A DNA stretch of 64,000 nucleotides from Methylobacterium sp. (GTDB lineage: Bacteria; Pseudomonadota; Alphaproteobacteria; Rhizobiales; Beijerinckiaceae). Positions 1 through 64,000 of the stretch are shown here, one piece after another. The position numbers and the translations under genes are program-made. Below the pieces are notes generated by a model. The model made no database searches and had not been told where the DNA came from. It worked only from the letters and a program-made list of their open reading frames with translations. The DNA lies in assembly GCA_020252645.1 (NCBI GenBank), contig JADCCN010000005.1:62001-126000 (forward strand). Direction: 5' to 3'. How positions within the stretch are numbered: position 1 is the stretch's first letter; every line of letters starts with the position of its first letter.

Positions 1-140
1 AGCACATCGGCCGCCACGGCATCAAGATCAAAAGTGCGCTCGGGAGCGAGCAGCAAATGGGTGCCCCTCACCTCGTCGAAACGGAGGCGGACCCCGCGGG
101 GCACGCGCGGCACGTCGTCCAGGCGAAGCGCCTCGGTCAT
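1..140 (-). CDS. pqqD: PqqD, PQQ peptide chaperone (partial)
   Basis: Only the first 46 or so residues are present; the gene runs off the left edge. The N-terminus (MTEALRLDDVPRVPRG, then RLRFDEVRG and LLAPERTFDLD) has the usual PqqD order: a PRxPRGVRLR-type start, then the LLxPE segment. PqqD binds the precursor peptide PqqA and presents it to the radical SAM enzyme PqqE. Its ATG overlaps the pqqC stop codon (ATGA at 137-140), so the two are translationally coupled. pqqE would be expected just outside the window. Confidence 0.88.
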   Translation of the reverse strand, partial: MTEALRLDDVPRVPRGVRLRFDEVRGTHLLLAPERTFDLDAVAADV

Positions 141-934
141 GCCATATTCTCCCCGCCCGGCGTCCAAGCGCCCGGAGGGGGCAGACCCGGATTGACATAG
201 GCATGATGCAACGCGTCCAACTGGCTCCACAAGACGTCGCATTTGAAGCTCAAGGCACCCAGAGCCTGCGCTTGAAGCGAGGGCGTGGTGGCGTGGGCCT
301 TGACGTAGGCCAGCGCGAAATCGGCGTCGCGGGGTGCCTGGGTCATGCGCTTGTCGAAGTAGGCGAGCGTATCCTTTGAGACGAAGTCATAAGCTCCGAG
401 CATTCCCGCGACCCGTTCGGAAATGATCATCGGGGCAAACATCTCGGTCAATGACGACGCGATCGCCTCCAGAAGGCTCCGCCCCCGCACGAAATGAACA
501 TAGGCCTCAACGGCGAAGCGCGTGGCAGGAAGAATTCCCCTCGCCGAAACGACATAGGCTCGCGAAAATCCCAGGCTGTCGGTCAGCTTGAGCCAGCGCT
601 CGATGCCTCCGTCGCCCTCCACCTCGCCGTCATGGTCGACAATGCGTTGGCGCCAGATGCGGCGGAGGGACGCATCTTCCATGCGGGCGACGATCGAAGC
701 GTCCTTCACCGGAATCATGGCCTGGTAATAGTAGCGGTTCAGTGCCCAGGCCCGGACCTGATCCTGGTTCAGTCTGCCCCCGTGAAGCAAACGATGAAAG
801 GGATGGAGGTTGTGGTAGCGTCTGGCGCCGATGTCGCGCAGGGCTGCCTCGAGTTCATCGGGATCGAGGAGCCGGCCTGCCTCAGCCGGGGCGGTGGACA
901 ACGAGGCGGCGAAGAAGGGGACAGCTGAACTCAT
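137..934 (-). CDS. pqqC: PqqC, pyrroloquinoline-quinone synthase
   Basis: PqqC catalyses the last step of PQQ synthesis, ring closure and eight-electron oxidation of AHQQ, in the cytoplasm without a metal. The 265-residue product has family length and the expected segments: RRYHNLHPFHRLLHGG near residue 38, then NRYYYQAMIPVKDA, IVDHDGE, and EMFAPMIISERV. It sits between pqqB (3-nt gap) and pqqD (4-nt overlap) in an operon running leftward from pqqA. The ATG at 934 fits the N-terminus; an earlier start is impossible because pqqB ends at 938. Confidence 0.95.
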   Translation of the reverse strand: MSSAVPFFAASLSTAPAEAGRLLDPDELEAALRDIGARRYHNLHPFHRLLHGGRLNQDQVRAWALNRYYYQAMIPVKDASIVARMEDASLRRIWRQRIVDHDGEVEGDGGIERWLKLTDSLGFSRAYVVSARGILPATRFAVEAYVHFVRGRSLLEAIASSLTEMFAPMIISERVAGMLGAYDFVSKDTLAYFDKRMTQAPRDADFALAYVKAHATTPSLQAQALGALSFKCDVLWSQLDALHHAYVNPGLPPPGAWTPGGENMA

Positions 935-937
935 TGC

Positions 938-1873
938 CTATTCCGGGTTGCCCTTGGCAAGGTTTTCCGAGGTTGCAAAATGAAGCGTGAGCCCGTCGTA
1001 GGCGACGGTCCAGCCCGCTTCTTCCACCTGGCGGCGCTCTGCGGAGTCATCCACAAGGATGGGGTTGGTATTATTGATATGAACGAACACGCGTTGTCCG
1101 ATATGGCAGTCGGCCAGCGCGGCGATGGCGCCGTTGGCGCCATTGATCGGCACATGACCCATTCGCCAGCCTGTCTTGACGCCGACGCCCGCGCGGATGA
1201 GGTCGTCGTCCTCCAGAACAGTGCCGTCGAACAGCAAAGCGTCGACCCCGTCCACTCTCCGGCGTAAATCGTCCGAGATCCGGGCGCAGCCCGGCACGTA
1301 GGCGATGCGCCGCCCATCGGCTTCGAACAGGACGCCGACCGTGCTTTCGCCCACCATGCCAATCACGGGGTCTCCGCCCTCCAGCCAAAGCGGCACCTTT
1401 CCAGGGACCGGAAAAAGAGTTGCCTGCAAGCCTGGCAAGGGCTCGAATGTGGCCTCGAGGCGCACCTCGCGGCGCGCCACGCAAGCCGGGTTTACCACAT
1501 CGAAAATCCGGTTCGCGGCGATCGCGTCCAGGATCTCGGCTGTCGCGAAGAGATCGAAACGCTGGCTCTCCCGCAAGGTGAACAGGCCCGCCACGTGATC
1601 GATATCGCCGTTGGTGAGAAGCACCGCCTCGATCGGGGAATGCCGTAAACCGGATTTTGGATGGAGCACGGGTGTCGCGGCGATCTGCTGGCGGATATCG
1701 GGCGAAGCATTGACAAGGAGCCATGCTTCACCATCGCGCGAAACCGCGAGGCCCGACTGGGTACGCGGCTTGACCCGCGGATCACCCGCCCAAGCAAGGC
1801 GGCAGACCGGGCAGCGGCAATTCCATTGGGGAACGCCGCCGCCCGCCGCCGAACCGAGAACGATCGTTTGCAT
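938..1873 (-). CDS. pqqB: PqqB, PQQ biosynthesis metallo-hydrolase
   Basis: PqqB is a metallo-beta-lactamase-fold protein required for PQQ formation, thought to hydroxylate the PqqE-linked intermediate. The 311-residue product starts MQTIVLGSAAGGGVPQWNC and carries the CRCPVC zinc motif typical of PqqB, then LLTNGDIDHVAGLF, the divergent metal-binding region, and VFVHINNTNPIL near the C-terminus. An upstream in-frame ATG at 1888 would add five residues; 1873 matches the usual family start. It lies 43 bases after pqqA in the same operon. Confidence 0.94.
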   Translation of the reverse strand: MQTIVLGSAAGGGVPQWNCRCPVCRLAWAGDPRVKPRTQSGLAVSRDGEAWLLVNASPDIRQQIAATPVLHPKSGLRHSPIEAVLLTNGDIDHVAGLFTLRESQRFDLFATAEILDAIAANRIFDVVNPACVARREVRLEATFEPLPGLQATLFPVPGKVPLWLEGGDPVIGMVGESTVGVLFEADGRRIAYVPGCARISDDLRRRVDGVDALLFDGTVLEDDDLIRAGVGVKTGWRMGHVPINGANGAIAALADCHIGQRVFVHINNTNPILVDDSAERRQVEEAGWTVAYDGLTLHFATSENLAKGNPE

Positions 1874-1916
1874 CGGTTCCCAGCGCATTGCCTCGGCAGT
1901 TAGATCAGCGACGCCA

Positions 1917-2009
1917 TCACAGCAGAACCGTATCGATTTCCGCCGACTCGTAGCTCGTCACTTCCATGCCCACGCAAACTTCCTGCACAACCGGCTTAGC
2001 CCACTTCAT
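1917..2009 (-). CDS. pqqA: PqqA, PQQ precursor peptide
   Basis: A 30-codon gene read on the minus strand: MKWAKPVVQEVCVGMEVTSY and then ten further residues. It has the diagnostic Glu16 and Tyr20 (E-x3-Y), the two residues cross-linked by PqqE and turned into PQQ. A perfect ribosome-binding site AGGAGG lies at 2015-2020, 5 bases before the ATG. It heads the pqqABCD operon. Too short for ordinary ORF calling, but spacing, position and motif agree. Confidence 0.93.
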   Translation of the reverse strand: MKWAKPVVQEVCVGMEVTSYESAEIDTVLL

Positions 2010-2488
2010 TTTATCCTCCTGGCGATCTGAACCACCCCTTTTTTTCATCATTCAGAAATTCATGTGACGGGGTGGACGTCACTTCTCCATTATTGCGGCA
2101 AGAAACGCTCTCGGCAAGCCCTTGTTCCGGCGCCCCGCCGGATGGCCGATCGCCATCTTCCTGGCAAGGCAAATGGCAGCGAGACAATTTTCAAGGGAGC
2201 GGCGCGCCGCGCGACCGGAGATGTCGGGGCGGCTCGCCGACCGGGTCACCCGCGCCTCCGACGGACATGATGGTCGATGTGCCATGATGGTCGATGTCTT
2301 GTCGCGCCATCCTCTTCGAATGCGCCCGGCTGCCCTCGCCGTCCTCCGCGGGTGCCGTCAGCGCAAAACAGGCTTGCGGAAAATCAACAATGACCCTAAA
2401 AATTTCGGGCGCCAAAGGATCAAGACGTTCAAGTCACGGCGCCTTGCCGGCCCGCTGGGGGAAGCAAGAAAAATGGGAGGAAACATTG
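2010..2488. other. Intergenic region, divergent pqqA / sugar dehydrogenase promoters
   Basis: These 479 bases separate pqqA (leftward) from the PQQ dehydrogenase (rightward). I see no supported gene. There is a short direct repeat of ATGATGGTCGATGT (copies near 2268 and 2284). Promoters for both directions must lie here but I cannot place them with confidence. Confidence 0.5.
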
Positions 2489-3769
2489 ATGATGAAACCT
2501 ATCCGGCGCTTCTTGCCTTGTATGCTATTGGCCTCGGTCGCCATCTCCGGATCAGCGGTCGCCCAGACCGCAGGCGGAACACCCACCTTGACCAGCACGA
2601 CGGTGCTGAAGGATCGCGACAATGTCGTCTGGGACATGGCGTTCCTGCCCGACGGCACCATGTTCTTCACCGAGCGCTGTGGTGGTCTCTCCGTTCGCCA
2701 GCCATCCGGCACGGTCATTCCGCTCCTCGGGATCAAAGACTCCAAGGGCTTTCCCCAAACCGCGGCGGACCTGTTCTGCAGCGGACAAGCGGGAATGGCC
2801 GGCGTGGCGATCGATCCTGATTTCGCGACCAACCGGCTCATCTACGTCTACTCTGCGTCGAGCATGACGGCTCCTGGCAACAACCGCGTTCTGCGCCTGA
2901 CGGTCAGTCCCGACCTGAGGAGTGTTTCGGACCGGCGGGATATCGTCACCGATATCGCCTACAAGCCTGCCAAAAGCGACCACCCGTTCGGTGATCCGGG
3001 TGCGCATAACGGGGGACGCCTCCGCTTTGGTCCGGCGGACGGGTTCCTTTACGTGACGACGGGAGACATTCACAGCGGCGCAGCTCCGCAGAGCCCGACC
3101 ATGATCGGGGGCAAGGTGCTCCGCATCGACCGCGAGGGCAGAGCGGCGCCCGGCAATAACCCCCCGCAAGGCTTCGATCCCCGGGTCTTCACCTATGGGC
3201 ATCGCAATCCGCAGGGCATCTGCTTCCGGCCCGGCACCAATCAACCCTTCACGTCCGAGAACGGCCCGTGGCACACCGATGAGGTGACGGCGCTCGTGGC
3301 CGGCGGAAACGCCGGTTGGGATCCTCGTCCGAACGTCAATGGTCGCGGCCCCTGCCCGGACAATTACTGCGGTTACTCGCCCAACCAAATGGGCGCGATG
3401 CCCCCCGCAGAACGGTCGGCCTTCATGCCGATGACCGACACGAAGGCCTACCCGAATGCTATGAAGCCAGCCTGGAACAACGATGGGCTGTCTCAGGGGA
3501 TGATGGGATGCACCTTCTTGAACGGTCCTCAATGGAAGGACTGGAACGGCAGGATGGTGGTGACCTTCACGGGCATTGGCATCCACGGAACGCCGGTGGG
3601 CAACCGCCTCGATGTGCTCAACATCAGCGCGGACGGGGCGTCTGCCACCCGCACGACGGTGTCGCTTCCGATGCCGGCGGGTCGCTTCCGTTCTGTCGCG
3701 CAGGGTCCGGACGGGAACATGTACGTGTCAACCGACACGGGTGAAGTCTACCAACTCAAGCCGAACTGA
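2489..3769 (+). CDS. PQQ-dependent sugar dehydrogenase (periplasmic)
   Basis: A 426-residue soluble-GDH/Asd-type quinoprotein that oxidises aldoses in the periplasm using PQQ. The signal peptide covers residues 1-26 (MMKPIRRFLPCMLLASVAIS then ending AVAQ). The beta-propeller shows GAHNGGRLRFGPADGFLYVT with the proposed catalytic His, then GGKVLRIDREG, RNPQGICFRPGT and GWDPRPN. A GGAGG site at 2476-2480 fits the ATG at 2489, better than the longer upstream frame, which lacks a leader. It is divergent from pqqABCD and followed 90 bases later by a cytochrome c, so cofactor, enzyme and electron acceptor are together. The sugar oxidised cannot be told from sequence. Confidence 0.88.
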   Translation: MMKPIRRFLPCMLLASVAISGSAVAQTAGGTPTLTSTTVLKDRDNVVWDMAFLPDGTMFFTERCGGLSVRQPSGTVIPLLGIKDSKGFPQTAADLFCSGQAGMAGVAIDPDFATNRLIYVYSASSMTAPGNNRVLRLTVSPDLRSVSDRRDIVTDIAYKPAKSDHPFGDPGAHNGGRLRFGPADGFLYVTTGDIHSGAAPQSPTMIGGKVLRIDREGRAAPGNNPPQGFDPRVFTYGHRNPQGICFRPGTNQPFTSENGPWHTDEVTALVAGGNAGWDPRPNVNGRGPCPDNYCGYSPNQMGAMPPAERSAFMPMTDTKAYPNAMKPAWNNDGLSQGMMGCTFLNGPQWKDWNGRMVVTFTGIGIHGTPVGNRLDVLNISADGASATRTTVSLPMPAGRFRSVAQGPDGNMYVSTDTGEVYQLKPN

Positions 3770-3859
3770 GTGAGGACGAAGTCGGCCGCGCTGCCAGCCC
3801 TGGCGGCGCGGCCGAGCGCCTTGAAGGTCGACCTGGCCCTTTCGAAAGGGCTGTTCACA

Positions 3860-4180
3860 ATGGGAAGTCGAATGAAGATGCACTATGTTGCGACGGTCTC
3901 TCTTGCCCTGCTGGTGTCTCAGACGGCACTGGCCAGCCCGGAGTTGGCTCGGAGCAAGAATTGCGTTGCCTGCCATCACATGGAACGCAAGATGATCGGG
4001 CCAGCCTACAAGGCCATCGCCGAGCGCTACGCCAAGGATGAATCAGCCGCCAAGACCTTGAATGAGAAGGTGATCAAGGGCGGCGCCGGAAACTGGGGCC
4101 AGACGCCGATGCCCCCGCAATCAAATCTGTCGCCGGCAGAAGCCGAAACTCTGGTAAAGTGGATCCTTTCCCAGCAGTGA
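3860..4180 (+). CDS. Small class I cytochrome c (c551-like)
   Basis: A 106-residue exported cytochrome c. The signal peptide is followed by ELARSKNCVACHH, with haem-binding C35-x-x-C38-H39, and a PMPPQ segment whose Met84 is the likely sixth haem ligand, as in cytochrome c551. It lies just downstream of the PQQ sugar dehydrogenase on the same strand and is the obvious electron acceptor (inference from context). Two starts are possible, ATG 3860 or ATG 3872; both keep the signal peptide. Confidence 0.85.
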   Translation: MGSRMKMHYVATVSLALLVSQTALASPELARSKNCVACHHMERKMIGPAYKAIAERYAKDESAAKTLNEKVIKGGAGNWGQTPMPPQSNLSPAEAETLVKWILSQQ

Positions 4181-4431
4181 CAGGTTGCCGGGCCTGCAAG
4201 CCTCCGAAGTTTTGGCCTCTCCAGTGGGAGCTGTCTTGTGTGGACGGCTCCTTTTGATTCGGGGCTTGGGTTGGGGCTTGGGTTGCGCTTTGGGTCGAGA
4301 CAGAGATCGGTCATTTTTCGGGCCTTTCGATGCAGGTCATGACCGCCAGCCCCGATGGGGATCGTGTGCCGCCCCCCGTCAGACAATAGAATATCTGGGC
4401 GAGTGGTTTCTCAAGAGGGGCCAGGTTGAGT
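4181..4431. other. Intergenic, no gene seen
   Basis: Holds no supported gene. It contains an imperfect direct repeat of GGGCTTGGGTT around 4260-4285. The right half of the gap is taken up by palindromic repeat units. Confidence 0.5.
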
Positions 4432-4498
4432 GAGAGCATCATCCCAAGAAGTCGATACCGGCTGATCGAAGAAAATGCGATAAACAACAAAGACATAG
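4432..4498 (+). repeat. Family B palindromic repeat unit (half element)
   Basis: Starts GAGCATC, contains AAGTCGATACCGGCT and ends GAAGAAAATGCGATAAACAA. These match the core of family B elsewhere in the window (AAGTGGATACCGGTT then GAAAATGCGGTAAAT). Confidence 0.7.
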
Positions 4499-4511
4499 AG
4501 AATTTTCAAGC

Positions 4512-4618
4512 GAAGCATGCCCCCGCGAAGGCGGGGTGGATTCCGGTTCGCGTGAAGAAAATGCGATAAACAACAGGGATAAATCATCCGATACGCATCG
4601 GATCAGGAAAACGCTCTA
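4512..4618 (-). repeat. Composite family B repeat, supplies degS-like stop codon
   Basis: Read on the minus strand from TA at 4617-4618: TAGAGCGTTTTC, a hairpin ATCCGATGCG/CGCATCGGAT type unit, TTGTTTATCGCATTTTCTTC, and CCGGAATCCACC. The final TAG of the upstream protease gene is the TA plus the first G of this element. Confidence 0.7.
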
Positions 4619-5686
4619 CTGCGCGATATCTTGAACGGTCAGGCCGACCTCGCGCGTGCGCCCGTCGCGGATGACGGAAAGAGTTAAGGCATTGCCGATT
4701 CCAACGCGTTCAAGTTCGGATGTGAGTTCCGATAAAAGGTTCACGGGCCTGCCATTCGCTGCGACAATCACATCCCCCAGCGCGCCATTCGGCCCAAGCC
4801 CCTGCAGGCCTGCCCGCTGCGCAGCACCGCCAGGGCGCACATCGCGGATCACGATGCCGCGAATTCCGGCCCGCGCCGCCATTTCTTCCGGCAACATGGC
4901 AATTCCGATGCCCGGAAGCGGTGCACGACCCGTGCGGATCAGCTCAGCCACGATGCGGTTGACGGTATCGACCGGAATTGCGAAGCCGACACCGGCCGAG
5001 GCGCCCGCCGGCGACAGAATGGCGGTATTGACCCCCACAAGCCGGCCGGCGCTATCCACCAGCGGACCGCCGGAATTGCCCGGATTGATCGCGGCATCGG
5101 TCTGGATGACATTGGCGATCTCGCGACCGGCCTCCGTTGGGAGGCGTCGTCCCAGCGCGCTCACGATGCCCTGGGTCAGCGTCTGCGACAGCCCGAACGG
5201 ATTGCCGATGGCGAAAACAGTCTGGCCCACGAGCAGATCGCCCGAGCTTCCCACCTGGATGGGCCGGAGGCTCGCCAAGGTGGAATCGATCTTCAATACG
5301 GCGAGGTCGGTCCAGGGCGCGCTGCCGATCAGGCGAGCGGGCAAGGTCTGCCCGTCATTCAGCACCACCTGCACGCGCCGCGCATTCTGGATGACATGAT
5401 GGTTGGTGACGATATGGCCGGCCCTGTCCCAGATGAACCCCGAACCGGCGCCACCGCCCTCCTCGGAACCGAAGGGATTTGTGCCACTCATGGTCTGGAT
5501 CGAAACAACCGAAGGGGCGATTGCGGCGAACAAGGCCGTCGTTCGCTTCTCGTCGACATCGAGATCAGCGCGCACCGTCACCGGACGAGGCTCGTCTGCC
5601 CGATACAGAAAATCCCGTAGATAACGCTCGCCGATCAGCATTGCGCAAAGGGCCAGGGCCACGAGAGCCACGCTTCTCCAGAACAA
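4616..5686 (-). CDS. DegS/HtrA-like serine protease with PDZ domain
   Basis: A 356-residue trypsin-like protease anchored in the inner membrane by one N-terminal helix (residues 4-19) and acting in the periplasm. The catalytic triad is visible: His97 in TNHHV, Asp127 in TDLAVLKI and Ser205 in NPGNSGGPL. One PDZ domain follows (about 255-350; GIVIRDVRPGGAAQRAGLQG and GDVIVAANGRPV). One PDZ and a membrane anchor resemble DegS rather than DegP. Its TAG stop is formed by a palindromic element. Monocistronic; transcribed toward the cytochrome gene. Confidence 0.9.
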   Translation of the reverse strand: MFWRSVALVALALCAMLIGERYLRDFLYRADEPRPVTVRADLDVDEKRTTALFAAIAPSVVSIQTMSGTNPFGSEEGGGAGSGFIWDRAGHIVTNHHVIQNARRVQVVLNDGQTLPARLIGSAPWTDLAVLKIDSTLASLRPIQVGSSGDLLVGQTVFAIGNPFGLSQTLTQGIVSALGRRLPTEAGREIANVIQTDAAINPGNSGGPLVDSAGRLVGVNTAILSPAGASAGVGFAIPVDTVNRIVAELIRTGRAPLPGIGIAMLPEEMAARAGIRGIVIRDVRPGGAAQRAGLQGLGPNGALGDVIVAANGRPVNLLSELTSELERVGIGNALTLSVIRDGRTREVGLTVQDIAQ

Positions 5687-5841
5687 CCTGTCGATCCTCC
5701 CTGCACTTAGCCCGGTCTGTGGGCCCGGTGCCGGACACGGCCTGTCTTCGGCCGCCCGGTCCCGTTGCAGGTGAATATCGGCCTCGTGCGGCGAAGCTTC
5801 AAGGCTCGAATGGCCCTCTTTCTGCGCAACCAGGACAGGGG

Positions 5842-6009
5842 CGGGACAATGTGTTCGTCGAGCGCCTGTGGCGAACCATCAAATACGAGGAGGTCTATCT
5901 GCGGGCCTATGGCAGCGTCTTCGAGGCGCGCACCTCGTTGGGACAATACATCGACGGCATTTACAATGCCCATCGTCCCCATTCGAGCCTGGAGCGGACT
6001 CCGATCTGA
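5842..6009 (+). pseudogene. IS3-family transposase OrfB, 3' remnant
   Basis: About 55 codons of the C-terminal end of an IS3-family DDE transposase: RDNVFVERLWRTIKYEEVYL, then EARTSLGQYIDGIYNAHRPH and SSLERTP. The motif RDNVFVERLWRxIKYEEVYL followed by YN..RPHSSL is standard for this family. The rest of the transposase is absent and no inverted repeats are visible, so it is a dead fragment. Confidence 0.85.
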
Positions 6010-6010
6010 C

Positions 6011-6096
6011 TGAATCAGGCCGTCCGCTCACTATTTTTGTTGTTTATCGCATTTTCGTCGACCAACCGGTATCCACTTGGTCGAAAAAATGCTCAA
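6011..6096 (-). repeat. Family B palindromic repeat
   Basis: Contains TTGTTTATCGCATTTTCGTC, CAACCGGTATCCACTTGG and AAAAAATGCTC, matching family B read on the minus strand. It directly follows the IS3 remnant. The remaining 309 bases up to 6405 hold no gene I can support; the promoter of the M16 pair is expected there. Confidence 0.7.
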
Positions 6097-6405
6097 GGCC
6101 GGATGACACCCAACGAGACATACTTCAATGCGCTTCCATCAAGCCCGATAGCGGCCTGAACAAGGCAGGAATCCACTTGGGAACCACCCCGAAACTGTTC
6201 AAACAAACCAAGCCAGCACTGATATCCTGATTGGCGAGCGGAACCCGAATTGGCTTGATCCCAATCATCTTGCCCAAACTGCTTCTATCTGGCAGCCTTG
6301 GCTGCGGCACTTCGCAGCACTTGAAATTCTGAAATGGCAAGTTTGCGATTCGCATTTTTGCAAGATATTTTTGACGAGAGTGTGTTGAGGCGGTATCTCT
6401 CGCCG

Positions 6406-7764
6406 ATGACGAGGTTGCTCCCTCCCCTGCGCTGGCTGCCGTTCGTTTTCTCGAGTGTTGTGCTGCTGGTTGCCACCACCGGCGCTTTCTCGCAAGTGCA
6501 AGTGAGCGAGCGTGTTTTTCTGGTTGAGGACCCCCAGGCCAGCGCGCTCGATTTCCAGATGGTGGTGCGCGCAGGCTGTGCCGATGAGGCCGGGGGGTGC
6601 CGGGGCATCGCGCATTATCTCGAACATCTCGTCCTCGCGGGCCGGGATGGCAAAAGTGAAAACGCGGCGCTCCCCACCTTTCGCGGCATGATGTCGAATG
6701 GTTGGACGACCTCCCGCGCAACGGCCTATACGCACCGCGTGCCGGTTTCCTCAGAGGGGCCCAAGGCGACACTCGAGCGCCTGTTCCGTTTTTATGCCGC
6801 GAGGCTGCGCCCGTTCGAGATCACCCGCGAATTGGAAGCGCGCGAGCGGCAGATCGTGCTTCAGGAATATGACTGGCGATTGGGATCGAGCCCGGCCGCT
6901 CCGCTTCTGCGCAAGATCGATCAGCAGCTTTTCGGCGATCACCCTCTCGGCTCCTGGCCTATCGGGCATAGAAACGAAATTCTGGGGCTGAAGGCGGCGG
7001 ATGCGAAAGCCTTTCACGAGAGCTGGTATCACCTGCCCAATGTCGTCTTTGCCATACGCGGGAACCTGACGCCGGAACTTGTGCGCGAGGTTGCCGAGAA
7101 GGCGCTTGCCGATCTGCCGACATCCGCCGCGCTCCCGCCTCGCCCCTCTGAAAGAGCGGTTGAGGTGGATGCTGCGCGCATGGATATCGTCGTTCAGGAA
7201 GAAAAGGCGACGCAGCGATCGATTGTTTTGCGCAAGCTGTTCCGGATGCCCGAACGCGAGGAAATGGCCGAGTTGGCCATGCTCACTGTGCTCAATCAAA
7301 TGCTCGCGAGCCGACTGCCCGGATCGCTCCATGATTTCGTTGTCGAACGCAGGAAGATCCCGAACGAGAGCCTCTCGGCATCCCTGGCAAGGATTCAACC
7401 GGGGCTGTTTCTGCTCGATCTCCGGGCCGATATTGTCGAAGGCATCGATAGCGCGGTCCTGGCGGGAGCGCTGGAGGATTTCCAGCGAGAGGCTGGCGAT
7501 CTCGCGCCGAGCGCCCGCAACATCGAGCGCATGCGCCGGCGTTCCATCGAAGCCATGAGCGAGCGATCAAAGGCGCCGGAACGTGTTTATCCTGAACTGG
7601 TGCAATGGCTGGCTGCCGGAAGACCGTTTTCAGAATTCGGGCGGATGCCGGTTTATCTGGAACGAGTGACGGATGCCGAGATTGCCGCTGCCTATGCAGC
7701 CTTCTCGGGGCCCGGCCGGCTGGTCAGCGGCGTGCTCATCCCGAAAGAAAGGGCAAGACCATGA
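6406..7764 (+). CDS. M16 zinc metallopeptidase, catalytic subunit (PqqF-like)
   Basis: A 452-residue exported M16B peptidase. The signal peptide is MTRLLPPLRWLPFVFSSVVL then ending AFSQ. The inverted zinc motif HxxEH is His70-Tyr-Leu-Glu73-His74, and Glu154 in ERQIVLQEYD is the third zinc ligand. The last four bases overlap the next gene (ATGA). In Methylorubrum, an M16 pair PqqF (HxxEH) and PqqG (no HxxEH) cuts PqqA to release the cross-linked peptide; the pair here lies 4.4 kb from pqqABCD, so the same role is plausible. However, many proteobacteria carry similar pairs with no PQQ role, and a signal peptide would place this one outside the cytoplasm. An upstream in-frame ATG at 6334 lacks leader character. 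Confidence 0.8.
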   Translation: MTRLLPPLRWLPFVFSSVVLLVATTGAFSQVQVSERVFLVEDPQASALDFQMVVRAGCADEAGGCRGIAHYLEHLVLAGRDGKSENAALPTFRGMMSNGWTTSRATAYTHRVPVSSEGPKATLERLFRFYAARLRPFEITRELEARERQIVLQEYDWRLGSSPAAPLLRKIDQQLFGDHPLGSWPIGHRNEILGLKAADAKAFHESWYHLPNVVFAIRGNLTPELVREVAEKALADLPTSAALPPRPSERAVEVDAARMDIVVQEEKATQRSIVLRKLFRMPEREEMAELAMLTVLNQMLASRLPGSLHDFVVERRKIPNESLSASLARIQPGLFLLDLRADIVEGIDSAVLAGALEDFQREAGDLAPSARNIERMRRRSIEAMSERSKAPERVYPELVQWLAAGRPFSEFGRMPVYLERVTDAEIAAAYAAFSGPGRLVSGVLIPKERARP

Positions 7765-9119
7765 GACTTCTGATTTTTGCCTTTGCCCTCGTCCTCCAGA
7801 CTTTTGTGCCCGCCGATGCTCAGGTTCTCTGGCGCGCCGCCGACCACATGACGCCGGGCGGGCTGGCCTTCCGCTATGTGCAGTTGCCGCGCGGGCAAAC
7901 GCAATCCATCCAGTTCGGCTGGAAAGACGGTTTTGCTGCGCGACAGGCGAACGGCAAGGGCATCGCGGTCTTCGGACCCGCCCTCATCATGCAGGGCCCT
8001 AAAGGGGTCAATCGCGCGGAATTCGTGGAAGACGTCAAGGACACGCAGGGACAGATTTATATCGCTTCAACCCCGGAACACACCATTGGGGGCCTGTTCG
8101 CGCCTGCGGACAAATTCAATGCCGCCCTGCGTCTGATGGCGAAGACGATTTCTGATCCGGCCATGGATTCGGCGAGATTGGAAGACCTGCGGAAAGCCCA
8201 TCTTGCTGCGATCGCGCAGGCTGCGCGGCAGCCCGGCCTGATCGCCAACCGCGTTGGCGCTCATTTCCTTTGGGAAGAAGGTCCGATGCTGGGCTGGACG
8301 AAGGAAGACCCGGCGCATTTCACAACCACATCGCTTGCTCAAATCGAGGAATGGCGGCGATCGGTTCTGACGCGCAAAGGCCTGGTCATCGCTGCTGCGG
8401 GGCCGGCAAGCCCGGAGGAAGCCGCCGCGCAGATCGATGAGTTGTTTGCCGGGCTCCCGCTCACAGGACCGGAACTTTCAGCGCCGGTATTCGCACGTCG
8501 ATCAGCGAGTGGCGCCGTCTTGATTGAGGCCGATGTGCCGCAGACCATGATCCTGATCGGCGGTTGGAGCGCTTTCGAAAAGGGAGCGGAGCAATCGATG
8601 GCCGTGCTCGCGGCCCAGGCGCTTCAGGCTCGCCTGCATCGGGAAGTGCGAGAGAAGCTCGGCGCCACCTATGGAGCGGCGGCGCAGGCCGTTCCAATCA
8701 TCTCACAACCCGTTGTGTTCTCCATGAATTCGATGGTCGCTCACGAACGCGCGATCGAAGCGCTCGATGTGATGCGGAAAGAGCATCAGAAGTTTCTCAC
8801 CGATGGCTTGAGCCAGAACGAGCTGGATTCCGAACGCCAGCGGCTGACCACGGAATTCCAGGAGATCATCCGTCGTCCGCCCGCCGTGGCCACGCTGCTG
8901 CGCGGGGCGCTGCTTGATGGCCAGTCTGCGGATTATGTCGAGACTTTCCCGCAGCGTCTCGCGGCCTTCACCCTTGTCGATGTCAATGCCGTTCTGAAAA
9001 AAGGCCTTGCCGGAAAAGCTGTCAGCACGGTGGTCGTTGCGCCCAAAGGCCCGGGATTTGCAGGTTTTTGCGTCATCCGTGAGGTTGAACAGGTGAACGG
9101 GTGCAGGCTCGCACCCTAG
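7761..9119 (+). CDS. M16 peptidase partner without zinc site (PqqG-like)
   Basis: Also 452 residues, with a signal peptide (MRLLIFAFALVLQTFVPADA). It lacks HxxEH but has the REKLGATYGA segment with the Arg/Tyr pair that binds substrate in non-catalytic M16B subunits. It is translationally coupled to the catalytic subunit by ATGA, as expected of a heterodimer. Its TAG stop codon is made by the TA and first G of a family A palindromic element. Role in PQQ maturation is inferred from pairing and proximity. Confidence 0.8.
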   Translation: MRLLIFAFALVLQTFVPADAQVLWRAADHMTPGGLAFRYVQLPRGQTQSIQFGWKDGFAARQANGKGIAVFGPALIMQGPKGVNRAEFVEDVKDTQGQIYIASTPEHTIGGLFAPADKFNAALRLMAKTISDPAMDSARLEDLRKAHLAAIAQAARQPGLIANRVGAHFLWEEGPMLGWTKEDPAHFTTTSLAQIEEWRRSVLTRKGLVIAAAGPASPEEAAAQIDELFAGLPLTGPELSAPVFARRSASGAVLIEADVPQTMILIGGWSAFEKGAEQSMAVLAAQALQARLHREVREKLGATYGAAAQAVPIISQPVVFSMNSMVAHERAIEALDVMRKEHQKFLTDGLSQNELDSERQRLTTEFQEIIRRPPAVATLLRGALLDGQSADYVETFPQRLAAFTLVDVNAVLKKGLAGKAVSTVVVAPKGPGFAGFCVIREVEQVNGCRLAP

Positions 9120-9220
9120 AGCATGATGTGTTCAGACGGAAGCACATCATGCTCTTATCTTATTATTATCGCATGCTTTTTTGTGAAAAACCGGATTCCA
9201 CTTTTTCACAGCATGCTCTA
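9117..9220 (+). repeat. Family A element, copy 1
   Basis: 104 bp including both flanking TA. Hairpin 1 has arms GAGCATGATGTG and CACATCATGCTC. After an AT-rich linker, hairpin 2 has GTGAAAAACCGGATTCCAC between GCATGC arms. The left TA lies inside the stop codon of the M16 partner gene. Confidence 0.9.
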
Positions 9221-9272
9221 GAGCATAACCTTATCGCAAAAGCGGGTTCCACTTTTGCGGATCATGCTCTGG
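9219..9272 (+). repeat. Family C short palindromic element
   Basis: Shares the TA of copy 1 and continues GAGCATAACC, CGCAAAAGCGGGTTCCAC, TTTTGCGGATCATGCTC. A shorter relative with the same end sequence and a single hairpin. Confidence 0.7.
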
Positions 9273-9284
9273 CAAACCTCGCGC

Positions 9285-9932
9285 TCAGGCCCCTGTGATC
9301 GGGATGGTGCGGTGTTTGGCCGGACTTTCCAGCATATCCAGCAGTGCGGCCGCGACAGCCGCCCGCGGTATCTTGCGAAGAACACTGGTTTCGGGTCCGG
9401 CCTCCGCCCAATCCTGTCCGGCTTCGTCGCTCATGGACGTGGGGCGCAGGATCGTCCAATCGAGCCCGGATGCCTGCAAGCGGGCTTCCGCCGCCGTGTG
9501 GTCGCGATATCCGATCCGGATCTTCGAACTTGCGATCAGCGCCCGGATCCAGAGGGGAAGTTTCTTCCACTGCTCGCCCGCTCCGAAGGCGCTCGTGTAG
9601 ACAATCCGTTTCGGCGCATCAGGATGCTTCATCGCCTCGACCAGGGCTGCCATCGTCCGCGAGCAGGTGTCGGGCGGCGAAACCAGCGGGGCCCAGGGGG
9701 AACGGGTCTTTCGATTGATCCCGATCGTCACGAGGATGGCGTCCGCTCCGGCCACGGCGCGCAGGAGTTCTGACGCTGAACCGAAATCCGATACTTCGAC
9801 CACGGAATCCGCGGGCGCTTCAAGACGGCCAGCGTCGCGAACGACGGCAATGGTGGACATGCCACGAAGCCTTGCCAAACGAAGCACCTGTCGTCCCGTC
9901 AACCCGCTTGCTCCAATAACAGCGATTCTCAT
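9285..9932 (-). CDS. NAD(P)H-binding atypical SDR (NmrA/YwnB-like)
   Basis: A 215-residue Rossmann protein beginning MRIAVIGASGLTGRQVLRLA, with the GASGxTG dinucleotide-binding loop of atypical short-chain reductases of the NmrA/BVR-B kind. RIVYTSAFGAG and LDWTILRPTSM are further family marks. Its start overlaps the dioxygenase stop by one base, so the two form an operon. The substrate is unknown. Confidence 0.8.
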   Translation of the reverse strand: MRIAVIGASGLTGRQVLRLARLRGMSTIAVVRDAGRLEAPADSVVEVSDFGSASELLRAVAGADAILVTIGINRKTRSPWAPLVSPPDTCSRTMAALVEAMKHPDAPKRIVYTSAFGAGEQWKKLPLWIRALIASSKIRIGYRDHTAAEARLQASGLDWTILRPTSMSDEAGQDWAEAGPETSVLRKIPRAAVAAALLDMLESPAKHRTIPITGA

Positions 9933-10621
9933 CAGCCCACCCTCCCGGCATATCGCGGCGCCAGAACAAGATCGAACTGCGCCTGATCAAGCCCATCGCT
10001 CCTGTTCAGGATGACAGCCATCCGGGCTTGCAGACCGGGATCGGCAACCCGCCGGAAAAAGCTGTCGATGCGGTTGCGCGGTTCATCGGCGAACCACATC
10101 TCCGTGGTAAAAGCCTCGCCCCCGGCGAGTTTCACCAGGACATGAATATGCGCGGTCCGGCGGATCAGCCCGAAATAGCGGTCATATCCGCCGGGACGAA
10201 TGGTTCTGAAGCTGTAGCGCCCTTCGGCATCCGTTGCGGTCACGCCAAAGCCGGCAAAACCGGGGTCGGACGCGCCCCCATCCTCGACGAGGTAGATGTT
10301 CCTGGCGTTGACCGACCAGATCTCCACGACCGCACCGGCAAGAGGCCTGCCGGTTATGTCCATGACCCGGCCCGAAACCATAATGTGCCGGCCCTGGGCA
10401 GGCTCCCCTCGCCTGTTCCGGGTCAGGTCGTTTGTCACAGGCTCGGGAAGCGTGGCGCGCGCCGGCAGAAACGGAAGACCGGATGGATCTCGCGGATAGA
10501 ATGGTCCGGCGGTCAGGAAAGGGGTTGGGGCCAATATGTCCGAGGCCGACAGCCTGCCGGGCATCAACAGGGCCGCAACAGCGGCCAGGATCCTCTTCAG
10601 AAGGGTGCGACGATTGTTCAA
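9932..10621 (-). CDS. Exported intradiol ring-cleavage dioxygenase homologue
   Basis: A 229-residue protein of the protocatechuate 3,4-dioxygenase/catechol 1,2-dioxygenase fold. All four iron ligands can be matched: Tyr110 (ARNIY), Tyr146 or 149 (PGGYDRYF), His158 and His160 (AHIHV). FLTAGPFYPRD near residue 36 is the N-terminal signature. The N-terminus NRRTLLKR followed by a hydrophobic stretch resembles a Tat signal, so it is probably exported, unlike classic cytoplasmic PcaH. First gene of a two-gene operon, divergent from an AraC regulator. Catechol-like substrate is inference. Confidence 0.82.
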   Translation of the reverse strand: MNNRRTLLKRILAAVAALLMPGRLSASDILAPTPFLTAGPFYPRDPSGLPFLPARATLPEPVTNDLTRNRRGEPAQGRHIMVSGRVMDITGRPLAGAVVEIWSVNARNIYLVEDGGASDPGFAGFGVTATDAEGRYSFRTIRPGGYDRYFGLIRRTAHIHVLVKLAGGEAFTTEMWFADEPRNRIDSFFRRVADPGLQARMAVILNRSDGLDQAQFDLVLAPRYAGRVG

Positions 10622-10666
10622 GGTCAGCTCCGTCTCGCGAACACCCCTCTTGATGTCGTATGATCG

Positions 10667-11635
10667 ATGCTGTTTTATCCAAATTTCTTATCCTGGAGTC
10701 TCACATTGGCCGAGCCGGACGCGATCCTGAGCGACCTCGACCTTGAGGGCTGGTTCTTCTGCGAAAGCCAATTGACCGCTCCGTGGGGTCTGGCTCTGCC
10801 GGGAGGGCGGCTTGCGGCCCTCCATGCCGTGCTCGAAGGACGTTGCCGGATCGATCTGCGCGGCAACGGGGTGGCGCGTGAACTTCAAGCGGGCGACGTT
10901 GCGTTTCTTCCCCTGGATACGCCCCACGCCCTGCGTTCCGGCCCGGATGTGGAGGCGATCCCCGTGGCCGATGTTCCCGGTCTGGATCGGCGTGACCGGC
11001 AGATGGTGCGCCTCGACCATGGCGGTGGCGGCGATCATGTGACACTGCTCACCGCCAGCTTCCGAACGACGGGCTCGCTTGCGCCGGTCGCGCTGTCCGG
11101 AATCGATCCGCTGATCGTTATTCCCGCCAGAAACCACGTCAAACTTGGCCTGCTGCTGGAGCTGTGCCGGGCCGAACATCATGCTCAAGGCTTCGGCCAA
11201 TCGGCGGTGCTGCGGCGACTTGGCGAGATCCTGTTCCTCGTGACGATGCAAGTCCTCGCGCAAAGAGGCTCATCCGGGACCGGCTGGCTGTCCGCCATCA
11301 ACGATCCCGGATTGGGGCGTGTCCTCGAAGCCGTTCACTCCCGACCCGGCGACATCTGGTCGGTCGATCATCTCGCAAAGATCGCCGGGATGTCGAGATC
11401 ATCCTTCGCCCGGGTGTTTCACGACCGGCTCGGCATGACACCCATGCGCTACCTGACGATGCTGCGCATCGACAAGGCGGCTGCACGCCTTGCAAAAACC
11501 CGCCAGCCGATTTCCCGGATCGCCCGGCAATGCGGCTACAGCTCCGTGCCCTCTTTCACGCGCGCCTTCGCAAAGGCCCGGGGCACGACGCCGTCGCAGT
11601 TCAGGAACCAGGCGCAAGCATTGCAGGCTGATTGA
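10667..11635 (+). CDS. AraC-family transcriptional regulator (cupin_6)
   Basis: 322 residues. The N-terminal cupin-type ligand domain (GWFFCESQLTAPWGLALPGG, LQAGDVAFLPLDTPHALR) is followed by two C-terminal helix-turn-helix units (WSVDHLAKIAGMSRSSFARV and ISRIARQCGYSSVPSFTRAF). It is 45 bases from, and divergent to, the dioxygenase/SDR operon, which it probably controls. The start at 10667 is the first ATG; a downstream TTG near 10706 is possible. Confidence 0.9.
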   Translation: MLFYPNFLSWSLTLAEPDAILSDLDLEGWFFCESQLTAPWGLALPGGRLAALHAVLEGRCRIDLRGNGVARELQAGDVAFLPLDTPHALRSGPDVEAIPVADVPGLDRRDRQMVRLDHGGGGDHVTLLTASFRTTGSLAPVALSGIDPLIVIPARNHVKLGLLLELCRAEHHAQGFGQSAVLRRLGEILFLVTMQVLAQRGSSGTGWLSAINDPGLGRVLEAVHSRPGDIWSVDHLAKIAGMSRSSFARVFHDRLGMTPMRYLTMLRIDKAAARLAKTRQPISRIARQCGYSSVPSFTRAFAKARGTTPSQFRNQAQALQAD

Positions 11636-11789
11636 AGCCGAAAAGGTTGAAATCCCCTGATTCCAGCATCATCGCCACCGTCTTTGCCCGCTATGGTCGG
11701 TTCGTCGCCTTGCTTGATGTCATCGGGTCACGCGCTACACCGAGCCAGACGGTCTCTGTCGGAGCGACGACCGGCACCCTGTCGACGGT

Positions 11790-11830
11790 TAGAGCGGCTG
11801 CCGATCTGAGTTAATCAGATCGACCGCTTA
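11790..11830 (+). repeat. 41-bp mini hairpin element flanked by TA
   Basis: TA, GAGCGG, then CGATCTGA-GTTAA-TCAGATCG as a perfect hairpin, then CCGCT and TA. It equals the second hairpin of family B standing alone, and shares its right TA with the next family A copy. Confidence 0.75.
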
Positions 11831-11932
11831 GAGCATGCTGTGAAAAAGTGGAATCCGGTTTTTCACAAAAAAGCATGCGATAACAATAAGAGAAGAGCAT
11901 GATGTGCTTCCGTCTGAACACATCATGCTATA
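11829..11932 (-). repeat. Family A element, copy 2
   Basis: Inverted relative to copy 1: GAGCATGCTGTGAAAAAGTG, CCGGTTTTTCAC, AAGCATGCG, then GAGCATGATGTG and CACATCATGC. The right end is altered (GCTATA instead of GCTCTA), where it meets another repeat. Confidence 0.88.
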
Positions 11933-11998
11933 AGCTCTTGATTTTACTCAATTTCTTTCGAAGAACCGGTATCCGCTTCCTGGGATGATGCTCTGAGC
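11933..11998 (-). repeat. Partial family B element encoding the FGE C-terminus
   Basis: On the minus strand it reads AGAGCATCATCC, GAAGCGGATACCGGTTCTTC, GAAAGAAATTGAG. The formylglycine-enzyme gene reads through it for about 16 codons to a TAA at 11944-11946. Confidence 0.75.
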
Positions 11999-12963
11999 GT
12001 TGGCCGGATGACACAGCGGAAACCGACATGGTTCGTCGAGGTGTCGACCGGCTCGGGGTGCCGTGCGGCCGGGCGGTAGCGCCGGCAATAATTTGGCGCG
12101 CACAGGTGCGAGCCACCCTTGAGAACTTTGCGCGGTATGCGTGCGGAATCCCTGGGGTCAATGCTGTCCTCCATGCGTGGTCCGCGCGGATTCTGGGGAA
12201 TGCAGCAGGCCTTGGCTTCCTCGGCGGCATGGCGCGCGACATACCAGTCATCTGTCCATTCCCAGACGTTGCCGATCATGTCGAACAATCCGTAGCCATT
12301 GGGCGCGTACGCCTTCACGGGCGAGGTCCGCTCATAGCCGTCAAGCTTGAGGTTCTGGGCCGGAAACACGCCCTGCCAAGTGTTTGCGACAGGCCTTCCA
12401 GCCGGATGGAGTTCGTCGCCCCAGGCGAACTCCTTGCCTTCGAGCCCACCCCGCGCGGCGAACTCCCACTCAGCCTCGGTCGGCAATTCCTTGCCGGCCC
12501 ATTTCGCATAGGCCATGGCGTCATGGTGGGTGACATGGACCACGGGGTGATCATCCAACCCACGGTTGGTGCTGTTTCGGCCATAAGGCCTGCGCCAGTT
12601 CGCCCCGAAGCTGAACTCCCACCAGGACAGGGGTTGGTTCATGTCCACCATGCCTTGCGGCGGCGTGAACACGAGGGAACCGGCCTTCAACATGCGTGGC
12701 ATTGCGCCCGGATAGTCTTCGGCGCGAGGCGGAATTTCGGCGAAGGTCGAATAGCCGGTGGCCTCGACAAAAGCACGAAACTGGCGGTTGGTCACGGGCG
12801 TCTGGTCCATCCAGAAGGGATCAACGGCGACACGGTGCGCCGGCCGCTCCTCCGGGTAATGATCGTTTGAACCCATGGCGAACGTGCCTCCGGGGATGAG
12901 GACCATCTCGGGATGCGATGCGCGCGGTTCCACGTCGAAGGTGGTTTTTGCTGTGGTGTCCAT
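11944..12963 (-). CDS. Formylglycine-generating enzyme family protein (SUMF1-like)
   Basis: 339 residues of the FGE-sulfatase fold. MVLIPGGTFAMGS at 20-32, PVVHVTHHDAMAYAKWAGKE at 140-159, TEAEWEFAARGG, and MIGNVWEWTDDW at 229-240 are standard. Both copper-binding catalytic cysteines are present: Cys288 and Cys293 in KGGSHLCAPNYCRRYR, and the end is NHVGFRC. This points to a real FGE, which converts Cys to formylglycine in sulfatases, rather than an EgtB-type relative. No sulfatase is encoded in the window. The last 16 residues (RASSQEADTGSSKEIE) come from an inserted palindromic element. Confidence 0.88.
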   Translation of the reverse strand: MDTTAKTTFDVEPRASHPEMVLIPGGTFAMGSNDHYPEERPAHRVAVDPFWMDQTPVTNRQFRAFVEATGYSTFAEIPPRAEDYPGAMPRMLKAGSLVFTPPQGMVDMNQPLSWWEFSFGANWRRPYGRNSTNRGLDDHPVVHVTHHDAMAYAKWAGKELPTEAEWEFAARGGLEGKEFAWGDELHPAGRPVANTWQGVFPAQNLKLDGYERTSPVKAYAPNGYGLFDMIGNVWEWTDDWYVARHAAEEAKACCIPQNPRGPRMEDSIDPRDSARIPRKVLKGGSHLCAPNYCRRYRPAARHPEPVDTSTNHVGFRCVIRPTLRASSQEADTGSSKEIE

Positions 12964-13054
12964 GATGGCAAATCATCGCAAGCACTCGCAACCCATTCAA
13001 TGCTCTTCGTCTTCTCGCCACGAAATCTGCTGTCTGCCCCGGTATGGCATTTTC

Positions 13055-13170
13055 TTACAGCATCGCCCGTTCCAGCGCCGCGCCGGGCGGCAGGCGTTGC
13101 GTTTCATCGGCAAGCCGTGCCTGGAAGGCGCGATCATAGGCGACAACCGGCGGGCGGACGATGGACGGCC
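13055..13170 (-). pseudogene. Orphan C-terminal gene fragment
   Basis: A minus-strand frame of about 37 codons ending in TAA at 13055-13057 reads ...PPVVAYDRAFQARLADE then TQRLPPGAALERAML. It looks like the tail of a real protein, with no start, and is cut off at its 5' side exactly where a family A element begins (13171). I do not recognise the family. Confidence 0.35.
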
Positions 13171-13274
13171 TAGAGCATGCTGTGAAAAAGTGGAATCCGG
13201 TTTTTCACAAAAAAGCATGCGATAATAATAAGAGAAGAGCATGATGTGCTTCCGTCTGAACACATGATGCTCTA
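13171..13274 (-). repeat. Family A element, copy 3
   Basis: TA-flanked 104-bp copy in the same orientation as copy 2, next to a family B element. CACATGATGC replaces CACATCATGC in hairpin 1. Confidence 0.88.
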
Positions 13275-13380
13275 GGGCATTTTTTCGAAGAAGCGGATAC
13301 CGGTTCGCGCAAAGAAAATGCGGTAAATCAAACGCTTAGAGCGGTTTCCGATCTGATTCAGTCAGATCGGCAACCGCTCT
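13275..13380 (+). repeat. Family B element
   Basis: GCATTTTTTCGAAGAAGCGG, ATACCGGTTCGCGCAAAGAA, AATGCGGTAAATCAA, then TTAGAGCGG and a hairpin ending in CCGCTCT. Two hairpin units separated by an internal TA. Confidence 0.8.
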
Positions 13381-13472
13381 TGGTGCAAGGAGCCATGTCA
13401 GGCTGACATCGCCGGGAAACTTCACTGACAGAAACACCAAGGAACAGGACTGTAATTGTTGGAAACATCACC

Positions 13473-14183
13473 CTATCGACTGACCTCAACACCGCCCCTT
13501 TGCAGGGCCGTCAGACTCCGGTCGATAACGGACAACAAGCCATATCGGACTGTTTCAATGTGCTGAGCGAGAAAACCGCACGCTTCCTCACATTTTCTTG
13601 CTCGGCACAATGCGATTATTTCGGCGTGTTCTTTTTCAGCCGTGTCCATTGCAGCGGTGTTGGACAGCTGGAGGCGGGTGTAGCGGTCACTGGTTTGCAG
13701 GAGGCTGGCAACGATCGCAAGGGTGCGAGGCTGGGCGGCGCGCGCATAAAGCGCAAGGTGGAACTCGGCGTTGATCTCGCCCCATTCGCGGATATTGCGG
13801 GTCGCAATGGAGTTGCGGAAGCGTATCTGGATGGCCTCCAGATGATCAAGATCAGATGGATCGAGCAATGGCAAAGAATGTGCCAGCAGGCGCGGTTCAA
13901 GAATTGCCCTCAGGTCAAAGACATCGTTGATCTCTTCCAGTGAAAGCTCGGAAACGACTGCCCCCTTGTGGGGGGAGATGCGAACAAGACCTTCTGCCTC
14001 GAGCTGGAACAGCGCTTCACGAACCGGAATGCGGCTGACATTGTAGGTCTCAGCCAGGGCATCCTGGCGCAATTGCGCCCCGGCGACATGCACTCCCGCG
14101 AGAATCGACTGTCGCAACTGATCCACGATCAGCGCGGACAACGTCCGGTGAGTGATGCGCCGATTCATCTTGATCCCCATCAT
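13473..14183 (-). CDS. GntR-family regulator with FCD domain
   Basis: A 236-residue FadR-subfamily regulator. The N-terminal winged helix covers residues 5-70 (LSALIVDQLRQSILAG, RIPVREALFQLEAEGLV) and the FCD ligand domain follows (EINDVFDLRAILEPRLLAHS, INAEFHLALYARA, EKEHAEIIALCRARK). It is divergent from a TRAP transporter and likely controls it. ATGs at 14183, 14180 and 14168 are all possible; the region farther upstream has no GntR character. An AT-rich stretch with TATAC repeats at about 14281-14293 may be its operator. Confidence 0.88.
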   Translation of the reverse strand: MMGIKMNRRITHRTLSALIVDQLRQSILAGVHVAGAQLRQDALAETYNVSRIPVREALFQLEAEGLVRISPHKGAVVSELSLEEINDVFDLRAILEPRLLAHSLPLLDPSDLDHLEAIQIRFRNSIATRNIREWGEINAEFHLALYARAAQPRTLAIVASLLQTSDRYTRLQLSNTAAMDTAEKEHAEIIALCRARKCEEACGFLAQHIETVRYGLLSVIDRSLTALQRGGVEVSR

Positions 14184-14607
14184 CGAGTAGCAGGCCCGAC
14201 TCTCAGCCTCGGGAACCGGCACTGCCCGTTCTCGCCTGCAAGCGTAATCGCAGGGGAGCGCTATTTGACAGCCCAATTTTATACAATATACCTTTAGGGG
14301 CGAAAATTGATGTAGGGAGGCGTTTTGACGCGATGTGAATTGGGTGATCCGATGTTTTTGTTGGTTGCGCAGAAAATCGTCCGATTTTCAATGAGCCGAC
14401 GGAGACATCAATCCCAAATTCACCGTGCTGAAGGTGGTGCTGGGCCGAAGGTGGTGTTGGGCCGAAGTTGGCGTTTTGGCGGGTAAATGCCTCGCGAAGG
14501 CAGGCCTTGCCGGAAAAAAGTCCGACCTCAGCGTCCCTCGCGCATGTTTTCGCACCAAAACACCATCAAAATCGCATCCCTCTATGAGTTTTCGCCCTGG
14601 GTCACGC
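14184..14607. other. Intergenic region between gntR and TRAP genes
   Basis: No gene is supported here. An AT-rich promoter-like stretch lies near 14275-14300. At 14430-14476 there is a 17-bp tandem repeat, GAAGGTGGTGCTGGGCC followed by GAAGGTGGTGTTGGGCC and a degenerate third copy. Confidence 0.5.
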
Positions 14608-14715
14608 TAGAGCGAAATTCGATCGGAATGAATGAGATCGACCGCTCTCTGCTTTTGTTGTGGATCGCATTTTCTTCGATCAACCGGTATCCACTGGATC
14701 GCAAAAATGCTCGAG
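14608..14715 (-). repeat. Family B element upstream of dctQ
   Basis: TAGAGCGAAATTCGATC, AATGAATGAGATCGACCGCT, then TGGATCGCATTTTCTTCGAT, CAACCGGTATCCACTGG and AAAAATGCTC. It lies 22 bases before the dctQ start, so it is probably in the 5' leader of the TRAP transcript. Confidence 0.78.
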
Positions 14716-14736
14716 TGCTGGGAGTGCAAGGCTTCG

Positions 14737-15360
14737 ATGGTCACGGATGTGGCTTCTGCGGCGAAACCTCACCGTGTCTTTCGGGGTGTCATCTGGGTGT
14801 CCGGCAGGCTGCTGGCCGCCGAGCGCGTTCTCGTAGCAGGGCTCATGGTTCTGTTGACCGGACTGATCTTGCTGAACGTCGTTACACGCTACACCCGCGT
14901 CCCGCTCTACTGGATCGATGAAGCTGCTGTCTATTCGGTCGTGTTCCTCACATTCATCGGCGCTTCCGCGATGACGCGCCTCAGAATGGATTTTGCTGTC
15001 ACCATTCTGACCGAGCGCTTCCCGGAGCACTGGGTCCGCCTTGCAAAGGTGATTTCGACCTGCCTCGTTCTTTTGTTCGGCCTTTTGCTGATCTGGATGT
15101 GTATGCTCTGGCTCGATCCGGTCGGCATAGCCCGTGCCGGGTTCGATATACGGAAATTCTCCGGAGAAACCTTCAATTTCATCTATACTGAGCGGACGCA
15201 GACGCTGAACTGGCCTTTGTGGACGCTTTACATGATCATGCCGCTATTCGCTGTCTGCATGACAATCCACAGTGCGGCCAACCTGCTTGAAGACCTTGGC
15301 CTTGCTCCGCGCGAGCCGCAAGGCAGCTTCCTTCAGTCCAACCTGGAAGGCATCAACTGA
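14737..15360 (+). CDS. dctQ: TRAP transporter small permease (DctQ)
   Basis: 207 residues, four predicted membrane helices (starting around 22, 58, 97 and 142 in LLAAERVLVAGLMVLLTGLI, VYSVVFLTFIGAS, LVLLFGLLLIWMCML and WTLYMIMPLFAVCM). The RMDF after helix 2 and WPLW before helix 4 fit the DctQ family. I chose ATG 14737 with GGAG/AAGG upstream; a longer frame from 14632 would be translated out of the palindromic element. The stop codon is 1 base from the dctM start. Confidence 0.85.
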   Translation: MVTDVASAAKPHRVFRGVIWVSGRLLAAERVLVAGLMVLLTGLILLNVVTRYTRVPLYWIDEAAVYSVVFLTFIGASAMTRLRMDFAVTILTERFPEHWVRLAKVISTCLVLLFGLLLIWMCMLWLDPVGIARAGFDIRKFSGETFNFIYTERTQTLNWPLWTLYMIMPLFAVCMTIHSAANLLEDLGLAPREPQGSFLQSNLEGIN

Positions 15361-15361
15361 C

Positions 15362-16627
15362 ATGCTGACCGGTGCGGCGATGTTGGCGGTCATGCTTGTC
15401 GGTGTGCCGATCGGCATCTGTCTTTGCATCGCCGGCATCGTTTTCGTGGTAGCCTCGGGCAATCCCATTCTGTTCCAGTCCTATCCGCTGCAGATGTTCG
15501 GCGGGGTCGACAGCTATGGGCTGATTGCGATTCCGCTCTTCATCCTGATCGGGGAGATCATGAATGGCGGCGGCATAACGCGGCGCATCGTGGATCTGGC
15601 CATGGCGTTTGTCGGCGCGCTCAAAGGTGGCCTCGCCTATGTCAATATCCTCGCCAACATGTTCGTGGCATCCATCCTTGGCTCGGCCACGGCCCAGGTC
15701 GCGATCATGTCGCAGATCATGGTGCCGGAGATGGAGAAGCAGGGTTATGACAAGGATTTTGCTGCGGGACTGACAGCCTATGGCGGCATGCTGGGGCCGA
15801 TCATTCCGCCGTCCGTGATGTTTGTCGTCTACAGCGTGATGGCGCAGGTTTCGGTTGGCGACATGCTGGTTGCCGGGATCCTGCCCGGGCTTATTCTCAC
15901 GGTCCTGTTCCTCGGCGTCATTGCCCTCATGGGTTTCGTCTACAACTACCCCCGGGCCCGGAAACAGACGTCAAGGGAGAGGGTTCTGACCATCCTGAGG
16001 GCCGCGCCGACCATGCTGATCCCGATCATCATTGTCGGGTCGATCCTGACCGGCCTCGCCAATGCCACGGAATCTGCCGCTGTCGGCGCGGTCGCGGCAA
16101 CCCTCATCGGCAAGTACTGGACGAAGGAACTCAAGTTCTCGCGCCTGCCGGACATGATGCTGCGCGCGGGGATCTACTCGGCGATCGTGCTGTTTCTGGT
16201 GGCCGCTGCAGCGGTTTTCTCGTGGGTGCTGATCTACGGAAAAGTTCCGCAGGCGACGGCAGCATGGGTGCAGACCGTCGCCAAGGATCCGGTCAGCTTC
16301 ATGTTGCTGGCCAACGTCATCCTGCTGGTGATCGGCACGGTCATAGACGGCATTCCGGGTCTGATCATGACCGTGCCGATCCTGTTGCCGATCGCAACCG
16401 AAGTCTACGGGATTGATCCTCGCCACTTTGGCGTGGTCGTCGTCATCAATCTCGTGCTGGGCCTGCTGTCGCCCCCCGTTGGGCTGTGCTTCTTTGTCGC
16501 CGCCGCTGTGACGGGCGCAAAGGCCGGGCGGATGTTCATGGTCACGCTTCCCTTTTTTGGCGTGGCCTGCGTGCTGCTCATCTTGCTGTCTGTTTACCCG
16601 TGGTTGTCGCTCGCCCTGTCGAAATGA
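15362..16627 (+). CDS. dctM: TRAP transporter large permease (DctM)
   Basis: 421 residues, about a dozen membrane helices. Family segments include GVPIGICLCIAG, FGGVDSYGLIAIPLFILIGE, GSATAQVAIMSQIMVP, LTAYGGMLGPIIPPSVMFV and GLLSPPVGLCFFVA. DctM is the ion-coupled permease subunit that receives ligand from the periplasmic DctP protein. Second gene of a dctQ-dctM-dctP operon. Confidence 0.93.
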   Translation: MLTGAAMLAVMLVGVPIGICLCIAGIVFVVASGNPILFQSYPLQMFGGVDSYGLIAIPLFILIGEIMNGGGITRRIVDLAMAFVGALKGGLAYVNILANMFVASILGSATAQVAIMSQIMVPEMEKQGYDKDFAAGLTAYGGMLGPIIPPSVMFVVYSVMAQVSVGDMLVAGILPGLILTVLFLGVIALMGFVYNYPRARKQTSRERVLTILRAAPTMLIPIIIVGSILTGLANATESAAVGAVAATLIGKYWTKELKFSRLPDMMLRAGIYSAIVLFLVAAAAVFSWVLIYGKVPQATAAWVQTVAKDPVSFMLLANVILLVIGTVIDGIPGLIMTVPILLPIATEVYGIDPRHFGVVVVINLVLGLLSPPVGLCFFVAAAVTGAKAGRMFMVTLPFFGVACVLLILLSVYPWLSLALSK

Positions 16628-16655
16628 ACCCAAACTCAAAATCAGGAGGAATATC

Positions 16656-17639
16656 ATGACACTGTCACGCCGCGAGATTCTCGCAATGGGTGCCGCGCTG
16701 CCGCTGGCCGCTCCCTCGCTGGCGCTCGCTCAGGCCAGAGAGCTCCGGCTGGGCATCATTACGCCGGTTGGTCATTCCTGGAACAAGGCCGCCCTTGCAC
16801 TTGGAGAAAAGCTCAAGGCTGCCACCAATGGTCGTCTGACCATGACGGTTTTCCATTCAGGCCAACTTGGAAACGAGTCGGCCATGATGCAGCAACTTCA
16901 ATCGGGCGCGCTCGACATGGGTTTCATCCAGGCCGCCGAGCTTGGCTCGCGCGTGCCGCATCTGGCCGCGATCAACGCGCCCTATCTGGTGCGTTCAACG
17001 CCGGCGGTGGCGAAGCTCGTGCGCCATCCGGAAGTGGTGAAACTCTTCGATGTGCTCCCGAGCGAAACCGGCACGATCGGCCTCGGCTGGGGCATCACCG
17101 GCATGCGCGCGATCTTCTCGTCGAGGGATCTGCAATCGCTCGCGGATATCAAGGGCATGAAGTTGCGCATCAACCCGACCCCCGTCTTTCGCGACTTCTA
17201 CCAGTTGCTTGGCGCCGCCCCGACGCCGATCCCGACGCCGCAGGTTTATGATGCAATGGCCAATGGGCAGGTGGATGGGCTGGAGGCTGATCTCGAGTTT
17301 TCCTGGAACCAGCGGTTCGACAAGGTTTCCAAGGTCATCCTGCAAATGAATGCGGTCTTCATGCCTTTTGCCGCCATCGTTTCCGGCCGCGTCTGGCAGG
17401 GGCTGCCGGCAGCGGACAAGGAAATCATCACCAGAATGGTGAAAGAGACTCTTGATGCCCAGATCGACAGCCTTGCCGGCGATGAGCCGAACCTGATCGA
17501 GAACTTCAGGAAGGCGCCGATTCCGATCCGTCAGGTGGCGGTTGCGGATACCGAGGCTGTCATTGCCGAATTCGACAAGATATGGATGCCGAAAGCTCCG
17601 GTGATCGCCAACCTGCGCAAGATCGGAGCCTCAATCTAG
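16656..17639 (+). CDS. dctP: TRAP transporter substrate-binding protein (DctP)
   Basis: 327 residues with a signal peptide (MTLSRREILAMGAALPLAAP, ending ALAQA) and a DctP solute-binding fold (LRLGIITPVGHSWNKAALAL, YDAMANGQVDGLEADL). The Arg of MKLRINPTP is the usual carboxylate-binding position, so an organic acid ligand is likely. AGGAGG at 16644-16649 fixes the start. Its TAG stop is built from the TA and G of family A copy 4. The ligand is unknown. Confidence 0.92.
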   Translation: MTLSRREILAMGAALPLAAPSLALAQARELRLGIITPVGHSWNKAALALGEKLKAATNGRLTMTVFHSGQLGNESAMMQQLQSGALDMGFIQAAELGSRVPHLAAINAPYLVRSTPAVAKLVRHPEVVKLFDVLPSETGTIGLGWGITGMRAIFSSRDLQSLADIKGMKLRINPTPVFRDFYQLLGAAPTPIPTPQVYDAMANGQVDGLEADLEFSWNQRFDKVSKVILQMNAVFMPFAAIVSGRVWQGLPAADKEIITRMVKETLDAQIDSLAGDEPNLIENFRKAPIPIRQVAVADTEAVIAEFDKIWMPKAPVIANLRKIGASI

Positions 17640-17740
17640 AGCATGCTGTGAAAAAGTGGAATCCGGTTTTTCACAAAAAAGCATGCGATTATAATAAGAG
17701 AAGAGCATGATGTGCTTCCGACTGAACACATCATGCTCTA
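17637..17740 (-). repeat. Family A element, copy 4
   Basis: TA-flanked copy whose left TA is part of the dctP stop codon. One base change in hairpin 1 (CGACTGAAC for CGTCTGAAC). Confidence 0.9.
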
Positions 17741-17752
17741 GAGCATGCTCTA
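17739..17752. repeat. Solo terminal palindrome
   Basis: TA-GAGCATGCTC-TA immediately after copy 4. This is only the two ends of a family A element joined, with no interior. Confidence 0.7.
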
Positions 17753-17816
17753 GCCGAACGGCTTCCCCGGGGGCCGGCCGTCGATTCCAAACGGGCAGCC
17801 CTACATCGGCCTCGCG

Positions 17817-19001
17817 TTACTCCGGATAGGGTTCGGCTTTTTCCAGCGTCGGCCGGTTAAACAGAATGAAGGCGATCACATTGCCGGGCTCCGATGTTGC
17901 ATCGCTCCGAAAACCGCCAATCTCGCCATCGACCGGGCTGCGATACTCGGCGACAACCTCACCGAACATGTTGCATTGAATGGCGATTTTCTGGCCGGCA
18001 CTGACCGCATCGCCGAGCTTCACGAGATGTTCGACCAGGCCGCCTGCGGTCGCAAGAACCGGCGCAAGGGTATTGCCGACAAAGATCCCCGTATCGCGTC
18101 CGGTGCGTCCAATCGGACCCTCGATGATACCGTGGAGCTTCAGCACATTCATCGTGCCCTCCACGAAGAGGGGGATCATCGAAAGATCAAGGCTCCGGGC
18201 ATTGCCAATCTCGGGCGTCAAGGCCGGAATACCCACCTTCGCGAGGGCGTCCGTCAGGAGCCCGGGATATCCGGTGCTGTCAAAGATCTGGTCGATTGGG
18301 AAGAGCTCCGCCATCGCCTTGACCTCCGGGACGGTCATGTCCGCCAGGTGAAACGCCACGGCGTCAATGCCGGTCGTGCTGGTGTGAAAATCAAGAACAT
18401 AGTCCGAGTTCGGGCGGATCAGCCGATTGAACAGAAGTCCGGCATGGCGGGCGGGTGCGCCAGGCCCATTCTCGTCGCCCGGCCAAACGCGGTTGAGATC
18501 GACGAGATCCGCGCCGCGACCGGAATTCGGCCAGCGCCGGCCCATGCTTTCGATCGCCGGGCGGGACACGTCGAAGACCGCCATGACGGTGCCGCTCATC
18601 ACCGCCGGGTCGAGTTTGTTCATGATGGTCTGGACGGCGCGGATCGAACTCATTTCGTCGCCGTGCACGCCGCTCACCAATGTCACGCGCTTGCCCGGCC
18701 TTGCGCCCCGCAGGACGGCAACCGACACGAGCCAAGCCTGACCCGACGGGCCCTCGACACCCCGAAAGTAAAGGCGATGGAGCTTGCCCGGCTCGAGGTC
18801 GGCAACACCGAGCGCGCTCACGACCGGCTTTTCGTGGACGACATCACCCGTGAAGACCGTTCCTCCCGGAAACTTGCCCATCGGAGCTTGTGCCGCCGCA
18901 TGATCCGAAGACAGCGCGACGGTGGCAGCGGCACCGCCGATGGTTGCGAGGGTAGACGCAAGCATGAAATCGCGACGATCAAGGCTTGGCTGATCTGTCA
19001 T
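17817..19001 (-). CDS. Tat-exported succinylglutamate desuccinylase/aspartoacylase family deacylase
   Basis: 394 residues. The N-terminus has a Tat motif (LDRRDFMLAS) and hydrophobic stretch ending HAAAQAP. The M14-like zinc site is visible: LVSGVHGDEMSSIRA (His and Glu) and YVLDFHTSTT (second His). The C-terminal part (LGDAVSAGQKIAIQCNMFGE, YRSPVDGEIGGF) resembles a lipoyl-like barrel seen in this subfamily, which also contains N-acetyl-diaminobutyrate deacetylases. It probably removes an acyl group from an amino compound in the periplasm. It is convergent with the TRAP operon, and the two may handle the same compound (inference). Confidence 0.8.
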   Translation of the reverse strand: MTDQPSLDRRDFMLASTLATIGGAAATVALSSDHAAAQAPMGKFPGGTVFTGDVVHEKPVVSALGVADLEPGKLHRLYFRGVEGPSGQAWLVSVAVLRGARPGKRVTLVSGVHGDEMSSIRAVQTIMNKLDPAVMSGTVMAVFDVSRPAIESMGRRWPNSGRGADLVDLNRVWPGDENGPGAPARHAGLLFNRLIRPNSDYVLDFHTSTTGIDAVAFHLADMTVPEVKAMAELFPIDQIFDSTGYPGLLTDALAKVGIPALTPEIGNARSLDLSMIPLFVEGTMNVLKLHGIIEGPIGRTGRDTGIFVGNTLAPVLATAGGLVEHLVKLGDAVSAGQKIAIQCNMFGEVVAEYRSPVDGEIGGFRSDATSEPGNVIAFILFNRPTLEKAEPYPE

Positions 19002-19029
19002 GATGAAGATCCTTTCCAAACGATGCAGT

Positions 19030-19660
19030 TGTTCAGTCCCGGCATTTTCTGGATCGGATCGAGCCTGAACCTTCGCGGCTCTGAAGTCCAGCCTTTGCAG
19101 ATGAACTCGTAGGGGGTGAGGCCTTTCAGGGTCTTGAGGCGGCAACCGAAGTTATAGGCGGCGATGAAGTCGGCAAGGTGCCGTTCGCATTGAGCGTGAT
19201 CATCGTCGTGATGGCGCTTGACGGTGGCATAGATGCTTGCCCCGCGCTTCGCGCAATCGCTTGGGGACGATCCGCTCGACCTGCCCGGTCGTCCAGGGAT
19301 GGTTGATCTTGGTGAAGCGATGCTCGATGCCGTTTTCGCGGCAGCGCATGCCGAACATGGGTGTCATGTGCTTCGCCGTCAGGCCATCGGCGTAGCGTGG
19401 CGGATAGCGGAACCGGATGCCGTTTTCGGTCAGGGTCGTAGGGATCTTGCAGGGAACGGCCTTGATCGGGGCGACCAGGAAGGCGGACGCCGTGACCCGG
19501 TTCGCGCTTGTGACGAGCTGGGCTTGCCGCCCTCCGTATCTGGCAACCGACCGATGCCATGACGTTAAAGGCACGGATGCAACGAGGAACGCGTCAGATG
19601 CGGGATCGCCCGACGGATTGCCTCTGTCGTCATGGCGCTCTGGTATGGAACCTTGCCCAT
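19030..19660 (-). pseudogene. IS481-family transposase, decayed
   Basis: Starts MGKVPYQSAMTTEAIRRAI, jumps to PHLTRSSLHPCL with an in-frame stop, then RHGIGRLPDTEGGKP, then in other frames ANRVTASAFL, ENGIRFRYPPRYADG, MRCRENGIEHRFTKINHPWT, HLADFIAAYNFGCRLKTLKG and LTPYEFICKGWTSEP. The order matches IS481 transposases, but an internal deletion, a stop and frameshifts have destroyed it. The 3' end lies only about 30 bases upstream of the deacylase start. Confidence 0.85.
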
Positions 19661-19816
19661 AGCGCCTCCTTCCCTTCTGTCGAAAGGATCGCATCATCAC
19701 GGCCCGGGATCAAACACCTGGTGAGGGCCCCCTCTTTGGGGTCTCGCTCAGGCACCATGCGCATGAGTCCAAGCCTATCCGGCTGATTTAATTACGTTTT
19801 TAGCTTGAAACAGAAT

Positions 19817-19890
19817 TGGCTGGGGGACCTGGATTCGAACCAAGACTAACGGAGTCAGAGTCCGCTGTTCTACCGTTAAACTATCCCCCA
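19817..19890 (-). tRNA. tRNA-Gln (CUG)
   Basis: A 74-nt cloverleaf with encoded CCA. Acceptor TGGGGGA pairs with TCCCCCA; the anticodon stem GCGGA/TCCGT holds loop CTCTGAC with anticodon CTG; the T-arm contains GGTTCGAATCC. Its 3' end faces left, toward the accessory region with IS remnants. Confidence 0.96.
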
Positions 19891-20167
19891 GCAAGGCGGG
19901 CTGGCGGGCGGAACCCCCGGGACAGCACTTGCCGACGAAGCTGCCGACAATCAGCCTTGAGCCTCGTGAGGCGCTCGCATAGACGCTCGCTTCCGCAGGG
20001 TCAAGCACTGCCTTCGCGAAACCGCTGAGGCTTTTTGCACAAGCAAGCCCCAGGCAGAAGGTGCGAGGCCGGGCCGTCCCGTTCCGAAACGGATTTCGCT
20101 GGCGCATTTCCCGTATTAAGAATTTGGCAATCATGCGGCTGGGCCCGCTTTTCGGGGAATTGCGATT

Positions 20168-21280
20168 ATGGCGGCGTCTCGTCGGTTGTCGGAGCATTTT
20201 CGGGATCGGCCGATCTGCGTGGCAGGAAAATCGTCCATCTCCGGCAAAACGAGCCTGGTTCTCGGAGCGGTGATCGCCGTCTCGACCGGAATTCTTCTCA
20301 TTCAGGCGGGCGATTCGCCGATGTTGCGCGAGACCTTCTCCGAGTTGCACAAGCCCATCCACCAGGCTGTCCAGACCGCCACGCCGGCCATCGCCGATTT
20401 GCTCGTGCCGCAGGTCTTCCGGCGCCCGGAGACCCGGAGCATTTCTTCCGCCGGAATCAACGCGCCGGCGAAGCGGCCCGGATCGCCCGGCGGCGCGGGG
20501 AGCCTGCCCGGCGGCGCGCTCGAGGGCCTGAAGCCCGTGCCGGCCGAAACCGCCCATCCGCCGCGCAGCGATGGCACCCCGGCCGGCTTGGCGGAGCCCG
20601 GCCTCCATGCTGCCACGAATTATTGCGTGCGTCTGTGCGATGGCTTCGCCTTCCCGATCGGCCCGGCCGGCGCTGGAGATGAGGGCGCGCATGAAATGGC
20701 CTGCCGCATCGCCTGCCCCCGTGCGCAGACCGCGCTTTTTACAATGCCACGCGGCGCAAAGGATTTCTCCGAGGCCCATTCCCCGCGCGGTGGCGCGAGT
20801 TACGCCGCGTTGCCGACAGCCTTCCGTTATCGCGAACGTCACGATCAGGCCTGCATTTGCCGGCCGAAGGGTTCGACCCAATCGCCATCGGCCCTGCTGT
20901 TCGATTTCACGCTGCGCCGGGGCGATCTGACCATGACCCGCCAGGGGATGCGCCATTTCGACGGCTCGCCGACCTTCCCGCTCCGCCAGAACCAGTTCTC
21001 GGATGCCCTGCGCCAGCTGCAGAACCCGCGGGAGATTAAGCACGTCCGCGGCATGGAGGCTGCCTCGCTCCGGGGCAGGATGCCGGTGGAGGTGCATGCC
21101 AATCTCAGCCAGCGCCCGACCATGGAAATCATCCAGCCCGGGATGAAGGCCGCCATTGGCAGGGTGAGCGGGTTCTCGGGAACCAGCCCGGGCTTCGAGG
21201 AGATGCGCGCGGCACGCCCGCCCGGCCCGCAGCCGATCAGGCAGATGGGGCGCGGGCAGGGTCTCATCGCCATGAACTGA
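20168..21280 (+). CDS. DUF2865 domain protein, membrane-anchored
   Basis: 370 residues. One membrane helix at about 30-47 (LVLGAVIAVSTGILLI) is followed by a Pro/Gly-rich linker and a DUF2865 domain at about 150-235. The domain shows YCVRLCDGFAFPIG, ACRIACPRAQTALFTMPRG, YAALPTAFRYRERHDQACIC, the conserved Cys pairs of this alphaproteobacterial family. Function is unknown. A clear terminator follows at 21314-21342. Confidence 0.8.
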   Translation: MAASRRLSEHFRDRPICVAGKSSISGKTSLVLGAVIAVSTGILLIQAGDSPMLRETFSELHKPIHQAVQTATPAIADLLVPQVFRRPETRSISSAGINAPAKRPGSPGGAGSLPGGALEGLKPVPAETAHPPRSDGTPAGLAEPGLHAATNYCVRLCDGFAFPIGPAGAGDEGAHEMACRIACPRAQTALFTMPRGAKDFSEAHSPRGGASYAALPTAFRYRERHDQACICRPKGSTQSPSALLFDFTLRRGDLTMTRQGMRHFDGSPTFPLRQNQFSDALRQLQNPREIKHVRGMEAASLRGRMPVEVHANLSQRPTMEIIQPGMKAAIGRVSGFSGTSPGFEEMRAARPPGPQPIRQMGRGQGLIAMN

Positions 21281-21313
21281 GGCCAACAACCCCCAGTTTG
21301 GAACCGTCCCAAG

Positions 21314-21342
21314 AAGGCGCCCCAAATCGCGGCGCCTTTTTC
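21314..21342 (+). terminator. Rho-independent terminator
   Basis: Perfect stem AAGGCGCC / GGCGCCTT (21314-21321 and 21331-21338) with a 9-base loop and a following T run. It ends the DUF2865 transcript. Confidence 0.85.
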
Positions 21343-21373
21343 ATTTTTTGCCCCCGAGGGCTGTGCCGCGCAG

Positions 21374-21390
21374 TTTAGAATTCCTATAAG
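21374..21390. promoter_or_regulatory. Possible Irr-type iron-control element
   Basis: TTTAGAATTCCTATAAG has a perfect left half (TTTAGAA) of the ICE/Irr box TTTAGAAN3TTCTAAA and a weaker right half (4 of 7). It lies 123 bases before an iron-transport operon in a rhizobial-type genome, where Irr commonly acts. Weak evidence. Confidence 0.35.
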
Positions 21391-21512
21391 TTTATGGAAT
21401 GCTTGCGTTTTCCGGTTGACGCCCACGCCATTCCCATAGCAATCGAAAGGGCCAACGGGCACCCGCCCGTCGCATCCTCGGGCCTTGAACCCGCTGACGA
21501 TGGAGATTGCAC

Positions 21513-22544
21513 ATGATCCGCCTGACCCGACGCCCCATCCTGCCGGCGCTTCTCGCATTGGCTTTTGCCGCCCCCGCTTTCGCGCAAGGCGAAGTGAACC
21601 TCTACACGCATCGCGAGCCGGGCCTCATCAAGCCGCTTCTCGACCGGTTCACCGCCGAGACCGGCGTGAAGGTGAATGTCGTGTTCGCCGCGAACGGCCT
21701 CGCCGAACGCATGCTTTCCGAGGGCGAGCGCAGCCCGGCTGACCTGCTGCTCTCGGTCGATATCGCGACCCTGAACCAGGCGATCGCCCTGGGCGTAACC
21801 CAGCCCTTGACGAGCCCCGCGCTGGAAAGGGCCGTGCCGCCCCATTTGCGCGGCACGAATAACGGCTGGTGGGCGGTGTCGTTGCGCGCCCGCGCCTATT
21901 ATGTTTCGAGGAACCGCGTGAAGGATGCGACCCTCACCTACGAGGATCTCGCGAGCCCGCGCTTCAGGGGCCGCGTCTGCTCGCGCGATGGCCTGCATCC
22001 CTACAACACCTCGCTGATCTCCGCCCTCATCGCCCATAACGGCGAGGCGGGAGCGGAAGAATGGCTGAAGGGGGTGCGCGCCAATCTCGCAAGGAAGCCT
22101 TCGGGTGGCGATCGTGACGTGGCGAAGGATATCGCGGCGGGTCTTTGCGATATCGGCCCGGCCAATACCTATTACATGGGCCTGATGGCGAAGGACCCGG
22201 CGCAGAAGGCCTGGGCAGAGGCGGTGCGCGTCATTCTCCCGGCCTTCAGGGATGGCGGCGGCACCCATGTGAACATTTCCGGCGTGGTCCTCGCAAAGCA
22301 CGCGAAGAACAAGGCCAATGCGCAGCGCCTTGTCGAATGGCTGGTGAGCCCCTCCGCACAGGCGATCTATGCCGAGCAGAACCACGAATATCCGGTGCTC
22401 GCCGGCATCGAGCCGAATGATTTCCTGAAGTCGCTGGGGGCGCTGAAGGCCGACACGGTTCCGCTGGAAACCATCGGCAAGAACCGCAAGGCCGCTTCGG
22501 AACTGGTGGACAAGGTGGGCTTCAACCTCGGACCGCAGAGCTGA
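21513..22544 (+). CDS. Ferric-iron ABC transporter substrate-binding protein (FbpA/FutA)
   Basis: 343 residues with a signal peptide ending APAFAQ. The start of the mature protein, GEVNLYTHREPGLIKPLLD, and the paired tyrosines Tyr220-Tyr221 (GPANTYYMGLM) are the hallmarks of FbpA-type Fe(III)-binding proteins, as is the C-terminal NKANAQRLVEWLVSPSAQAI. ATG 21513 has GGAG at 21502-21505; a TTG six bases earlier is less likely. It is followed 7 bases later by the permease. Confidence 0.9.
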   Translation: MIRLTRRPILPALLALAFAAPAFAQGEVNLYTHREPGLIKPLLDRFTAETGVKVNVVFAANGLAERMLSEGERSPADLLLSVDIATLNQAIALGVTQPLTSPALERAVPPHLRGTNNGWWAVSLRARAYYVSRNRVKDATLTYEDLASPRFRGRVCSRDGLHPYNTSLISALIAHNGEAGAEEWLKGVRANLARKPSGGDRDVAKDIAAGLCDIGPANTYYMGLMAKDPAQKAWAEAVRVILPAFRDGGGTHVNISGVVLAKHAKNKANAQRLVEWLVSPSAQAIYAEQNHEYPVLAGIEPNDFLKSLGALKADTVPLETIGKNRKAASELVDKVGFNLGPQS

Positions 22545-22551
22545 GGCCGGA

Positions 22552-24153
22552 TTGACCAGCCTTCTGCGGCGACACGGCATTCTTCTGGCAGCGGCGAGCC
22601 TCGTGCTCGCCGCTCTCGTCGTTGCGCCGGGGCTTGGCCTGCTCTCGCGGATGGCCCAGCCGGACGCGGCCAACCCGTTCGCGCTTTCACCCACCCAGAT
22701 GCATGCCGTGAAGGAGACCTTCCAGCTGCTGCTCGGCGTGGCGCTGGTCACCGGCATTCTCGGCGTTTCCACCGCCTGGCTCGTCTCGGTGCATGAATTC
22801 CCCGGCCGGCGCTGGCTGGAAATCGGGCTCGTGCTGCCGCTCGCCTTCCCCACCTATCTCGCGGCCTATGTGGCGGTGGACCTGTTCGACTTCTTCGGCC
22901 CCGTGCAGGGCGCGCTGCGCGCGATGTTGGGGCCCAAGCCGGGCGGCGGGCCATGGCTTCCGGATCTGCGCAGCCTGCCCGGCGCGATTGCCATTCTCGG
23001 CCTCGTGCTGCTGCCCTATGTCTATATTCCCTGCCGCATCCTGTTCTCGCGCACCGGGCGCAATGTCATCGAGGCCGCCCGCCTGCTCGGCGCCAGCGGC
23101 GCGGGGCTCTTCTTCCGCATTGGCCTGCCCATCGCGAAGCCGGCGATCCTTGCCGGCGGCGTGCTGGCCCTGCTCGAGGCGCTGAATGATCTCGGGGCGG
23201 TGGAATATCTCGGGGTATCGAGCCTTTCGGCGGTGATCCGCGACCTCTGGATCAACCGGAATGACATGGCCGGCGCGGCCCGCCTCGCGGGACTGATGGT
23301 GCTGCTGGTTGCGGCCCTGCTGATGATCGACCCCCGTGCCCGCACGGGCGAAAGCCAGCGGCAGGCGAAGGATCACACGACCGAGCCCCGCCGCGTGCCG
23401 CTTGCCGGCCTTGCGGCGCTGGCGGCGACGCTGTTCTGCGCCCTGCCCGTCCTGCTCGGCTTCGTGCTGCCGGCGCTTCATCTCGGCAGTCGCGCGCTGG
23501 CCTATCTTGGTGCGCAGCGGATGGATTCGGAACTGCTCGCCGCGCTGGCCTCGACCCTCGCGCTGGGCCTTGCCGTGAGCCTGATCGTGGTGGCGACCGG
23601 CGCGATCATCGCCATTGCGCAACGGACGAGCGGACGTTTCTCGCGCCTCGGAACCATCGCGATGCTGGGATATGCGACGCCGGCGACCGTTCTCGTCCTG
23701 GCGATGATGCCGGTGATCGGGCTGATCGATGGCGGTGTGGCGCGGCTGGGGCTGCCATTCCTCTTCATCGGCTCCAGCGCGGCGATGCTCTACGCCCTCG
23801 CCGCGCGCTTCCTCGGCATCGGAACGACACAGGCGAACCTCGCGCTTGCACGGTTGCCGACCAATGTCGATGCGGTGGCGCGCATTCATGGCCTCGGCGA
23901 CATCGCACTCGCCTGGCGCATCCATCGCCCGGCCATCGCGCCGGGGCTGAAGCTCGGCGCGCTCCTCGTGTTCATCGATACGGTGAAGGAGCTGCCGGCG
24001 ACGCTGCTCCTGCGCCCGCTCAATTTCGAAACGCTGGCGACGCGCGCCTATTCGAAGGCTTCGGCCGGGCTGTTCGAGCATGGCGCGGTTGATTCGCTGC
24101 TGATCGTCGCCATCAGCGCGATGGCGGCCCTGCTCCTGAGCCGACGCGGCTGA
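22552..24153 (+). CDS. Ferric-iron ABC transporter permease (FbpB/FutB)
   Basis: 533 residues with two permease halves of the binding-protein-dependent type, each with an EAA loop (EAARLLGASGAGLFFRIGLP near 176 and DAVARIHGLGDIALAWRIHR near 440). LVLPLAFPTYLAAYVAVDLF and LNDLGAVEYLGVSSLSAVIR are typical of FbpB. It starts at TTG 22552 with GAGG upstream. No ATP-binding gene follows; the FbpC equivalent must be elsewhere. Confidence 0.9.
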   Translation: MTSLLRRHGILLAAASLVLAALVVAPGLGLLSRMAQPDAANPFALSPTQMHAVKETFQLLLGVALVTGILGVSTAWLVSVHEFPGRRWLEIGLVLPLAFPTYLAAYVAVDLFDFFGPVQGALRAMLGPKPGGGPWLPDLRSLPGAIAILGLVLLPYVYIPCRILFSRTGRNVIEAARLLGASGAGLFFRIGLPIAKPAILAGGVLALLEALNDLGAVEYLGVSSLSAVIRDLWINRNDMAGAARLAGLMVLLVAALLMIDPRARTGESQRQAKDHTTEPRRVPLAGLAALAATLFCALPVLLGFVLPALHLGSRALAYLGAQRMDSELLAALASTLALGLAVSLIVVATGAIIAIAQRTSGRFSRLGTIAMLGYATPATVLVLAMMPVIGLIDGGVARLGLPFLFIGSSAAMLYALAARFLGIGTTQANLALARLPTNVDAVARIHGLGDIALAWRIHRPAIAPGLKLGALLVFIDTVKELPATLLLRPLNFETLATRAYSKASAGLFEHGAVDSLLIVAISAMAALLLSRRG

Positions 24154-24311
24154 CATTCTGTTTTCGGGGCCCCAAGATTCGTCCGAAAGCCCCTCTTTCC
24201 GCGCCGCACCAAACTCGATAAGACCAGCAACAGCTAAGCTTTGGCATTCGCCGGAGCGCAGCATCAACGCAAGAGCGGCTGGCAGCGCCGCCGATACAAG
24301 GGGTGTTCACG

Positions 24312-25058
24312 ATGGGGAGCCCTTCCTCGCGAAAGGTCTACAAGGATGCGAAATCGGCGCTTGCCGGTATCCTCAAGGACGACATGGTCATCATGGCCGG
24401 CGGCTTCGGCCTCTGCGGCGTCACCGAGACGCTGGTCGAGGCCATCCGGGAAGCGGGCGTGAAGGGCCTCACGGTCATCTCGAACAATGCCGGCGTGGAT
24501 GGCATCCATCTCGGCAAGCTGCTGGAGACGCGGCAGATCAGGAAGATGATCTCGTCCTATGTCGGCGAGAACAAGATTTTCGCCCAGCAATACCTCGCCG
24601 GCGAACTCGAGCTTGAATTCAACCCGCAGGGCACGCTCGCCGAGCGCATTCGCGCCGGCGGCGCGGGCATCCCCGCCTTCTACACCGCGACGGGCTATGG
24701 CACGGTGATCGGCGAGGGCAAGGATGTGAAGGAATTCCCGGGCTCGCCGCGCTTTGCCGGCCGGAAATACATCATGGAAACCGGGCTCTGGGCGGATGTC
24801 GCGCTGGTCCACGCCTGGAAGGGCGATACCGAGGGCAACCTGATCTACCGGAAGACCGCGCGGAACTTCAACCCGATGATGGCAACCGCCGCGACCGTGA
24901 CGATCGCCGAGGTGGAGCATCTCTTCCCCGCCGGTGAACTCGAGCCGGACCAGATCCACACCCCGGGCATCTATGTGAAGCGGATCGTGCACACACCCGA
25001 TGCGCCCAAGCGCATCGAGAACCGCACCACCCGCCCTCACCCCACCCCCTCGCATTGA
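24312..25058 (+). CDS. scoA: 3-oxoacid CoA-transferase subunit A
   Basis: 248 residues. [57 protein letters not shown] and [20 protein letters not shown] are hallmark segments of SCOT subunit A, which moves CoA from succinyl-CoA to a 3-oxoacid, in ketone-body or PHB-derived acetoacetate use. AAGGGG at 24298-24303 favours ATG 24312 over a GTG at 24303. Subunit B follows after 19 bases. Confidence 0.93.
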
Positions 25059-25077
25059 AAAATCGGGAGCAGAAACA

Positions 25078-25719
25078 ATGGCTTGGTCCCGCGAAGAAAT
25101 GGCCGCCCGCGCCGCGAAGGAGCTGAAGGACGGCTTCTACGTCAATCTCGGCATCGGTATCCCCACCCTTGTCTCGAACTTCATCCCCGAGGGTATCTCG
25201 GTGGCGCTGCAGAGCGAGAACGGCATGATGGGCATGGGCCCCTTCCCCTATGAGGGCGAGGAAGACCCGGATCTCATCAATGCCGGCAAGCAGACCGTGA
25301 CGGAATTGCCGATCACCTCGTATTTCTCCTCGGCCGACAGCTTCGCCATGATCCGCGGCGGGCATATCGACCTCTCGATCCTCGGTGCCATGCAGGTGTC
25401 CCAGAACGGCGACCTCGCCAACTGGATGATCCCCGGCAAGATGGTGAAGGGCATGGGCGGCGCGATGGACCTCGTCGCCGGCGTGAAGAAGGTCGTCGTG
25501 GTGATGGAACACGAGGCCAAGGGCGAATCAAAGCTCCTGAAGCGCTGCACGCTGCCTCTCACAGGCGCGGGCGTGGTGGATATGGTGATCACCGATCTCG
25601 GCGTCTTCGAGATCGACCGTTCCGGAAAGAACCCGATGAAGCTCATTGAACTGGCACCGGACATCACCGAAGACGAACTCCGCTCGAAGACCGAAGCGGA
25701 CTACGTTTCCGCGCTGTAG
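25078..25719 (+). CDS. scoB: 3-oxoacid CoA-transferase subunit B
   Basis: 213 residues. The catalytic glutamate is Glu47 in [40 protein letters not shown] and [20 protein letters not shown] are standard subunit B segments. It forms the enzyme with the upstream subunit. ATG 25078 is preceded by GGGAG. Confidence 0.94.
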
Positions 25720-25797
25720 GAAAGCCGCATCGCCTGGCTTTCCTGGCCGGCGGCAATCCGCTAATCTCAAATCCGCGACGGGCGAGGGCTTTTCCCG

Positions 25798-27750
25798 TTG
25801 TCATTTTTGACCGGCTCCGCCCTCGCGCGATGGAGCCCGAGGGCAGGAGACACGGCCATTCGTGAGGCGCCACCCCTTCCCCCGGCGAGCCCGGAGACCC
25901 GCAATGGCGATCCGTTCGCGGCTTTGAAGCGCGCGGCGGCAAGGCTGCCGCTCGGGCGCATCCTGACCATCCTGGGAGCCGGGCTCGCAGTGCTCGCGGC
26001 GGGCTGCGGCGTTCTCTTCGCGGGTCTGCTGCTCGCGCGCGACTTTTCCGCCGTGCCGGCGCAACTCAGCGCCAAGCTCGAACGCGAGGCCGGCGGCACG
26101 GTGCGGATCGGCAAGGCCGAATTGCGCTATTGGCCGCGTCCGCGGATCATTCTCGAGGATATTGCCTTCGAGCGGCGCGAGATTGGTCTCAGCATGACCG
26201 CGACGCGCGGAATCCTGCGCCTTCACCTGATGGATCTGATCGATGGTTCGGTGGATTCGCCGGATCTCATCCTGCAGAACGCCTTCGTGCAGCTGCCCTC
26301 CTCCAATCTTGACGCGAACTACGCCTCGCCGCGTCAGCTCACGGGGCTTCTGGAGGCTGTCACGGGCAGCTTCTCGGGGTTGAACCAGCTTTCGGGCGCC
26401 CGGATCACGCTTGATGGCGCGCGGGTGGCGGTGGGTGCCGAGGGCGATCCGCAGCGCCTGCTGCTGGAACCGGTGAATGCGCGGCTGCGCTACCGCGCGA
26501 ATGCGGGCCGGATCGATTTTGCCGCGCGTCGCGACACTCCTCACCGGCCGGTCGAGATTTCGGCCTCGTTGCCGACCAGGCGCGCCCTGCACGGCGGGGC
26601 CGCGCAATCGGCTTCCATCCATCTGTCCGGCTTCGGGTCGCGTGCGAGCTTCAACGGGACACTCAGGCGCAAGCCCGACCTGAGCCTTGAGGGCAATGTG
26701 GATGCCAGCATCCAGAATGAATTCGAGCGGTTGGTTGGCATCATGCTGAGCCGTGCCGATGGCAGCTCAGATCAGCCGACCCGCATCACCGGCTCCCTGG
26801 CCATGGACATGCAGGGCGGCGGCCTCGAAGCCCTGACCATCCGCCGGGCCGATGGCGCGCTGACGGGCATTGCCGCGATCCGCGAAAATGCCGGGCGCTG
26901 GAACATCTCGGCGACGCTCGCGGGCGATCTCGTCGATGGAACGGCGGCTTCAGCCTCGCTCCAGCGTCTACACACGACGGATGGCACCTGGTCGCACCGC
27001 GATTTCGACGTGAACCCGGCGCCGGCCATCGACCTCGATATCCGCCTCTCCACCAAGGCCTTCCGGCTCGGGAAGGTGGCGCTCGAGAACGCGGCCCTGT
27101 CGATCCTCACCCGGCGCGACCGGGCGGAATTCGCCATCAACGATGCCCGCTATGCCGGGGGGACGGTGAAGGCGCGCCTGTCGATGGTGCGCCGCGAGCG
27201 CGGCACGCAGGATGTCCGTCTGCAATTGGCCGCTGACAAGGTGGAGACCGAGACGGTCTTCGAGCAGGTTTTCGGCGCCACGCGCCTGCGGGGCCCGGCC
27301 CATTTCGTCCTTCAGGCCGAATCGAGCGGCGACAGCATCGCGGAGATCGCCGCGAATCTCGCCGGCACGGGCAGCGTCGAAATGCGCGGCGGCCAGGTTC
27401 TCGGCATGGATGCAAACCGGCTGATGAGCCGCACCGGGGATGCCCGGCCGGAGGCAGCGCTCGTGGCCGCGCTGGGCGGGCGGACGCCTTTCGACCAGGT
27501 CTCGATCCATTTCGCCATGCGCCAGGGGCGCGTCGAGCCGGTCGGCGCGACGCTGATGGCGCCGCGCATGACCGGCCAGCTGGAAGGCGCGATCGATCTT
27601 CCTGCCCAGCGGCATGACCTTTCGATCGTGCTGCGCCGACGGGAATCCCAGCCGCCCCTGCCAAGCGAGTTCTTCGCCTTCCGCATCGAGGGCCCGCTTT
27701 TCGCACCGCTGTTCCGGTCCGATCCGAGCCTGCTCGCGCGCCGCAGCTGA
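25798..27750 (+). CDS. AsmA-like inner-membrane protein
   Basis: 650 residues, one N-terminal helix (about 51-75, GRILTILGAGLAVLAAGCGV) followed by a long beta-rich periplasmic part. SAKLEREAGGTVRIGKAELR and a C-terminal AsmA_2-like portion (LAGTGSVEMRGGQVLGMDAN, then ...GQLEGAIDLPAQRHDLSI) fit the AsmA/TamB-related group linked to lipid transport or envelope assembly. It begins at a TTG (25798) with GAGGG upstream; another TTG at 25807 is possible. Confidence 0.75.
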   Translation: MSFLTGSALARWSPRAGDTAIREAPPLPPASPETRNGDPFAALKRAAARLPLGRILTILGAGLAVLAAGCGVLFAGLLLARDFSAVPAQLSAKLEREAGGTVRIGKAELRYWPRPRIILEDIAFERREIGLSMTATRGILRLHLMDLIDGSVDSPDLILQNAFVQLPSSNLDANYASPRQLTGLLEAVTGSFSGLNQLSGARITLDGARVAVGAEGDPQRLLLEPVNARLRYRANAGRIDFAARRDTPHRPVEISASLPTRRALHGGAAQSASIHLSGFGSRASFNGTLRRKPDLSLEGNVDASIQNEFERLVGIMLSRADGSSDQPTRITGSLAMDMQGGGLEALTIRRADGALTGIAAIRENAGRWNISATLAGDLVDGTAASASLQRLHTTDGTWSHRDFDVNPAPAIDLDIRLSTKAFRLGKVALENAALSILTRRDRAEFAINDARYAGGTVKARLSMVRRERGTQDVRLQLAADKVETETVFEQVFGATRLRGPAHFVLQAESSGDSIAEIAANLAGTGSVEMRGGQVLGMDANRLMSRTGDARPEAALVAALGGRTPFDQVSIHFAMRQGRVEPVGATLMAPRMTGQLEGAIDLPAQRHDLSIVLRRRESQPPLPSEFFAFRIEGPLFAPLFRSDPSLLARRS

Positions 27751-27871
27751 GGGAAGCGCAACGGCGGATTTCTTTCGCCCGCCGCGCGATTGGGGCTGGA
27801 CAGGCCCGCCTGCTTTTCCTAGAAACCGCGCACCGCACGGCAAGGCCCGAAAGGGATATGCCGCCAAGGTC

Positions 27872-27947
27872 GCCCGGGTAGCTCAGTTGGTAGAGCATGC
27901 GACTGAAAATCGCAGTGTCGCTGGTTCGATTCCGGCCCCGGGCACCA
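27872..27947 (+). tRNA. tRNA-Phe (GAA)
   Basis: A 76-nt cloverleaf with encoded CCA: acceptor GCCCGGG/CCCGGGC, D-arm AGCTCAGTTGGTAGAGC, anticodon loop CTGAAAA with GAA, T-arm GGTTCGATTCC. Nothing further is seen between it and 28126. Confidence 0.97.
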
Positions 27948-28126
27948 TTTCCCCCCTCATAGACGTTCTTCTTCATCTGCAAGCGTCTGAAAAATCGGGA
28001 TAAATCAAAGGTTATATGTCTAGGGATGTCCGCAAGCATCCGTTTTCCCGCGCTTGAAGCCAACCGATTTGTCGGTCAAAATATCTTTTCGAAAGAGGCT
28101 ACCAACCAATCCGGCAACAAGCTGCC

Positions 28127-29395
28127 ATGCGCAGCATGGATCGATGCCTGCCTGAGGATGGTGAATTGAAATTGCCTGTTCATGCCGCGGCTGGTCTCCG
28201 GCTTGCCCTTTGTGTGGGAGCGGGGCTCGCATGCGCAGCCGGCGCCGACGCGCATTATCCTATCGTCGGCTCCGGGCAGGACCAGTGCTTCAGCGAGCGC
28301 GGCGCGATCATCGATTGCCCGATTGCGGGCCGGCCGCTTCGGGGGCAGGATGCGCAACATCCGGGCAATCGCCCGCGTTACCGCGACAATGGCGACGGTA
28401 CGGTCAGCGATCCGGTTACCGGCCTGGTCTGGGCAAAGGCTGCCAGCGCCCCGCTGGCCTTTGCCGAGATCGAACCTTACGCCCGGAAAAGCCGCCTTGG
28501 CGGGCATGATGACTGGCGCGTGCCAAACATCCGGGAACTCTACTCGCTGATCGATTATCGCGGGGGCTATTCGGGTGATCCGGCGACCTCGCGCCCCTAT
28601 ATGGACCTCTCCGCCTTCGATTTCGCCTATGCCCCCGGGACGGGCCTTGGCGACGCGGCGCAAAGGCGCAGGCCGATCGACGTGCAGGAATGGAGCGCGA
28701 CACGGTACGTCGGCCGGACCATGGGACGGGACGACACCGTATTCGGCGTCAATTTCGCCGATGGCCGCATCAAGGGCTATCCGATGATGGATCCCATGAA
28801 CCGGATGCGCAGCCTGAACAGGCTTGCGGTCCGCCTGGTGCGTGGTCCGCCCTACGGCCAGAACGACTTCGAAGCCCGTCGCGAATCGGTCATGGATCGG
28901 GCGACGCGGCTTGAATGGCAGCGGCGCGAGGATGGAAGCGCGCGCAGTTGGGGCGATGCGCTGGCCTATTGCTCTGCCCTGTCGCGTGAAGGCGGCTCCG
29001 AATGGCGGCTTCCGACGGCGAAGGAACTCCATTCGATCGTCGACTATACCCGCATCCCGGCGATTGATCCGCTGTTCGAGATCAGCGACCCCCGCATCTA
29101 CCTGTGGTCGTCCACGACGCATCTCGAAGGGCCGCCGCCCGCTACGGAACCCAACCGCGCTTTTTCCCGAACGGGAGAGCTTGCGGTCTACGCCGCCATC
29201 GGACCAGCAATGGGCTTCATGGAAATTCCGCCGGGATCGGGACAAAGGCGCTGGGTCGATGTGCACGGAGCGGGCGCGATGCGCAGCGACCCCAAGACTG
29301 CGACGCCGGGCGCTTTCCCGAACGGTTTCGGACCCCAGGGGGACGACATCCGCGGGCATAACCATGTCTTGTGCGTGCGCGATTGGAAGCCCTGA
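28127..29395 (+). CDS. Secreted DUF1566 (Lcl C-terminal) double-domain protein
   Basis: 422 residues. A signal-peptide-like stretch (LRLALCVGAGLACAAGADAH) is followed by two copies of the DUF1566 pattern. Copy 1: RYRDNGDGTVSDPVTGLVWA, GHDDWRVPNIRELYSLIDYR. Copy 2: ESVMDRATRLEWQRREDGSA, SEWRLPTAKELHSIVDY and YLWSSTTHLEG. The final CVRDWKP is also typical. The fold is related to C-type-lectin/FGE-like surface proteins; function is unknown. Confidence 0.8.
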   Translation: MRSMDRCLPEDGELKLPVHAAAGLRLALCVGAGLACAAGADAHYPIVGSGQDQCFSERGAIIDCPIAGRPLRGQDAQHPGNRPRYRDNGDGTVSDPVTGLVWAKAASAPLAFAEIEPYARKSRLGGHDDWRVPNIRELYSLIDYRGGYSGDPATSRPYMDLSAFDFAYAPGTGLGDAAQRRRPIDVQEWSATRYVGRTMGRDDTVFGVNFADGRIKGYPMMDPMNRMRSLNRLAVRLVRGPPYGQNDFEARRESVMDRATRLEWQRREDGSARSWGDALAYCSALSREGGSEWRLPTAKELHSIVDYTRIPAIDPLFEISDPRIYLWSSTTHLEGPPPATEPNRAFSRTGELAVYAAIGPAMGFMEIPPGSGQRRWVDVHGAGAMRSDPKTATPGAFPNGFGPQGDDIRGHNHVLCVRDWKP

Positions 29396-29467
29396 CGGCG
29401 ATCGGTGACGCGGTCGCATCGCCGCCCGCTTTTCTTCGCCGGTTATTGATTTTCAAGACTGGAGAAG

Positions 29468-30493
29468 ATGGAAACCATGTCGGAAATCCTGATCTATGGC
29501 GCTGCGGGATATACCGGCCGGCTTTGCGCGGAGGAGTTCGTGGCGGCCGGAATGCGGCCCATCCTGGGCGGGCGCGATGAGGCGGTGCGCGCGCTGGCCA
29601 CACGCCTCTACCTCAAGGCGGCAGTGTTTGACCTGAACGACCCGCGCGAGATCGAGCGGCAGTTGAAGGGGGTGCGCCTTTTGCTGAACCTTGCCGGTCA
29701 TTTCCTCACGACCCAGAAGCGCCTCATCGAAGCCTGCCTCGCTTCCGGCACCCATTATGTCGACCTTGCGGGCGAGGTGGAGGACACTTCCAGCGCTTTC
29801 GCCTTTGACGAACGTGCCCGCCGGGCGAAGATCATGATCATGCCCGGCGCCGGCTTCAATGTCGCGCCCTCCGATATCGCGGCGGGGATCGCAAAGAAGA
29901 GGTTGCCGGATGCGAACCACCTGGTGATCGCGCTCGCCACCGATGGCGGGGTATCGCGCGGCACCCTCAAGGGCATGCTGGCGCATATCGAGCATCCCGG
30001 GCATCGCCGGGTCGGCGGCGCTCTGGTCGCGGCCCGGCCAGCCGAAACGGAACTGGACTTCGAGGTCGCAGGCAAGAAGTTCCGCGCGGTTTACGATCCG
30101 TGGCTCGGGGACCTCTTTACCGCAGGGGTCTCGACCGGCATCCCGAACATCTCGACCTATTCTGTCCTTCCATGGCTCGCGGTCGCGATGATGAAGGGGC
30201 GGCTGCTTTGGCTGCGTGATCTGATCCTGAACCACTTGCTGCCACTTCTGCCAGAAGGCTCATCCCCGCGACAGCTGCGCGACGGCAGGACCTATATCCT
30301 TGCGATCGCATCCAACGGCAAAACCGAGGTGCGGGTTGCGTTGATGGGACCGGAAGCCTACCGGTTCACCGTGCTCTGTCTTCGAGAGATCACGCGCGCG
30401 GTGCTGGCGGGACGCTGGTCCCCGGGCTTTCAAACCCCGGCCCTCTACGGGAGGGAACTTCTGGAAGGCGTGGAGGGGGTGACATGGGCCTGA
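29468..30493 (+). CDS. Saccharopine dehydrogenase-like NAD(P)-binding protein
   Basis: 341 residues. The N-terminal Rossmann loop is ILIYGAAGYTGRLCAEEFVA, followed by LLLNLAGHFLTTQKRLIEAC, SGTHYVDLAGEV and MPGAGFNVAPSDIAA. This matches the saccharopine dehydrogenase/trans-acting enoyl reductase family, members of which act in lipid or polyketide reduction. Substrate is unknown. A second ATG at 29477 is also possible. Confidence 0.82.
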   Translation: METMSEILIYGAAGYTGRLCAEEFVAAGMRPILGGRDEAVRALATRLYLKAAVFDLNDPREIERQLKGVRLLLNLAGHFLTTQKRLIEACLASGTHYVDLAGEVEDTSSAFAFDERARRAKIMIMPGAGFNVAPSDIAAGIAKKRLPDANHLVIALATDGGVSRGTLKGMLAHIEHPGHRRVGGALVAARPAETELDFEVAGKKFRAVYDPWLGDLFTAGVSTGIPNISTYSVLPWLAVAMMKGRLLWLRDLILNHLLPLLPEGSSPRQLRDGRTYILAIASNGKTEVRVALMGPEAYRFTVLCLREITRAVLAGRWSPGFQTPALYGRELLEGVEGVTWA

Positions 30494-30647
30494 GACGGTT
30501 CGGCGAGACGCGCATCGGCTGGCGGGCGAGGAAGAAGAGCCCGGTGCCTGGCCTCGCCTGGCGGCGAGCAATTTGCGGCGAAAGCGAGCGCCAATCCCGG
30601 TTGACTCGGAACCCATTCGCGGCATGCCAATCCAGCCGCACGGCCTT
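30494..30647. other. Intergenic, no gene seen
   Basis: Spacer between the reductase gene and a family B element; no ORF with family character, no hairpin other than the element that follows. Confidence 0.5.
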
Positions 30648-30757
30648 GAAGCATTTTTTCGAAGAAGTGGATACCGGTTGATCTAAAGAAAATGCGAACA
30701 ATAACAAAAACATGGAGAGCGGTCGATCTCATTCATTCAGATCGAATTTCGCTCTCA
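30648..30757 (+). repeat. Family B element
   Basis: GAAGCATTTTTTCGAAGAAG, TGGATACCGGTTGATCTAAA, GAAAATGCG, then AGAGCGGTCGATCTCATTCA and ATCGAATTTCGCTCT. It sits between convergent genes. Confidence 0.8.
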
Positions 30758-30794
30758 GTTTTCAGGCAAGCGACGGGCGGATGCGCCCGTGCCG

Positions 30795-31940
30795 TCATGC
30801 ACCCATGAGGGCACGGTCGAGATCCTTGTAGAGGTCCTCGATATCCTCGATGCCGGCAGAGAGGCGCAGCAGGTCACGCGGGCACGGCGTATCCGGCCCC
30901 TCGATGGAGGCGCGATGCTCGATCAGGCTCTCCACGCCACCAAGCGAAGTGGCCCGCTTCCAGAGCTTCACCCTCGCCGCCGCCGCGATGGCAGCCTCCT
31001 CTCCCGCGCGCACGCGGATCGACAGCATGCCGCCGAAGCCGCCCTTCATCTGCCTTTTGGCAATGGCATGGCCGGGATGGCTCTCGAGCCCGGGATACAG
31101 CACTTCGAGAACCTGAGGATGGTTCGCGAAACGCCGGGCCAGTTCCATCGCATTCCGGCAGGCCGCTTCCACGCGCAGCGCGAGCGTGCGCATGCCGCGG
31201 ATGAGCAGGAAAGCCTCGAACGGCCCGAGGATCAGCCCCATCGCGGCGCGATTGCGCTGGATGCGCGCCCAGAAATCATCGACCGCGTTGGTGGCGAGCG
31301 CGCCCGCGAGCACATCCGAATGGCCGTTGAGGTATTTCGTGGCGGCGTGCATCACGAGATCGGCGCCGAATTCCAGCGGGCGCGTGAGAAGCGGCGTCGC
31401 ACAGGTTGAATCGACCGCGAAGCGCGCGCCATGCCCGCCCGCGATCCGCGAGATACCCTCAAGATCGCTGATCGACCAGAGCGGGTTCGCCGGCGTCTCG
31501 GCCCAGATGAGCTTTGTCTGGCCCGGACGCATCGCCGCTTCCACGGCGGCAAGGTCGGTCATGTCCACGAAGGTGGTCTCGAGGCCCCAGCGCGCGGCAT
31601 CCTTCATCAGCCAACCGCGCAAGGCCCAGTACATCACGCGCGGCGCGACGATGTGGTCGCCGGGCTGGAGCGCGAGGAAAACCGCGACCGCCGAGGACAT
31701 GCCGGAGCCGAACACGAAAGCCGCCCGCGCCTGCTCCAGCGCCGCGATCATGCCTTCCGCCTCTCGGATGGTCTCGTTATCCGGCCGGCCATAGACATTG
31801 CCGGTGCGATAAAGGTTGTCCGGATCGCGGATAAAGGTGGTCGCGACATGGATCGGCGGCACCACCGCGCGGCTCGGCGCATCCACCTTGCCCATCGCCT
31901 GCGCGATCTGGCTGCGGATGGTCCAGTCGGAATGGGTCAC
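30795..31940 (-). CDS. Cystathionine gamma-synthase family PLP enzyme
   Basis: 381 residues of the Cys/Met-metabolism PLP family. The PLP lysine is Lys202 in MHAATKYLNGHSDVLAGA; VYGRPDNETIREAEGMIAAL and FGSGMSSA are the usual phosphate-binding and N-terminal motifs; AETPANPLWSISDLEGI is the aspartate/PLP region. The active-site Tyr region reads APRVMYWALRGWL instead of the usual YGGT, so the exact reaction (MetB, MetC or related lyase) is not decided. Single gene. Confidence 0.85.
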   Translation of the reverse strand: MTHSDWTIRSQIAQAMGKVDAPSRAVVPPIHVATTFIRDPDNLYRTGNVYGRPDNETIREAEGMIAALEQARAAFVFGSGMSSAVAVFLALQPGDHIVAPRVMYWALRGWLMKDAARWGLETTFVDMTDLAAVEAAMRPGQTKLIWAETPANPLWSISDLEGISRIAGGHGARFAVDSTCATPLLTRPLEFGADLVMHAATKYLNGHSDVLAGALATNAVDDFWARIQRNRAAMGLILGPFEAFLLIRGMRTLALRVEAACRNAMELARRFANHPQVLEVLYPGLESHPGHAIAKRQMKGGFGGMLSIRVRAGEEAAIAAAARVKLWKRATSLGGVESLIEHRASIEGPDTPCPRDLLRLSAGIEDIEDLYKDLDRALMGA

Positions 31941-31971
31941 GGCGCTGCTTCCTCGATCAAGAACGGGGGCT

Positions 31972-32076
31972 GAAGCATTTTTTCGAAGAAGTGGATACCG
32001 GTTCTTCGAAACAAAATACGGTAAATCAAGAGCTTAGAGCGGTCAACCTCATTCATTCAGATCGAATTTCGCTCTA
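31972..32076 (+). repeat. Family B element
   Basis: Same layout as the copy at 30648, with TTCTTCGAA pairing to TTCGAAGAA, an internal TTAGAGCGG unit, and a right TA shared with family A copy 5. Confidence 0.82.
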
Positions 32077-32178
32077 GAGCATGATGTGTTCAGACGGACG
32101 CACATCATGCTCTTCTCTTATTATTATCGCATGCTTTTTTGTGAAAAACCGGATTCCACTTTTTCACAGCATGCTCTA
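32075..32178 (+). repeat. Family A element, copy 5
   Basis: TA-flanked, same orientation as copy 1; TTCTCTTATTATTATC replaces TTATCTTATTATTATC in the linker. Lies between a family B copy and the end of yacG. Confidence 0.9.
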
Positions 32179-32248
32179 AAGCCGCAGAATAGCGGCAGGG
32201 TCGGCGGCAAGGCGAGTGAATTTTTCTTTGTACCTTGCGCGGTGAGGT

Positions 32249-32455
32249 TCAGTGCTCGTCGCCGCCCTTCTCGTGGGATGGCAGCGGCTCCTCCTCGGCG
32301 GGAAGCGCATATTGCCCGCCGAGCCAGCGGTTGAGATCGACATCGGCACAACGCCTGGAGCAGAATGGCCGGAAGGCCTCCGTTGTTGGCTTCGAGCAGA
32401 TCGGGCAACGCGAGAGGCGCTGCACCTTCGCATCCGGCCGGTCTTCCGCCGCCAT
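32249..32455 (-). CDS. yacG: YacG, zinc-ribbon DNA gyrase inhibitor family
   Basis: 68 residues. The four zinc cysteines are Cys17, Cys20, Cys32 and Cys36 ([20 protein letters not shown]), followed by [17 protein letters not shown], the family signature. In E. coli YacG binds GyrB and inhibits gyrase. It ends the maf-SDR-AKR-yacG operon, 7 bases after the aldo/keto reductase. The ATG at 32455 gives normal family length; a longer upstream frame would overlap the reductase. Confidence 0.9.
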
Positions 32456-32462
32456 GGCGCCC

Positions 32463-33518
32463 TCACGGAGCCGTGTTGCCGCGCCGCTGATGCACGGCGT
32501 CGATCTTCTCTTGGATCTCCTTCGGCAGGCGCACATGGCCGGCCGCGATGGCGATCTTCAGCTGCGCCATCGTGGTCGCCCCGATGATGGTCGAGGTGAG
32601 GAACGGCTTGTCGAGCGTGAAGGCGATCGCGAAGGTCGCGGGGTCGAGGCCGGCCTCGCTGGCGATGGCCAGGTAATCGCGCACGGCGTCATCCGTGCCC
32701 GGCTTCTCGTAGCGCTGGCCGCGATTGAAGAGCGTGGTGCGCGCGCCGGCCGGGCGAGCGCCATCAAGATATTTTCCGGTGAGATAGCCCTGCCCCAAGG
32801 CCGAATAGCAGAGCAGCCCCACATCCTCGCGCAGGCCGATTTCGGCAAGACCGGTCTCGTAGGTGCGGTTCAGCAGGTTATAGGCGTTCTGGATGCTCGC
32901 GACGCGTGGCAGACCCTTCGCCTCGCTTTCCGCCAGAAAGCGCATGGTGCCCCATGGGCTCTCGTTCGAGAGGCCGATATGGCGCACCTTGCCTTCCCTC
33001 ACGAAGGTCTGGAGCGTTTCGAGCTGCATGGCGATCGGCGTTTCGTCGGCGGCCGGGCGAAAGGCCTCCGCATCGAAGCGCGTGGGGTTCGAGCCCCAGG
33101 CGATCGGGCGCTCCGGAAAATGCAGCTGATAGAGATCGACGTAATCCGTCTTAAGGTTGCGCAGCGAGCGCTCCAGCGCAAAGCGCATCTGGGCGGGCGT
33201 GAGGCGGCTTTTCGAACCGTCTTCGCGGAACCAGTCCATGTCCGACCGGCCGACCACCTTGGTCGCGAGGATGACCTTGTCGCGGTTCTTCCGCGCCCTG
33301 AACCAGGTGCCGATGATCTTCTCGGTCGAGCCTTGCGTCTCCGGCTTGGGCGGAATGGAATAGAGTTCGGCGGTGTCGAAGAAATTCACGCCCTGATCGA
33401 GCGCGTAATCCATCTGCTCATGCCCCTCGGCCTCGGTATTCTGCTGCCCCCAGGTCATCGTGCCGAGGCAGATGACGGGAACCTTGAGGCCGGTGCGGCC
33501 AAGCGGACGGTGCTCCAT
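32463..33518 (-). CDS. NADP(H)-dependent aldo/keto reductase (Tas-like)
   Basis: 351 residues, TIM-barrel [38 protein letters not shown] (Asp and Tyr of the tetrad), LATKVVG (Lys) and [10 protein letters not shown] (His region) are visible, and [11 protein letters not shown] and [14 protein letters not shown] are typical of the Tas subfamily. The physiological substrate is not evident. Co-transcribed with an SDR, maf and yacG. Confidence 0.9.
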
Positions 33519-33544
33519 GACGGAATCCTTCGGACGTGTTGACG

Positions 33545-34360
33545 TTAGGAGATTTTCAGCGTGACGCCGCCATCGACCAGCAATTCGATGCCGGTGATGT
33601 AGCGGCTTTCGGAGGAAGCGAGGAACACGGCCGCATTCGCGACATCGAATGCATCACCCATATGCCCCATGGGCACCTGCGCGTCGCGTGCTCGCCACAT
33701 CGCCTCGACATCGCCATCCGCATAGGTCTTGGCGAGCCCCGCGGAGCGCTCGACCATCGGCGTCTTCATCAGGCCGGGAAGGATGGCGTTCACGCGGATC
33801 TTCTGTGCGGCATATTGCGCCGCCGTGGTGCGCGTCAGGTGGTTCAGCCCGGCCTTGGTCGCGGAATAGCTCGCATAGCGAATGCCGGTATAGCGCAGGC
33901 TCGCGATGGAGGAGATGTTGATGATGGAACCGCCCTCGCCCCGCTCGGCAAACTGGCCCAGCATCACCGGAATGACGTGCTTCATCGCGAGGAACACGGA
34001 TTTCAGGTTGACCGCAAACACGCGATCCCATTCCGCCTCCGGCAGCTCCACCACGCCGCCAACCTCGGCAATGCCGACATTGTTGTCGAGCACGTCGATC
34101 CGGCCATGGCGCCCGGCGATGTCGGTCACCAGCGCCTCGATCTCGGCGGATTTCGTGACGTCGCAGCGATGCGCCTCGGCTTTTCCACCGGCTTCCGCAA
34201 TGAGATGAGCGGTTTCCTCGGCGGCCGCGAGATTGAGATCGGCGGCGATGACCGTTGCGCCTTCCTGGGCGAAGCGGAAGGCGGTTGCCTTGCCGTTGCC
34301 CCAACCGGGCCCGGATGACCCTGCGCCCATCACGAGGGCAATGCTGTTTGGAAGCCGCAT
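33545..34360 (-). CDS. Short-chain dehydrogenase/reductase
   Basis: 271 residues, classical SDR. The cofactor loop is LVMGAGSSGPGWGNGKATAF, the NNxG motif reads DNNVGIAEVGG, and the catalytic residues lie in IINISSIAS and YASYSATKAGL (Ser, Tyr, Lys). ADL after strand 2 suggests NAD rather than NADP. It starts 3 bases after maf ends, and is followed by the aldo/keto reductase. Confidence 0.9.
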   Translation of the reverse strand: MRLPNSIALVMGAGSSGPGWGNGKATAFRFAQEGATVIAADLNLAAAEETAHLIAEAGGKAEAHRCDVTKSAEIEALVTDIAGRHGRIDVLDNNVGIAEVGGVVELPEAEWDRVFAVNLKSVFLAMKHVIPVMLGQFAERGEGGSIINISSIASLRYTGIRYASYSATKAGLNHLTRTTAAQYAAQKIRVNAILPGLMKTPMVERSAGLAKTYADGDVEAMWRARDAQVPMGHMGDAFDVANAAVFLASSESRYITGIELLVDGGVTLKIS

Positions 34361-34363
34361 GAC

Positions 34364-35029
34364 CTAAACACTCCGCAGGGTAAGCCAGTTGAGATGGACC
34401 GGATAGCCGAGCCCGGTCAGCAAAGCGACCGTCTCGTAGAGCGGCAGGCCGACAACGGCCGAATAGGAGCCGATCAGCTTCGTCACGAAGGCGCCTGCAA
34501 TGCCCTGGATGGCATAGCCCCCGGCCTTGCCGCGCCATTCGCCCGAGGCGAGGTAGGCATCGAGTTCCTCGGCGGAGATGCGCTTGAAGCGCACGCGGGC
34601 CTCGACAAGCCGCTGCCCCTGCCTTCCTGAAGGCAATTGCACGACGATGCTGGTATAGACCCGATGCGCGCGGCCGGAGAGCATGCGCAGGCAGGTCGCT
34701 GCCACTTCCACCGTTTCGGCCTTGGGCAGGATGCTCGCGCCCAGCGCCACCACGGTATCCGCCGCGAGAATGACGCTCTGCGCGCGCGGAGCATCATGCG
34801 CCACGATGCGCCGGGCCGCGTCCGCCTTCTCGCGCGCCATCCGTTCGACATAAACGCGCGGACGCTCGCGACTGCGCGGCGTTTCGTCGATCAGGGTCGC
34901 GACCACATCGTCCGGCGTCAGCCCGATCTGGTCGAGAAGCTGGAACCGGCGCGGCGAGGCCGAAGCCAGCAGCAGGCGCGGAGGCGCGGGGTTCGTCACG
35001 TCGATCCTCGTGAGGCGCAAGCCGGGCAT
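34364..35029 (-). CDS. Maf-family nucleoside triphosphate pyrophosphatase
   Basis: 221 residues. LLLASASPRRFQLLDQIGL near 19-37 and VILAADTVVALG (catalytic Asp) are Maf signatures, with GYAIQGIAGAFVTKLIGSYS near the C-terminus. Maf proteins hydrolyse non-canonical or dTTP/UTP nucleotides. First gene of the operon ending in yacG. A GTG at codon 12 could be the true start; the extra N-terminal residues are not diagnostic. Confidence 0.9.
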   Translation of the reverse strand: MPGLRLTRIDVTNPAPPRLLLASASPRRFQLLDQIGLTPDDVVATLIDETPRSRERPRVYVERMAREKADAARRIVAHDAPRAQSVILAADTVVALGASILPKAETVEVAATCLRMLSGRAHRVYTSIVVQLPSGRQGQRLVEARVRFKRISAEELDAYLASGEWRGKAGGYAIQGIAGAFVTKLIGSYSAVVGLPLYETVALLTGLGYPVHLNWLTLRSV

Positions 35030-35372
35030 GGAGCCCGCTTCATCGGAAGAACGTCACATTCGCCGCCCGGCGCGGCTTGTCAACGCCGAAACCCGCAAAA
35101 GGAGCCGCGCAACAGGACGATGGCTCGCCTACCGGGGCGCTGGACCTTGTAGCCTGCCCGGATTTCGACGTGCATTTCCCGCTGGAGCGCGTGCATTTCT
35201 CGCTGAAGCGCGGGTGAGGAATCCGCGCGCCTTCGCAAAGCTCGGGGCGGATGTGACAAAATGCATCCTTTCGGATTTCAGCCATGGTATCCACCCGAAT
35301 GGTGTGGTGGAAAGGCTGCGGTTGGCCGTCGCGTTTCAGCGGCCGGCCCCGAGTCATTCCGGAGGTTTCGAC
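35030..35372. other. Intergenic region maf / SDR
   Basis: Divergent promoter region with no supported gene. It includes a tandem near-repeat of CGTGCATTTCCCGCTGGAGCG (about 35168-35211). infA, often upstream of maf in this order, is not here. Confidence 0.5.
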
Positions 35373-36158
35373 ATGGATCTTCAATTGCAGGGGAAAGTCG
35401 CGCTCGTGCTGGGTGCGGGCGGGGGGCTGGGCGGTGCCATGGCCGAGGCGCTCGCGCGCGAGGGCGTGAGGGTTGCGCTCGCCGGGCGTCGGGCCGAACC
35501 GCTCGAAGCGCGTGCGAAGGTGATCCGCGAGGCCGGCGGCACGGCTTTCCCGCTTGTCTGGGATCTGGGCGAGATCGAGGCGATCGAGCGCGTGGTCGGC
35601 ACCGTGGAATCCGAACTGGGCGGCATCGATATCCTCGTGAACAACACGGGCGGCCCGCCCCCGACCCCGGTTTCCGGCCAGCCCCCGAGCCTCTGGATGC
35701 AGCAATTCAACGCGATGGTCCTTTCCGTGATCGCGCTGACAGACCGCGTGCTGCCGGGCATGAGGGCCCGGAAATTCGGGCGCATCCTCACCTCGGCCTC
35801 ATCGGGCGTGATCGCGCCGATCCCCAATCTCGGGCTCTCGAATGCCTTGCGTTCGAGCCTCGTCGGCTGGTCGAAGACGCTGGCGCGCGAGGTCGCGAAG
35901 GACGGAATCACCGCCAATGTCATCGTGCCGGGGCGCATCGCGACCGACCGCATCGCCTTCCTCGATTTGAAGAAGGCCGAGCGCGAAGGAAAAACCGCGG
36001 CCGAGGTCGAGGCCGAGAGCCTCGCGGCCATTCCTGCGGGGCGCTATGGCCGGCCGGAAGAATATGGCGACCTCGCCGCCTTCCTCGCCTCCCCCCGCGC
36101 GAGCTACATTACCGGCTCGGTGCTGCGCGTGGATGGCGGATACATCGCGAATGTCTGA
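35373..36158 (+). CDS. Atypical SDR lacking the catalytic Tyr-x3-Lys
   Basis: 261 residues with an intact cofactor loop (ALVLGAGGGLGGAMAEALAR) and NNTGGPPP in place of NNAG. Where other SDRs have YxxxK, this reads PIPNLGLSNALRSSLVGWSK, so both the Tyr and Lys are replaced. This divergent pattern is known in a FabG-like subgroup, so it may bind ligand or use a different mechanism. GGAGG at 35361-35365 sets the ATG. A GntR gene follows after 68 bases. Confidence 0.82.
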   Translation: MDLQLQGKVALVLGAGGGLGGAMAEALAREGVRVALAGRRAEPLEARAKVIREAGGTAFPLVWDLGEIEAIERVVGTVESELGGIDILVNNTGGPPPTPVSGQPPSLWMQQFNAMVLSVIALTDRVLPGMRARKFGRILTSASSGVIAPIPNLGLSNALRSSLVGWSKTLAREVAKDGITANVIVPGRIATDRIAFLDLKKAEREGKTAAEVEAESLAAIPAGRYGRPEEYGDLAAFLASPRASYITGSVLRVDGGYIANV

Positions 36159-36189
36159 GGCGCCCCTCGCGCAATATTGCAACGGGAAC

Positions 36190-36202
36190 GCTTGACTCAA
36201 GC
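36190..36202. promoter_or_regulatory. Palindrome upstream of gntR
   Basis: GCTTGA-C-TCAAGC, a perfect 13-base inverted repeat. Its left arm contains a TTGACT that could be a -35 element. Confidence 0.45.
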
Positions 36203-36214
36203 GCAATGTTCGAA

Positions 36215-36224
36215 CGGTATACCG
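36215..36224. promoter_or_regulatory. Likely GntR autoregulatory operator
   Basis: CGGTATACCG, a perfect palindrome of the GGTATACC kind bound by FadR-subfamily GntR proteins, directly before ATG 36227 of a gntR gene. Confidence 0.5.
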
Positions 36225-36226
36225 CC

Positions 36227-36916
36227 ATGGTATTCCATCTCGATCAGAAGCCGAATCAGGTCTACGAGGCGCTGCGCGGCGATATCCTCGCCTTCCAACT
36301 CGCGCCTGAACTCGCCTTGTCCGAACGCTGGCTCGAGGATCGCTATGGCGCGTCGCGCACGCCGATCCGCGCGGCCCTCGCCCGGCTGGAAAGCGAAGGT
36401 CTCGTGCTGCGTGATGGCCGCGTGCGCCGCGTCGCACCGCTCTCGCTCGACGAGATGCGGGAAGCCGTCGTGTTCCGCGCCACGCTCGAACGCGAGGCCG
36501 TTCGGCTCTTCACCCCGCGCGCGACCGAAGCGGATCTGCAAATGCTGCACATGCTCGGCACCACGGAGGCCGAGAATGCCGAGCCGGGCCAGACCAATGT
36601 GGAAGGGATGCTGACGGCAGCCGAACTCTTCCACCTCGAAATCGCACGGATGAGCGGCAACCGCTTTCTGGCCCGCGCCGTGGAAGAAGTGATGATGCGC
36701 CTCTTCCGCGCCCGCTACATGGCCGCGCTTTCGCCCGAGGGCCGGGCGCGCGCCACGGCCGAGCATGTGGGCATCGTCAAAGCCATCCGCGAGCGCGATG
36801 CCGAGAAGGCGAGCGCGCTGATGGGCGCCCATGTGGAAGCCGCCGGCGCGCATCTGATGGAGCGGCTCACCGCGGGCGGAACCGGCGTGGTCGTGCCCTT
36901 CCGGGTGGTGGCCTGA
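36227..36916 (+). CDS. GntR-family regulator with FCD domain
   Basis: 229 residues. Winged helix: QVYEALRGDILAFQLAP, RYGASRTPIRAALARLESEG; FCD domain: EMREAVVFRATLEREAVRLF, AELFHLEIARMSGNRFLARA and EHVGIVKAIRERDAEKA. An ATG at 36206 is also in frame, but a palindromic operator at 36215-36224 lies between the two, which favours 36227. No ribosome-binding site is obvious before either, so a leaderless message is possible. Confidence 0.85.
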   Translation: MVFHLDQKPNQVYEALRGDILAFQLAPELALSERWLEDRYGASRTPIRAALARLESEGLVLRDGRVRRVAPLSLDEMREAVVFRATLEREAVRLFTPRATEADLQMLHMLGTTEAENAEPGQTNVEGMLTAAELFHLEIARMSGNRFLARAVEEVMMRLFRARYMAALSPEGRARATAEHVGIVKAIRERDAEKASALMGAHVEAAGAHLMERLTAGGTGVVVPFRVVA

Positions 36917-36924
36917 GGTTCGTG

Positions 36925-37788
36925 TCAATCCCGCTGCGCTTCTTCCAGATAGATCGCGCGCAGCCTCTTCGTGATGTCGCCGGGCTGGCCCTCGCCGATC
37001 CTCTCGCCGTCGATATTCACCACGGGCATCACGAAAGATGAGGCCGAGGTGTAGAACACCTCGCGCGCGGCCAGCATCTCGGCCCGCGTGAAGGGCCGTT
37101 CCTCGATTATCAGCCCGGTTTCGCGCGCAAGACGCATCACCGAGGAGCGCGTGACACCCGGAAGGACGCTGTTCGACAGCGCCCGCGTGACCAGCACCCC
37201 CGCGCTCGATACGATGAAGAAGGTCGAGGAAGCCCCCTCCGTCACCACCCCCTCCTCCAGCATCACGGCTTCGGCGACGCCCGCACGTTTCGCCTCGAAC
37301 TTCGCGAGCACCTGCGCGAGCAGGGCCACGGACTTGATATCGCGCCGCGCCCAGCGGAGATCATCGACCGTGATGACCGCAGCACCCGTCTCGGCCATGG
37401 GGTTCGCGAGCAGGTTCTTCGCCTGCGTGAACATCACGACATTGGGGGCGATATCATCCGGGCAGGTGAATTCGCGCTCATGGGTGCCGCGCGTCACCTC
37501 GATATAGACCGTGCCCTGCTTCAGATCGTTCTGCCGGACGAGTTCGCGCTGGATGGCGGTCCATTCGGGAATGGTGTGCGGATTGCGGATGCCAATCGCC
37601 CTGAGCGAGCGATCGAGCCGGGCAAGATGCGGTTCGTTGTCGACGAAATGGTCGCCCAGCACCGCTGTCACCTCGTAGATGCCATCGCCGAACAGAAAAC
37701 CGCGATCCATGATCGGCAAAGTGGCTTCGGCGAGCGGAAGATAGCGCCCGTTCACATAGGCGATGCGGGGCGCGGCGGGGGCGGACAT
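36925..37788 (-). CDS. dat: D-amino-acid transaminase
   Basis: 287 residues, fold-type IV PLP transaminase. Lys152 in RRDIKSVALLAQVLAKFEA binds PLP and Glu184 in VVTEGASSTFF contacts the pyridine nitrogen. MDRGFLFGDGIYEV and YIEVTRGTHEREF favour D-amino-acid over branched-chain transaminase. It moves amino groups between D-amino acids and 2-oxo acids, for example D-Ala and 2-oxoglutarate to D-Glu. It follows the LysR gene by 61 bases on the same strand, so it probably belongs to the D-glutamate locus. Confidence 0.87.
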   Translation of the reverse strand: MSAPAAPRIAYVNGRYLPLAEATLPIMDRGFLFGDGIYEVTAVLGDHFVDNEPHLARLDRSLRAIGIRNPHTIPEWTAIQRELVRQNDLKQGTVYIEVTRGTHEREFTCPDDIAPNVVMFTQAKNLLANPMAETGAAVITVDDLRWARRDIKSVALLAQVLAKFEAKRAGVAEAVMLEEGVVTEGASSTFFIVSSAGVLVTRALSNSVLPGVTRSSVMRLARETGLIIEERPFTRAEMLAAREVFYTSASSFVMPVVNIDGERIGEGQPGDITKRLRAIYLEEAQRD

Positions 37789-37849
37789 GGGAATTCTCCG
37801 GGAATGAACCAGAATGTCGGGCCGTCGCCCGACCGTGTTTCAGGAAGGA

Positions 37850-38818
37850 TCAGTGCGAACCCGACATGCCGCGCGGACGGACAAAGCCCGTCTGCGGGCG
37901 CGAAGGCAGGGAGGCCGGCGGCTGACGGCCACCCGTGAGCACCTGCCAGAGGCGCACGACGGCGGGTTTCTCCAGATTGCGATCCTTGAGCGCCACGATG
38001 GAGAGCGGCAGCGACCAGAGATCATCGCCAAGCGGGACCAGCGACCCCGGCGGCGCGCGCTTCACCGTGCTCTCCGGCAACCAGGCAATGCCGTGGCCGG
38101 CCATGGCCATGTCGCGCAGGATATCGGACATGTCGGTCTCGATGATGCGCGTATGCTTGCCGATTCCGCCCGCCGTCTCGATGATGAGATCGACGAGCCG
38201 CGCGAAATAGACCGAGCGCGAATACATCAGCAGCGGCAGGGGCTTGTCGCCCTGCCGGGGCAAGGTGAGGCCCATCCGCGCAACGAGGCCGGGGCTTGCA
38301 TAGGGACGCAGGCGATCGCAGTCGATTTCCACGCTTTCGATGCGCTGCGGCTCGGGATGAACCGGCTGCTGCGCGCTCGTCCAGCAGATCATAAGCTCGG
38401 TCGCGCCCGAGAGAAGGCCGATCGCGAGGTCATGCACATTGCCCGTGGCAATCTCGCAGGTGAGGCGCAGGTCGCGCGTCCATTGCGCCCACCAGCTCGG
38501 CAGGCAGGCCGTCGCGAGCGCGAAAGGCACGGCGATCCGCACATGGTCGGGCCGGCTCGGCGCGCCCTGGCGCATTTCGGCGCGGGCATCGAGAATCTCG
38601 GCGAGGATCTTTCCGGCCGTCTCGCGGAACTGCTCGCCGGCGGGCGTGAGACGCGTGGGGATGATGGAGCGGTCGATCAGGGCCGCGCCCACCCACGCTT
38701 CCAGTTGCTGGATGCGCCGCGAGAAGGCCGCCTGCGAGGCGTTGCGCTGCTCGGCCGCACGGGTGAAGTTCCCCGTCTCCGCCACGGCGAGAAAGTCCTG
38801 AAGCCAGCGAATTTCCAT
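37850..38818 (-). CDS. dgcR: LysR-family regulator, probable DgcR
   Basis: 322 residues. The N-terminal helix-turn-helix is MEIRWLQDFLAVAETGNFTR, AAFSRRIQQLEAWVGAALID, followed by a periplasmic-binding-fold ligand domain. It is divergent from dgcN-dgcA, and LysR regulators named DgcR respond to D-glutamate in that setting. The name is assigned from context, not from a ligand motif. Confidence 0.72.
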   Translation of the reverse strand: MEIRWLQDFLAVAETGNFTRAAEQRNASQAAFSRRIQQLEAWVGAALIDRSIIPTRLTPAGEQFRETAGKILAEILDARAEMRQGAPSRPDHVRIAVPFALATACLPSWWAQWTRDLRLTCEIATGNVHDLAIGLLSGATELMICWTSAQQPVHPEPQRIESVEIDCDRLRPYASPGLVARMGLTLPRQGDKPLPLLMYSRSVYFARLVDLIIETAGGIGKHTRIIETDMSDILRDMAMAGHGIAWLPESTVKRAPPGSLVPLGDDLWSLPLSIVALKDRNLEKPAVVRLWQVLTGGRQPPASLPSRPQTGFVRPRGMSGSH

Positions 38819-38897
38819 GCTGCCCTCCCCGGAGCCGCCTTCGGCAACGGACCTGAATGACGAGCCTCATGCTGTTCGATGAACAGCGCGAAGACCA

Positions 38898-38912
38898 ATG
38901 CAATTTCTGCAT
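38898..38912. promoter_or_regulatory. LysR-type T-N11-A box
   Basis: ATGCA-ATTTC-TGCAT, an inverted repeat with the T-N11-A spacing (T38899 to A38911) of LysR sites, in the gap between the LysR gene and dgcN. Confidence 0.55.
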
Positions 38913-39081
38913 CGGTAACAGGATTCGAACCCGCTGGCGAGGAGGCATTTGCCGTCCATTCCGGCCTTGAGCTTATGGAAAACTTGCATTGGCGACAATC
39001 CGTCGGTGCAAGCACAATCCTGCCGTCGCCGGAGGCCAGCGGAAGCCGGCCATCCGGCCGAGGATACCCGAGGAGCAGACC

Positions 39082-40104
39082 ATGATCGTCGAAGCCCCCT
39101 ACCTGATGTTCCTGGGCGATGTCCCGGATCAGCTCGCGGCCAAGACCGCGCAGGGCATTGTCGACTGGCGCCCGGAATGGTGCCGAGGCCAGTTGCGCCT
39201 CGCCGGCTGCAAGGCCGACCTGAAGATCCCCGACATGACCATCGGGGAAGCCGCGAAGGCCGGTTGCCGCACGCTCATCGTGGGTGTCGCCAATGCCGGC
39301 GGCGTTCTGCCCGACCATTGGTCCGAGACCATCGTGAAGGCCATCGAGGCCGGAATGGATGTCGCGAGCGGCCTGCATGCGCGCCTCGCCTCCAAGCCCG
39401 TCATCGCCGAGGCCGCGCTCCGGCATAATCGCCGCCTCACGGATGTGCGCCATTCGAGCGAAACCTTCGCGACCGGCAAGGGCACGAAGCGTTCCGGCCT
39501 GCGCCTGCTGACCGTGGGCACGGATTGCTCCGTGGGCAAGAAATATACCGCGCTTGCGCTCGAAAGGGAGATGCGCAAAGAGGGTCTCGATGCCGATTTC
39601 CGCGCCACGGGCCAGACCGGCGTGTTCATCTCGGGCCGGGGCGTCGCAATCGATGCGGTGGTCGCGGATTTCATCTCCGGCGCGGTGGAATGGATTTCGC
39701 CCGCTGCCGCACCGAACCATTGGGATCTGATCGAGGGCCAGGGCTCGCTCTTCCATCCCTCCTTCGCGGGCGTGTCGCTGGGCCTGCTGCATGGCGCGCA
39801 GCCCGATTGCTTCGTCATCTGCCACGAGCCGACCCGCACCAGTATGCGCGGCGTGAAGCATCCCCTGCCCTCGATCCGCGCGGTGATCGACCTCAACATC
39901 ACCTGCGGCAAGCTCACCAACCCGGCGATCCGGCCCGTGGGAATCTCGATCAATACCGAGCATCTGGCGGAGGCCGAGGCCCGGGCGCTGGTGGAAAAGC
40001 TGGAGAAGGAGCATGATTTGCCAACGACGGACCCCATCCGCTTCGGCGTGGGGTCGATCGTCGCGAACCTCCTGCGCCTCTATCCGCAATCGAAGGCCGC
40101 CTGA
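39082..40104 (+). CDS. dgcN: D-glutamate N-acetyltransferase family protein DgcN (DUF1611)
   Basis: 340 residues of DUF1611. A P-loop-like GTDCSVGKKYTA at 146-157, NHWDLIEGQGSLFHPSFAGV and CHEPTRTSMRGVKHPLPS are family marks. DgcN acetylates D-glutamate; the downstream racemase converts the product to N-acetyl-L-glutamate. GAGGAG at 39070-39075 fixes the ATG. The pair with dgcA, 1 base apart, and the LysR neighbour support this over other DUF1611 roles. Confidence 0.82.
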   Translation: MIVEAPYLMFLGDVPDQLAAKTAQGIVDWRPEWCRGQLRLAGCKADLKIPDMTIGEAAKAGCRTLIVGVANAGGVLPDHWSETIVKAIEAGMDVASGLHARLASKPVIAEAALRHNRRLTDVRHSSETFATGKGTKRSGLRLLTVGTDCSVGKKYTALALEREMRKEGLDADFRATGQTGVFISGRGVAIDAVVADFISGAVEWISPAAAPNHWDLIEGQGSLFHPSFAGVSLGLLHGAQPDCFVICHEPTRTSMRGVKHPLPSIRAVIDLNITCGKLTNPAIRPVGISINTEHLAEAEARALVEKLEKEHDLPTTDPIRFGVGSIVANLLRLYPQSKAA

Positions 40105-40105
40105 C

Positions 40106-41086
40106 ATGCGTTCTCTTGAAGTTGAGATCGAGCGTTTCCCCATCGCGGGAACCTTCACCATCTCGCGCGGCTCGCGCAATGAAGCGGTGGTCGTCACGGC
40201 CACCCTGCGCGAGGATGGGCATGTCGGGCGCGGCGAATGCGTGCCCTATGCGCGCTATGGCGAGACCGTGGAGGGCGTGGCCGAGACAATCCGCGGAATG
40301 GCGGACAAGGTCGCCGCGGGCCTCGACCGGCAGGCGCTGCGCCGGATGCTGCCGGGTGGTGCGCCCCGAAACGCGCTCGATTGCGCGCTGATCGATCTCG
40401 AAGCGAGGATGAGGGGCAAGCCGGCCCATCTGCTGCTCGGCTGTTCGCCGCCGGGGCGGCATGTCACCTGCTACACCCTGAGCCTCGGCACTCCGGAGAG
40501 CATGGAGGAAGCGGCGCGCGCCGCGAGCAAACGCACGCTCCTCAAGGTGAAGCTCGGCGGCGAAGGCGATGTCGCGCGCATCGCGGCCGTGCGGCGGGGT
40601 GCTCCGCAATCCCGCCTTGTCGTGGATGCGAACGAGGCGTGGCGCGCCGAAACGCTCCGCGCCAATCTCGAGGCCTGCGCGGCGGCAGGCGTCGAACTCA
40701 TCGAGCAACCCCTGCCCGCCGGCCAGGATGAGGCGCTTTCCGGCATTATCAGCCCCATCCCGCTCTGCGCGGATGAATCGATGCATGATTCCACGAGCCT
40801 CGCGCATCTGCCGCCGTGGTATTCCGCCATCAACATCAAGCTCGACAAGACCGGCGGCCTGACCGATGCGCTGGAATTGCGCGCGGCGGCTCTGGCGAAG
40901 GGTCTTAAGATCATGGTGGGCTGCATGGTGGGCACATCGCTCGCCATGGCGCCCGCGCTCCTCCTGGCGGAAGGCGCGAGCTTCGTCGATCTCGATGGTC
41001 CGCTTCTGCTCGCGAAGGATCGCGACCCGGCGCTGTCCTACCCCGGGAGCTTCGTGGCACCCGCACCGCCGGGTCTGTGGGGCTAG
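40106..41086 (+). CDS. dgcA: N-acetyl-D-glutamate racemase DgcA (enolase superfamily)
   Basis: 326 residues of the dipeptide-epimerase/muconate-lactonising group. Catalytic bases Lys147/Lys149 in LLKVKLGG and Lys245 or Lys248 in INIKLDKTGG, metal ligands Asp174 (VDANEAWR), Glu200 (LIEQPLP) and Asp223 (ADESMHD). It would racemise N-acetyl-D-Glu made by DgcN. Its TAG stop is made by the TA and G of a family C element. Confidence 0.83.
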   Translation: MRSLEVEIERFPIAGTFTISRGSRNEAVVVTATLREDGHVGRGECVPYARYGETVEGVAETIRGMADKVAAGLDRQALRRMLPGGAPRNALDCALIDLEARMRGKPAHLLLGCSPPGRHVTCYTLSLGTPESMEEAARAASKRTLLKVKLGGEGDVARIAAVRRGAPQSRLVVDANEAWRAETLRANLEACAAAGVELIEQPLPAGQDEALSGIISPIPLCADESMHDSTSLAHLPPWYSAINIKLDKTGGLTDALELRAAALAKGLKIMVGCMVGTSLAMAPALLLAEGASFVDLDGPLLLAKDRDPALSYPGSFVAPAPPGLWG

Positions 41087-41187
41087 AGCATGTTGCGCAA
41101 AAGTGGATACCGGTCTTGCGTAACAACATGCAACAAAACAATAAGATAGAGCTCGGTTTTGATTCCATCAAAACGAGACGTGCTCTA
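41084..41187 (+). repeat. Family C element
   Basis: TAGAGCATGTTGCGCAAAAG, TGGATACCGGTCTTGCGTAA, CAACATGC as hairpin 1; then TAGAGC and a second hairpin (GGTTTTGATTCCATCAAAAC) ending GTGCTCTA. The left TA is in the dgcA stop codon; the right TA is shared with family A copy 6. Confidence 0.82.
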
Positions 41188-41289
41188 GAGCATGATGTGT
41201 TCAGACGGAAGCACATCATGCTCTTATCTTATTATTATCGCATGCTTTTTTGTGAAAAACCGGATTCCACTTTTTTACAGCATGCTCTA
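41186..41289 (+). repeat. Family A element, copy 6
   Basis: TA-flanked, same orientation as copy 1, with one extra T in place of C in hairpin 2 (TTTTTTAC for TTTTTCAC). Sandwiched between family C and family B elements that share its TA ends. Confidence 0.9.
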
Positions 41290-41398
41290 GAGCATTTTTT
41301 CGAAGAAGTGGATACCGGTTCTTCCAAAGAAAATGCGGTCAACAACAAGAATAGAGAGCGAAATTCGATCTCATTCATTCAGATCGAGTTTCGCTCTA
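41288..41398 (+). repeat. Family B element, encodes permease C-terminus
   Basis: AGAGCATTTTTTCGAAGAAG, TGGATACCGGTTCTTCCAAA, then AGAGCGAAATTCGATC and a hairpin ending TCGCTCTA. On the minus strand the permease gene runs into it. Confidence 0.82.
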
Positions 41399-42239
41399 TC
41401 GACCCCTTCCCCGCCCATTCTCCCAGGCCCATCACCAGGGTGCAGAGCGCCGCGAGCACGAGGCCGAGCGTCGCGGTGACGGCAAAATCCGAGCCGGCAT
41501 CCGAGACCATCGTGAAGAGCTGCAGGGGCAGGATGTTCACCTGCGTGCCCACGAGCGCCAGCGCCGTGCCATAGGCGCCGATCGCCACCGCCGCGACCAA
41601 AGCGAAGGCGGAGATCATCGGCGCTTTCAGTTGCGGCAGCAGGATATCGCGCAAGGTGCGAAGACGGCTGGCGCCAAGGCTCTCGGCGGCGGCGAGTTGC
41701 GCGGTGTCGAAATTCACGAGCACCGGCGTCAGCATCATCACCACGCGCGGGACGAGGTAATAGGCATAAACGAAGGCCAGGCCATAGGGCGAATACACGG
41801 CCTGCGAAAAGGCCACGGGGTCCACGCCGAAAATCCGCTCGAGCAGCAAAGTCACGAAACCGGCGCGGCCAAAGGCGAGAATGAATCCATAGGCGACGAT
41901 CAGCCCGGAAAAAGTGAGCGGCAGCGCGATCAGGAACTGCCAGGCGAGCCTGGGCCGCTCCGCCATCCGCGCCAATCGCAGGGCCACCGCGAGGCCGATG
42001 GCAAGCGAGACCAATGCCGCCAGCACGCCGAGAACCAGCGAGTTCACAAGGCCGGTCCAGAAGGGGCGCGAGGCAAGAAGCGCGCGGATGCCATGCGTGC
42101 CGCCCGTCAGTGCTTCGGCCACTACGAAGCCGAGGGGCACGAAGAAGAAGAGCGCGAAAAGCACGAGCCCGGGCGATGCGAGCATCGCCCGGGTGCCCGC
42201 GCCGGTGCGGAAGGAAGGCCCGGCGCGCAGGATTGCCAT
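41379..42239 (-). CDS. ABC transporter permease (spermidine/iron type)
   Basis: 286 residues, six predicted membrane helices and an EAA loop (AAAESLGASRLRTLRDILLP). The N-terminus SPGLVLFALFFFVPLGFVVA is typical of PotB/FbpB-type permeases. The last seven residues (SIERNSI) and the TGA stop come from a family B element, so the natural C-terminus has been replaced. Last gene of the operon; its start overlaps the binding-protein stop by one base. Confidence 0.87.
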   Translation of the reverse strand: MAILRAGPSFRTGAGTRAMLASPGLVLFALFFFVPLGFVVAEALTGGTHGIRALLASRPFWTGLVNSLVLGVLAALVSLAIGLAVALRLARMAERPRLAWQFLIALPLTFSGLIVAYGFILAFGRAGFVTLLLERIFGVDPVAFSQAVYSPYGLAFVYAYYLVPRVVMMLTPVLVNFDTAQLAAAESLGASRLRTLRDILLPQLKAPMISAFALVAAVAIGAYGTALALVGTQVNILPLQLFTMVSDAGSDFAVTATLGLVLAALCTLVMGLGEWAGKGSIERNSI

Positions 42240-43333
42240 CAGAGCGCGGCCTTGGCCCAGCCGCTCTGCAATGCCTGAAGCTGCGCGGCGGATTGATCAA
42301 GATCGAGCAGGGTCGATTTCGCGTGGGTGATGAGGCGAGCCTTCACGCTGTCGGGAAGCGGAACCCCCGGCACGGCGGGTGTCACGAAGCCTTCGGCGAA
42401 GAGCGCCTGCCCGGCATCCGAGAGGATGAAGTTCAGCCAGAGCTTCGCGGCATTGGGGTTCGGGCCGTTCTTCACGAGGCTGATCGTATAGGGTGCCGCG
42501 ACCGTGCCCTCGGCCGGGGAGACGACTTCGACATCATCGCCCATGCCATCCATGAATTTCGCGCGAAGGCCGTCATTCACGAAGTTCACCCAGATCGGGA
42601 TCTCGCCCTTCACGAACTGCGCATAAGGCGTGGTGCCGACGACGCGCAGCACGTTCCCGCCCTTGTGGAGCTGCTCCATGTATTTCAGCCCGGGTTCGAG
42701 GTTCGAATAGCTGCCGCCCTGGGCGAAATTCGCAGCCCAGGTGAAAACCTGGCCCACGCCGGTGGAACGCGGATCGAGATAGACGATGTTGCCCTTGTAT
42801 TCGGGCTTGGCGAGGTCGGCAAAGCTCTTCGGCACGTTCTTCACGAGCTTCTTGTTCACGATGAACACGATCTCGAGCTGGTGAATGGTGAACCACTCGC
42901 CGGCCGGGTGCTTCGCGAGTGCCGGCAACTTGTCGAAATTCGTGGGTTTGAAGGGGGCGAGCAGGCCGCGCTTCTGCGCATCCACGCCATTCGCGCCGAA
43001 ATAATAGATCGTATCAACCTGCGGGCGGTTCCTCGTGCGGTCCAGCGCATTCACCGCCACGCCCGAGCCCACATCGTTATAGACCAGATTGATGTTGGGG
43101 TAGCGCTGGCCGAACACGCGGAACAGCGCAGCCCAGTTCGCCCAGGTCGGCCCGGTATTGTTGGAAATCACCATGCCTTCCTTCAGCGCCTCCTCGTAGA
43201 GCGCCTTCTCGCCCGCATAAAGTTCGGGACCGGTGGTGACATTGGCGGGAGCCTGCGCCCGGGCAGGCGCGGCGGCGAGCGCCAGCGCGGAAGCGCCGAG
43301 GCCCTGCAGGAGAATGCGACGATCGATGGTCAT
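42239..43333 (-). CDS. ABC transporter substrate-binding protein (family 1)
   Basis: 364 residues, signal peptide MTIDRRILLQGLGASALALA ending ARAQAP. NLVYNDVGSGVAVNALDRTR, AGEWFTIHQLEIVFIVNKKL and AKLWLNFILSDAGQALFAEG fit the spermidine/putrescine/Fe(III)/phosphonate binding-protein group. The ligand cannot be told. It lies between the ATPase and the first permease, 18 bases after the ATPase. Confidence 0.87.
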   Translation of the reverse strand: MTIDRRILLQGLGASALALAAAPARAQAPANVTTGPELYAGEKALYEEALKEGMVISNNTGPTWANWAALFRVFGQRYPNINLVYNDVGSGVAVNALDRTRNRPQVDTIYYFGANGVDAQKRGLLAPFKPTNFDKLPALAKHPAGEWFTIHQLEIVFIVNKKLVKNVPKSFADLAKPEYKGNIVYLDPRSTGVGQVFTWAANFAQGGSYSNLEPGLKYMEQLHKGGNVLRVVGTTPYAQFVKGEIPIWVNFVNDGLRAKFMDGMGDDVEVVSPAEGTVAAPYTISLVKNGPNPNAAKLWLNFILSDAGQALFAEGFVTPAVPGVPLPDSVKARLITHAKSTLLDLDQSAAQLQALQSGWAKAAL

Positions 43334-43351
43334 GAAACGCTCCTCTGGAGA

Positions 43352-44439
<1,088 letters not shown>

Positions 44440-44443
<4 letters not shown>

Positions 44444-45264
44444 GCGATCCCTCCCCGGCTGGCGGCGGCACCACGCGCCACGAGGGCTCCGGCCATGGCC
44501 GCGAGAAGCGCGAGCGCCAGCAGCACCACGGTCGCAGCACAGGCAAAGCCGGTCGCGCCGTAGAAGGCCTGAAGCAGAACAATGGGATAGGTCCGGTGCA
44601 GGAAGCCCGCAATGAGGTTCGTGAGCTGGAACTCCCCGATCGACAGGGCCGCGACCAGAATCGAGGCCGAGGCTATGGAATGCACGAGGCCGGGCAGAAC
44701 GATATCAAGGAAGCGCCGGTGAAACGGCGCGCCGAGCGATTCAGCCGCCTGCTCCAGCACTTCCACGCCTTGCAGCTTCAGGTCGGCCACGAGGGTTTGC
44801 AGGAAATAAGGCAGACAGATCACGACATGCGCCGCGACCGTCAGCCATCCTGCCCCGAGGAAGGGCAGGGCATCGGTGGAAAAGGCGAGCATGTAGCCGA
44901 AGCCCAGCACAACGGCGGGTGCGGCCACCGGCGTGAGGTAGAGAATGCGCCCGAACATCGCAAGCGCCGGGCTTCTCGCCATCGCCACGGCATAGGCCAG
45001 TGGCGCGCCGATGAGGATGCAGGCGACCACCGTCGCCGCGCAGACCCAGAGGCTGGTGATGAAGGCTTTCTGGAATGTCGGATTCGCCAGGAGCGTTTCG
45101 AACCAACGGCCGGTGAGGCCTGCGGGCAGCAGCGTGTTGCTCCACACCCCGCCCACCGAGCCGACGAGGATCAGCGCCATCGGCGTCGCGAGATAGGCCG
45201 CGTAAAGCGCGAGCGCCGCGCTGCCGAGGCCTGTCGGGCGGCCGGAAAGCGCCATGCCGCTCAT
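44440..45264 (-). CDS. ABC transporter permease
   Basis: 274 residues, six predicted helices, EAA loop EQAAESLGAPFHRRFLDIVL. YAVAMARSPALAMFGRILYL and FGYMLAFSTDALPFLG fit PotC/FbpB second permeases. I use ATG 45264; the longer frame to 45369 overlaps the upstream gene. Partner of the 41379 permease. Confidence 0.87.
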
Positions 45265-45277
45265 GATGGCATCCCGT

Positions 45278-45901
45278 TCATGGCGCCACCCGGAAATAGC
45301 GCCGGGCGATCGCCTCCATCGCGGGTTCGATTTCCGCATATTCCAGCGCGCCATCCACCCGGTTCGCATCGGGCATGGTGATGACCAGGCGCTCCATCTT
45401 CAGGCCGAGCGCGATCTCTGAAAGCGTGCCGTGCCCACCCCCCACAGCCACCAGCGCGAAGCAGGCCGAAGCGATGATGGCGTTGCGCGCTTCGCCGATT
45501 CCGCTGGCGACGGGCACGCTGACGAAGGGGTTCGCGCTGAGGGGATCGGTGGAAGGCAGCACGCCGATCACGAGCCCGCCCGCCTCGGCCGCCCCGCGCG
45601 AGGCCGCCTGCATGCAGCCGCCGCGCCCCCCGCAGATCAGCGGCAGGCCAAGACGGGCGATTCCACGCCCCGCCGCCTCGGCCATGGCAAGCTCGGATCG
45701 CGACGCGTCATTCGGCCCGATGACCCCCACCGGCAAGCGCCGCGAGCCGGCCTTCAGCGCGAGGCGCAGGGCCTCGCTGGCGGCGATGGGGCTGCCCGCC
45801 GCGATGCCATTCTCGGCCGGCTGCCAAAGATGCGTGGCCGCATCGAAACGGCGTCCGGCATCGTCGCGCAGGATATCGGGCGCGGTGAGAGTGAGGGTCA
45901 T
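45278..45901 (-). CDS. TIGR00725 / LOG-like family protein
   Basis: 207 residues. The phosphate-binding motifs LICGGRGGCMQAASRGAAEA and VAVGGGHGTLSEIALGLKME are the PGGxGTxxE-type motifs of the LOG/MoCo-carrier (TIGR00725) fold. Some relatives are cytokinin-forming phosphoribohydrolases, others bind molybdenum cofactor. It heads an operon of ABC importer genes, unusual company. ATG 45901 is preferred; an ATG at 45967 would add 22 poorly conserved residues. Confidence 0.8.
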   Translation of the reverse strand: MTLTLTAPDILRDDAGRRFDAATHLWQPAENGIAAGSPIAASEALRLALKAGSRRLPVGVIGPNDASRSELAMAEAAGRGIARLGLPLICGGRGGCMQAASRGAAEAGGLVIGVLPSTDPLSANPFVSVPVASGIGEARNAIIASACFALVAVGGGHGTLSEIALGLKMERLVITMPDANRVDGALEYAEIEPAMEAIARRYFRVAP

Positions 45902-45976
45902 GGTCCGGCGCTTCCTCAGGGGCTCTCTCATGGGCTCTCTCAGGAGCATCTGGAAGATATCTTCCACCTATCGGAG

Positions 45977-45997
45977 TGACATGTCAATTATATGACA
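45977..45997. promoter_or_regulatory. Overlapping inverted repeats, likely DeoR operator
   Basis: TGACATGTCA (45977-45986) overlaps TGTCA-ATTATA-TGACA (45982-45997), in the gap between the ABC operon and the divergent deoR gene. Confidence 0.5.
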
Positions 45998-46025
45998 AGC
46001 GTGGAAATCATGCTATGCGACGGCG

Positions 46026-46859
46026 ATGAACCGGAGATCCCCGATGCCGGCCTTGGAAGACAACACCCTCAATGATCGGCAAAGCCAGATCGTCGATCGC
46101 GTCGAACGGCTGGGTTTCGTGACGATCGAGGCCCTGGCCGAGGAGTTCAGGGTTTCGAGCCAGACCGTGCGGCGCGAGATCATCCGGCTTGACGAACTGG
46201 GCCTGATCCACCGCTTCCATGGCGGCGCGGGGCGCTGCGGTTCGGGCGAGCGCCTGAGCCATGAGGTGAAACGGCAGCGCGAGACGGGGCTCAAGGCGCG
46301 GATCGGGGAGGCCATGGCCAGCCGCGTGCAGGACGGACAATCCGTCTTCCTCGACGTGGGCACCACGGCCGAAGCGACCGCGCAGGCTCTGCGCGGCATG
46401 AGCCGGCTGACAATCGTCACGCCCAGCGCCAACATCGCGCAGATCCTGTTTGATGCGCCGGGCATCGAGATCATCCTGACGGGCGGGCGGATCGTGGGGC
46501 GTGATCTTTCCATGGCTGGCCCTGCGGCGGTGGGAAGCGTGATGCGGCACCGGTTCGACTGGGCGATCATCGCCTGTTCGGCCGTCGAGGATGACGGGGC
46601 CGTGCTCGATTTCGACGCCGAGAAGATCGCCGTGAAACAGGCGGCGATGGAAGTTTCGCGACGCCAGGCACTCATCGCCGATTCCTCGAAATTCACGCGC
46701 TCGGCGCGGCTGGAAATCGCCCGGCTCGACAGCTTCGATCTCATTGTCACCGATGCCGTGCTGCCCCCTGCCCTGCGGGAACGGATCGGCGAGGAAAGGC
46801 TCATGCTCGCGGCCCACGACCGCGCCGGGCCGGCCATGCTCCGAAGGGCAATGATCTGA
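46026..46859 (+). CDS. DeoR-family regulator (GlpR-like)
   Basis: 277 residues. N-terminal helix-turn-helix (NDRQSQIVDRVERLGFVTIE, FRVSSQTVRREIIRLDELGL) and C-terminal sugar-phosphate-type sensor (VFLDVGTTAEATAQALRGM, ILTGGRIVGRDLSMAGPAAV, RQALIADSSKFTRSAR). DeoR proteins usually sense phosphorylated intermediates. Divergent from the TIGR00725/ABC operon. A second ATG at 46044 is possible. Confidence 0.9.
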   Translation: MNRRSPMPALEDNTLNDRQSQIVDRVERLGFVTIEALAEEFRVSSQTVRREIIRLDELGLIHRFHGGAGRCGSGERLSHEVKRQRETGLKARIGEAMASRVQDGQSVFLDVGTTAEATAQALRGMSRLTIVTPSANIAQILFDAPGIEIILTGGRIVGRDLSMAGPAAVGSVMRHRFDWAIIACSAVEDDGAVLDFDAEKIAVKQAAMEVSRRQALIADSSKFTRSARLEIARLDSFDLIVTDAVLPPALRERIGEERLMLAAHDRAGPAMLRRAMI

Positions 46860-46937
46860 CATTCCGGTGCCGGCCCCAAAGTTTCCGGGATCCTGCAAAA
46901 GGCCGGATGGACAGACGCAATCATCCATGTTTTACAA

Positions 46938-47130
46938 AAGGTGCTTTCGGTGCCTCTCGTCAGAGAGAGGTGAAACGGGAACGCCGTAAAGGGTGTCGAA
47001 CCCCCAATCGGCGGCTGCCCCCGCAACTGTAGGCGGCGAGCCTTCTTCGCAACACCACTGGGCCCGAAAGGTCCGGGAAGGGCGAACAGGCGCTTGAGCC
47101 GCAAGCCAGGAGACCGGCCGGAAGCCTGTG
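46938..47130 (+). ncRNA. Cobalamin riboswitch
   Basis: Contains GCCCCCGCAACTGTAGGCGG, a CACTGGG-to-CGGGAAGG hairpin region and the B12 box AGCCAGGAGACCGGCC at 47104-47119, all in order 40 bases before btuB. On binding adenosylcobalamin it would repress the btu operon. The 5' boundary is approximate. Confidence 0.94.
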
Positions 47131-47170
47131 CAACACGAACTCCTTGGCGGCGGGCCGGGGCAGGCGGATC

Positions 47171-49138
47171 ATGAGCCGAACGTTTCCGGTGGCCCTGGCC
47201 GCCCTCCTCGTCGCATGCGCGGCCCAAATGGTCACATCCGCACAGGCGCAGTCGCGCCGGGAGCCGGAGCCGCTCGACATCACCATTACCGCCAACCGAT
47301 CGCCGACCGCCATTCAGCGCACGGGTTCTGCCGTCACCATTATCCGGGCGGAGGAGATCGCCCGCGCGAGCAGCTACTCCGTCGCGGATGTCCTGCGGCA
47401 GGTGCCGGGGGTGGAAGTCAGCACCAATGGCGGGCCGGGCGGGACCAGCACCATCCGTATGCGAGGGGCCAATTCCGGCCAGACGCTTGTCCTGCTCGAC
47501 GGCGTCCGCATCACCGATCCCTCGGGCGCTTCGGGCGAATTCGATGCCTCGCTGATCGCGCCGGGCATCATCGAGCGGATCGAGGTGCTGCGGGGCCCGC
47601 AATCGGCGCTTTACGGCTCGGATGCGATGGGCGGGGTCATCAACATCATCACGAGGAAGGGCCGGGGCGCGCCGTCGCGCAGCCTGCGTTTCGAGGGCGG
47701 CTCTTATGGCTCGGCGAGCGTGACGGGCTCCGTCGCCGGCTCCAGCGGGCCGTGGTCCTATGCCTTTTCCGGTCTGGGCCAGACCTCGGAGGGGTTTTCG
47801 AGCTATGGCTATCGCATCGGCCGGCTGGAGAAGACGCGCGGGCCATTCGAGAACGACGGTTTGCGCCGCCTCACGGGCCTCGGGCGCATCGGCTACGATC
47901 CCGGAACGGGCTTCCGGCTCGACCTCGGCATGATCGCCAGCGGCAGGCGCTCGGGCTATGATGCCGCCTTCGGCGCCCATCCCGACACGAAGAGCATCTC
48001 GAACCAGCGCTTCGGGCAGTTCCATGCCAGGGCCGAACTCGACAGCTTCGACAATCGCTTCACGCACAGCCTGCAGATCTTCGCGAACCGCACCGAGCGT
48101 GTGCTGAAGGATTCCTTCCTGTCGGGCGGGCCGCCGCCCACGAATTTCCGGACGGATTACGAATTCTGGGGCAACCGCTTCGGCGCGGAATATCAGGGCA
48201 CCTTGCGGCTCGATCGGTTCGGGAAGCTGATCCTCGGCGCGCGATCCGAACGGGAGGCCGCGGCCTCGGCCAACCAGGATATCGGCCCCTTCCCCGGCTC
48301 CCGGAGCAAGGATTTCTCCGGCAGGCAGGATACGAATTCCGTGTTCGGCCTCTGGCAATTGCCGGTGGGTGAAAGGCTGATGCTCTCCTTCGGCACGCGC
48401 CTGGACCAGGTGAGCGACAGCCGCTCCTTCGCGACCTGGCGCGCGACCGCCGCCTATAACCTGCCCGAAACGGGCACGAAACTGCGCGCCAGCGCCGGCA
48501 CGGGCGCGAAATCGCCAACCCTCTACCAGCGCTTCTCCCCGCTCTATGGCACGCGCAACCTCAGGCCCGAAGACAGCCTCGGGCTCGATGTCGGCATCGA
48601 TCAGGGCTTCTTCAACAACCGCGTGACCCTTTCGGTGACAGGCTTCCGGAACCGCTTTCGTGACCTGATCGACTTCCAGTTCGCGGGCTGCCCGCCGGCA
48701 CAACCCTTCGGCTGCTACTTCAACGTGGCGCGCGCGAAAACCGCGGGCGTGGAGTTTGCGGGCACATTCATCGCGATCGAGCGCTGGCTCGCGATCACAG
48801 GCAGCTACACCTACCTGCATGCGAAGGACCAGCGCACGAACCTCACGCTCGCCCGCCGCGCGCCGCACCAGGGCCGTGCGGCCTTGCAGATCACCCCGCG
48901 CGAGGGCTGGCTGATCGAGCCATCGGTCATCATGGCTTCAAGCCGCTTCTCGAGCGCGAACGAGACGAACCCGCTGAAGCGCTATGCCCGCTTCGATGTC
49001 CACACGGAATATGCGCTGAACAGCACCTTCAAGCTGCATCTCCGGTTCGAAAACATCACCAATGCGCGCTATGAGGAGGTGCGGGACTACGGCACCACCG
49101 GCCGGGCCGTCCATGGCGGCGTGACCGCGACATGGTGA
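47171..49138 (+). CDS. btuB: TonB-dependent outer-membrane vitamin B12 receptor BtuB
   Basis: 655 residues. Signal peptide to about residue 26; TonB box LDITITANR at 35-43; plug domain with RGANSGQTLVLLDGVRITDP and IERIEVLRGPQSALYGSDAM; then a beta barrel ending VHGGVTATW with C-terminal aromatic. The preceding cobalamin riboswitch and following BtuC/BtuD genes settle the substrate. ATG 47171 begins the signal peptide; an earlier in-frame start at 47144 lies in the riboswitch leader. Confidence 0.93.
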   Translation: MSRTFPVALAALLVACAAQMVTSAQAQSRREPEPLDITITANRSPTAIQRTGSAVTIIRAEEIARASSYSVADVLRQVPGVEVSTNGGPGGTSTIRMRGANSGQTLVLLDGVRITDPSGASGEFDASLIAPGIIERIEVLRGPQSALYGSDAMGGVINIITRKGRGAPSRSLRFEGGSYGSASVTGSVAGSSGPWSYAFSGLGQTSEGFSSYGYRIGRLEKTRGPFENDGLRRLTGLGRIGYDPGTGFRLDLGMIASGRRSGYDAAFGAHPDTKSISNQRFGQFHARAELDSFDNRFTHSLQIFANRTERVLKDSFLSGGPPPTNFRTDYEFWGNRFGAEYQGTLRLDRFGKLILGARSEREAAASANQDIGPFPGSRSKDFSGRQDTNSVFGLWQLPVGERLMLSFGTRLDQVSDSRSFATWRATAAYNLPETGTKLRASAGTGAKSPTLYQRFSPLYGTRNLRPEDSLGLDVGIDQGFFNNRVTLSVTGFRNRFRDLIDFQFAGCPPAQPFGCYFNVARAKTAGVEFAGTFIAIERWLAITGSYTYLHAKDQRTNLTLARRAPHQGRAALQITPREGWLIEPSVIMASSRFSSANETNPLKRYARFDVHTEYALNSTFKLHLRFENITNARYEEVRDYGTTGRAVHGGVTATW

Positions 49139-49145
49139 GGACGAC

Positions 49146-50189
49146 ATGACAAGCGGGAGCGGAGCTACCCTGCCGGCGGGGCCGAAAGCGGCCCGCCTCT
49201 GGCTGGTTCCCGCCCTTCTGCTGCTCGTCGGCCTGCTGTTTCTCGGCTCGCTCACCATCGGGCCGGTGCGGCTCTCGGTGCCCGAGTTGCTTGCGGCTCT
49301 CTCGGGACGGGGCAAGGAGGCTCACCGCATCATCCTGCTCGAATTGCGCCTGCCGCGCGCGCTCCTTGCCGTGTCGATCGGCTTCATGCTCGGCCTCGCG
49401 GGTGCGGCGATGCAGGGCCTGATGCGCAATCCGCTCGCGGCGCCCTCGCTGTTCGGGGCCCCGCAATCCGCGGCCTTCGCGGCTGTGGCGACCATCGCGC
49501 TGGGGCTGAATGACACGCTCTCCTGGGGCCTGCCCGTTGCGGCGATCCTCGGGGCGTTCCTGTCCGTGTTCCTGCTCGTGGCGATTGCCGGGCGGAACGC
49601 CTCGCTCCTGCTGCTGATTCTCTCGGGCCTCGCCGTCTCGAGCCTCGCCGGCGCGGGAACGGCACTGGCGATGAACCTTGCCGCGAATCCCTTCGCGGCA
49701 CTGGAAATCGCCTTCTGGCTCATGGGATCGCTGGAGGATCGCTCCATGCGCCATGTCACGCTGGCGCTGCCCTTCATTCTGGTGGCGAGCCTGCTGCTCT
49801 CCTCACAGCGTGGTGCCTTCCGGGCGCTGTCGCTCGGCGAGGAAGCCGCCGCGAGCCTGGGCGTGGCGGTGGAGCGCCTGCGCTTCATCGTCATCCTCGG
49901 CGTCGCGATCGGCGTCGGCGCTTCGGTGGCCGTGGCGGGCAGCATCGCCTTCATCGGGCTCGTGGCTCCCCATCTCATGCGCCCGCTGGTGAACCACGAT
50001 CCGGCGCGCCTGTTGCTGCCGGCGGGGCTCGCGGGTGCGGCCCTGCTGCTGGCGGCGGATATCGCGGTGCGGATCATCCCCGCGCAGAGCGATATCAAGG
50101 TCGGCGTGCTGACCGCGATCATCGGTGTGCCCTTTTTCCTGCTGCTGATCGTCAGGCAGCGCAAGAGCCTCGCGGGAGGCGTGACATGA
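49146..50189 (+). CDS. btuC: Cobalamin ABC transporter permease BtuC (FecCD family)
   Basis: 347 residues, about ten helices. LRLPRALLAVSIGFMLGLAG, GAAMQGLMRNPLAAPSLFGA, FWLMGSLEDRSMRHV and GLVAPHLMRPLVNHDPARLL are FecCD/BtuC motifs. It starts 7 bases after btuB and overlaps btuD by four bases. Confidence 0.93.
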   Translation: MTSGSGATLPAGPKAARLWLVPALLLLVGLLFLGSLTIGPVRLSVPELLAALSGRGKEAHRIILLELRLPRALLAVSIGFMLGLAGAAMQGLMRNPLAAPSLFGAPQSAAFAAVATIALGLNDTLSWGLPVAAILGAFLSVFLLVAIAGRNASLLLLILSGLAVSSLAGAGTALAMNLAANPFAALEIAFWLMGSLEDRSMRHVTLALPFILVASLLLSSQRGAFRALSLGEEAAASLGVAVERLRFIVILGVAIGVGASVAVAGSIAFIGLVAPHLMRPLVNHDPARLLLPAGLAGAALLLAADIAVRIIPAQSDIKVGVLTAIIGVPFFLLLIVRQRKSLAGGVT

Positions 50190-50965
50190 CCGCGCCCCTT
50201 CTCGCGGCCGAAGGGCTTTGCGTGGAACTCGGCGGAAAGGCGATCCTGCGCGATCTGTCCGTCACCTTCCCGGCCGGGCGTTTCGTGGCTTTGCTCGGGC
50301 CCAATGGCGCCGGCAAGACCACCGCGCTGAAGGCGCTGGCCGGGCTTGTTCCAGCCCTTGGGCGGATCAGCATCGCGGGCGAACCCCTGGCGCGAATATC
50401 CCCGCGGGAGCGCGCCAGGCGCATCGGCTATCTGCCCCAGGGTCATGCCGTGCATTGGCCCTTGACCGCGCGCGATGTCGTGGCGCTGGGCCGCTACCCG
50501 CACGGCGTCGCCGACCCCGCGCGGCTCTCGAAACGCGATGCCGAGGCCGTGGATTGCGCGATGGCGCGCACGGATTGCACCCATCTCGCGCATCAGCCCG
50601 TGCAAACACTGTCGGGCGGGGAGCGCGCCCGCGTGATGCTCGCCCGCGTGCTCGCCACCGAAGCGCCCCTGCTGCTGGCGGACGAGCCCACCGCTGCGCT
50701 CGATCCGCGCCATCAGCTCACGGTGATGGAAGACCTCAAGGGCGAGAGCCGGCGCGGCGCGCTGGTGATCGCGGTGACGCATGACATCGCGCTCGCCGCC
50801 CGCATGGCCGATGAAATCGTGCTGCTGCATGACGGACAGCTCGTGGCGCAGGGATCGCCGGAGGCCGTGCTCACCGATGCCAATCTCGCGACGATTTATG
50901 GCGTGACTGTCGCGCGGCCGATCATCGACGGGCAGGCGGCACTTGTTCCCTGGGCGTTGTCGTGA
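50186..50965 (+). CDS. btuD: Cobalamin ABC transporter ATPase BtuD
   Basis: 259 residues. Walker A GPNGAGKTT, signature LSGGERARVMLARVLA, Walker B LLLADEPTAALD, and VTHDIALAARMADE. The HmuV/BtuD subfamily fits. The periplasmic binding protein BtuF is not encoded next to it. Confidence 0.93.
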   Translation: MTAPLLAAEGLCVELGGKAILRDLSVTFPAGRFVALLGPNGAGKTTALKALAGLVPALGRISIAGEPLARISPRERARRIGYLPQGHAVHWPLTARDVVALGRYPHGVADPARLSKRDAEAVDCAMARTDCTHLAHQPVQTLSGGERARVMLARVLATEAPLLLADEPTAALDPRHQLTVMEDLKGESRRGALVIAVTHDIALAARMADEIVLLHDGQLVAQGSPEAVLTDANLATIYGVTVARPIIDGQAALVPWALS

Positions 50966-51049
50966 GCCCGCGCGAGCACGATCGCGCTTGACCTCGGCCA
51001 GGAAACCGCCATCCGATGCCAACGTCAATCTGGGCATTCGGGGGCAGGC

Positions 51050-51466
51050 ATGAAAGCGCGCGCGAAACTGATCGAGGGCATGGCCTTTCTGGGAGAGGCC
51101 GGCAGCGGCCATTCGATCGTGATGGATGGCTCGCCCGAATCGGGCGGCCGCAATGCCGGCTTCCGGCCCATGGAATTGCTGCTCGTGGGCCTTGCCGGCT
51201 GCACCGCCTTCGACGTGGTTCTCATCCTGCGCCGGGGGCGGGAGGATGTCGCAGATTGCATCGTGGAAGTCTCGGCCGAGCGGGCGCCGGAAGACCCCAA
51301 GGTCTTCACGAAGCTCCATCTCGATTACCGCGTGAAGGGCAGGAACCTCGACGAGGCCAAGGTGAAAAGGGCAGTGGAACTCTCGAAGGAGAAATACTGC
51401 TCGGCCTCGATCATGCTCGGCAAGACCGCCGAGATGACCTTTGCCTACACGGTCGAGGCTTTCTGA
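51050..51466 (+). CDS. OsmC-family peroxiredoxin-like protein
   Basis: 138 residues. The two redox cysteines are Cys51 (GLAGCTAFDVV) and Cys117 (EKYCSASIML), in family positions. OsmC proteins reduce organic hydroperoxides. Its stop overlaps the start of the broken sulfurtransferase gene. Confidence 0.9.
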   Translation: MKARAKLIEGMAFLGEAGSGHSIVMDGSPESGGRNAGFRPMELLLVGLAGCTAFDVVLILRRGREDVADCIVEVSAERAPEDPKVFTKLHLDYRVKGRNLDEAKVKRAVELSKEKYCSASIMLGKTAEMTFAYTVEAF

Positions 51467-51606
51467 TGGCCGGGCTGATCTCTCACGAGGCGCTGAAGAC
51501 CCGGCTCGGCGAGGCCGGCCTCGTGCCGGTCGATCTCCGCCTCGCGGCGGATGGTGGGCGTGAGAGCTACCTCGCCGGCCATGTGCCGAGGGCGATCTGT
51601 TCCGGT
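51466..51606 (+). pseudogene. Truncated rhodanese-type sulfurtransferase
   Basis: The first 45 or so codons of a sulfurtransferase (MAGLISHEALKTRLGEAGLV, PVDLRLAADGGRESYLAGHV, PRAI) are intact. At 51607 a family C element begins and the frame continues through it as junk to a stop at 51687. DxRxxxxGxxxYLAGHxPxA is the N-terminal rhodanese pattern. It overlaps osmC by one base, so it was once coupled to it. Confidence 0.8.
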
Positions 51607-51671
51607 CAGAGCATGTTCTCGCAAAAGTGGATACCGGTTTTGCGTAACAACATGCGACCAGAAAAAGACAG
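51607..51671 (+). repeat. Family C element interrupting the sulfurtransferase gene
   Basis: AGAGCATGTTCTCGCAAAAG, TGGATACCGGTTTTGCGTAA, CAACATGCG. It is followed directly by a family B copy. Confidence 0.8.
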
Positions 51672-51776
51672 AGCATTTTCCGAATAAGTGGATACCGGTT
51701 CTTCGAAAGAAAATGCGATCAAGAAAAAGAGAGATAATGCATCCGAGCTGATCCGGTCAGATCGAAAAAATGCTCC
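51670..51776 (+). repeat. Family B element
   Basis: AGAGCATTTTCCGAATAAGT, GGATACCGGTTCTTCGAAAG, AAAATGCGATCAAG, ending in AAAAAATGCTC. Lies between the broken gene and the lysR 3' end. Confidence 0.78.
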
Positions 51777-51793
51777 ACCCTTTCGAGGCAGCC

Positions 51794-52681
51794 TCAGATG
51801 AAGGCGATTTCGGTCGCGCGGTCGAGAAGCTCGCGCAAAAGCGGATTGGGAAAGCGGCGCTGGATATGCACGCCGTAGAAGGCCTCGCGGAGGCCGGGCA
51901 GCTTCTCGATCTCGATCAATGCGCGGCTTGCGAGTTCGTCCCGCACGACAATCGGCGGCAGCACGGCGAGCCCCGCGCCCTCGCGCACGAGCAGGCGCAT
52001 CATCGCCATGTCATCCACCTCCGCCGCGATCTGCGGGAAAACGCCGAGGCTGTCCGCCAGCGCCTCGAACCCGAGCCGGACGCCGCTGGAGCGCCCCGGC
52101 AAAACGAGGGGATGGCGCGAAAGCCTCTCGCGTAACGGGAGCCCGGGTTCGGCGAAAACGGAGGCACCGATGAGGCTCACCGGCTGCTCATCGAGCCGGT
52201 GCACCACGAAGGATGTGAGGCGATCCCCCGCCGGGGGCTGGTTGGTCAGCACGAGATCGAGTTGCAGCCCCTCGAGCCCCAGAATGAGCTCCTCCGCGCC
52301 GGCCGAGCGCAGGATGACCTCGACATCCGCACGGCCCAGCAGCGGCTTCAGGAATTGCAGCTGGAAATTGCGGGAGAGCGTGGCCATCGCGCCGACGCGC
52401 AGCACGCGCCGCGCATGGCTGGCCTGCCGCAAGGTTTCCACCAGTTCGCGCCCGGTGGAGAAGATGGAATCGGCATGATCCAGCGCGATCCGCCCCGCTT
52501 CCGTGAGGTGCAAGGCCCTGCCCCGACGCTCGAATAATTGCTGCCCAAGCCGCTGTTCCAGCTGGCGGATCTGGGAGGAGAGCGCGGATTGCGCCACGTT
52601 CAGCCGCTCGGCCGCGCGGGTGAGGTTCCCCTCATGCGCGACGACCTGGAAATAGCGGAGATGGTGATAATTGAGATCCAT
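51794..52681 (-). CDS. LysR-family regulator of the dab locus
   Basis: 295 residues. Helix-turn-helix MDLNYHHLRYFQVVAHEGNL, AQSALSSQIRQLEQRLGQQL; ligand domain with LLGRADVEVILRSAGAEELI. It resembles the NhaR/CbbR-like group. Divergent from dabB-dabA with an inverted repeat overlapping its own start codon, so it probably controls itself and the dab genes. Confidence 0.88.
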   Translation of the reverse strand: MDLNYHHLRYFQVVAHEGNLTRAAERLNVAQSALSSQIRQLEQRLGQQLFERRGRALHLTEAGRIALDHADSIFSTGRELVETLRQASHARRVLRVGAMATLSRNFQLQFLKPLLGRADVEVILRSAGAEELILGLEGLQLDLVLTNQPPAGDRLTSFVVHRLDEQPVSLIGASVFAEPGLPLRERLSRHPLVLPGRSSGVRLGFEALADSLGVFPQIAAEVDDMAMMRLLVREGAGLAVLPPIVVRDELASRALIEIEKLPGLREAFYGVHIQRRFPNPLLRELLDRATEIAFI

Positions 52682-52706
52682 ATCGTTCTAAATATCAGAA
52701 TGATAT
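52680..52706. promoter_or_regulatory. LysR-type operator over the lysR start codon
   Basis: ATATCGTTCT-AAATATC-AGAATGATAT, a 27-base inverted repeat with one mismatch. The core TTCT-N7-AGAA has T-N11-A spacing. Its left end is the lysR ATG. Confidence 0.65.
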
Positions 52707-52781
52707 ATTCCAAACAATCTATTTTTATGGATCATTCGCCTGCGTTAGGCAGCCTGCGACCGTTTTTCCACGAGGCCTTTC

Positions 52782-54341
52782 ATGTCCACTGCCCTTCTGC
52801 CGCTGCTCGCCCCGGCTGCGCTTCTCGTCCCCGCCTTCCTCGCAATCGCCATGCCCGGCCGTCGTCCGCGCGGCCTGCTGATCGTGGCGGAGATCGCGGC
52901 GCTGGCGGCACTGGGTGTGGCCATTGCCAGCCTCGCGCTGCTGATCGGCCAGGGCGCGCAGACGAGCCCGCTTCTCGGCGCGGGTCTCTTCGGCCTCAGC
53001 GTGCGGCTCGATGCGGTGTCGGTCAGCATGCTCGCGCTGGTCGCCTTCATCGGCTGGATCGTGCTGCGCTACTCGGCGCGCTCTCTCGATGGCGAGGCGC
53101 GGCAGGGCGAGTTCATCGGCTGGATGGCCGCGACGCTCTCGACCGTGCTGCTTTTCGTCATTTCCGGCAACCTCGTGCAGCTCGCGGTCACCTGGGTGCT
53201 CACCAGCCTGTTCCTGCACAAGCTTCTGCTCTTCTACCCCGAGCGGGCCGCCGCCCGGCGCGCCGCGCGCAAGAAATTTTTCTTCGCGCGCCTCGGTGAT
53301 GCCGCGATGATCGGCGCGGTGATCCTCCTGATCGCCCGCACCGGCACCGGCGATCTCGCCAGCGTGATCGCGGTGCTGAAATCCGGCCAGAACGGGCTGA
53401 TGGTGGTGATGGCCGCGACGCTCATCGCGCTGGCCGCCCTGCTGAAGAGCGCGCAGTTTCCCACCCATGGCTGGCTGACCGAGGTGATGGAAACGCCGAC
53501 GCCGGTCTCCGCCCTGCTCCATGCCGGCGTGATCAATGCCGGCGGCTTCCTGCTGATCCGGCTCGCGGATGTGCTGCTGGCCGCCCCCGGCGTGCTCGCC
53601 CTTCTGGTGATGGTCGGCGGCTTCACCGCCCTCTTCGGCGGCCTCGTGATGCTGACGCAGTCTTCGGTAAAGACCGCGCTCGCCTGGTCCACCGTGGCGC
53701 AGATGGGCTTCATGATCCTGCAATGCGGCCTTGCGCTCTTCCCGCTGGCGCTTCTGCACATCATCGCGCATTCGCTCTACAAGGCGCATGCGTTCCTCTC
53801 CTCGGGCACGGCGGTGGAAGTGGTGGCCGCAGGGCGGCGGCCGGGCCCGGTGGCGGTGCCGAACCTCAAGGCGGTGGGCCGGGCCTTCGTGCTGGCACTG
53901 GCGATCTATGCGGGTATCGCGCTGGCCTTCGGTCTTGACGGCAAGTCCCCGCAGGCGATCGCGCTCGGCGCGATCCTGATCCTCGGCGTGGCCTATCTTC
54001 TCGCGCAGGGCCTCGCGGATGCCGCCCCGCGCGCGCTGACCTGGCGGACGAGCCTCTTCGCGGGCCTCGCTTCGGTCAGCTACTTCGCCCTCCAGCGGAT
54101 CGCGGAAGCGCTCACGGCCGGTGCCCTGCCTGCCACACCCTCGCCGGGCCCGCTCGAATGGGGCCTTGTGGCCCTCGCGGTTGTGAGCTTCGGCCTCGTG
54201 GCCTTCGCGCAGGCGACCTTCCCGCTCTGGTCGGATCATCCGGCGGCGGCGGGCCTGCGCGTGCATCTCGCCAACGGGCTCTACGCGAATGCGGTCTTCG
54301 ATCGCTGGCTGGGCGGCTGGAAGCGAACCCGCTCCGCCTGA
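52782..54341 (+). CDS. dabB: DabB, proton-channel subunit of the DAB inorganic-carbon pump
   Basis: 519 residues, about 13 membrane helices, NuoL/MrpA-type. LGAGLFGLSVRLDAVSVSML, HKLLLFYPERAAARRAARKK, SAQFPTHGWLTEVMETPTPV, SALLHAGVINAGGFLLIRLA and LAWSTVAQMGFMILQCGLAL carry the conserved Lys and His residues of the proton path. Paired with dabA it forms the bicarbonate/CO2 accumulating DAB complex, driven by the proton gradient. GAGG at 52772-52775 sets the start. Confidence 0.9.
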   Translation: MSTALLPLLAPAALLVPAFLAIAMPGRRPRGLLIVAEIAALAALGVAIASLALLIGQGAQTSPLLGAGLFGLSVRLDAVSVSMLALVAFIGWIVLRYSARSLDGEARQGEFIGWMAATLSTVLLFVISGNLVQLAVTWVLTSLFLHKLLLFYPERAAARRAARKKFFFARLGDAAMIGAVILLIARTGTGDLASVIAVLKSGQNGLMVVMAATLIALAALLKSAQFPTHGWLTEVMETPTPVSALLHAGVINAGGFLLIRLADVLLAAPGVLALLVMVGGFTALFGGLVMLTQSSVKTALAWSTVAQMGFMILQCGLALFPLALLHIIAHSLYKAHAFLSSGTAVEVVAAGRRPGPVAVPNLKAVGRAFVLALAIYAGIALAFGLDGKSPQAIALGAILILGVAYLLAQGLADAAPRALTWRTSLFAGLASVSYFALQRIAEALTAGALPATPSPGPLEWGLVALAVVSFGLVAFAQATFPLWSDHPAAAGLRVHLANGLYANAVFDRWLGGWKRTRSA

Positions 54342-54383
54342 CGCTCCGTATACTCCCCTTTCCGCCCCACACGAGAGCCTCCG

Positions 54384-56846
54384 ATGACCCTGAACACCCT
54401 CACCCGGGAAACGTCGCTTGCCCACGAGACGTCGCTTGCCCACGAGACGCCGCTTGCCCGCGCGTTGTTGCTTTCCCATGCCGAAGCCGCGATCCGGCTG
54501 ATCCCCCCGGCATGGCCCCTTGCCGCGACCGTGGCCGTGAACCCCTTCCTCGGCCAGACCGGCGATGACCTCGCGACCGTCGGCGCCCGCCTTGGCCGCA
54601 TCGCCGGCCTGCGGGCGACCATGCCGCGCAGCTGGTATCGCGAGCGGATCGCCACGGGCGCGATCAGCGACGCCGATCTCGAAGCCGCGCTCGCCGCAAG
54701 CCCGCATTTTGTCAAGCCCGCCGACCTCGCGGCTCTCAAGGCGAAGATCGCGACGGAAGCCCCCGCCCCGGCGGCTCTGCCGAGCATCGCCGATCTGGCG
54801 GCCGAGGTCTCGGGCCTCGATTGGCCGGCGCTGATTGCCGACCGGATCGGCTTCTGGGCTGCGGGTTACTTTGATGAGGGGCAGGCACTCTGGGCGGCAC
54901 CCAGGGGCAAGCGGCCCTTCACGGCCTGGCGCGCTTTCGCAACCCAGGATCTGACACCCGAGCTTCACGGCCTCACGGGCTTCGCCGCCCGCGCGCAGGA
55001 TTGGCCGGATGATCCGATCGTGGTGATCGCCGAGGCGCAATCCGCCCTTGATCTGCCGGCCGAGGCTCTCACCAGCTACTTCCATCAGATGCTGCACGGC
55101 TTGCTGGGCTGGTCGCAGACTGCGCGTTTCCGCCTCTGGCAGGCGGAACTCGCGGGCGAGACCGATGCTGCGACGCTGGACATGCTGGCGATCCGCCTCG
55201 CCTTCGAAATCGCGCTCTTCGCGCAATACGAGGAGCGGATCATGGCGCTCTGGTCGCCGGTTGCCGCCGAGCACGCCAAGCCGGTCGCGGCCAGCGAGAG
55301 CCTGATCATCGACGCGATCCTGCAGGAGGCCGCCGAGCGGGCGGGCCAGCGGAACCTCGCGCATATCCTCGCCGCGCCGGCCCCGGCCACAGCCGAGACC
55401 CGGCCGGCCGTGCAGGCCGCCTTCTGCATCGATGTGCGCTCCGAAGTGTTCCGGCGGGCGCTGGAGGAGGCCGACCCCGCGATCCGCACCAAGGGTTTCG
55501 CGGGTTTCTTCGGCGTCTTCGCACAGCACAGGAGGTTCGGTTCGGATGTCGGCGAGAAGCGGCTTCCCGTGCTGCTGAACCCCACGGTCTTCACCTGCAC
55601 GCTTCAGGCGGACAGCGAAACCGAGCGCAAGGCGCGCTACGCGGCGCGGGCCCGGCGGGCCTGGGGCCGGTTCAAGCGGGCGGCCGTCTCCTCCTTCGCC
55701 TTCGTGGAAGCGACCGGGCCGGTTTATCTCGGCAAGCTCCTGAAGGATGGCCTCGGCCTCACGAAAACACCCGTGCCGCAGGATCCTCCCCCGCGTTTCG
55801 GCGCGGGCCTCGACGCGGAAACCAAGGTGAAATCCGCCGAGATGGTTCTGCATGCGATGGCACTCACCGAGAATTTCGGGCGCATCGTGCTGCTTGCGGG
55901 CCATGGCGCGAATGTCGTCAACAACCCGTTTGCCAGCGCCCTGCATTGCGGCGCCTGCGGCGGCTTCTCGGGCGAAGTGAATGCGCGGCTTCTCGCCCAT
56001 CTCCTGAACGATGCCGAGGCGCGGCAAGGCCTGAAGGCGAGAGGCATCGAGGTGCCGGAGGACACGCTGTTCCTCGGCGCGCTGCACGATACCACAACCG
56101 ATGCCGTGACCCTTTACGACACCGACACCCCCTCCCCGGCCCATGCCGCGGAAATCGCAAAGCTGAAGGCCGGCCTCGCCCGCGCCGCGATCATCGCGCG
56201 GGCCGAGCGTGCGCCGAAGTTGCCGGGCGCGAAGAGTGATGCCGATGTTCTCGCCCGCGCCCGGAACTGGGCCGAGCTCCGGCCGGAATGGGGCCTCGCG
56301 GGCTGCCGGGCCTTCCTCGCCGCTCCCCGCCATCGCACGGCGGGCAAGCCGCTGGAGGGCCGCGCCTTCCTGCACGATTATGATTGGCAGGCCGATGCGA
56401 AGAACGGTTACCCGGTTCTGGAGCTGATCCTCACGGCCCCGGTGGTGGTCGCGAGCTGGATCAGCCTGCAATATTATGGCTCGACCGTCGCGCCGGAGGT
56501 CTATGGCGGCGGCAACAAGCTCCTGCACAACGTGGTCGGCGGCATCGGCGTGCTCGAAGGCAATGGCGGGCCGATGCGCACGGGCCTGCCCTGGCAATCG
56601 GTGCATGACGGCGAGATTTTCCGCCATGAACCGCTGCGGCTCACGGTTGGGCTGGAAGCGCCGGTCGAGGCGATCACCGCGATCCTCGCGAAGCATGAGG
56701 GCGTGCGGGCGCTGTTCGACCAGCGCTGGCTGCACCTCATCGCGCTTGGCTCGGAAGGGCAGTTCGGCCAGCGCTATATCGGCAACCTCGCCTGGGAAGC
56801 TGAAGGGCCTGGCAAGGCGAACGGCGCGGGCCGGCTCGCGGCATAA
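54384..56846 (+). CDS. dabA: DabA, carbonic-anhydrase-like subunit of the DAB complex (DUF2309/UPF0753)
   Basis: 820 residues. Predicted zinc site residues are all present: Cys348 and Asp350 ([14 protein letters not shown]), His507 ([13 protein letters not shown]) and Cys522 ([17 protein letters not shown]), with the spacing seen in Halothiobacillus DabA. FAGFFGVF and [20 protein letters not shown] are further family marks. It follows dabB by 42 bases. Three 18-bp tandem repeats near the start encode SLAHET-type repeats. Confidence 0.93.
54411..54464 (+). repeat. 18-bp tandem repeat in dabA
   Basis: Three in-frame copies: ACGTCGCTTGCCCACGAG twice, then ACGCCGCTTGCCCGCGCG. They add six residues each near the N-terminus of DabA. 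Confidence 0.9.
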
Positions 56847-56862
56847 GGAACGAGCGCCGCAT

Positions 56863-56966
56863 TAGAGCATGATGTGTTCAGACGGAAGCACATCATGCTC
56901 TTATCTTATTATTATCGCATGCTTTTTTGTGAAAAACCGGATTCCACTTTTTCTCAGCATGCTCTA
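56863..56966 (+). repeat. Family A element, copy 7
   Basis: TA-flanked, between convergent dabA and the rhodanese gene. Its right TA is in the rhodanese stop codon (minus strand). Confidence 0.9.
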
Positions 56967-57371
56967 GCCGGCGGCCTCTCCGCTCGCGAGGGAAAATCCC
57001 TCATCCAGCCAGCCGGTGATGCCCCCGGCCATGATCTTCACGGGCCGCCCCAGCTTCGCGAGCCGCAAGGCCCCACGCGCCGCGCCGTTGCAATGCGGGC
57101 CGGCGCAATAGGTGACGAACAGCGTGCCTTCGGGCCATTGTTCCATCTTCGACGCGGTGATCTTGCCATGCGGCAGGTTGATCGCGCCCGGAACATGCCC
57201 CTTCGCGAAGAGCGCGGGCCCGCGCACATCGAGCAGCACGAAATCGACCTCGCCCGAGGCGAAGGCCTCATGCACATCCCAGCAATCGGTCTCGAAGGTG
57301 AATTCTGCCGAAAAATGCGCTTCGGCCTCGGCGGATGGCGCGGCGGGAATGGCGGCGACGGCGGATGGCAT
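56964..57371 (-). CDS. Rhodanese-like sulfurtransferase
   Basis: 135 residues. VDFVLLDVRGPALFAKGHVP, PGAINLPHGKI and the active-site loop YCAGPHCNGAARGA with Cys89. Rhodaneses carry sulfane sulfur. GGAG just before the ATG at 57371 sets the start. It lies 73 bases after an ABC binding protein on the same strand and ends with a TAG made by element copy 7. Confidence 0.88.
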   Translation of the reverse strand: MPSAVAAIPAAPSAEAEAHFSAEFTFETDCWDVHEAFASGEVDFVLLDVRGPALFAKGHVPGAINLPHGKITASKMEQWPEGTLFVTYCAGPHCNGAARGALRLAKLGRPVKIMAGGITGWLDEGFSLASGEAAG

Positions 57372-57444
57372 GGCGTGCTCCTTCTCGGGGGCCACCTTGC
57401 AGAGAGCGGCCGGAAGGTCAAGCCTTCCGGCCACGGCTTTTCCC

Positions 57445-58482
57445 TCAGCCGACGGTCGTCGCGGCCTTTGTGGCGAAGCGCGCGTCGAAGGTCTTCGCCA
57501 CGAGCCCGCTTTCGAGGTTTGCGAGCTCGGGATCGAGCGATTTCAGCATGTTGGCCACGGCCGCCATGCCTTCCTGCTGCATGATGCCGGTTTTCGAGTA
57601 GGCATCCTTCGAGGCCTTCACCGCGCGGATATAGAGCGCCTTGTCGCCGAGATGGAACTGCTCGGGCACGGCATCGGCGATCTGCTCGGGGCTCGCCTTG
57701 TCCACCCAGCGCAGCGCCTTGTAGAGCGCGTTGGTTGCGGCCTGCGCGGTGTTCGGGTTCTTCTCGATGAAATCCTGTCGGAGATAGAGGCAGGCGGCGG
57801 GGTTCGTCGCGCCGAACAGCGCGCGCGTGCCCGCTTCCGTGCGCGTATCGATCATCACGACGATATCGCCATCGGATTCGAGCTTCGAGATGACCGGCTC
57901 AAGGTGGGAGATCGCGTCGATCTCGCCCTTCTTCATCGCCGCCACACCGCTCGCGCCCGCGCCGACGCCGATGAAGCTCGCATCGGTCGGCTTCAGGCCC
58001 GCCTTCACCAGGGCATGCACGGCCGTGATATGCGTGGAGGAGCCGGGTGCCGTGACGCCGATCTTCATGCCCTTCAGATCCGCCGCGCTCTTCACCTTGC
58101 CGGCGAGATCCTTGCGCACGGCGATGACGATCGTCGGAAAGCGCAGGAGTTCGAGGGTGGAGCGGATATCCTGCCCCTTCGCCTGCATGCGGATCGTGTG
58201 CTCATAGGCGCCGGTCACGAGATCCACCGAGCCACCCACGAGAGCCTGCAGGGAGCGCGCGCCGCCCGCAAAATCGTTGATTTCAACATCAAGGCCGAAA
58301 TCCTTGAAATGGCCCTGCCGCTCCGCGATCGTCAGCGGGAGATAATAGAGCAGCGCCTTGCCGCCCACGCCGAGCGTGAGCTTCGGCTTCTCGGGCGCGC
58401 CCTGCGCGCGGGCGGGGAGCGCATTCAGCAGCGGCAGGCCCGCACCTGCACCGACCAGTGAAAGGAGTTGACGGCGATCCAT
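57445..58482 (-). CDS. ABC transporter substrate-binding protein (SsuA/TauA/ThiY type)
   Basis: 345 residues with a signal peptide ending PARAQGA. LPLTIAERQGHFKDFGLDVE, GGARSLQALVGGSVDLVTGA and LKGMKIGVTAPGSSTHITAV place it in the NMT1/SsuA family that binds sulfonates, nitrate or thiamine precursors. Family A copy 8 separates it from its permease gene. The ligand is unknown. Confidence 0.88.
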   Translation of the reverse strand: MDRRQLLSLVGAGAGLPLLNALPARAQGAPEKPKLTLGVGGKALLYYLPLTIAERQGHFKDFGLDVEINDFAGGARSLQALVGGSVDLVTGAYEHTIRMQAKGQDIRSTLELLRFPTIVIAVRKDLAGKVKSAADLKGMKIGVTAPGSSTHITAVHALVKAGLKPTDASFIGVGAGASGVAAMKKGEIDAISHLEPVISKLESDGDIVVMIDTRTEAGTRALFGATNPAACLYLRQDFIEKNPNTAQAATNALYKALRWVDKASPEQIADAVPEQFHLGDKALYIRAVKASKDAYSKTGIMQQEGMAAVANMLKSLDPELANLESGLVAKTFDARFATKAATTVG

Positions 58483-58516
58483 GGTTTCCTCCGGTTTTGT
58501 TGTTGTTTCTGAATTC

Positions 58517-58620
58517 TAGAGCATGCTGTGTTCAGCCGGAAGCACATCATGCTCTTATCTTATTATTATCGCATGCTTTTTTGTGAAAAACCGGATTCCA
58601 CTTTTTCACAGCATGCTCTA
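58517..58620 (+). repeat. Family A element, copy 8
   Basis: TA-flanked, inside the operon between the permease and the binding protein. Its right TA forms the permease stop codon. One hairpin-1 arm has lost pairing (CATGCTGTG against CACATCATG). Confidence 0.9.
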
Positions 58621-59409
58621 GACGGTGCGCGTCTCGCCCGGCTTCCAGACGAGCAGCGGTTTTTCGATCACAGTCACGACGGCGTCGATCAGCATCACGA
58701 ACATCATGAGGATCACCATGCCCGCGAACACCCCCGTGACATCGAACACCCCTTCCGCCTGGTGGATGAGGTAGCCGAGACCGGCCGCCGAGCCGAGATA
58801 CTCACCGACCACCGCCCCCACCACCGCGAAGCCCACGGAAGTGTGCAGCGAGGAGAAGACCCAGGCAAGCGCCGCAGGCCAATAGACATGCCGCAGCAAT
58901 TGCCGCTCGTTCATTCCGAGCATGCGGGCATTGGCGAGCACCACCTGCGGCACCTCCCGCACGCCCTGATAGACGTTGAAGAACACGATGAAGAAGACCA
59001 GCGTGACCCCCAGCCACACCTTCGACCAGATGCCGAGGCCGAACCACAGCGCGAAAATCGGCGCGAGCACCACGCGCGGCAGCGCGTTCATCATCTTCAC
59101 ATAGGGGTCGAACACGGCGGCCACGAGCGCCTTGCGCGCAAACCAGAAGCCGATGACGATGCCGAGGCTGGCACCGATCACGAAGGCGAGGATCGTCTCG
59201 ACCAGCGTGATCCAGAGATGCTTGTAGACCGAGCCATCCGCGAACATCCGGATGACGCGGGTGAAGACGTCGATCGGCGTCGAGAAGAAGAACCTCATCG
59301 TCTTCACATCGGAAATCACAGGGTAATTCGTGACGATGTGCCAGAAGACGATCGCGCCGATGGCGACGAGCGCCTGCAGAAACAGCAATTTGAGGCGGGA
59401 AATCGGCAT
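58618..59409 (-). CDS. ABC transporter permease (SsuC/TauC type)
   Basis: 263 residues, about six helices. EAA-type loop NARMLGMNERQLLRHVYWPA, ILAFVIGASLGIVIGFW and GLGYLIHQAEGVFDVTGVFA fit SsuC/TauC. Its start overlaps the ATPase stop. The TAG stop is made by element copy 8. Confidence 0.9.
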   Translation of the reverse strand: MPISRLKLLFLQALVAIGAIVFWHIVTNYPVISDVKTMRFFFSTPIDVFTRVIRMFADGSVYKHLWITLVETILAFVIGASLGIVIGFWFARKALVAAVFDPYVKMMNALPRVVLAPIFALWFGLGIWSKVWLGVTLVFFIVFFNVYQGVREVPQVVLANARMLGMNERQLLRHVYWPAALAWVFSSLHTSVGFAVVGAVVGEYLGSAAGLGYLIHQAEGVFDVTGVFAGMVILMMFVMLIDAVVTVIEKPLLVWKPGETRTV

Positions 59410-60215
59410 CAGGCGGCGCCCTTTCCGGTCAGGCCATAGGTCTTGCGCACCTCCTCGCGCAGACACGACCAGATCTCCGCATGGAGCTTGTGGAAGGCGG
59501 GTTCCGAGCGCACTTCCGCGATATCGCGCGGGCGGGGCAGATTCACCTCGAACTCGCCGATGAAGCGCGAGTTCGGCCCCGCCGACATCACCACCACGCG
59601 ATCCGAAAGCGCGATGGCTTCATCGAGATCATGCGTGACGAACATCACCGCCTTGCGATCCTGCTGCCAGAGATCGAGCAGCAATTCGCTCATGATGAGG
59701 CGGGTCTGCGCGTCGAGCGGGCCGAAGGGCTCATCCATCAGCAGGATCTTCGGCTCACGGATCAGCACCTGCGCGAGGGCCACGCGCTTCTTCTGCCCGC
59801 CCGAGAGCTGGTGCGGGTAACGATCGCCAAAGGTGGCGAGGCCCACTTTCGCGAGCATCGCCTTTGTGCGCGCCACGGCTTCGGATCGCGACACTCCCAT
59901 CACCTCAAGGCCGATCGACACGTTATCCTGCGCCGTCTTCCAGGGCATCAGCGCATCCTGCTGGAAGAGGTAGCCGGCCTTGGCGTTCAGCCCCGAGAGT
60001 TTCTGCCCGAAAATGTCGCATTGCCCGCTCGAAGGCGGCATCAGCCCGGCGGCGATGTTCAGAAGCGTCGATTTCCCGCAGCCCGTCGGCCCCAGCAGCG
60101 CGACGAATTCGCCGTCGCGCACCGCAAGATCAACCGGCTGCACCGCCTCGTAGCGCCCGCCCCCGGCCAGACCATAGGCCACCGAGACACCCGCGAGGTG
60201 CACGGCCATGTTCAT
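59409..60215 (-). CDS. ABC transporter ATP-binding protein (SsuB/TauB type)
   Basis: 268 residues. Walker A LGPTGCGKSTLLNIAAGL, Q-loop YLFQQDALMPWKT, signature LSGGQKKRVALAQVL, Walker B ILLMDEPFGPLDAQTR, VTHDLDEAIALSDRV. First gene of the ATPase-permease-binding protein-rhodanese operon. Confidence 0.93.
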   Translation of the reverse strand: MNMAVHLAGVSVAYGLAGGGRYEAVQPVDLAVRDGEFVALLGPTGCGKSTLLNIAAGLMPPSSGQCDIFGQKLSGLNAKAGYLFQQDALMPWKTAQDNVSIGLEVMGVSRSEAVARTKAMLAKVGLATFGDRYPHQLSGGQKKRVALAQVLIREPKILLMDEPFGPLDAQTRLIMSELLLDLWQQDRKAVMFVTHDLDEAIALSDRVVVMSAGPNSRFIGEFEVNLPRPRDIAEVRSEPAFHKLHAEIWSCLREEVRKTYGLTGKGAA

Positions 60216-60451
60216 GTGTCCTCCCGCCGCCCGCGATTATGGTGCCGCGGATCGATCCTCGGGTTATCAAGTTAGGTCAACGAGGCTGACCGGCTCAAGC
60301 CGAAAACGATGCGCCGTCCGAAAAGAGCCATGCCGCCTTCCATCCGGCACGTCGGGCGATCCGCCCCGCCGGCACGGGCGCACAGCCATCCGATCGCGAG
60401 ACGGCGCGGCGGGAGCCCAGGAAGGAAAGCCGGGCGCATGAAACAGGGCCT
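60216..60451. other. Intergenic, promoter region of the ABC operon
   Basis: No gene seen. The ABC operon promoter is expected near the right of 60215; no clear motif found. Confidence 0.45.
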
Positions 60452-60555
60452 TAGAGCATGATGTGTTCAGACGGAAGCACATCATGCTCCTATCTTATTG
60501 TTATCGACTGCTTTTTTGCAAAAAACCGGATTCCACTTTTTCACAGCATGCTCTA
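60452..60555 (+). repeat. Family A element, copy 9
   Basis: TA-flanked, the most diverged full copy (GCTCCTATCTTATTGTTATC, GACTGCTTTTTTGCAAAAAA). Its right TA is part of the gntR stop codon. Confidence 0.88.
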
Positions 60556-61347
60556 GACGAAGTAATCCGGGTTCTCGCGCCGAAGCTCCTCGAGATCGGG
60601 GAGAACCGTTTCGAGATGCCGGGTCAGCGCCTGCCGGGCGCCGGCCTCATCGCCGTCCATGATCGCGCCGAGAATGCGCCGATGTTCCTCCACCACGCGT
60701 GCCATGCGGCCCGGCACCGGCAGCGTGAGCCGGCGGCAGCGATCGACCTGAGCCTTCACCGTCTGCGCCATGCGCCAGATGCCGGGGAAGCCCGCGGCAT
60801 CGGAAATCAGCGCATGGAAGGCTTCATCGGCCTCGTGAAAGCGGCCGGGATCGCCCTCGCGCGCAGCCTTTTCCTGTTCGCCGATCATTTCGCGCAGACG
60901 CCGGAACATGCTCTCGTCGCGCCGTCTGGCCGCCTGCTCTGCCGCCATCGCCTCCAGCGCCTGTCGGATCACCACCGCCTCGGGAATCTTGCCGATCGGG
61001 ATTCGCGCGACGAAGGTGCCGGATTGCGGGAATATCTCGATCAGCTCGTCATCCTTCAGGCGCAGCATCGCTTCGCGCACGGGCGTGCGGCTCAGCCCGA
61101 ACCGTGCCGCGATCTCCTTTTCGTTGAGCGCCTCGCCCGGCTTGAGGCGCATCGCGATGATGGCCTGCCGCAGTTCGTTCTCGACAAGGCTCGACGCGCT
61201 GGCGCGGGCGGGCCGCGCGACCAGCGGCGGGCCCGGACGCCGGCCGACGCGGCGCCCCGGCGACAGCGCGAGATTCGACATTTCCGCCGCCGGGTCATTC
61301 CCCGTTTCTTCCGCCATCGCCCTTGCAGCCTCGTTGCGCCGTGCCAT
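60553..61347 (-). CDS. GntR-family regulator with FCD domain (hexuronate type)
   Basis: 264 residues. An N-terminal extension (residues 1-45) precedes the winged helix (ASSLVENELRQAIIAMRLKP, FGLSRTPVREAMLRLKDDEL) and FCD domain (EAVVIRQALEAMAAEQAARR, RFHEADEAFHALISDAAGFP). Divergent from uxaC-kduI-kduD and resembles UxuR/ExuR-type repressors, so it likely controls them. Its stop TAG comes from element copy 9. Confidence 0.9.
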   Translation of the reverse strand: MARRNEAARAMAEETGNDPAAEMSNLALSPGRRVGRRPGPPLVARPARASASSLVENELRQAIIAMRLKPGEALNEKEIAARFGLSRTPVREAMLRLKDDELIEIFPQSGTFVARIPIGKIPEAVVIRQALEAMAAEQAARRRDESMFRRLREMIGEQEKAAREGDPGRFHEADEAFHALISDAAGFPGIWRMAQTVKAQVDRCRRLTLPVPGRMARVVEEHRRILGAIMDGDEAGARQALTRHLETVLPDLEELRRENPDYFV

Positions 61348-61359
61348 GATTGACAGACT

Positions 61360-61375
61360 GATATATTAGTATATC
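61360..61375. promoter_or_regulatory. GntR operator between gntR and uxaC
   Basis: GATATA-TTAG-TATATC, a perfect inverted repeat in the AT-rich 114-base gap, 13 bases upstream of the gntR start and 87 before uxaC. Typical in form of FCD-GntR sites. Confidence 0.65.
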
Positions 61376-61461
61376 GCTACTGCCAAGACAGCAAGCCGGC
61401 CGCGCCGGCGGGAGAACGCAAGAAGGCTGTCAAGGGACTTGGGCGTCGGGAACGTAACGGC

Positions 61462-62865
61462 ATGGCTCTGCATGAGGATCGGCTTTTCCCTGGCGAGACC
61501 GCCTTGCGCGGAATTGCGCGGCGGCTCTTCGCCGCCATCGAGCGGCTGCCGATCATCTCGCCGCATGGCCATACCGACCCGGCCTGGTATGCCACCAATG
61601 CCGCCTTCCCCGACCCCGCGACCCTGCTGATCAAGCCGGATCACTACATTTTCCGCATGCTCTATTCGCAAGGCATTCCGCTGGAGCGCCTGGGCGTGAA
61701 GCGCAGGGATGGTGGCCCGGTGGAAACCGACGGGCGCATGATCTGGCGTCTCTTCGCGGCGAACTGGCATCTGTTTCGCGGCACGCCGAGCCGGATCTGG
61801 ATGGAACACACGCTCGAGACCGTCTTCGGCCTTGCCGATCCGCTGACACCGAAGAATGCCGACCATTTCTACGACGTGATGTCGGAGAAGCTCGCCTCGC
61901 CCGCGCTTCGCCCGCGCGCGCTCTTCGAGCGGTTCAATATCGAGGTGATCGCGACCACCGACAGCGCGCTGGATGGCCTCGAACATCACGATGCGATCCT
62001 GAAGTCCGGCTGGAAGGGCCGCGTCATCCCGACCTACCGGCCGGATCATGTGGTGGACCCGGAATTCGAAGGTTTTCACGGGAATATCATCCGGCTGGGG
62101 CAATTGACCGGCGAGGATGTGAAGACGTGGCGCGGCTATCTCGCCGCGCATCGCAAGCGTCGCGCCTTCTTCAAGGCGCGCGGCGCGACCGCGAGCGACC
62201 ATGGCCATGCCCGCGCCACGACCGCGAACCTTTCCCCGCACGAGGCCGAAGCCCTGTTCGGCAAGGTGGTGCGCGGCCATGCGAACCCCGCCGAAGCCGA
62301 TCTCTTCCGTGGCCAGATGCTGACGGAAATGGCGCAGATGAGCCTCGATGACGGGCTTGTCCTGCAGATCCATCCGGGCTCCTGGCGCAACCACAATGCC
62401 GGGATCTTCCATGATTTCGGGCGCGACATGGGCGCGGATATCCCCTCGCGGACCGACTATGTGGGCGCATTGAAGCCGCTTCTCGATAGGGTGGGCAATG
62501 AGCCCGACCTCACGATCATCCTCTTTACGCTCGACGAGACGAGCTATTCCCGCGAACTGGCCCCGCTTGCGGGGCATTACCCGGCGCTGAAGCTCGGGCC
62601 GCCCTGGTGGTTCTTCGATTCGGTCGAGGGAATTCGCCGCTTCCGCGAGGCGACCACCGAAACTGCCGGCTTCTACAACACCGTCGGCTTCAACGACGAC
62701 ACCCGGGCCTATCTCTCCATCCCCGCGCGCCATGATGTCGCGCGGCGCTGCGACTGCGCCTATCTCGCCCGCCTCGTGGCGGAACATCGCCTCGGCGAGG
62801 ATGACGCGGCCGAGCTCGCGCATGACCTTGCCTACCGGCTTGCCAGGAAGGCGTATCGGCTATGA
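61462..62865 (+). CDS. uxaC: Glucuronate isomerase UxaC
   Basis: 467 residues, amidohydrolase fold. IISPHGHTDPAWYATNAAFP (zinc His pair), WMEHTLETVFGL, VIATTDSALDGLEHHDAI, TYRPDHVVDPEF and WWFFDSVEGIRRFREATTET are family hallmarks. It turns glucuronate into fructuronate and galacturonate into tagaturonate. First of a three-gene overlapping operon. Confidence 0.95.
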   Translation: MALHEDRLFPGETALRGIARRLFAAIERLPIISPHGHTDPAWYATNAAFPDPATLLIKPDHYIFRMLYSQGIPLERLGVKRRDGGPVETDGRMIWRLFAANWHLFRGTPSRIWMEHTLETVFGLADPLTPKNADHFYDVMSEKLASPALRPRALFERFNIEVIATTDSALDGLEHHDAILKSGWKGRVIPTYRPDHVVDPEFEGFHGNIIRLGQLTGEDVKTWRGYLAAHRKRRAFFKARGATASDHGHARATTANLSPHEAEALFGKVVRGHANPAEADLFRGQMLTEMAQMSLDDGLVLQIHPGSWRNHNAGIFHDFGRDMGADIPSRTDYVGALKPLLDRVGNEPDLTIILFTLDETSYSRELAPLAGHYPALKLGPPWWFFDSVEGIRRFREATTETAGFYNTVGFNDDTRAYLSIPARHDVARRCDCAYLARLVAEHRLGEDDAAELAHDLAYRLARKAYRL

Positions 62866-63707
62866 ATGCCCAAGCCATCGACATCCGCCAGGCCGCCCAT
62901 CCGCGTGATGTGAGGCGCTATGACACCAGCCAGTTGCGGGCGGATTTCCTCATCGAGAACCTGTTCGAGGCCGGCAAGCTGCGCCTCACCTACAGCCATC
63001 TTGATCGGATGATCGTGGGCGGCGCGATGCCAGCGGGTTCGCCCGTGGTGCTCGCGCCCTGCAAGCCGACGGGAACGCCGGATTTCCTCGCGCGGCGCGA
63101 GATGGGCATCATCAATATCGGCGGGCCGGGCATGGTTTCGGCAAGCGGCCACACCTATCCGCTGGCGCGGCTCGACGCGCTCTATCTGCCGCCGGGTTCG
63201 ACCGGGGTTTCCTTCGCCAGCATCGAAGCAAGCAATCCGGCGAAGTTTTACCTGCTCTCGACGCCGGGCACGCGCGTGACCGCGGCAAAGCTCATCCGGC
63301 AGGCAGAGGCGAAGAAGATCGAACTCGGCTCGCCCGAGACCTCGAACCAGCGCATGATCCACCAGTATATCGTGCCGTCACTCTGCGACACGAACCAGCT
63401 CGTGATGGGCCTCACCCGGCTTGCGACTGGCTCGGTGTGGAACACCATGCCCGCGCATACGCATGACCGGCGCTCGGAAGCCTATCTCTATTTCGATCTC
63501 GCAGCCGACGCCCGTGTCATCCACCTGATGGGCGAGCCCGGCGAGACGCGCCATCTCGTGGTGGCCAACGAGCAGGCGATCCTCTCGCCGAACTGGTCGA
63601 TCCATTCGGGCTGCGGCACGTCGAGTTACAGCTTCATCTGGGGCATGGGCGGCGACAACGTGGAATTCACCGACATGGACCCGGTGGCCATGGCGGAGCT
63701 GCGCTGA
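62862..63707 (+). CDS. kduI: KduI, 5-dehydro-4-deoxy-D-glucuronate isomerase
   Basis: 281 residues, cupin. NTMPAHTHDRRSEAYLYFDL holds the metal His/His/Glu, and CGTSSYSFIWGMGGDNVEFT is diagnostic. It isomerises 4-deoxy-5-ketouronate from pectin or glycan unsaturated uronates to the 2,5-diketo form. Overlaps uxaC by four bases. Confidence 0.95.
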   Translation: MNAQAIDIRQAAHPRDVRRYDTSQLRADFLIENLFEAGKLRLTYSHLDRMIVGGAMPAGSPVVLAPCKPTGTPDFLARREMGIINIGGPGMVSASGHTYPLARLDALYLPPGSTGVSFASIEASNPAKFYLLSTPGTRVTAAKLIRQAEAKKIELGSPETSNQRMIHQYIVPSLCDTNQLVMGLTRLATGSVWNTMPAHTHDRRSEAYLYFDLAADARVIHLMGEPGETRHLVVANEQAILSPNWSIHSGCGTSSYSFIWGMGGDNVEFTDMDPVAMAELR

Positions 63708-64000
63708 TGGCCCTGTCCTTCCGCCCCGCAAGTCTTTTCCAGCTTGAAGGCAAGCGCGCGCTCGTCACCGGTGCCAATACCGGCATCGGCCAGGCCATCG
63801 CGCTGGCACTCGCCGGGGCCGGGGCGGAGGTGATTGCCGTCGGGCGCTCCTCCATGGCGCAGACGGAAGCGCTGATTAAAGATGGCGGCGGCACCTGCCG
63901 AACCTTCAAGGCCGATCTTGGCATCCCCGCAGAGCGGCAGGCGCTGATCGAGCAGGCCGCCGGTGCTTTCGGGCCGATCGACATCCTCGTGAACAATGCG
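63707..64000 (+). CDS. kduD: KduD, 2-deoxy-D-gluconate 3-dehydrogenase (partial)
   Basis: 98 residues, cut by the right edge. LFQLEGKRALVTGANTGIGQ, AVGRSS and DILVNNA are SDR segments in the form of KduD. It reduces the 2,5-diketo sugar acid made by KduI to KDG. Start overlaps the kduI stop by one base. Confidence 0.88.
   Translation, partial: MALSFRPASLFQLEGKRALVTGANTGIGQAIALALAGAGAEVIAVGRSSMAQTEALIKDGGGTCRTFKADLGIPAERQALIEQAAGAFGPIDILVNNA

Follow-up and report, generated by a model that had tools for sequence, protein, structure and literature searches.

Rhizobium-specific intergenic mosaic elements (RIME) are two-palindrome intergenic repeats of ~100 bp that were reportedly described by Osteras et al. 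in 1995, and we know of no involvement of stop codons in their placement. The elements of the Methylobacterium sp. window studied here (the whole 64-kb stretch of DNA that was analysed) resemble these rhizobial repeats: both are two-palindrome intergenic repeats of ~100 bp in Hyphomicrobiales, a likeness that refers to the description of RIME and not to a RIME reference sequence. For one element type, M3, matching repeats occurred in 35 plasmid records (27 from Rhizobium), with partial cover in those listed; the Rhizobium plasmid repeats share the order hairpin, A-rich linker, hairpin. REP/BIME repeats with RAYT are likewise high-copy intergenic palindromes, but membership in this group was rejected, as Y1_Tnp (PF01797) had no match in the source genome (G000), the relative G007 or the named MAG G010.

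In Brucella, IS711 reportedly duplicates the TA of YTAR and prefers Bru-RS palindromes (PMC2266754). The elements studied here also use YTAR and cluster at each other's ends, as IS711 prefers Bru-RS; however, IS711 is autonomous, whereas no searched transposase family was present in the source genome, and Bru-RS are likened by description only. According to the BOX section of PMC3049150, 36 pneumococcal CDSs end with a BOX-encoded stop, with no strong evidence for truncation. BOX is a precedent for stops supplied by a repeat, though from an unrelated host and likened by description, not by sequence or target; no rule for the rebuilding of a stop is given in that section. Both the YTAR mechanism and the extent to which usable stops are occupied appear to be new.

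The first-pass annotation had assigned seven TAG stops of the window to inserted elements. All seven (4616, 9117, 17637, 41084, 56964, 58618 and 60553) indeed consist of the element's TA and its first G, and on the gene strand TAG is followed by the element's AGC in every case. Recounting with our own gene caller, which was used throughout instead of a standard annotation, changed their share from 7 of 11 TAG stops to 7 of 14 TAG-ending gene calls (one of the 14, 51445–51582, is doubtful), whereas TGA was confirmed as the most frequent stop (37/55 gene calls). Pfam agreed with the names of six of the seven genes; in the PqqG-like ORF an inactive M16 domain was the sole domain found. An Rfam search of the window gave three hits (a riboswitch and two tRNAs), none touching the following elements.

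4450–4618, minus strand: older M2-like element or elements with uncertain outer limits; the first TAG terminates the DegS-like gene (4616–5686, minus strand)
9117–9220, plus strand: M1 copy; TAG terminates the PqqG-like gene (7605–9119, plus strand); a further element adjoins at 9219
11829–11932, minus strand: M1 copy, not at a stop
13171–13274, minus strand: M1 copy, not at a stop
17637–17740, minus strand: M1 copy; TAG is the stop of dctP (16557–17639, plus strand)
32075–32178, plus strand: M1 copy, not at a stop; abuts an M2-type unit, the array being absent from G007
41084–41187, plus strand: M3 copy; TAG is the stop of dgcA (40013–41086, plus strand)
41186–41289, plus strand: M1 copy, unit 2 of an M3-M1-M2 array, joined via a shared TA
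41288–41398, plus strand: M2 copy, unit 3 of this array; a convergent gene call (41379–42239) terminates inside it
56863–56966, plus strand: M1 copy; the far TAG terminates the rhodanese gene (56964–57434, minus strand); excision gives TAA
58517–58620, plus strand: M1 copy; the far TAG terminates the ABC permease gene (58618–59466, minus strand); excision gives TAG
60452–60555, plus strand: M1 copy; the far TAG terminates gntR (60553–61347, minus strand); excision gives TAA

The main type, M1, is 104 bp long and has terminal inverted repeats (GAGCATG...CATGCTC), both ends starting with G. Its core gave 75 + 75 matches in the source genome; a sample of 101 hits less 12 partial ones left 89 near-full copies, which were flanked by TA on both sides in 76 cases and by AT on both sides in one. 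The elements pile up at one another's ends. The alignment of the source genome to G007 breaks at elements, and the dgcA, permease and dctP stops are element-free in G007. The TA target-site duplication, the short multi-copy units with terminal inverted repeats and the sites that are empty in relatives are the features of MITEs. Judged jointly with the explanation given below, the elements are most probably non-autonomous, MITE-like two-hairpin repeats of ~104 bp that insert at YTAR and duplicate TA. The duplication of TA points to a mover of the DDE type. The search for an autonomous partner was negative, since none of five transposase families was present in the source genome and the transposase loci inspected in relatives (part of the five families) had no GAGC...GCTC ends around the transposase; the transposase would act in trans or may since have been lost.

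The insertions entered pre-existing TAA or TAG stops. In silico excision restored TAR at all 20 ends whose far flank is unique and whose TA is intact (TAA 9, TAG 11). Four of 42 excised ends were not TAR (TGA, GAA, CAG and TAT); all had element DNA beyond, and three had a mutated far TA. In G007, 13 of 15 orthologues ended at the same codon, or 15 of 17 with DegS and dctP, the other two ending elsewhere; for 44 of 60 stop ends, the portion of G007 examined gave no hit. The G007 orthologue of the DegS-like gene has an identical TAG followed by a similar element start. In G007, dctP stops at the same codon, a TAG, and the dgcA stop is a TAG as well, both without an element, whereas the ABC permease, whose insertion is common to the source genome and G010, has TGA at the same codon and no element. 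The gntR stop of G007 is occupied by another element, and its rhodanese counterpart is 12 codons longer, extending into a different element. Five of the 13 same-codon orthologues (DegS and dctP apart) ended with TGA, indicating that stops also turn over. The earlier claim that insertion into a TAA or TAG stop restores TAG was thus borne out: as the element starts with G, both are rebuilt as TAG, which accounts for a shift from TAA to TAG. The same excisions and orthologues largely refute a truncation at Tyr codons, in which insertion at any in-frame TA would create TAG and the ORF would only seem to end there. The one excision to TAT and the shorter lengths of L103 and the window rhodanese relative to their G007 counterparts fit such a truncation, but with TAR in 20 of 20 clean excisions and the same end codon in 15 of 17 orthologues it is highly improbable.

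Overlap with stops was not confined to the window: it was seen for 40 of the 89 near-full M1 copies in the genome sample. Within 384 kb of contiguous source-genome sequence, which comprises 337 gene calls and 44 element arrays, 18 of the arrays coincide with stops, 21 in all. In these 384 kb, AGC follows 23 of 52 TAG stops versus 7 of 285 TGA or TAA stops (Fisher p = 1.5e-15). Of 94 non-adjacent M1 ends facing a gene 3' end, 41 begin right at the stop codon and just one lies upstream of it, the next nearest being 6 and 12 bases downstream; 5 of 178 M1 ends had no gene in view and were excluded. A separate count, 3381 of 3573, was taken without non-syntenic or missing flanks. Two copies between convergent genes supply the stops of both.

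The earlier reading of the target as TA was correct in that TA is used, but the target is YTAR and not any TA. YTAR was found in 15 of 16 non-stop, non-adjacent insertions, and C or T preceded TA in all nine related plasmid repeats examined. An in-frame TAR is by definition a stop, so that stops are the coding-like targets in which an insertion heals itself, and the YTAR target alone makes them a large share of the good sites. For 43 non-adjacent M1 insertions (89 less 13 not flanked by TA on both sides and 33 adjoining a further element), target-weighted expectations were 13.9 at stops and 3.3, 15.1 and 10.7 in non-coding convergent, tandem and divergent regions, versus 27, 3, 12 and 1 observed. 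None lay in coding sequence, although this carries the largest target weight. The comparison with chance gave an overall excess at stops of about twofold over the weighted expectation (p = 5e-5), for which a depletion of divergent and tandem sites must be invoked.

We very probably deal with YTAR-targeting, MITE-like elements that heal themselves at stops and survive there neutrally. An element would insert at YTAR and duplicate TA, and a TAA or TAG stop would be the one in-frame target where this is harmless: TA plus the terminal G would rebuild TAG in either orientation, with the old TAR displaced beyond the element's other end. Insertions in genes and in divergent (promoter) regions would be purged by selection, presumably the filter, and those at stops would be neutral and retained. 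The notion of neutral survivors had been put forward in the first-pass annotation and fits the target-weighted test; the YTAR target was missing there. It suggests a rule for TA-inserting elements in a compact genome, by which a YTAR target and a first G (or A) let stops be occupied at no cost.

Stop-seeking is not needed for the pattern. A mover that seeks stops or surroundings beyond YTAR, as in evolved safe-harbour targeting, would fit the twofold excess remaining after weighting and the 21 occupied versus 11 free YTAR stops in the 384 kb (YTAR not being required of the occupied ones), compared with 14 of 123 intergenic YTAR sites. In unweighted tests on the source genome, 21 of 32 stops were occupied versus 3 of 20 convergent sites (p = 0.0005), but stops were not significantly preferred over harmless convergent sites after weighting (16:3, p = 0.31), and G007 had no excess at stops (13/54 versus 5/23, p = 1); these occupancy tests omit arrays overlapping gene ends, in gene calls or at an edge (12/44 in the source genome, 5/32 in G007). 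For 5 of 13 same-codon orthologues, the corresponding stop in G007 also bears an element, a different one; this is more than expected from the occupancy of all TAR stops (14/155, p = 0.004) but in line with that of YTAR stops (13/54, p = 0.33). Stop-seeking would also fit the one stop at which M1 lies in opposite orientations in the source genome and G010 (L084/L142). Extra stop-targeting is thus suggested by the unweighted tests and not by the weighted convergent comparison, and we regard it as quite unlikely. Unlikely, too, is an evolved self-healing harbour, in which the YTAR target and the G at each terminus would make the element land in stops and rebuild them in either orientation, including cases where a single TA serves two convergent genes. 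Elements would in the end supply the majority of the genome's usable stops (~6% of gene calls), and the genes would rely on them for termination of their reading frames.

It had also been proposed that the hairpins act as terminators or stabilisers, which would keep elements at stops because they halt transcription or shield the 3' end of the mRNA. The M1 stems directly behind the stop are very stable (z of −7.1 and −8.3 in the two orientations), and for pneumococcal SPRITE repeats a possible co-option as terminators was suggested by the authors (PMC3049150). However, no canonical U-run follows the stems in either orientation, and the more terminator-like orientation, with a U-rich stretch behind the first hairpin, is the minority at stops (14 versus 28, p = 0.044), so that the bias runs, weakly, opposite to selection for terminators. 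M1 is also present at stops in tandem contexts where the next gene is less than 60 bases away (5/27). The proposal is not supported, and we give it little credence. Hairpins located precisely at a stop may be neutral insertions that have survived and not terminators, which calls for caution in their interpretation.

At other 3'-facing ends the excess was opposite to that at stops, a count that is not independent because every element contributes both of its ends.

Pairs of relatives with and without an element at the same stop represent a natural experiment on the importance of 3' hairpins. In G007, 11 of 32 arrays are at stops, and AGC follows 14 of 80 TAG versus 21 of 589 other stops (p = 1.2e-5). 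In G010, 10 of 12 M1 copies are at stops, leaving out one 76% hit in L143, the duplicates L001 and L048, and the Roseomonas locus L148. Of 39 TAG stops sampled from five other genomes, one showed the pattern, indicating a lineage-specific trait. In the Rhizobium plasmid stretches, AGC follows 2 of 44 TAG stops, one of which belongs to a clear element.

The TA-flanked, two-hairpin repeats of the window comprise three types, M1 (the main type, 104 bp with both TAs included), M2 (111 bp) and M3 (104 bp), whose units are often concatenated into arrays with a single TA between neighbours. Inspection of the seven genes said in the first-pass annotation to take their stop from an element (DegS-like, PqqG-like, dctP, dgcA, rhodanese, ABC permease and gntR) verified the assignment, as each TAG is followed by AGC of the element; the accompanying share of 7/11 TAG stops has to be corrected to 7/14, since 14 TAG stops were called in the window using our own hexamer-model gene caller in place of standard annotation. 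In 384 kb of contiguous sequence (window plus C12:1-320000 of the same genome, G000), AGC followed 23 of 52 TAG stops versus 7 of 285 TGA or TAA stops (p = 1.5e-15). The corresponding values in a same-genus relative (G007) were 14/80 and 21/589 (p = 1.2e-5), and samples from five further genomes gave 1 in 39 TAG stops.

The M1 core had 75 forward and 75 reverse matches (≤3 mismatches) in G000 (3.05 Mb), 100 of them with listed positions, and 89 near-full copies from the neighbourhoods of the M1 matches listed were analysed. Insertion had brought 40 of the 89 into contact with a stop, including two that lie between convergent genes and contact a stop with each end. A gene was in view of 173 of the 178 M1 ends; 39 ends adjoined another element, which left 134, and 94 of these pointed at a gene's 3' end. 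Among these 94, 41 began exactly on the stop and one upstream of it, the nearest others lying 6 and 12 bases downstream. Considering all three types, 60 stop ends were found in G000 and 4 in G007; in contiguous sequence, arrays touched a stop in 18/44 (G000) and 11/32 (G007) cases, and element-contacted stops made up 21 of 337 gene calls in G000.

The proposal that the elements entered pre-existing TAA or TAG stops was borne out by in-silico excision, which restored TAA (9) or TAG (11) at 20 of 20 clean ends (unique far flank, intact TA). The other 22 ends, with element DNA beyond, gave TAG (13), TAA (5) and TAT (1) where the TA was intact, and TGA, GAA and CAG where the far TA was mutated. 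Comparison with G007 orthologues was possible for 15 of the 60 stop ends, and the stop codon position was identical in 13 (7 TAG, 5 TGA, 1 TAA), the exceptions being the gene at locus L103, longer by 15 codons in G007, and the rhodanese gene, longer there by 12. DegS and dctP provided two further orthologues with the same stop codon position.

State of the window's seven genes in G007
dgcA: TAG, without element
dctP: TAG, without element
gntR: TAG with a different element
DegS-like gene: TAG with an element of similar start
ABC permease: TGA at the stop
rhodanese: gene extends into another element
PqqG-like gene: the G007 sequence retrieved for this gene gave no match

The target motif YTAR was present at 15 of 16 insertions that were neither at stops nor adjacent to another element. 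In 780 kb of G007, it accounted for 117/6,676 coding, 271/1,278 non-coding and 59/152 stop-codon TA sites. Expected insertion numbers were calculated with a weighting matrix built from 51 half-sites of non-stop insertions, taking G007 as the empty genome.

Expected and observed placement of 43 non-adjacent insertions
stop-convergent: expected 8.4, observed 16
stop-tandem: expected 5.5, observed 11
non-coding convergent: expected 3.3, observed 3
non-coding tandem: expected 15.1, observed 12
non-coding divergent: expected 10.7, observed 1

Stops in total were thus hit 27 times versus 13.9 expected (p = 5e-5, target-weighted); the target weight of coding sequence was 4108 versus 642 for stops, yet no insertion was coding. 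Insertion at non-coding convergent sites should be as harmless as at stops. Because the ratio of 16:3 between stop-convergent and non-coding convergent insertions is compatible with an expected share of 0.715 (p = 0.31), target preference combined with the loss of insertions in genes and promoter regions is enough to explain the use of stops. Some room is left for true stop-targeting beyond this preference. Unweighted, G000 had 21 occupied versus 11 free YTAR stops, with 3/20 convergent (p = 0.0005 versus stops) and 14/123 intergenic sites occupied, whereas in G007 stops (13/54) and convergent sites (5/23) were occupied alike (p = 1), these tests excluding 12/44 (G000) and 5/32 (G007) arrays of other placement.

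Five of the 13 same-codon G007 orthologues had, at that stop, the start of an element other than M1 (TAGAGC or TAGAGT), which exceeds the G007 occupancy of all TAR stops (14/155, p = 0.004) but not that of YTAR stops (13/54, p = 0.33). M1 itself was nearly absent from G007 (five weak matches), which aligned to window positions 19.8–64 kb with 91–95% identity, interrupted at elements. It was present in a second relative, G010, whose contig C181 agrees in length (4757 bp) and M1 positions with JADCCH010000261.1, part of a MAG that carries the label Methylobacterium sp.; there, 10 of 12 M1 copies contacted a stop. One stop carried M1 in opposite orientations in G000 (L084, around 2458) and G010 (L142, 215), reflecting either independent insertion or an in-place flip. 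M1 copies common to both genomes (58517-58620 plus five others; loci L141, L143-L146, L149) were identical at 604/617 bases and their largely coding flanks at 3381/3573; constraint or gene conversion may account for the lower divergence of the copies.

A role of the hairpins as terminators or stabilisers, as previously suggested, was not supported: despite their high stability, the stems are not followed by a canonical U-run. The M1 orientation with a U-rich stretch behind the first hairpin was the minority at stops (14 versus 28, p = 0.044). The TA-to-TA distance of M1 was 102 bp in 58 of 76 full matches, so that the old stop is usually kept in frame, and in the commoner orientation, as read from the sequence, TGA follows three sense codons after the TAG. 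These features are no more than suggestive.

G000 had no match to the transposase family profiles PF13340, PF13358, PF01609, PF13586 or PF01797. M3-like repeats occurred in 35 plasmid records, mostly from Rhizobium (27), and C or T preceded the TA in 9/9 related plasmid repeats (Rhizobium, Bradyrhizobium, Roseinatronobacter, Sphingobium). In R. leguminosarum, plasmid pRLG204 has a LysR gene (WP_003595796.1) whose stop is the TAG of the element, the only annotated-stop case among nine fetched repeats (one record without annotation). The elements look like the RIME kind. Like them, IS711 is reported to target YTAR and to duplicate the TA (PMC2266754). Among the precedents found for stops contributed by an element, pneumococcal BOX comes closest, with 36 CDSs ending on a repeat-supplied stop (PMC3049150). 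No other report was recognised from titles and abstract starts among the matches listed in the open literature, and the term 'stop codon' is absent from the text of a 2024 review of prokaryotic MITEs.

One M1 copy (L107, 2460) had AT, not TA, on either side. The ends of G000 contigs C1, C3 and C24 carry full or cut M1 copies, so that the assembly is probably interrupted by the repeat. The M1 core (38 bp) was also found, without mismatch, on a contig from a Roseomonas-labelled MAG (L148), which belongs to a different taxonomic order; this represents either transfer or a mis-binned contig. At the element array 51615-51730 (region 51520-51860), G007 has approximately 2 kb extra and the upstream gene of the window is truncated there compared with its G007 counterpart, a pattern that a deletion ending at the elements would leave. 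Further features of the window were:

46931-47136, cobalamin riboswitch (127.9 bits)
27872-27944, plus strand, tRNA gene
19820-19890, minus strand, tRNA gene
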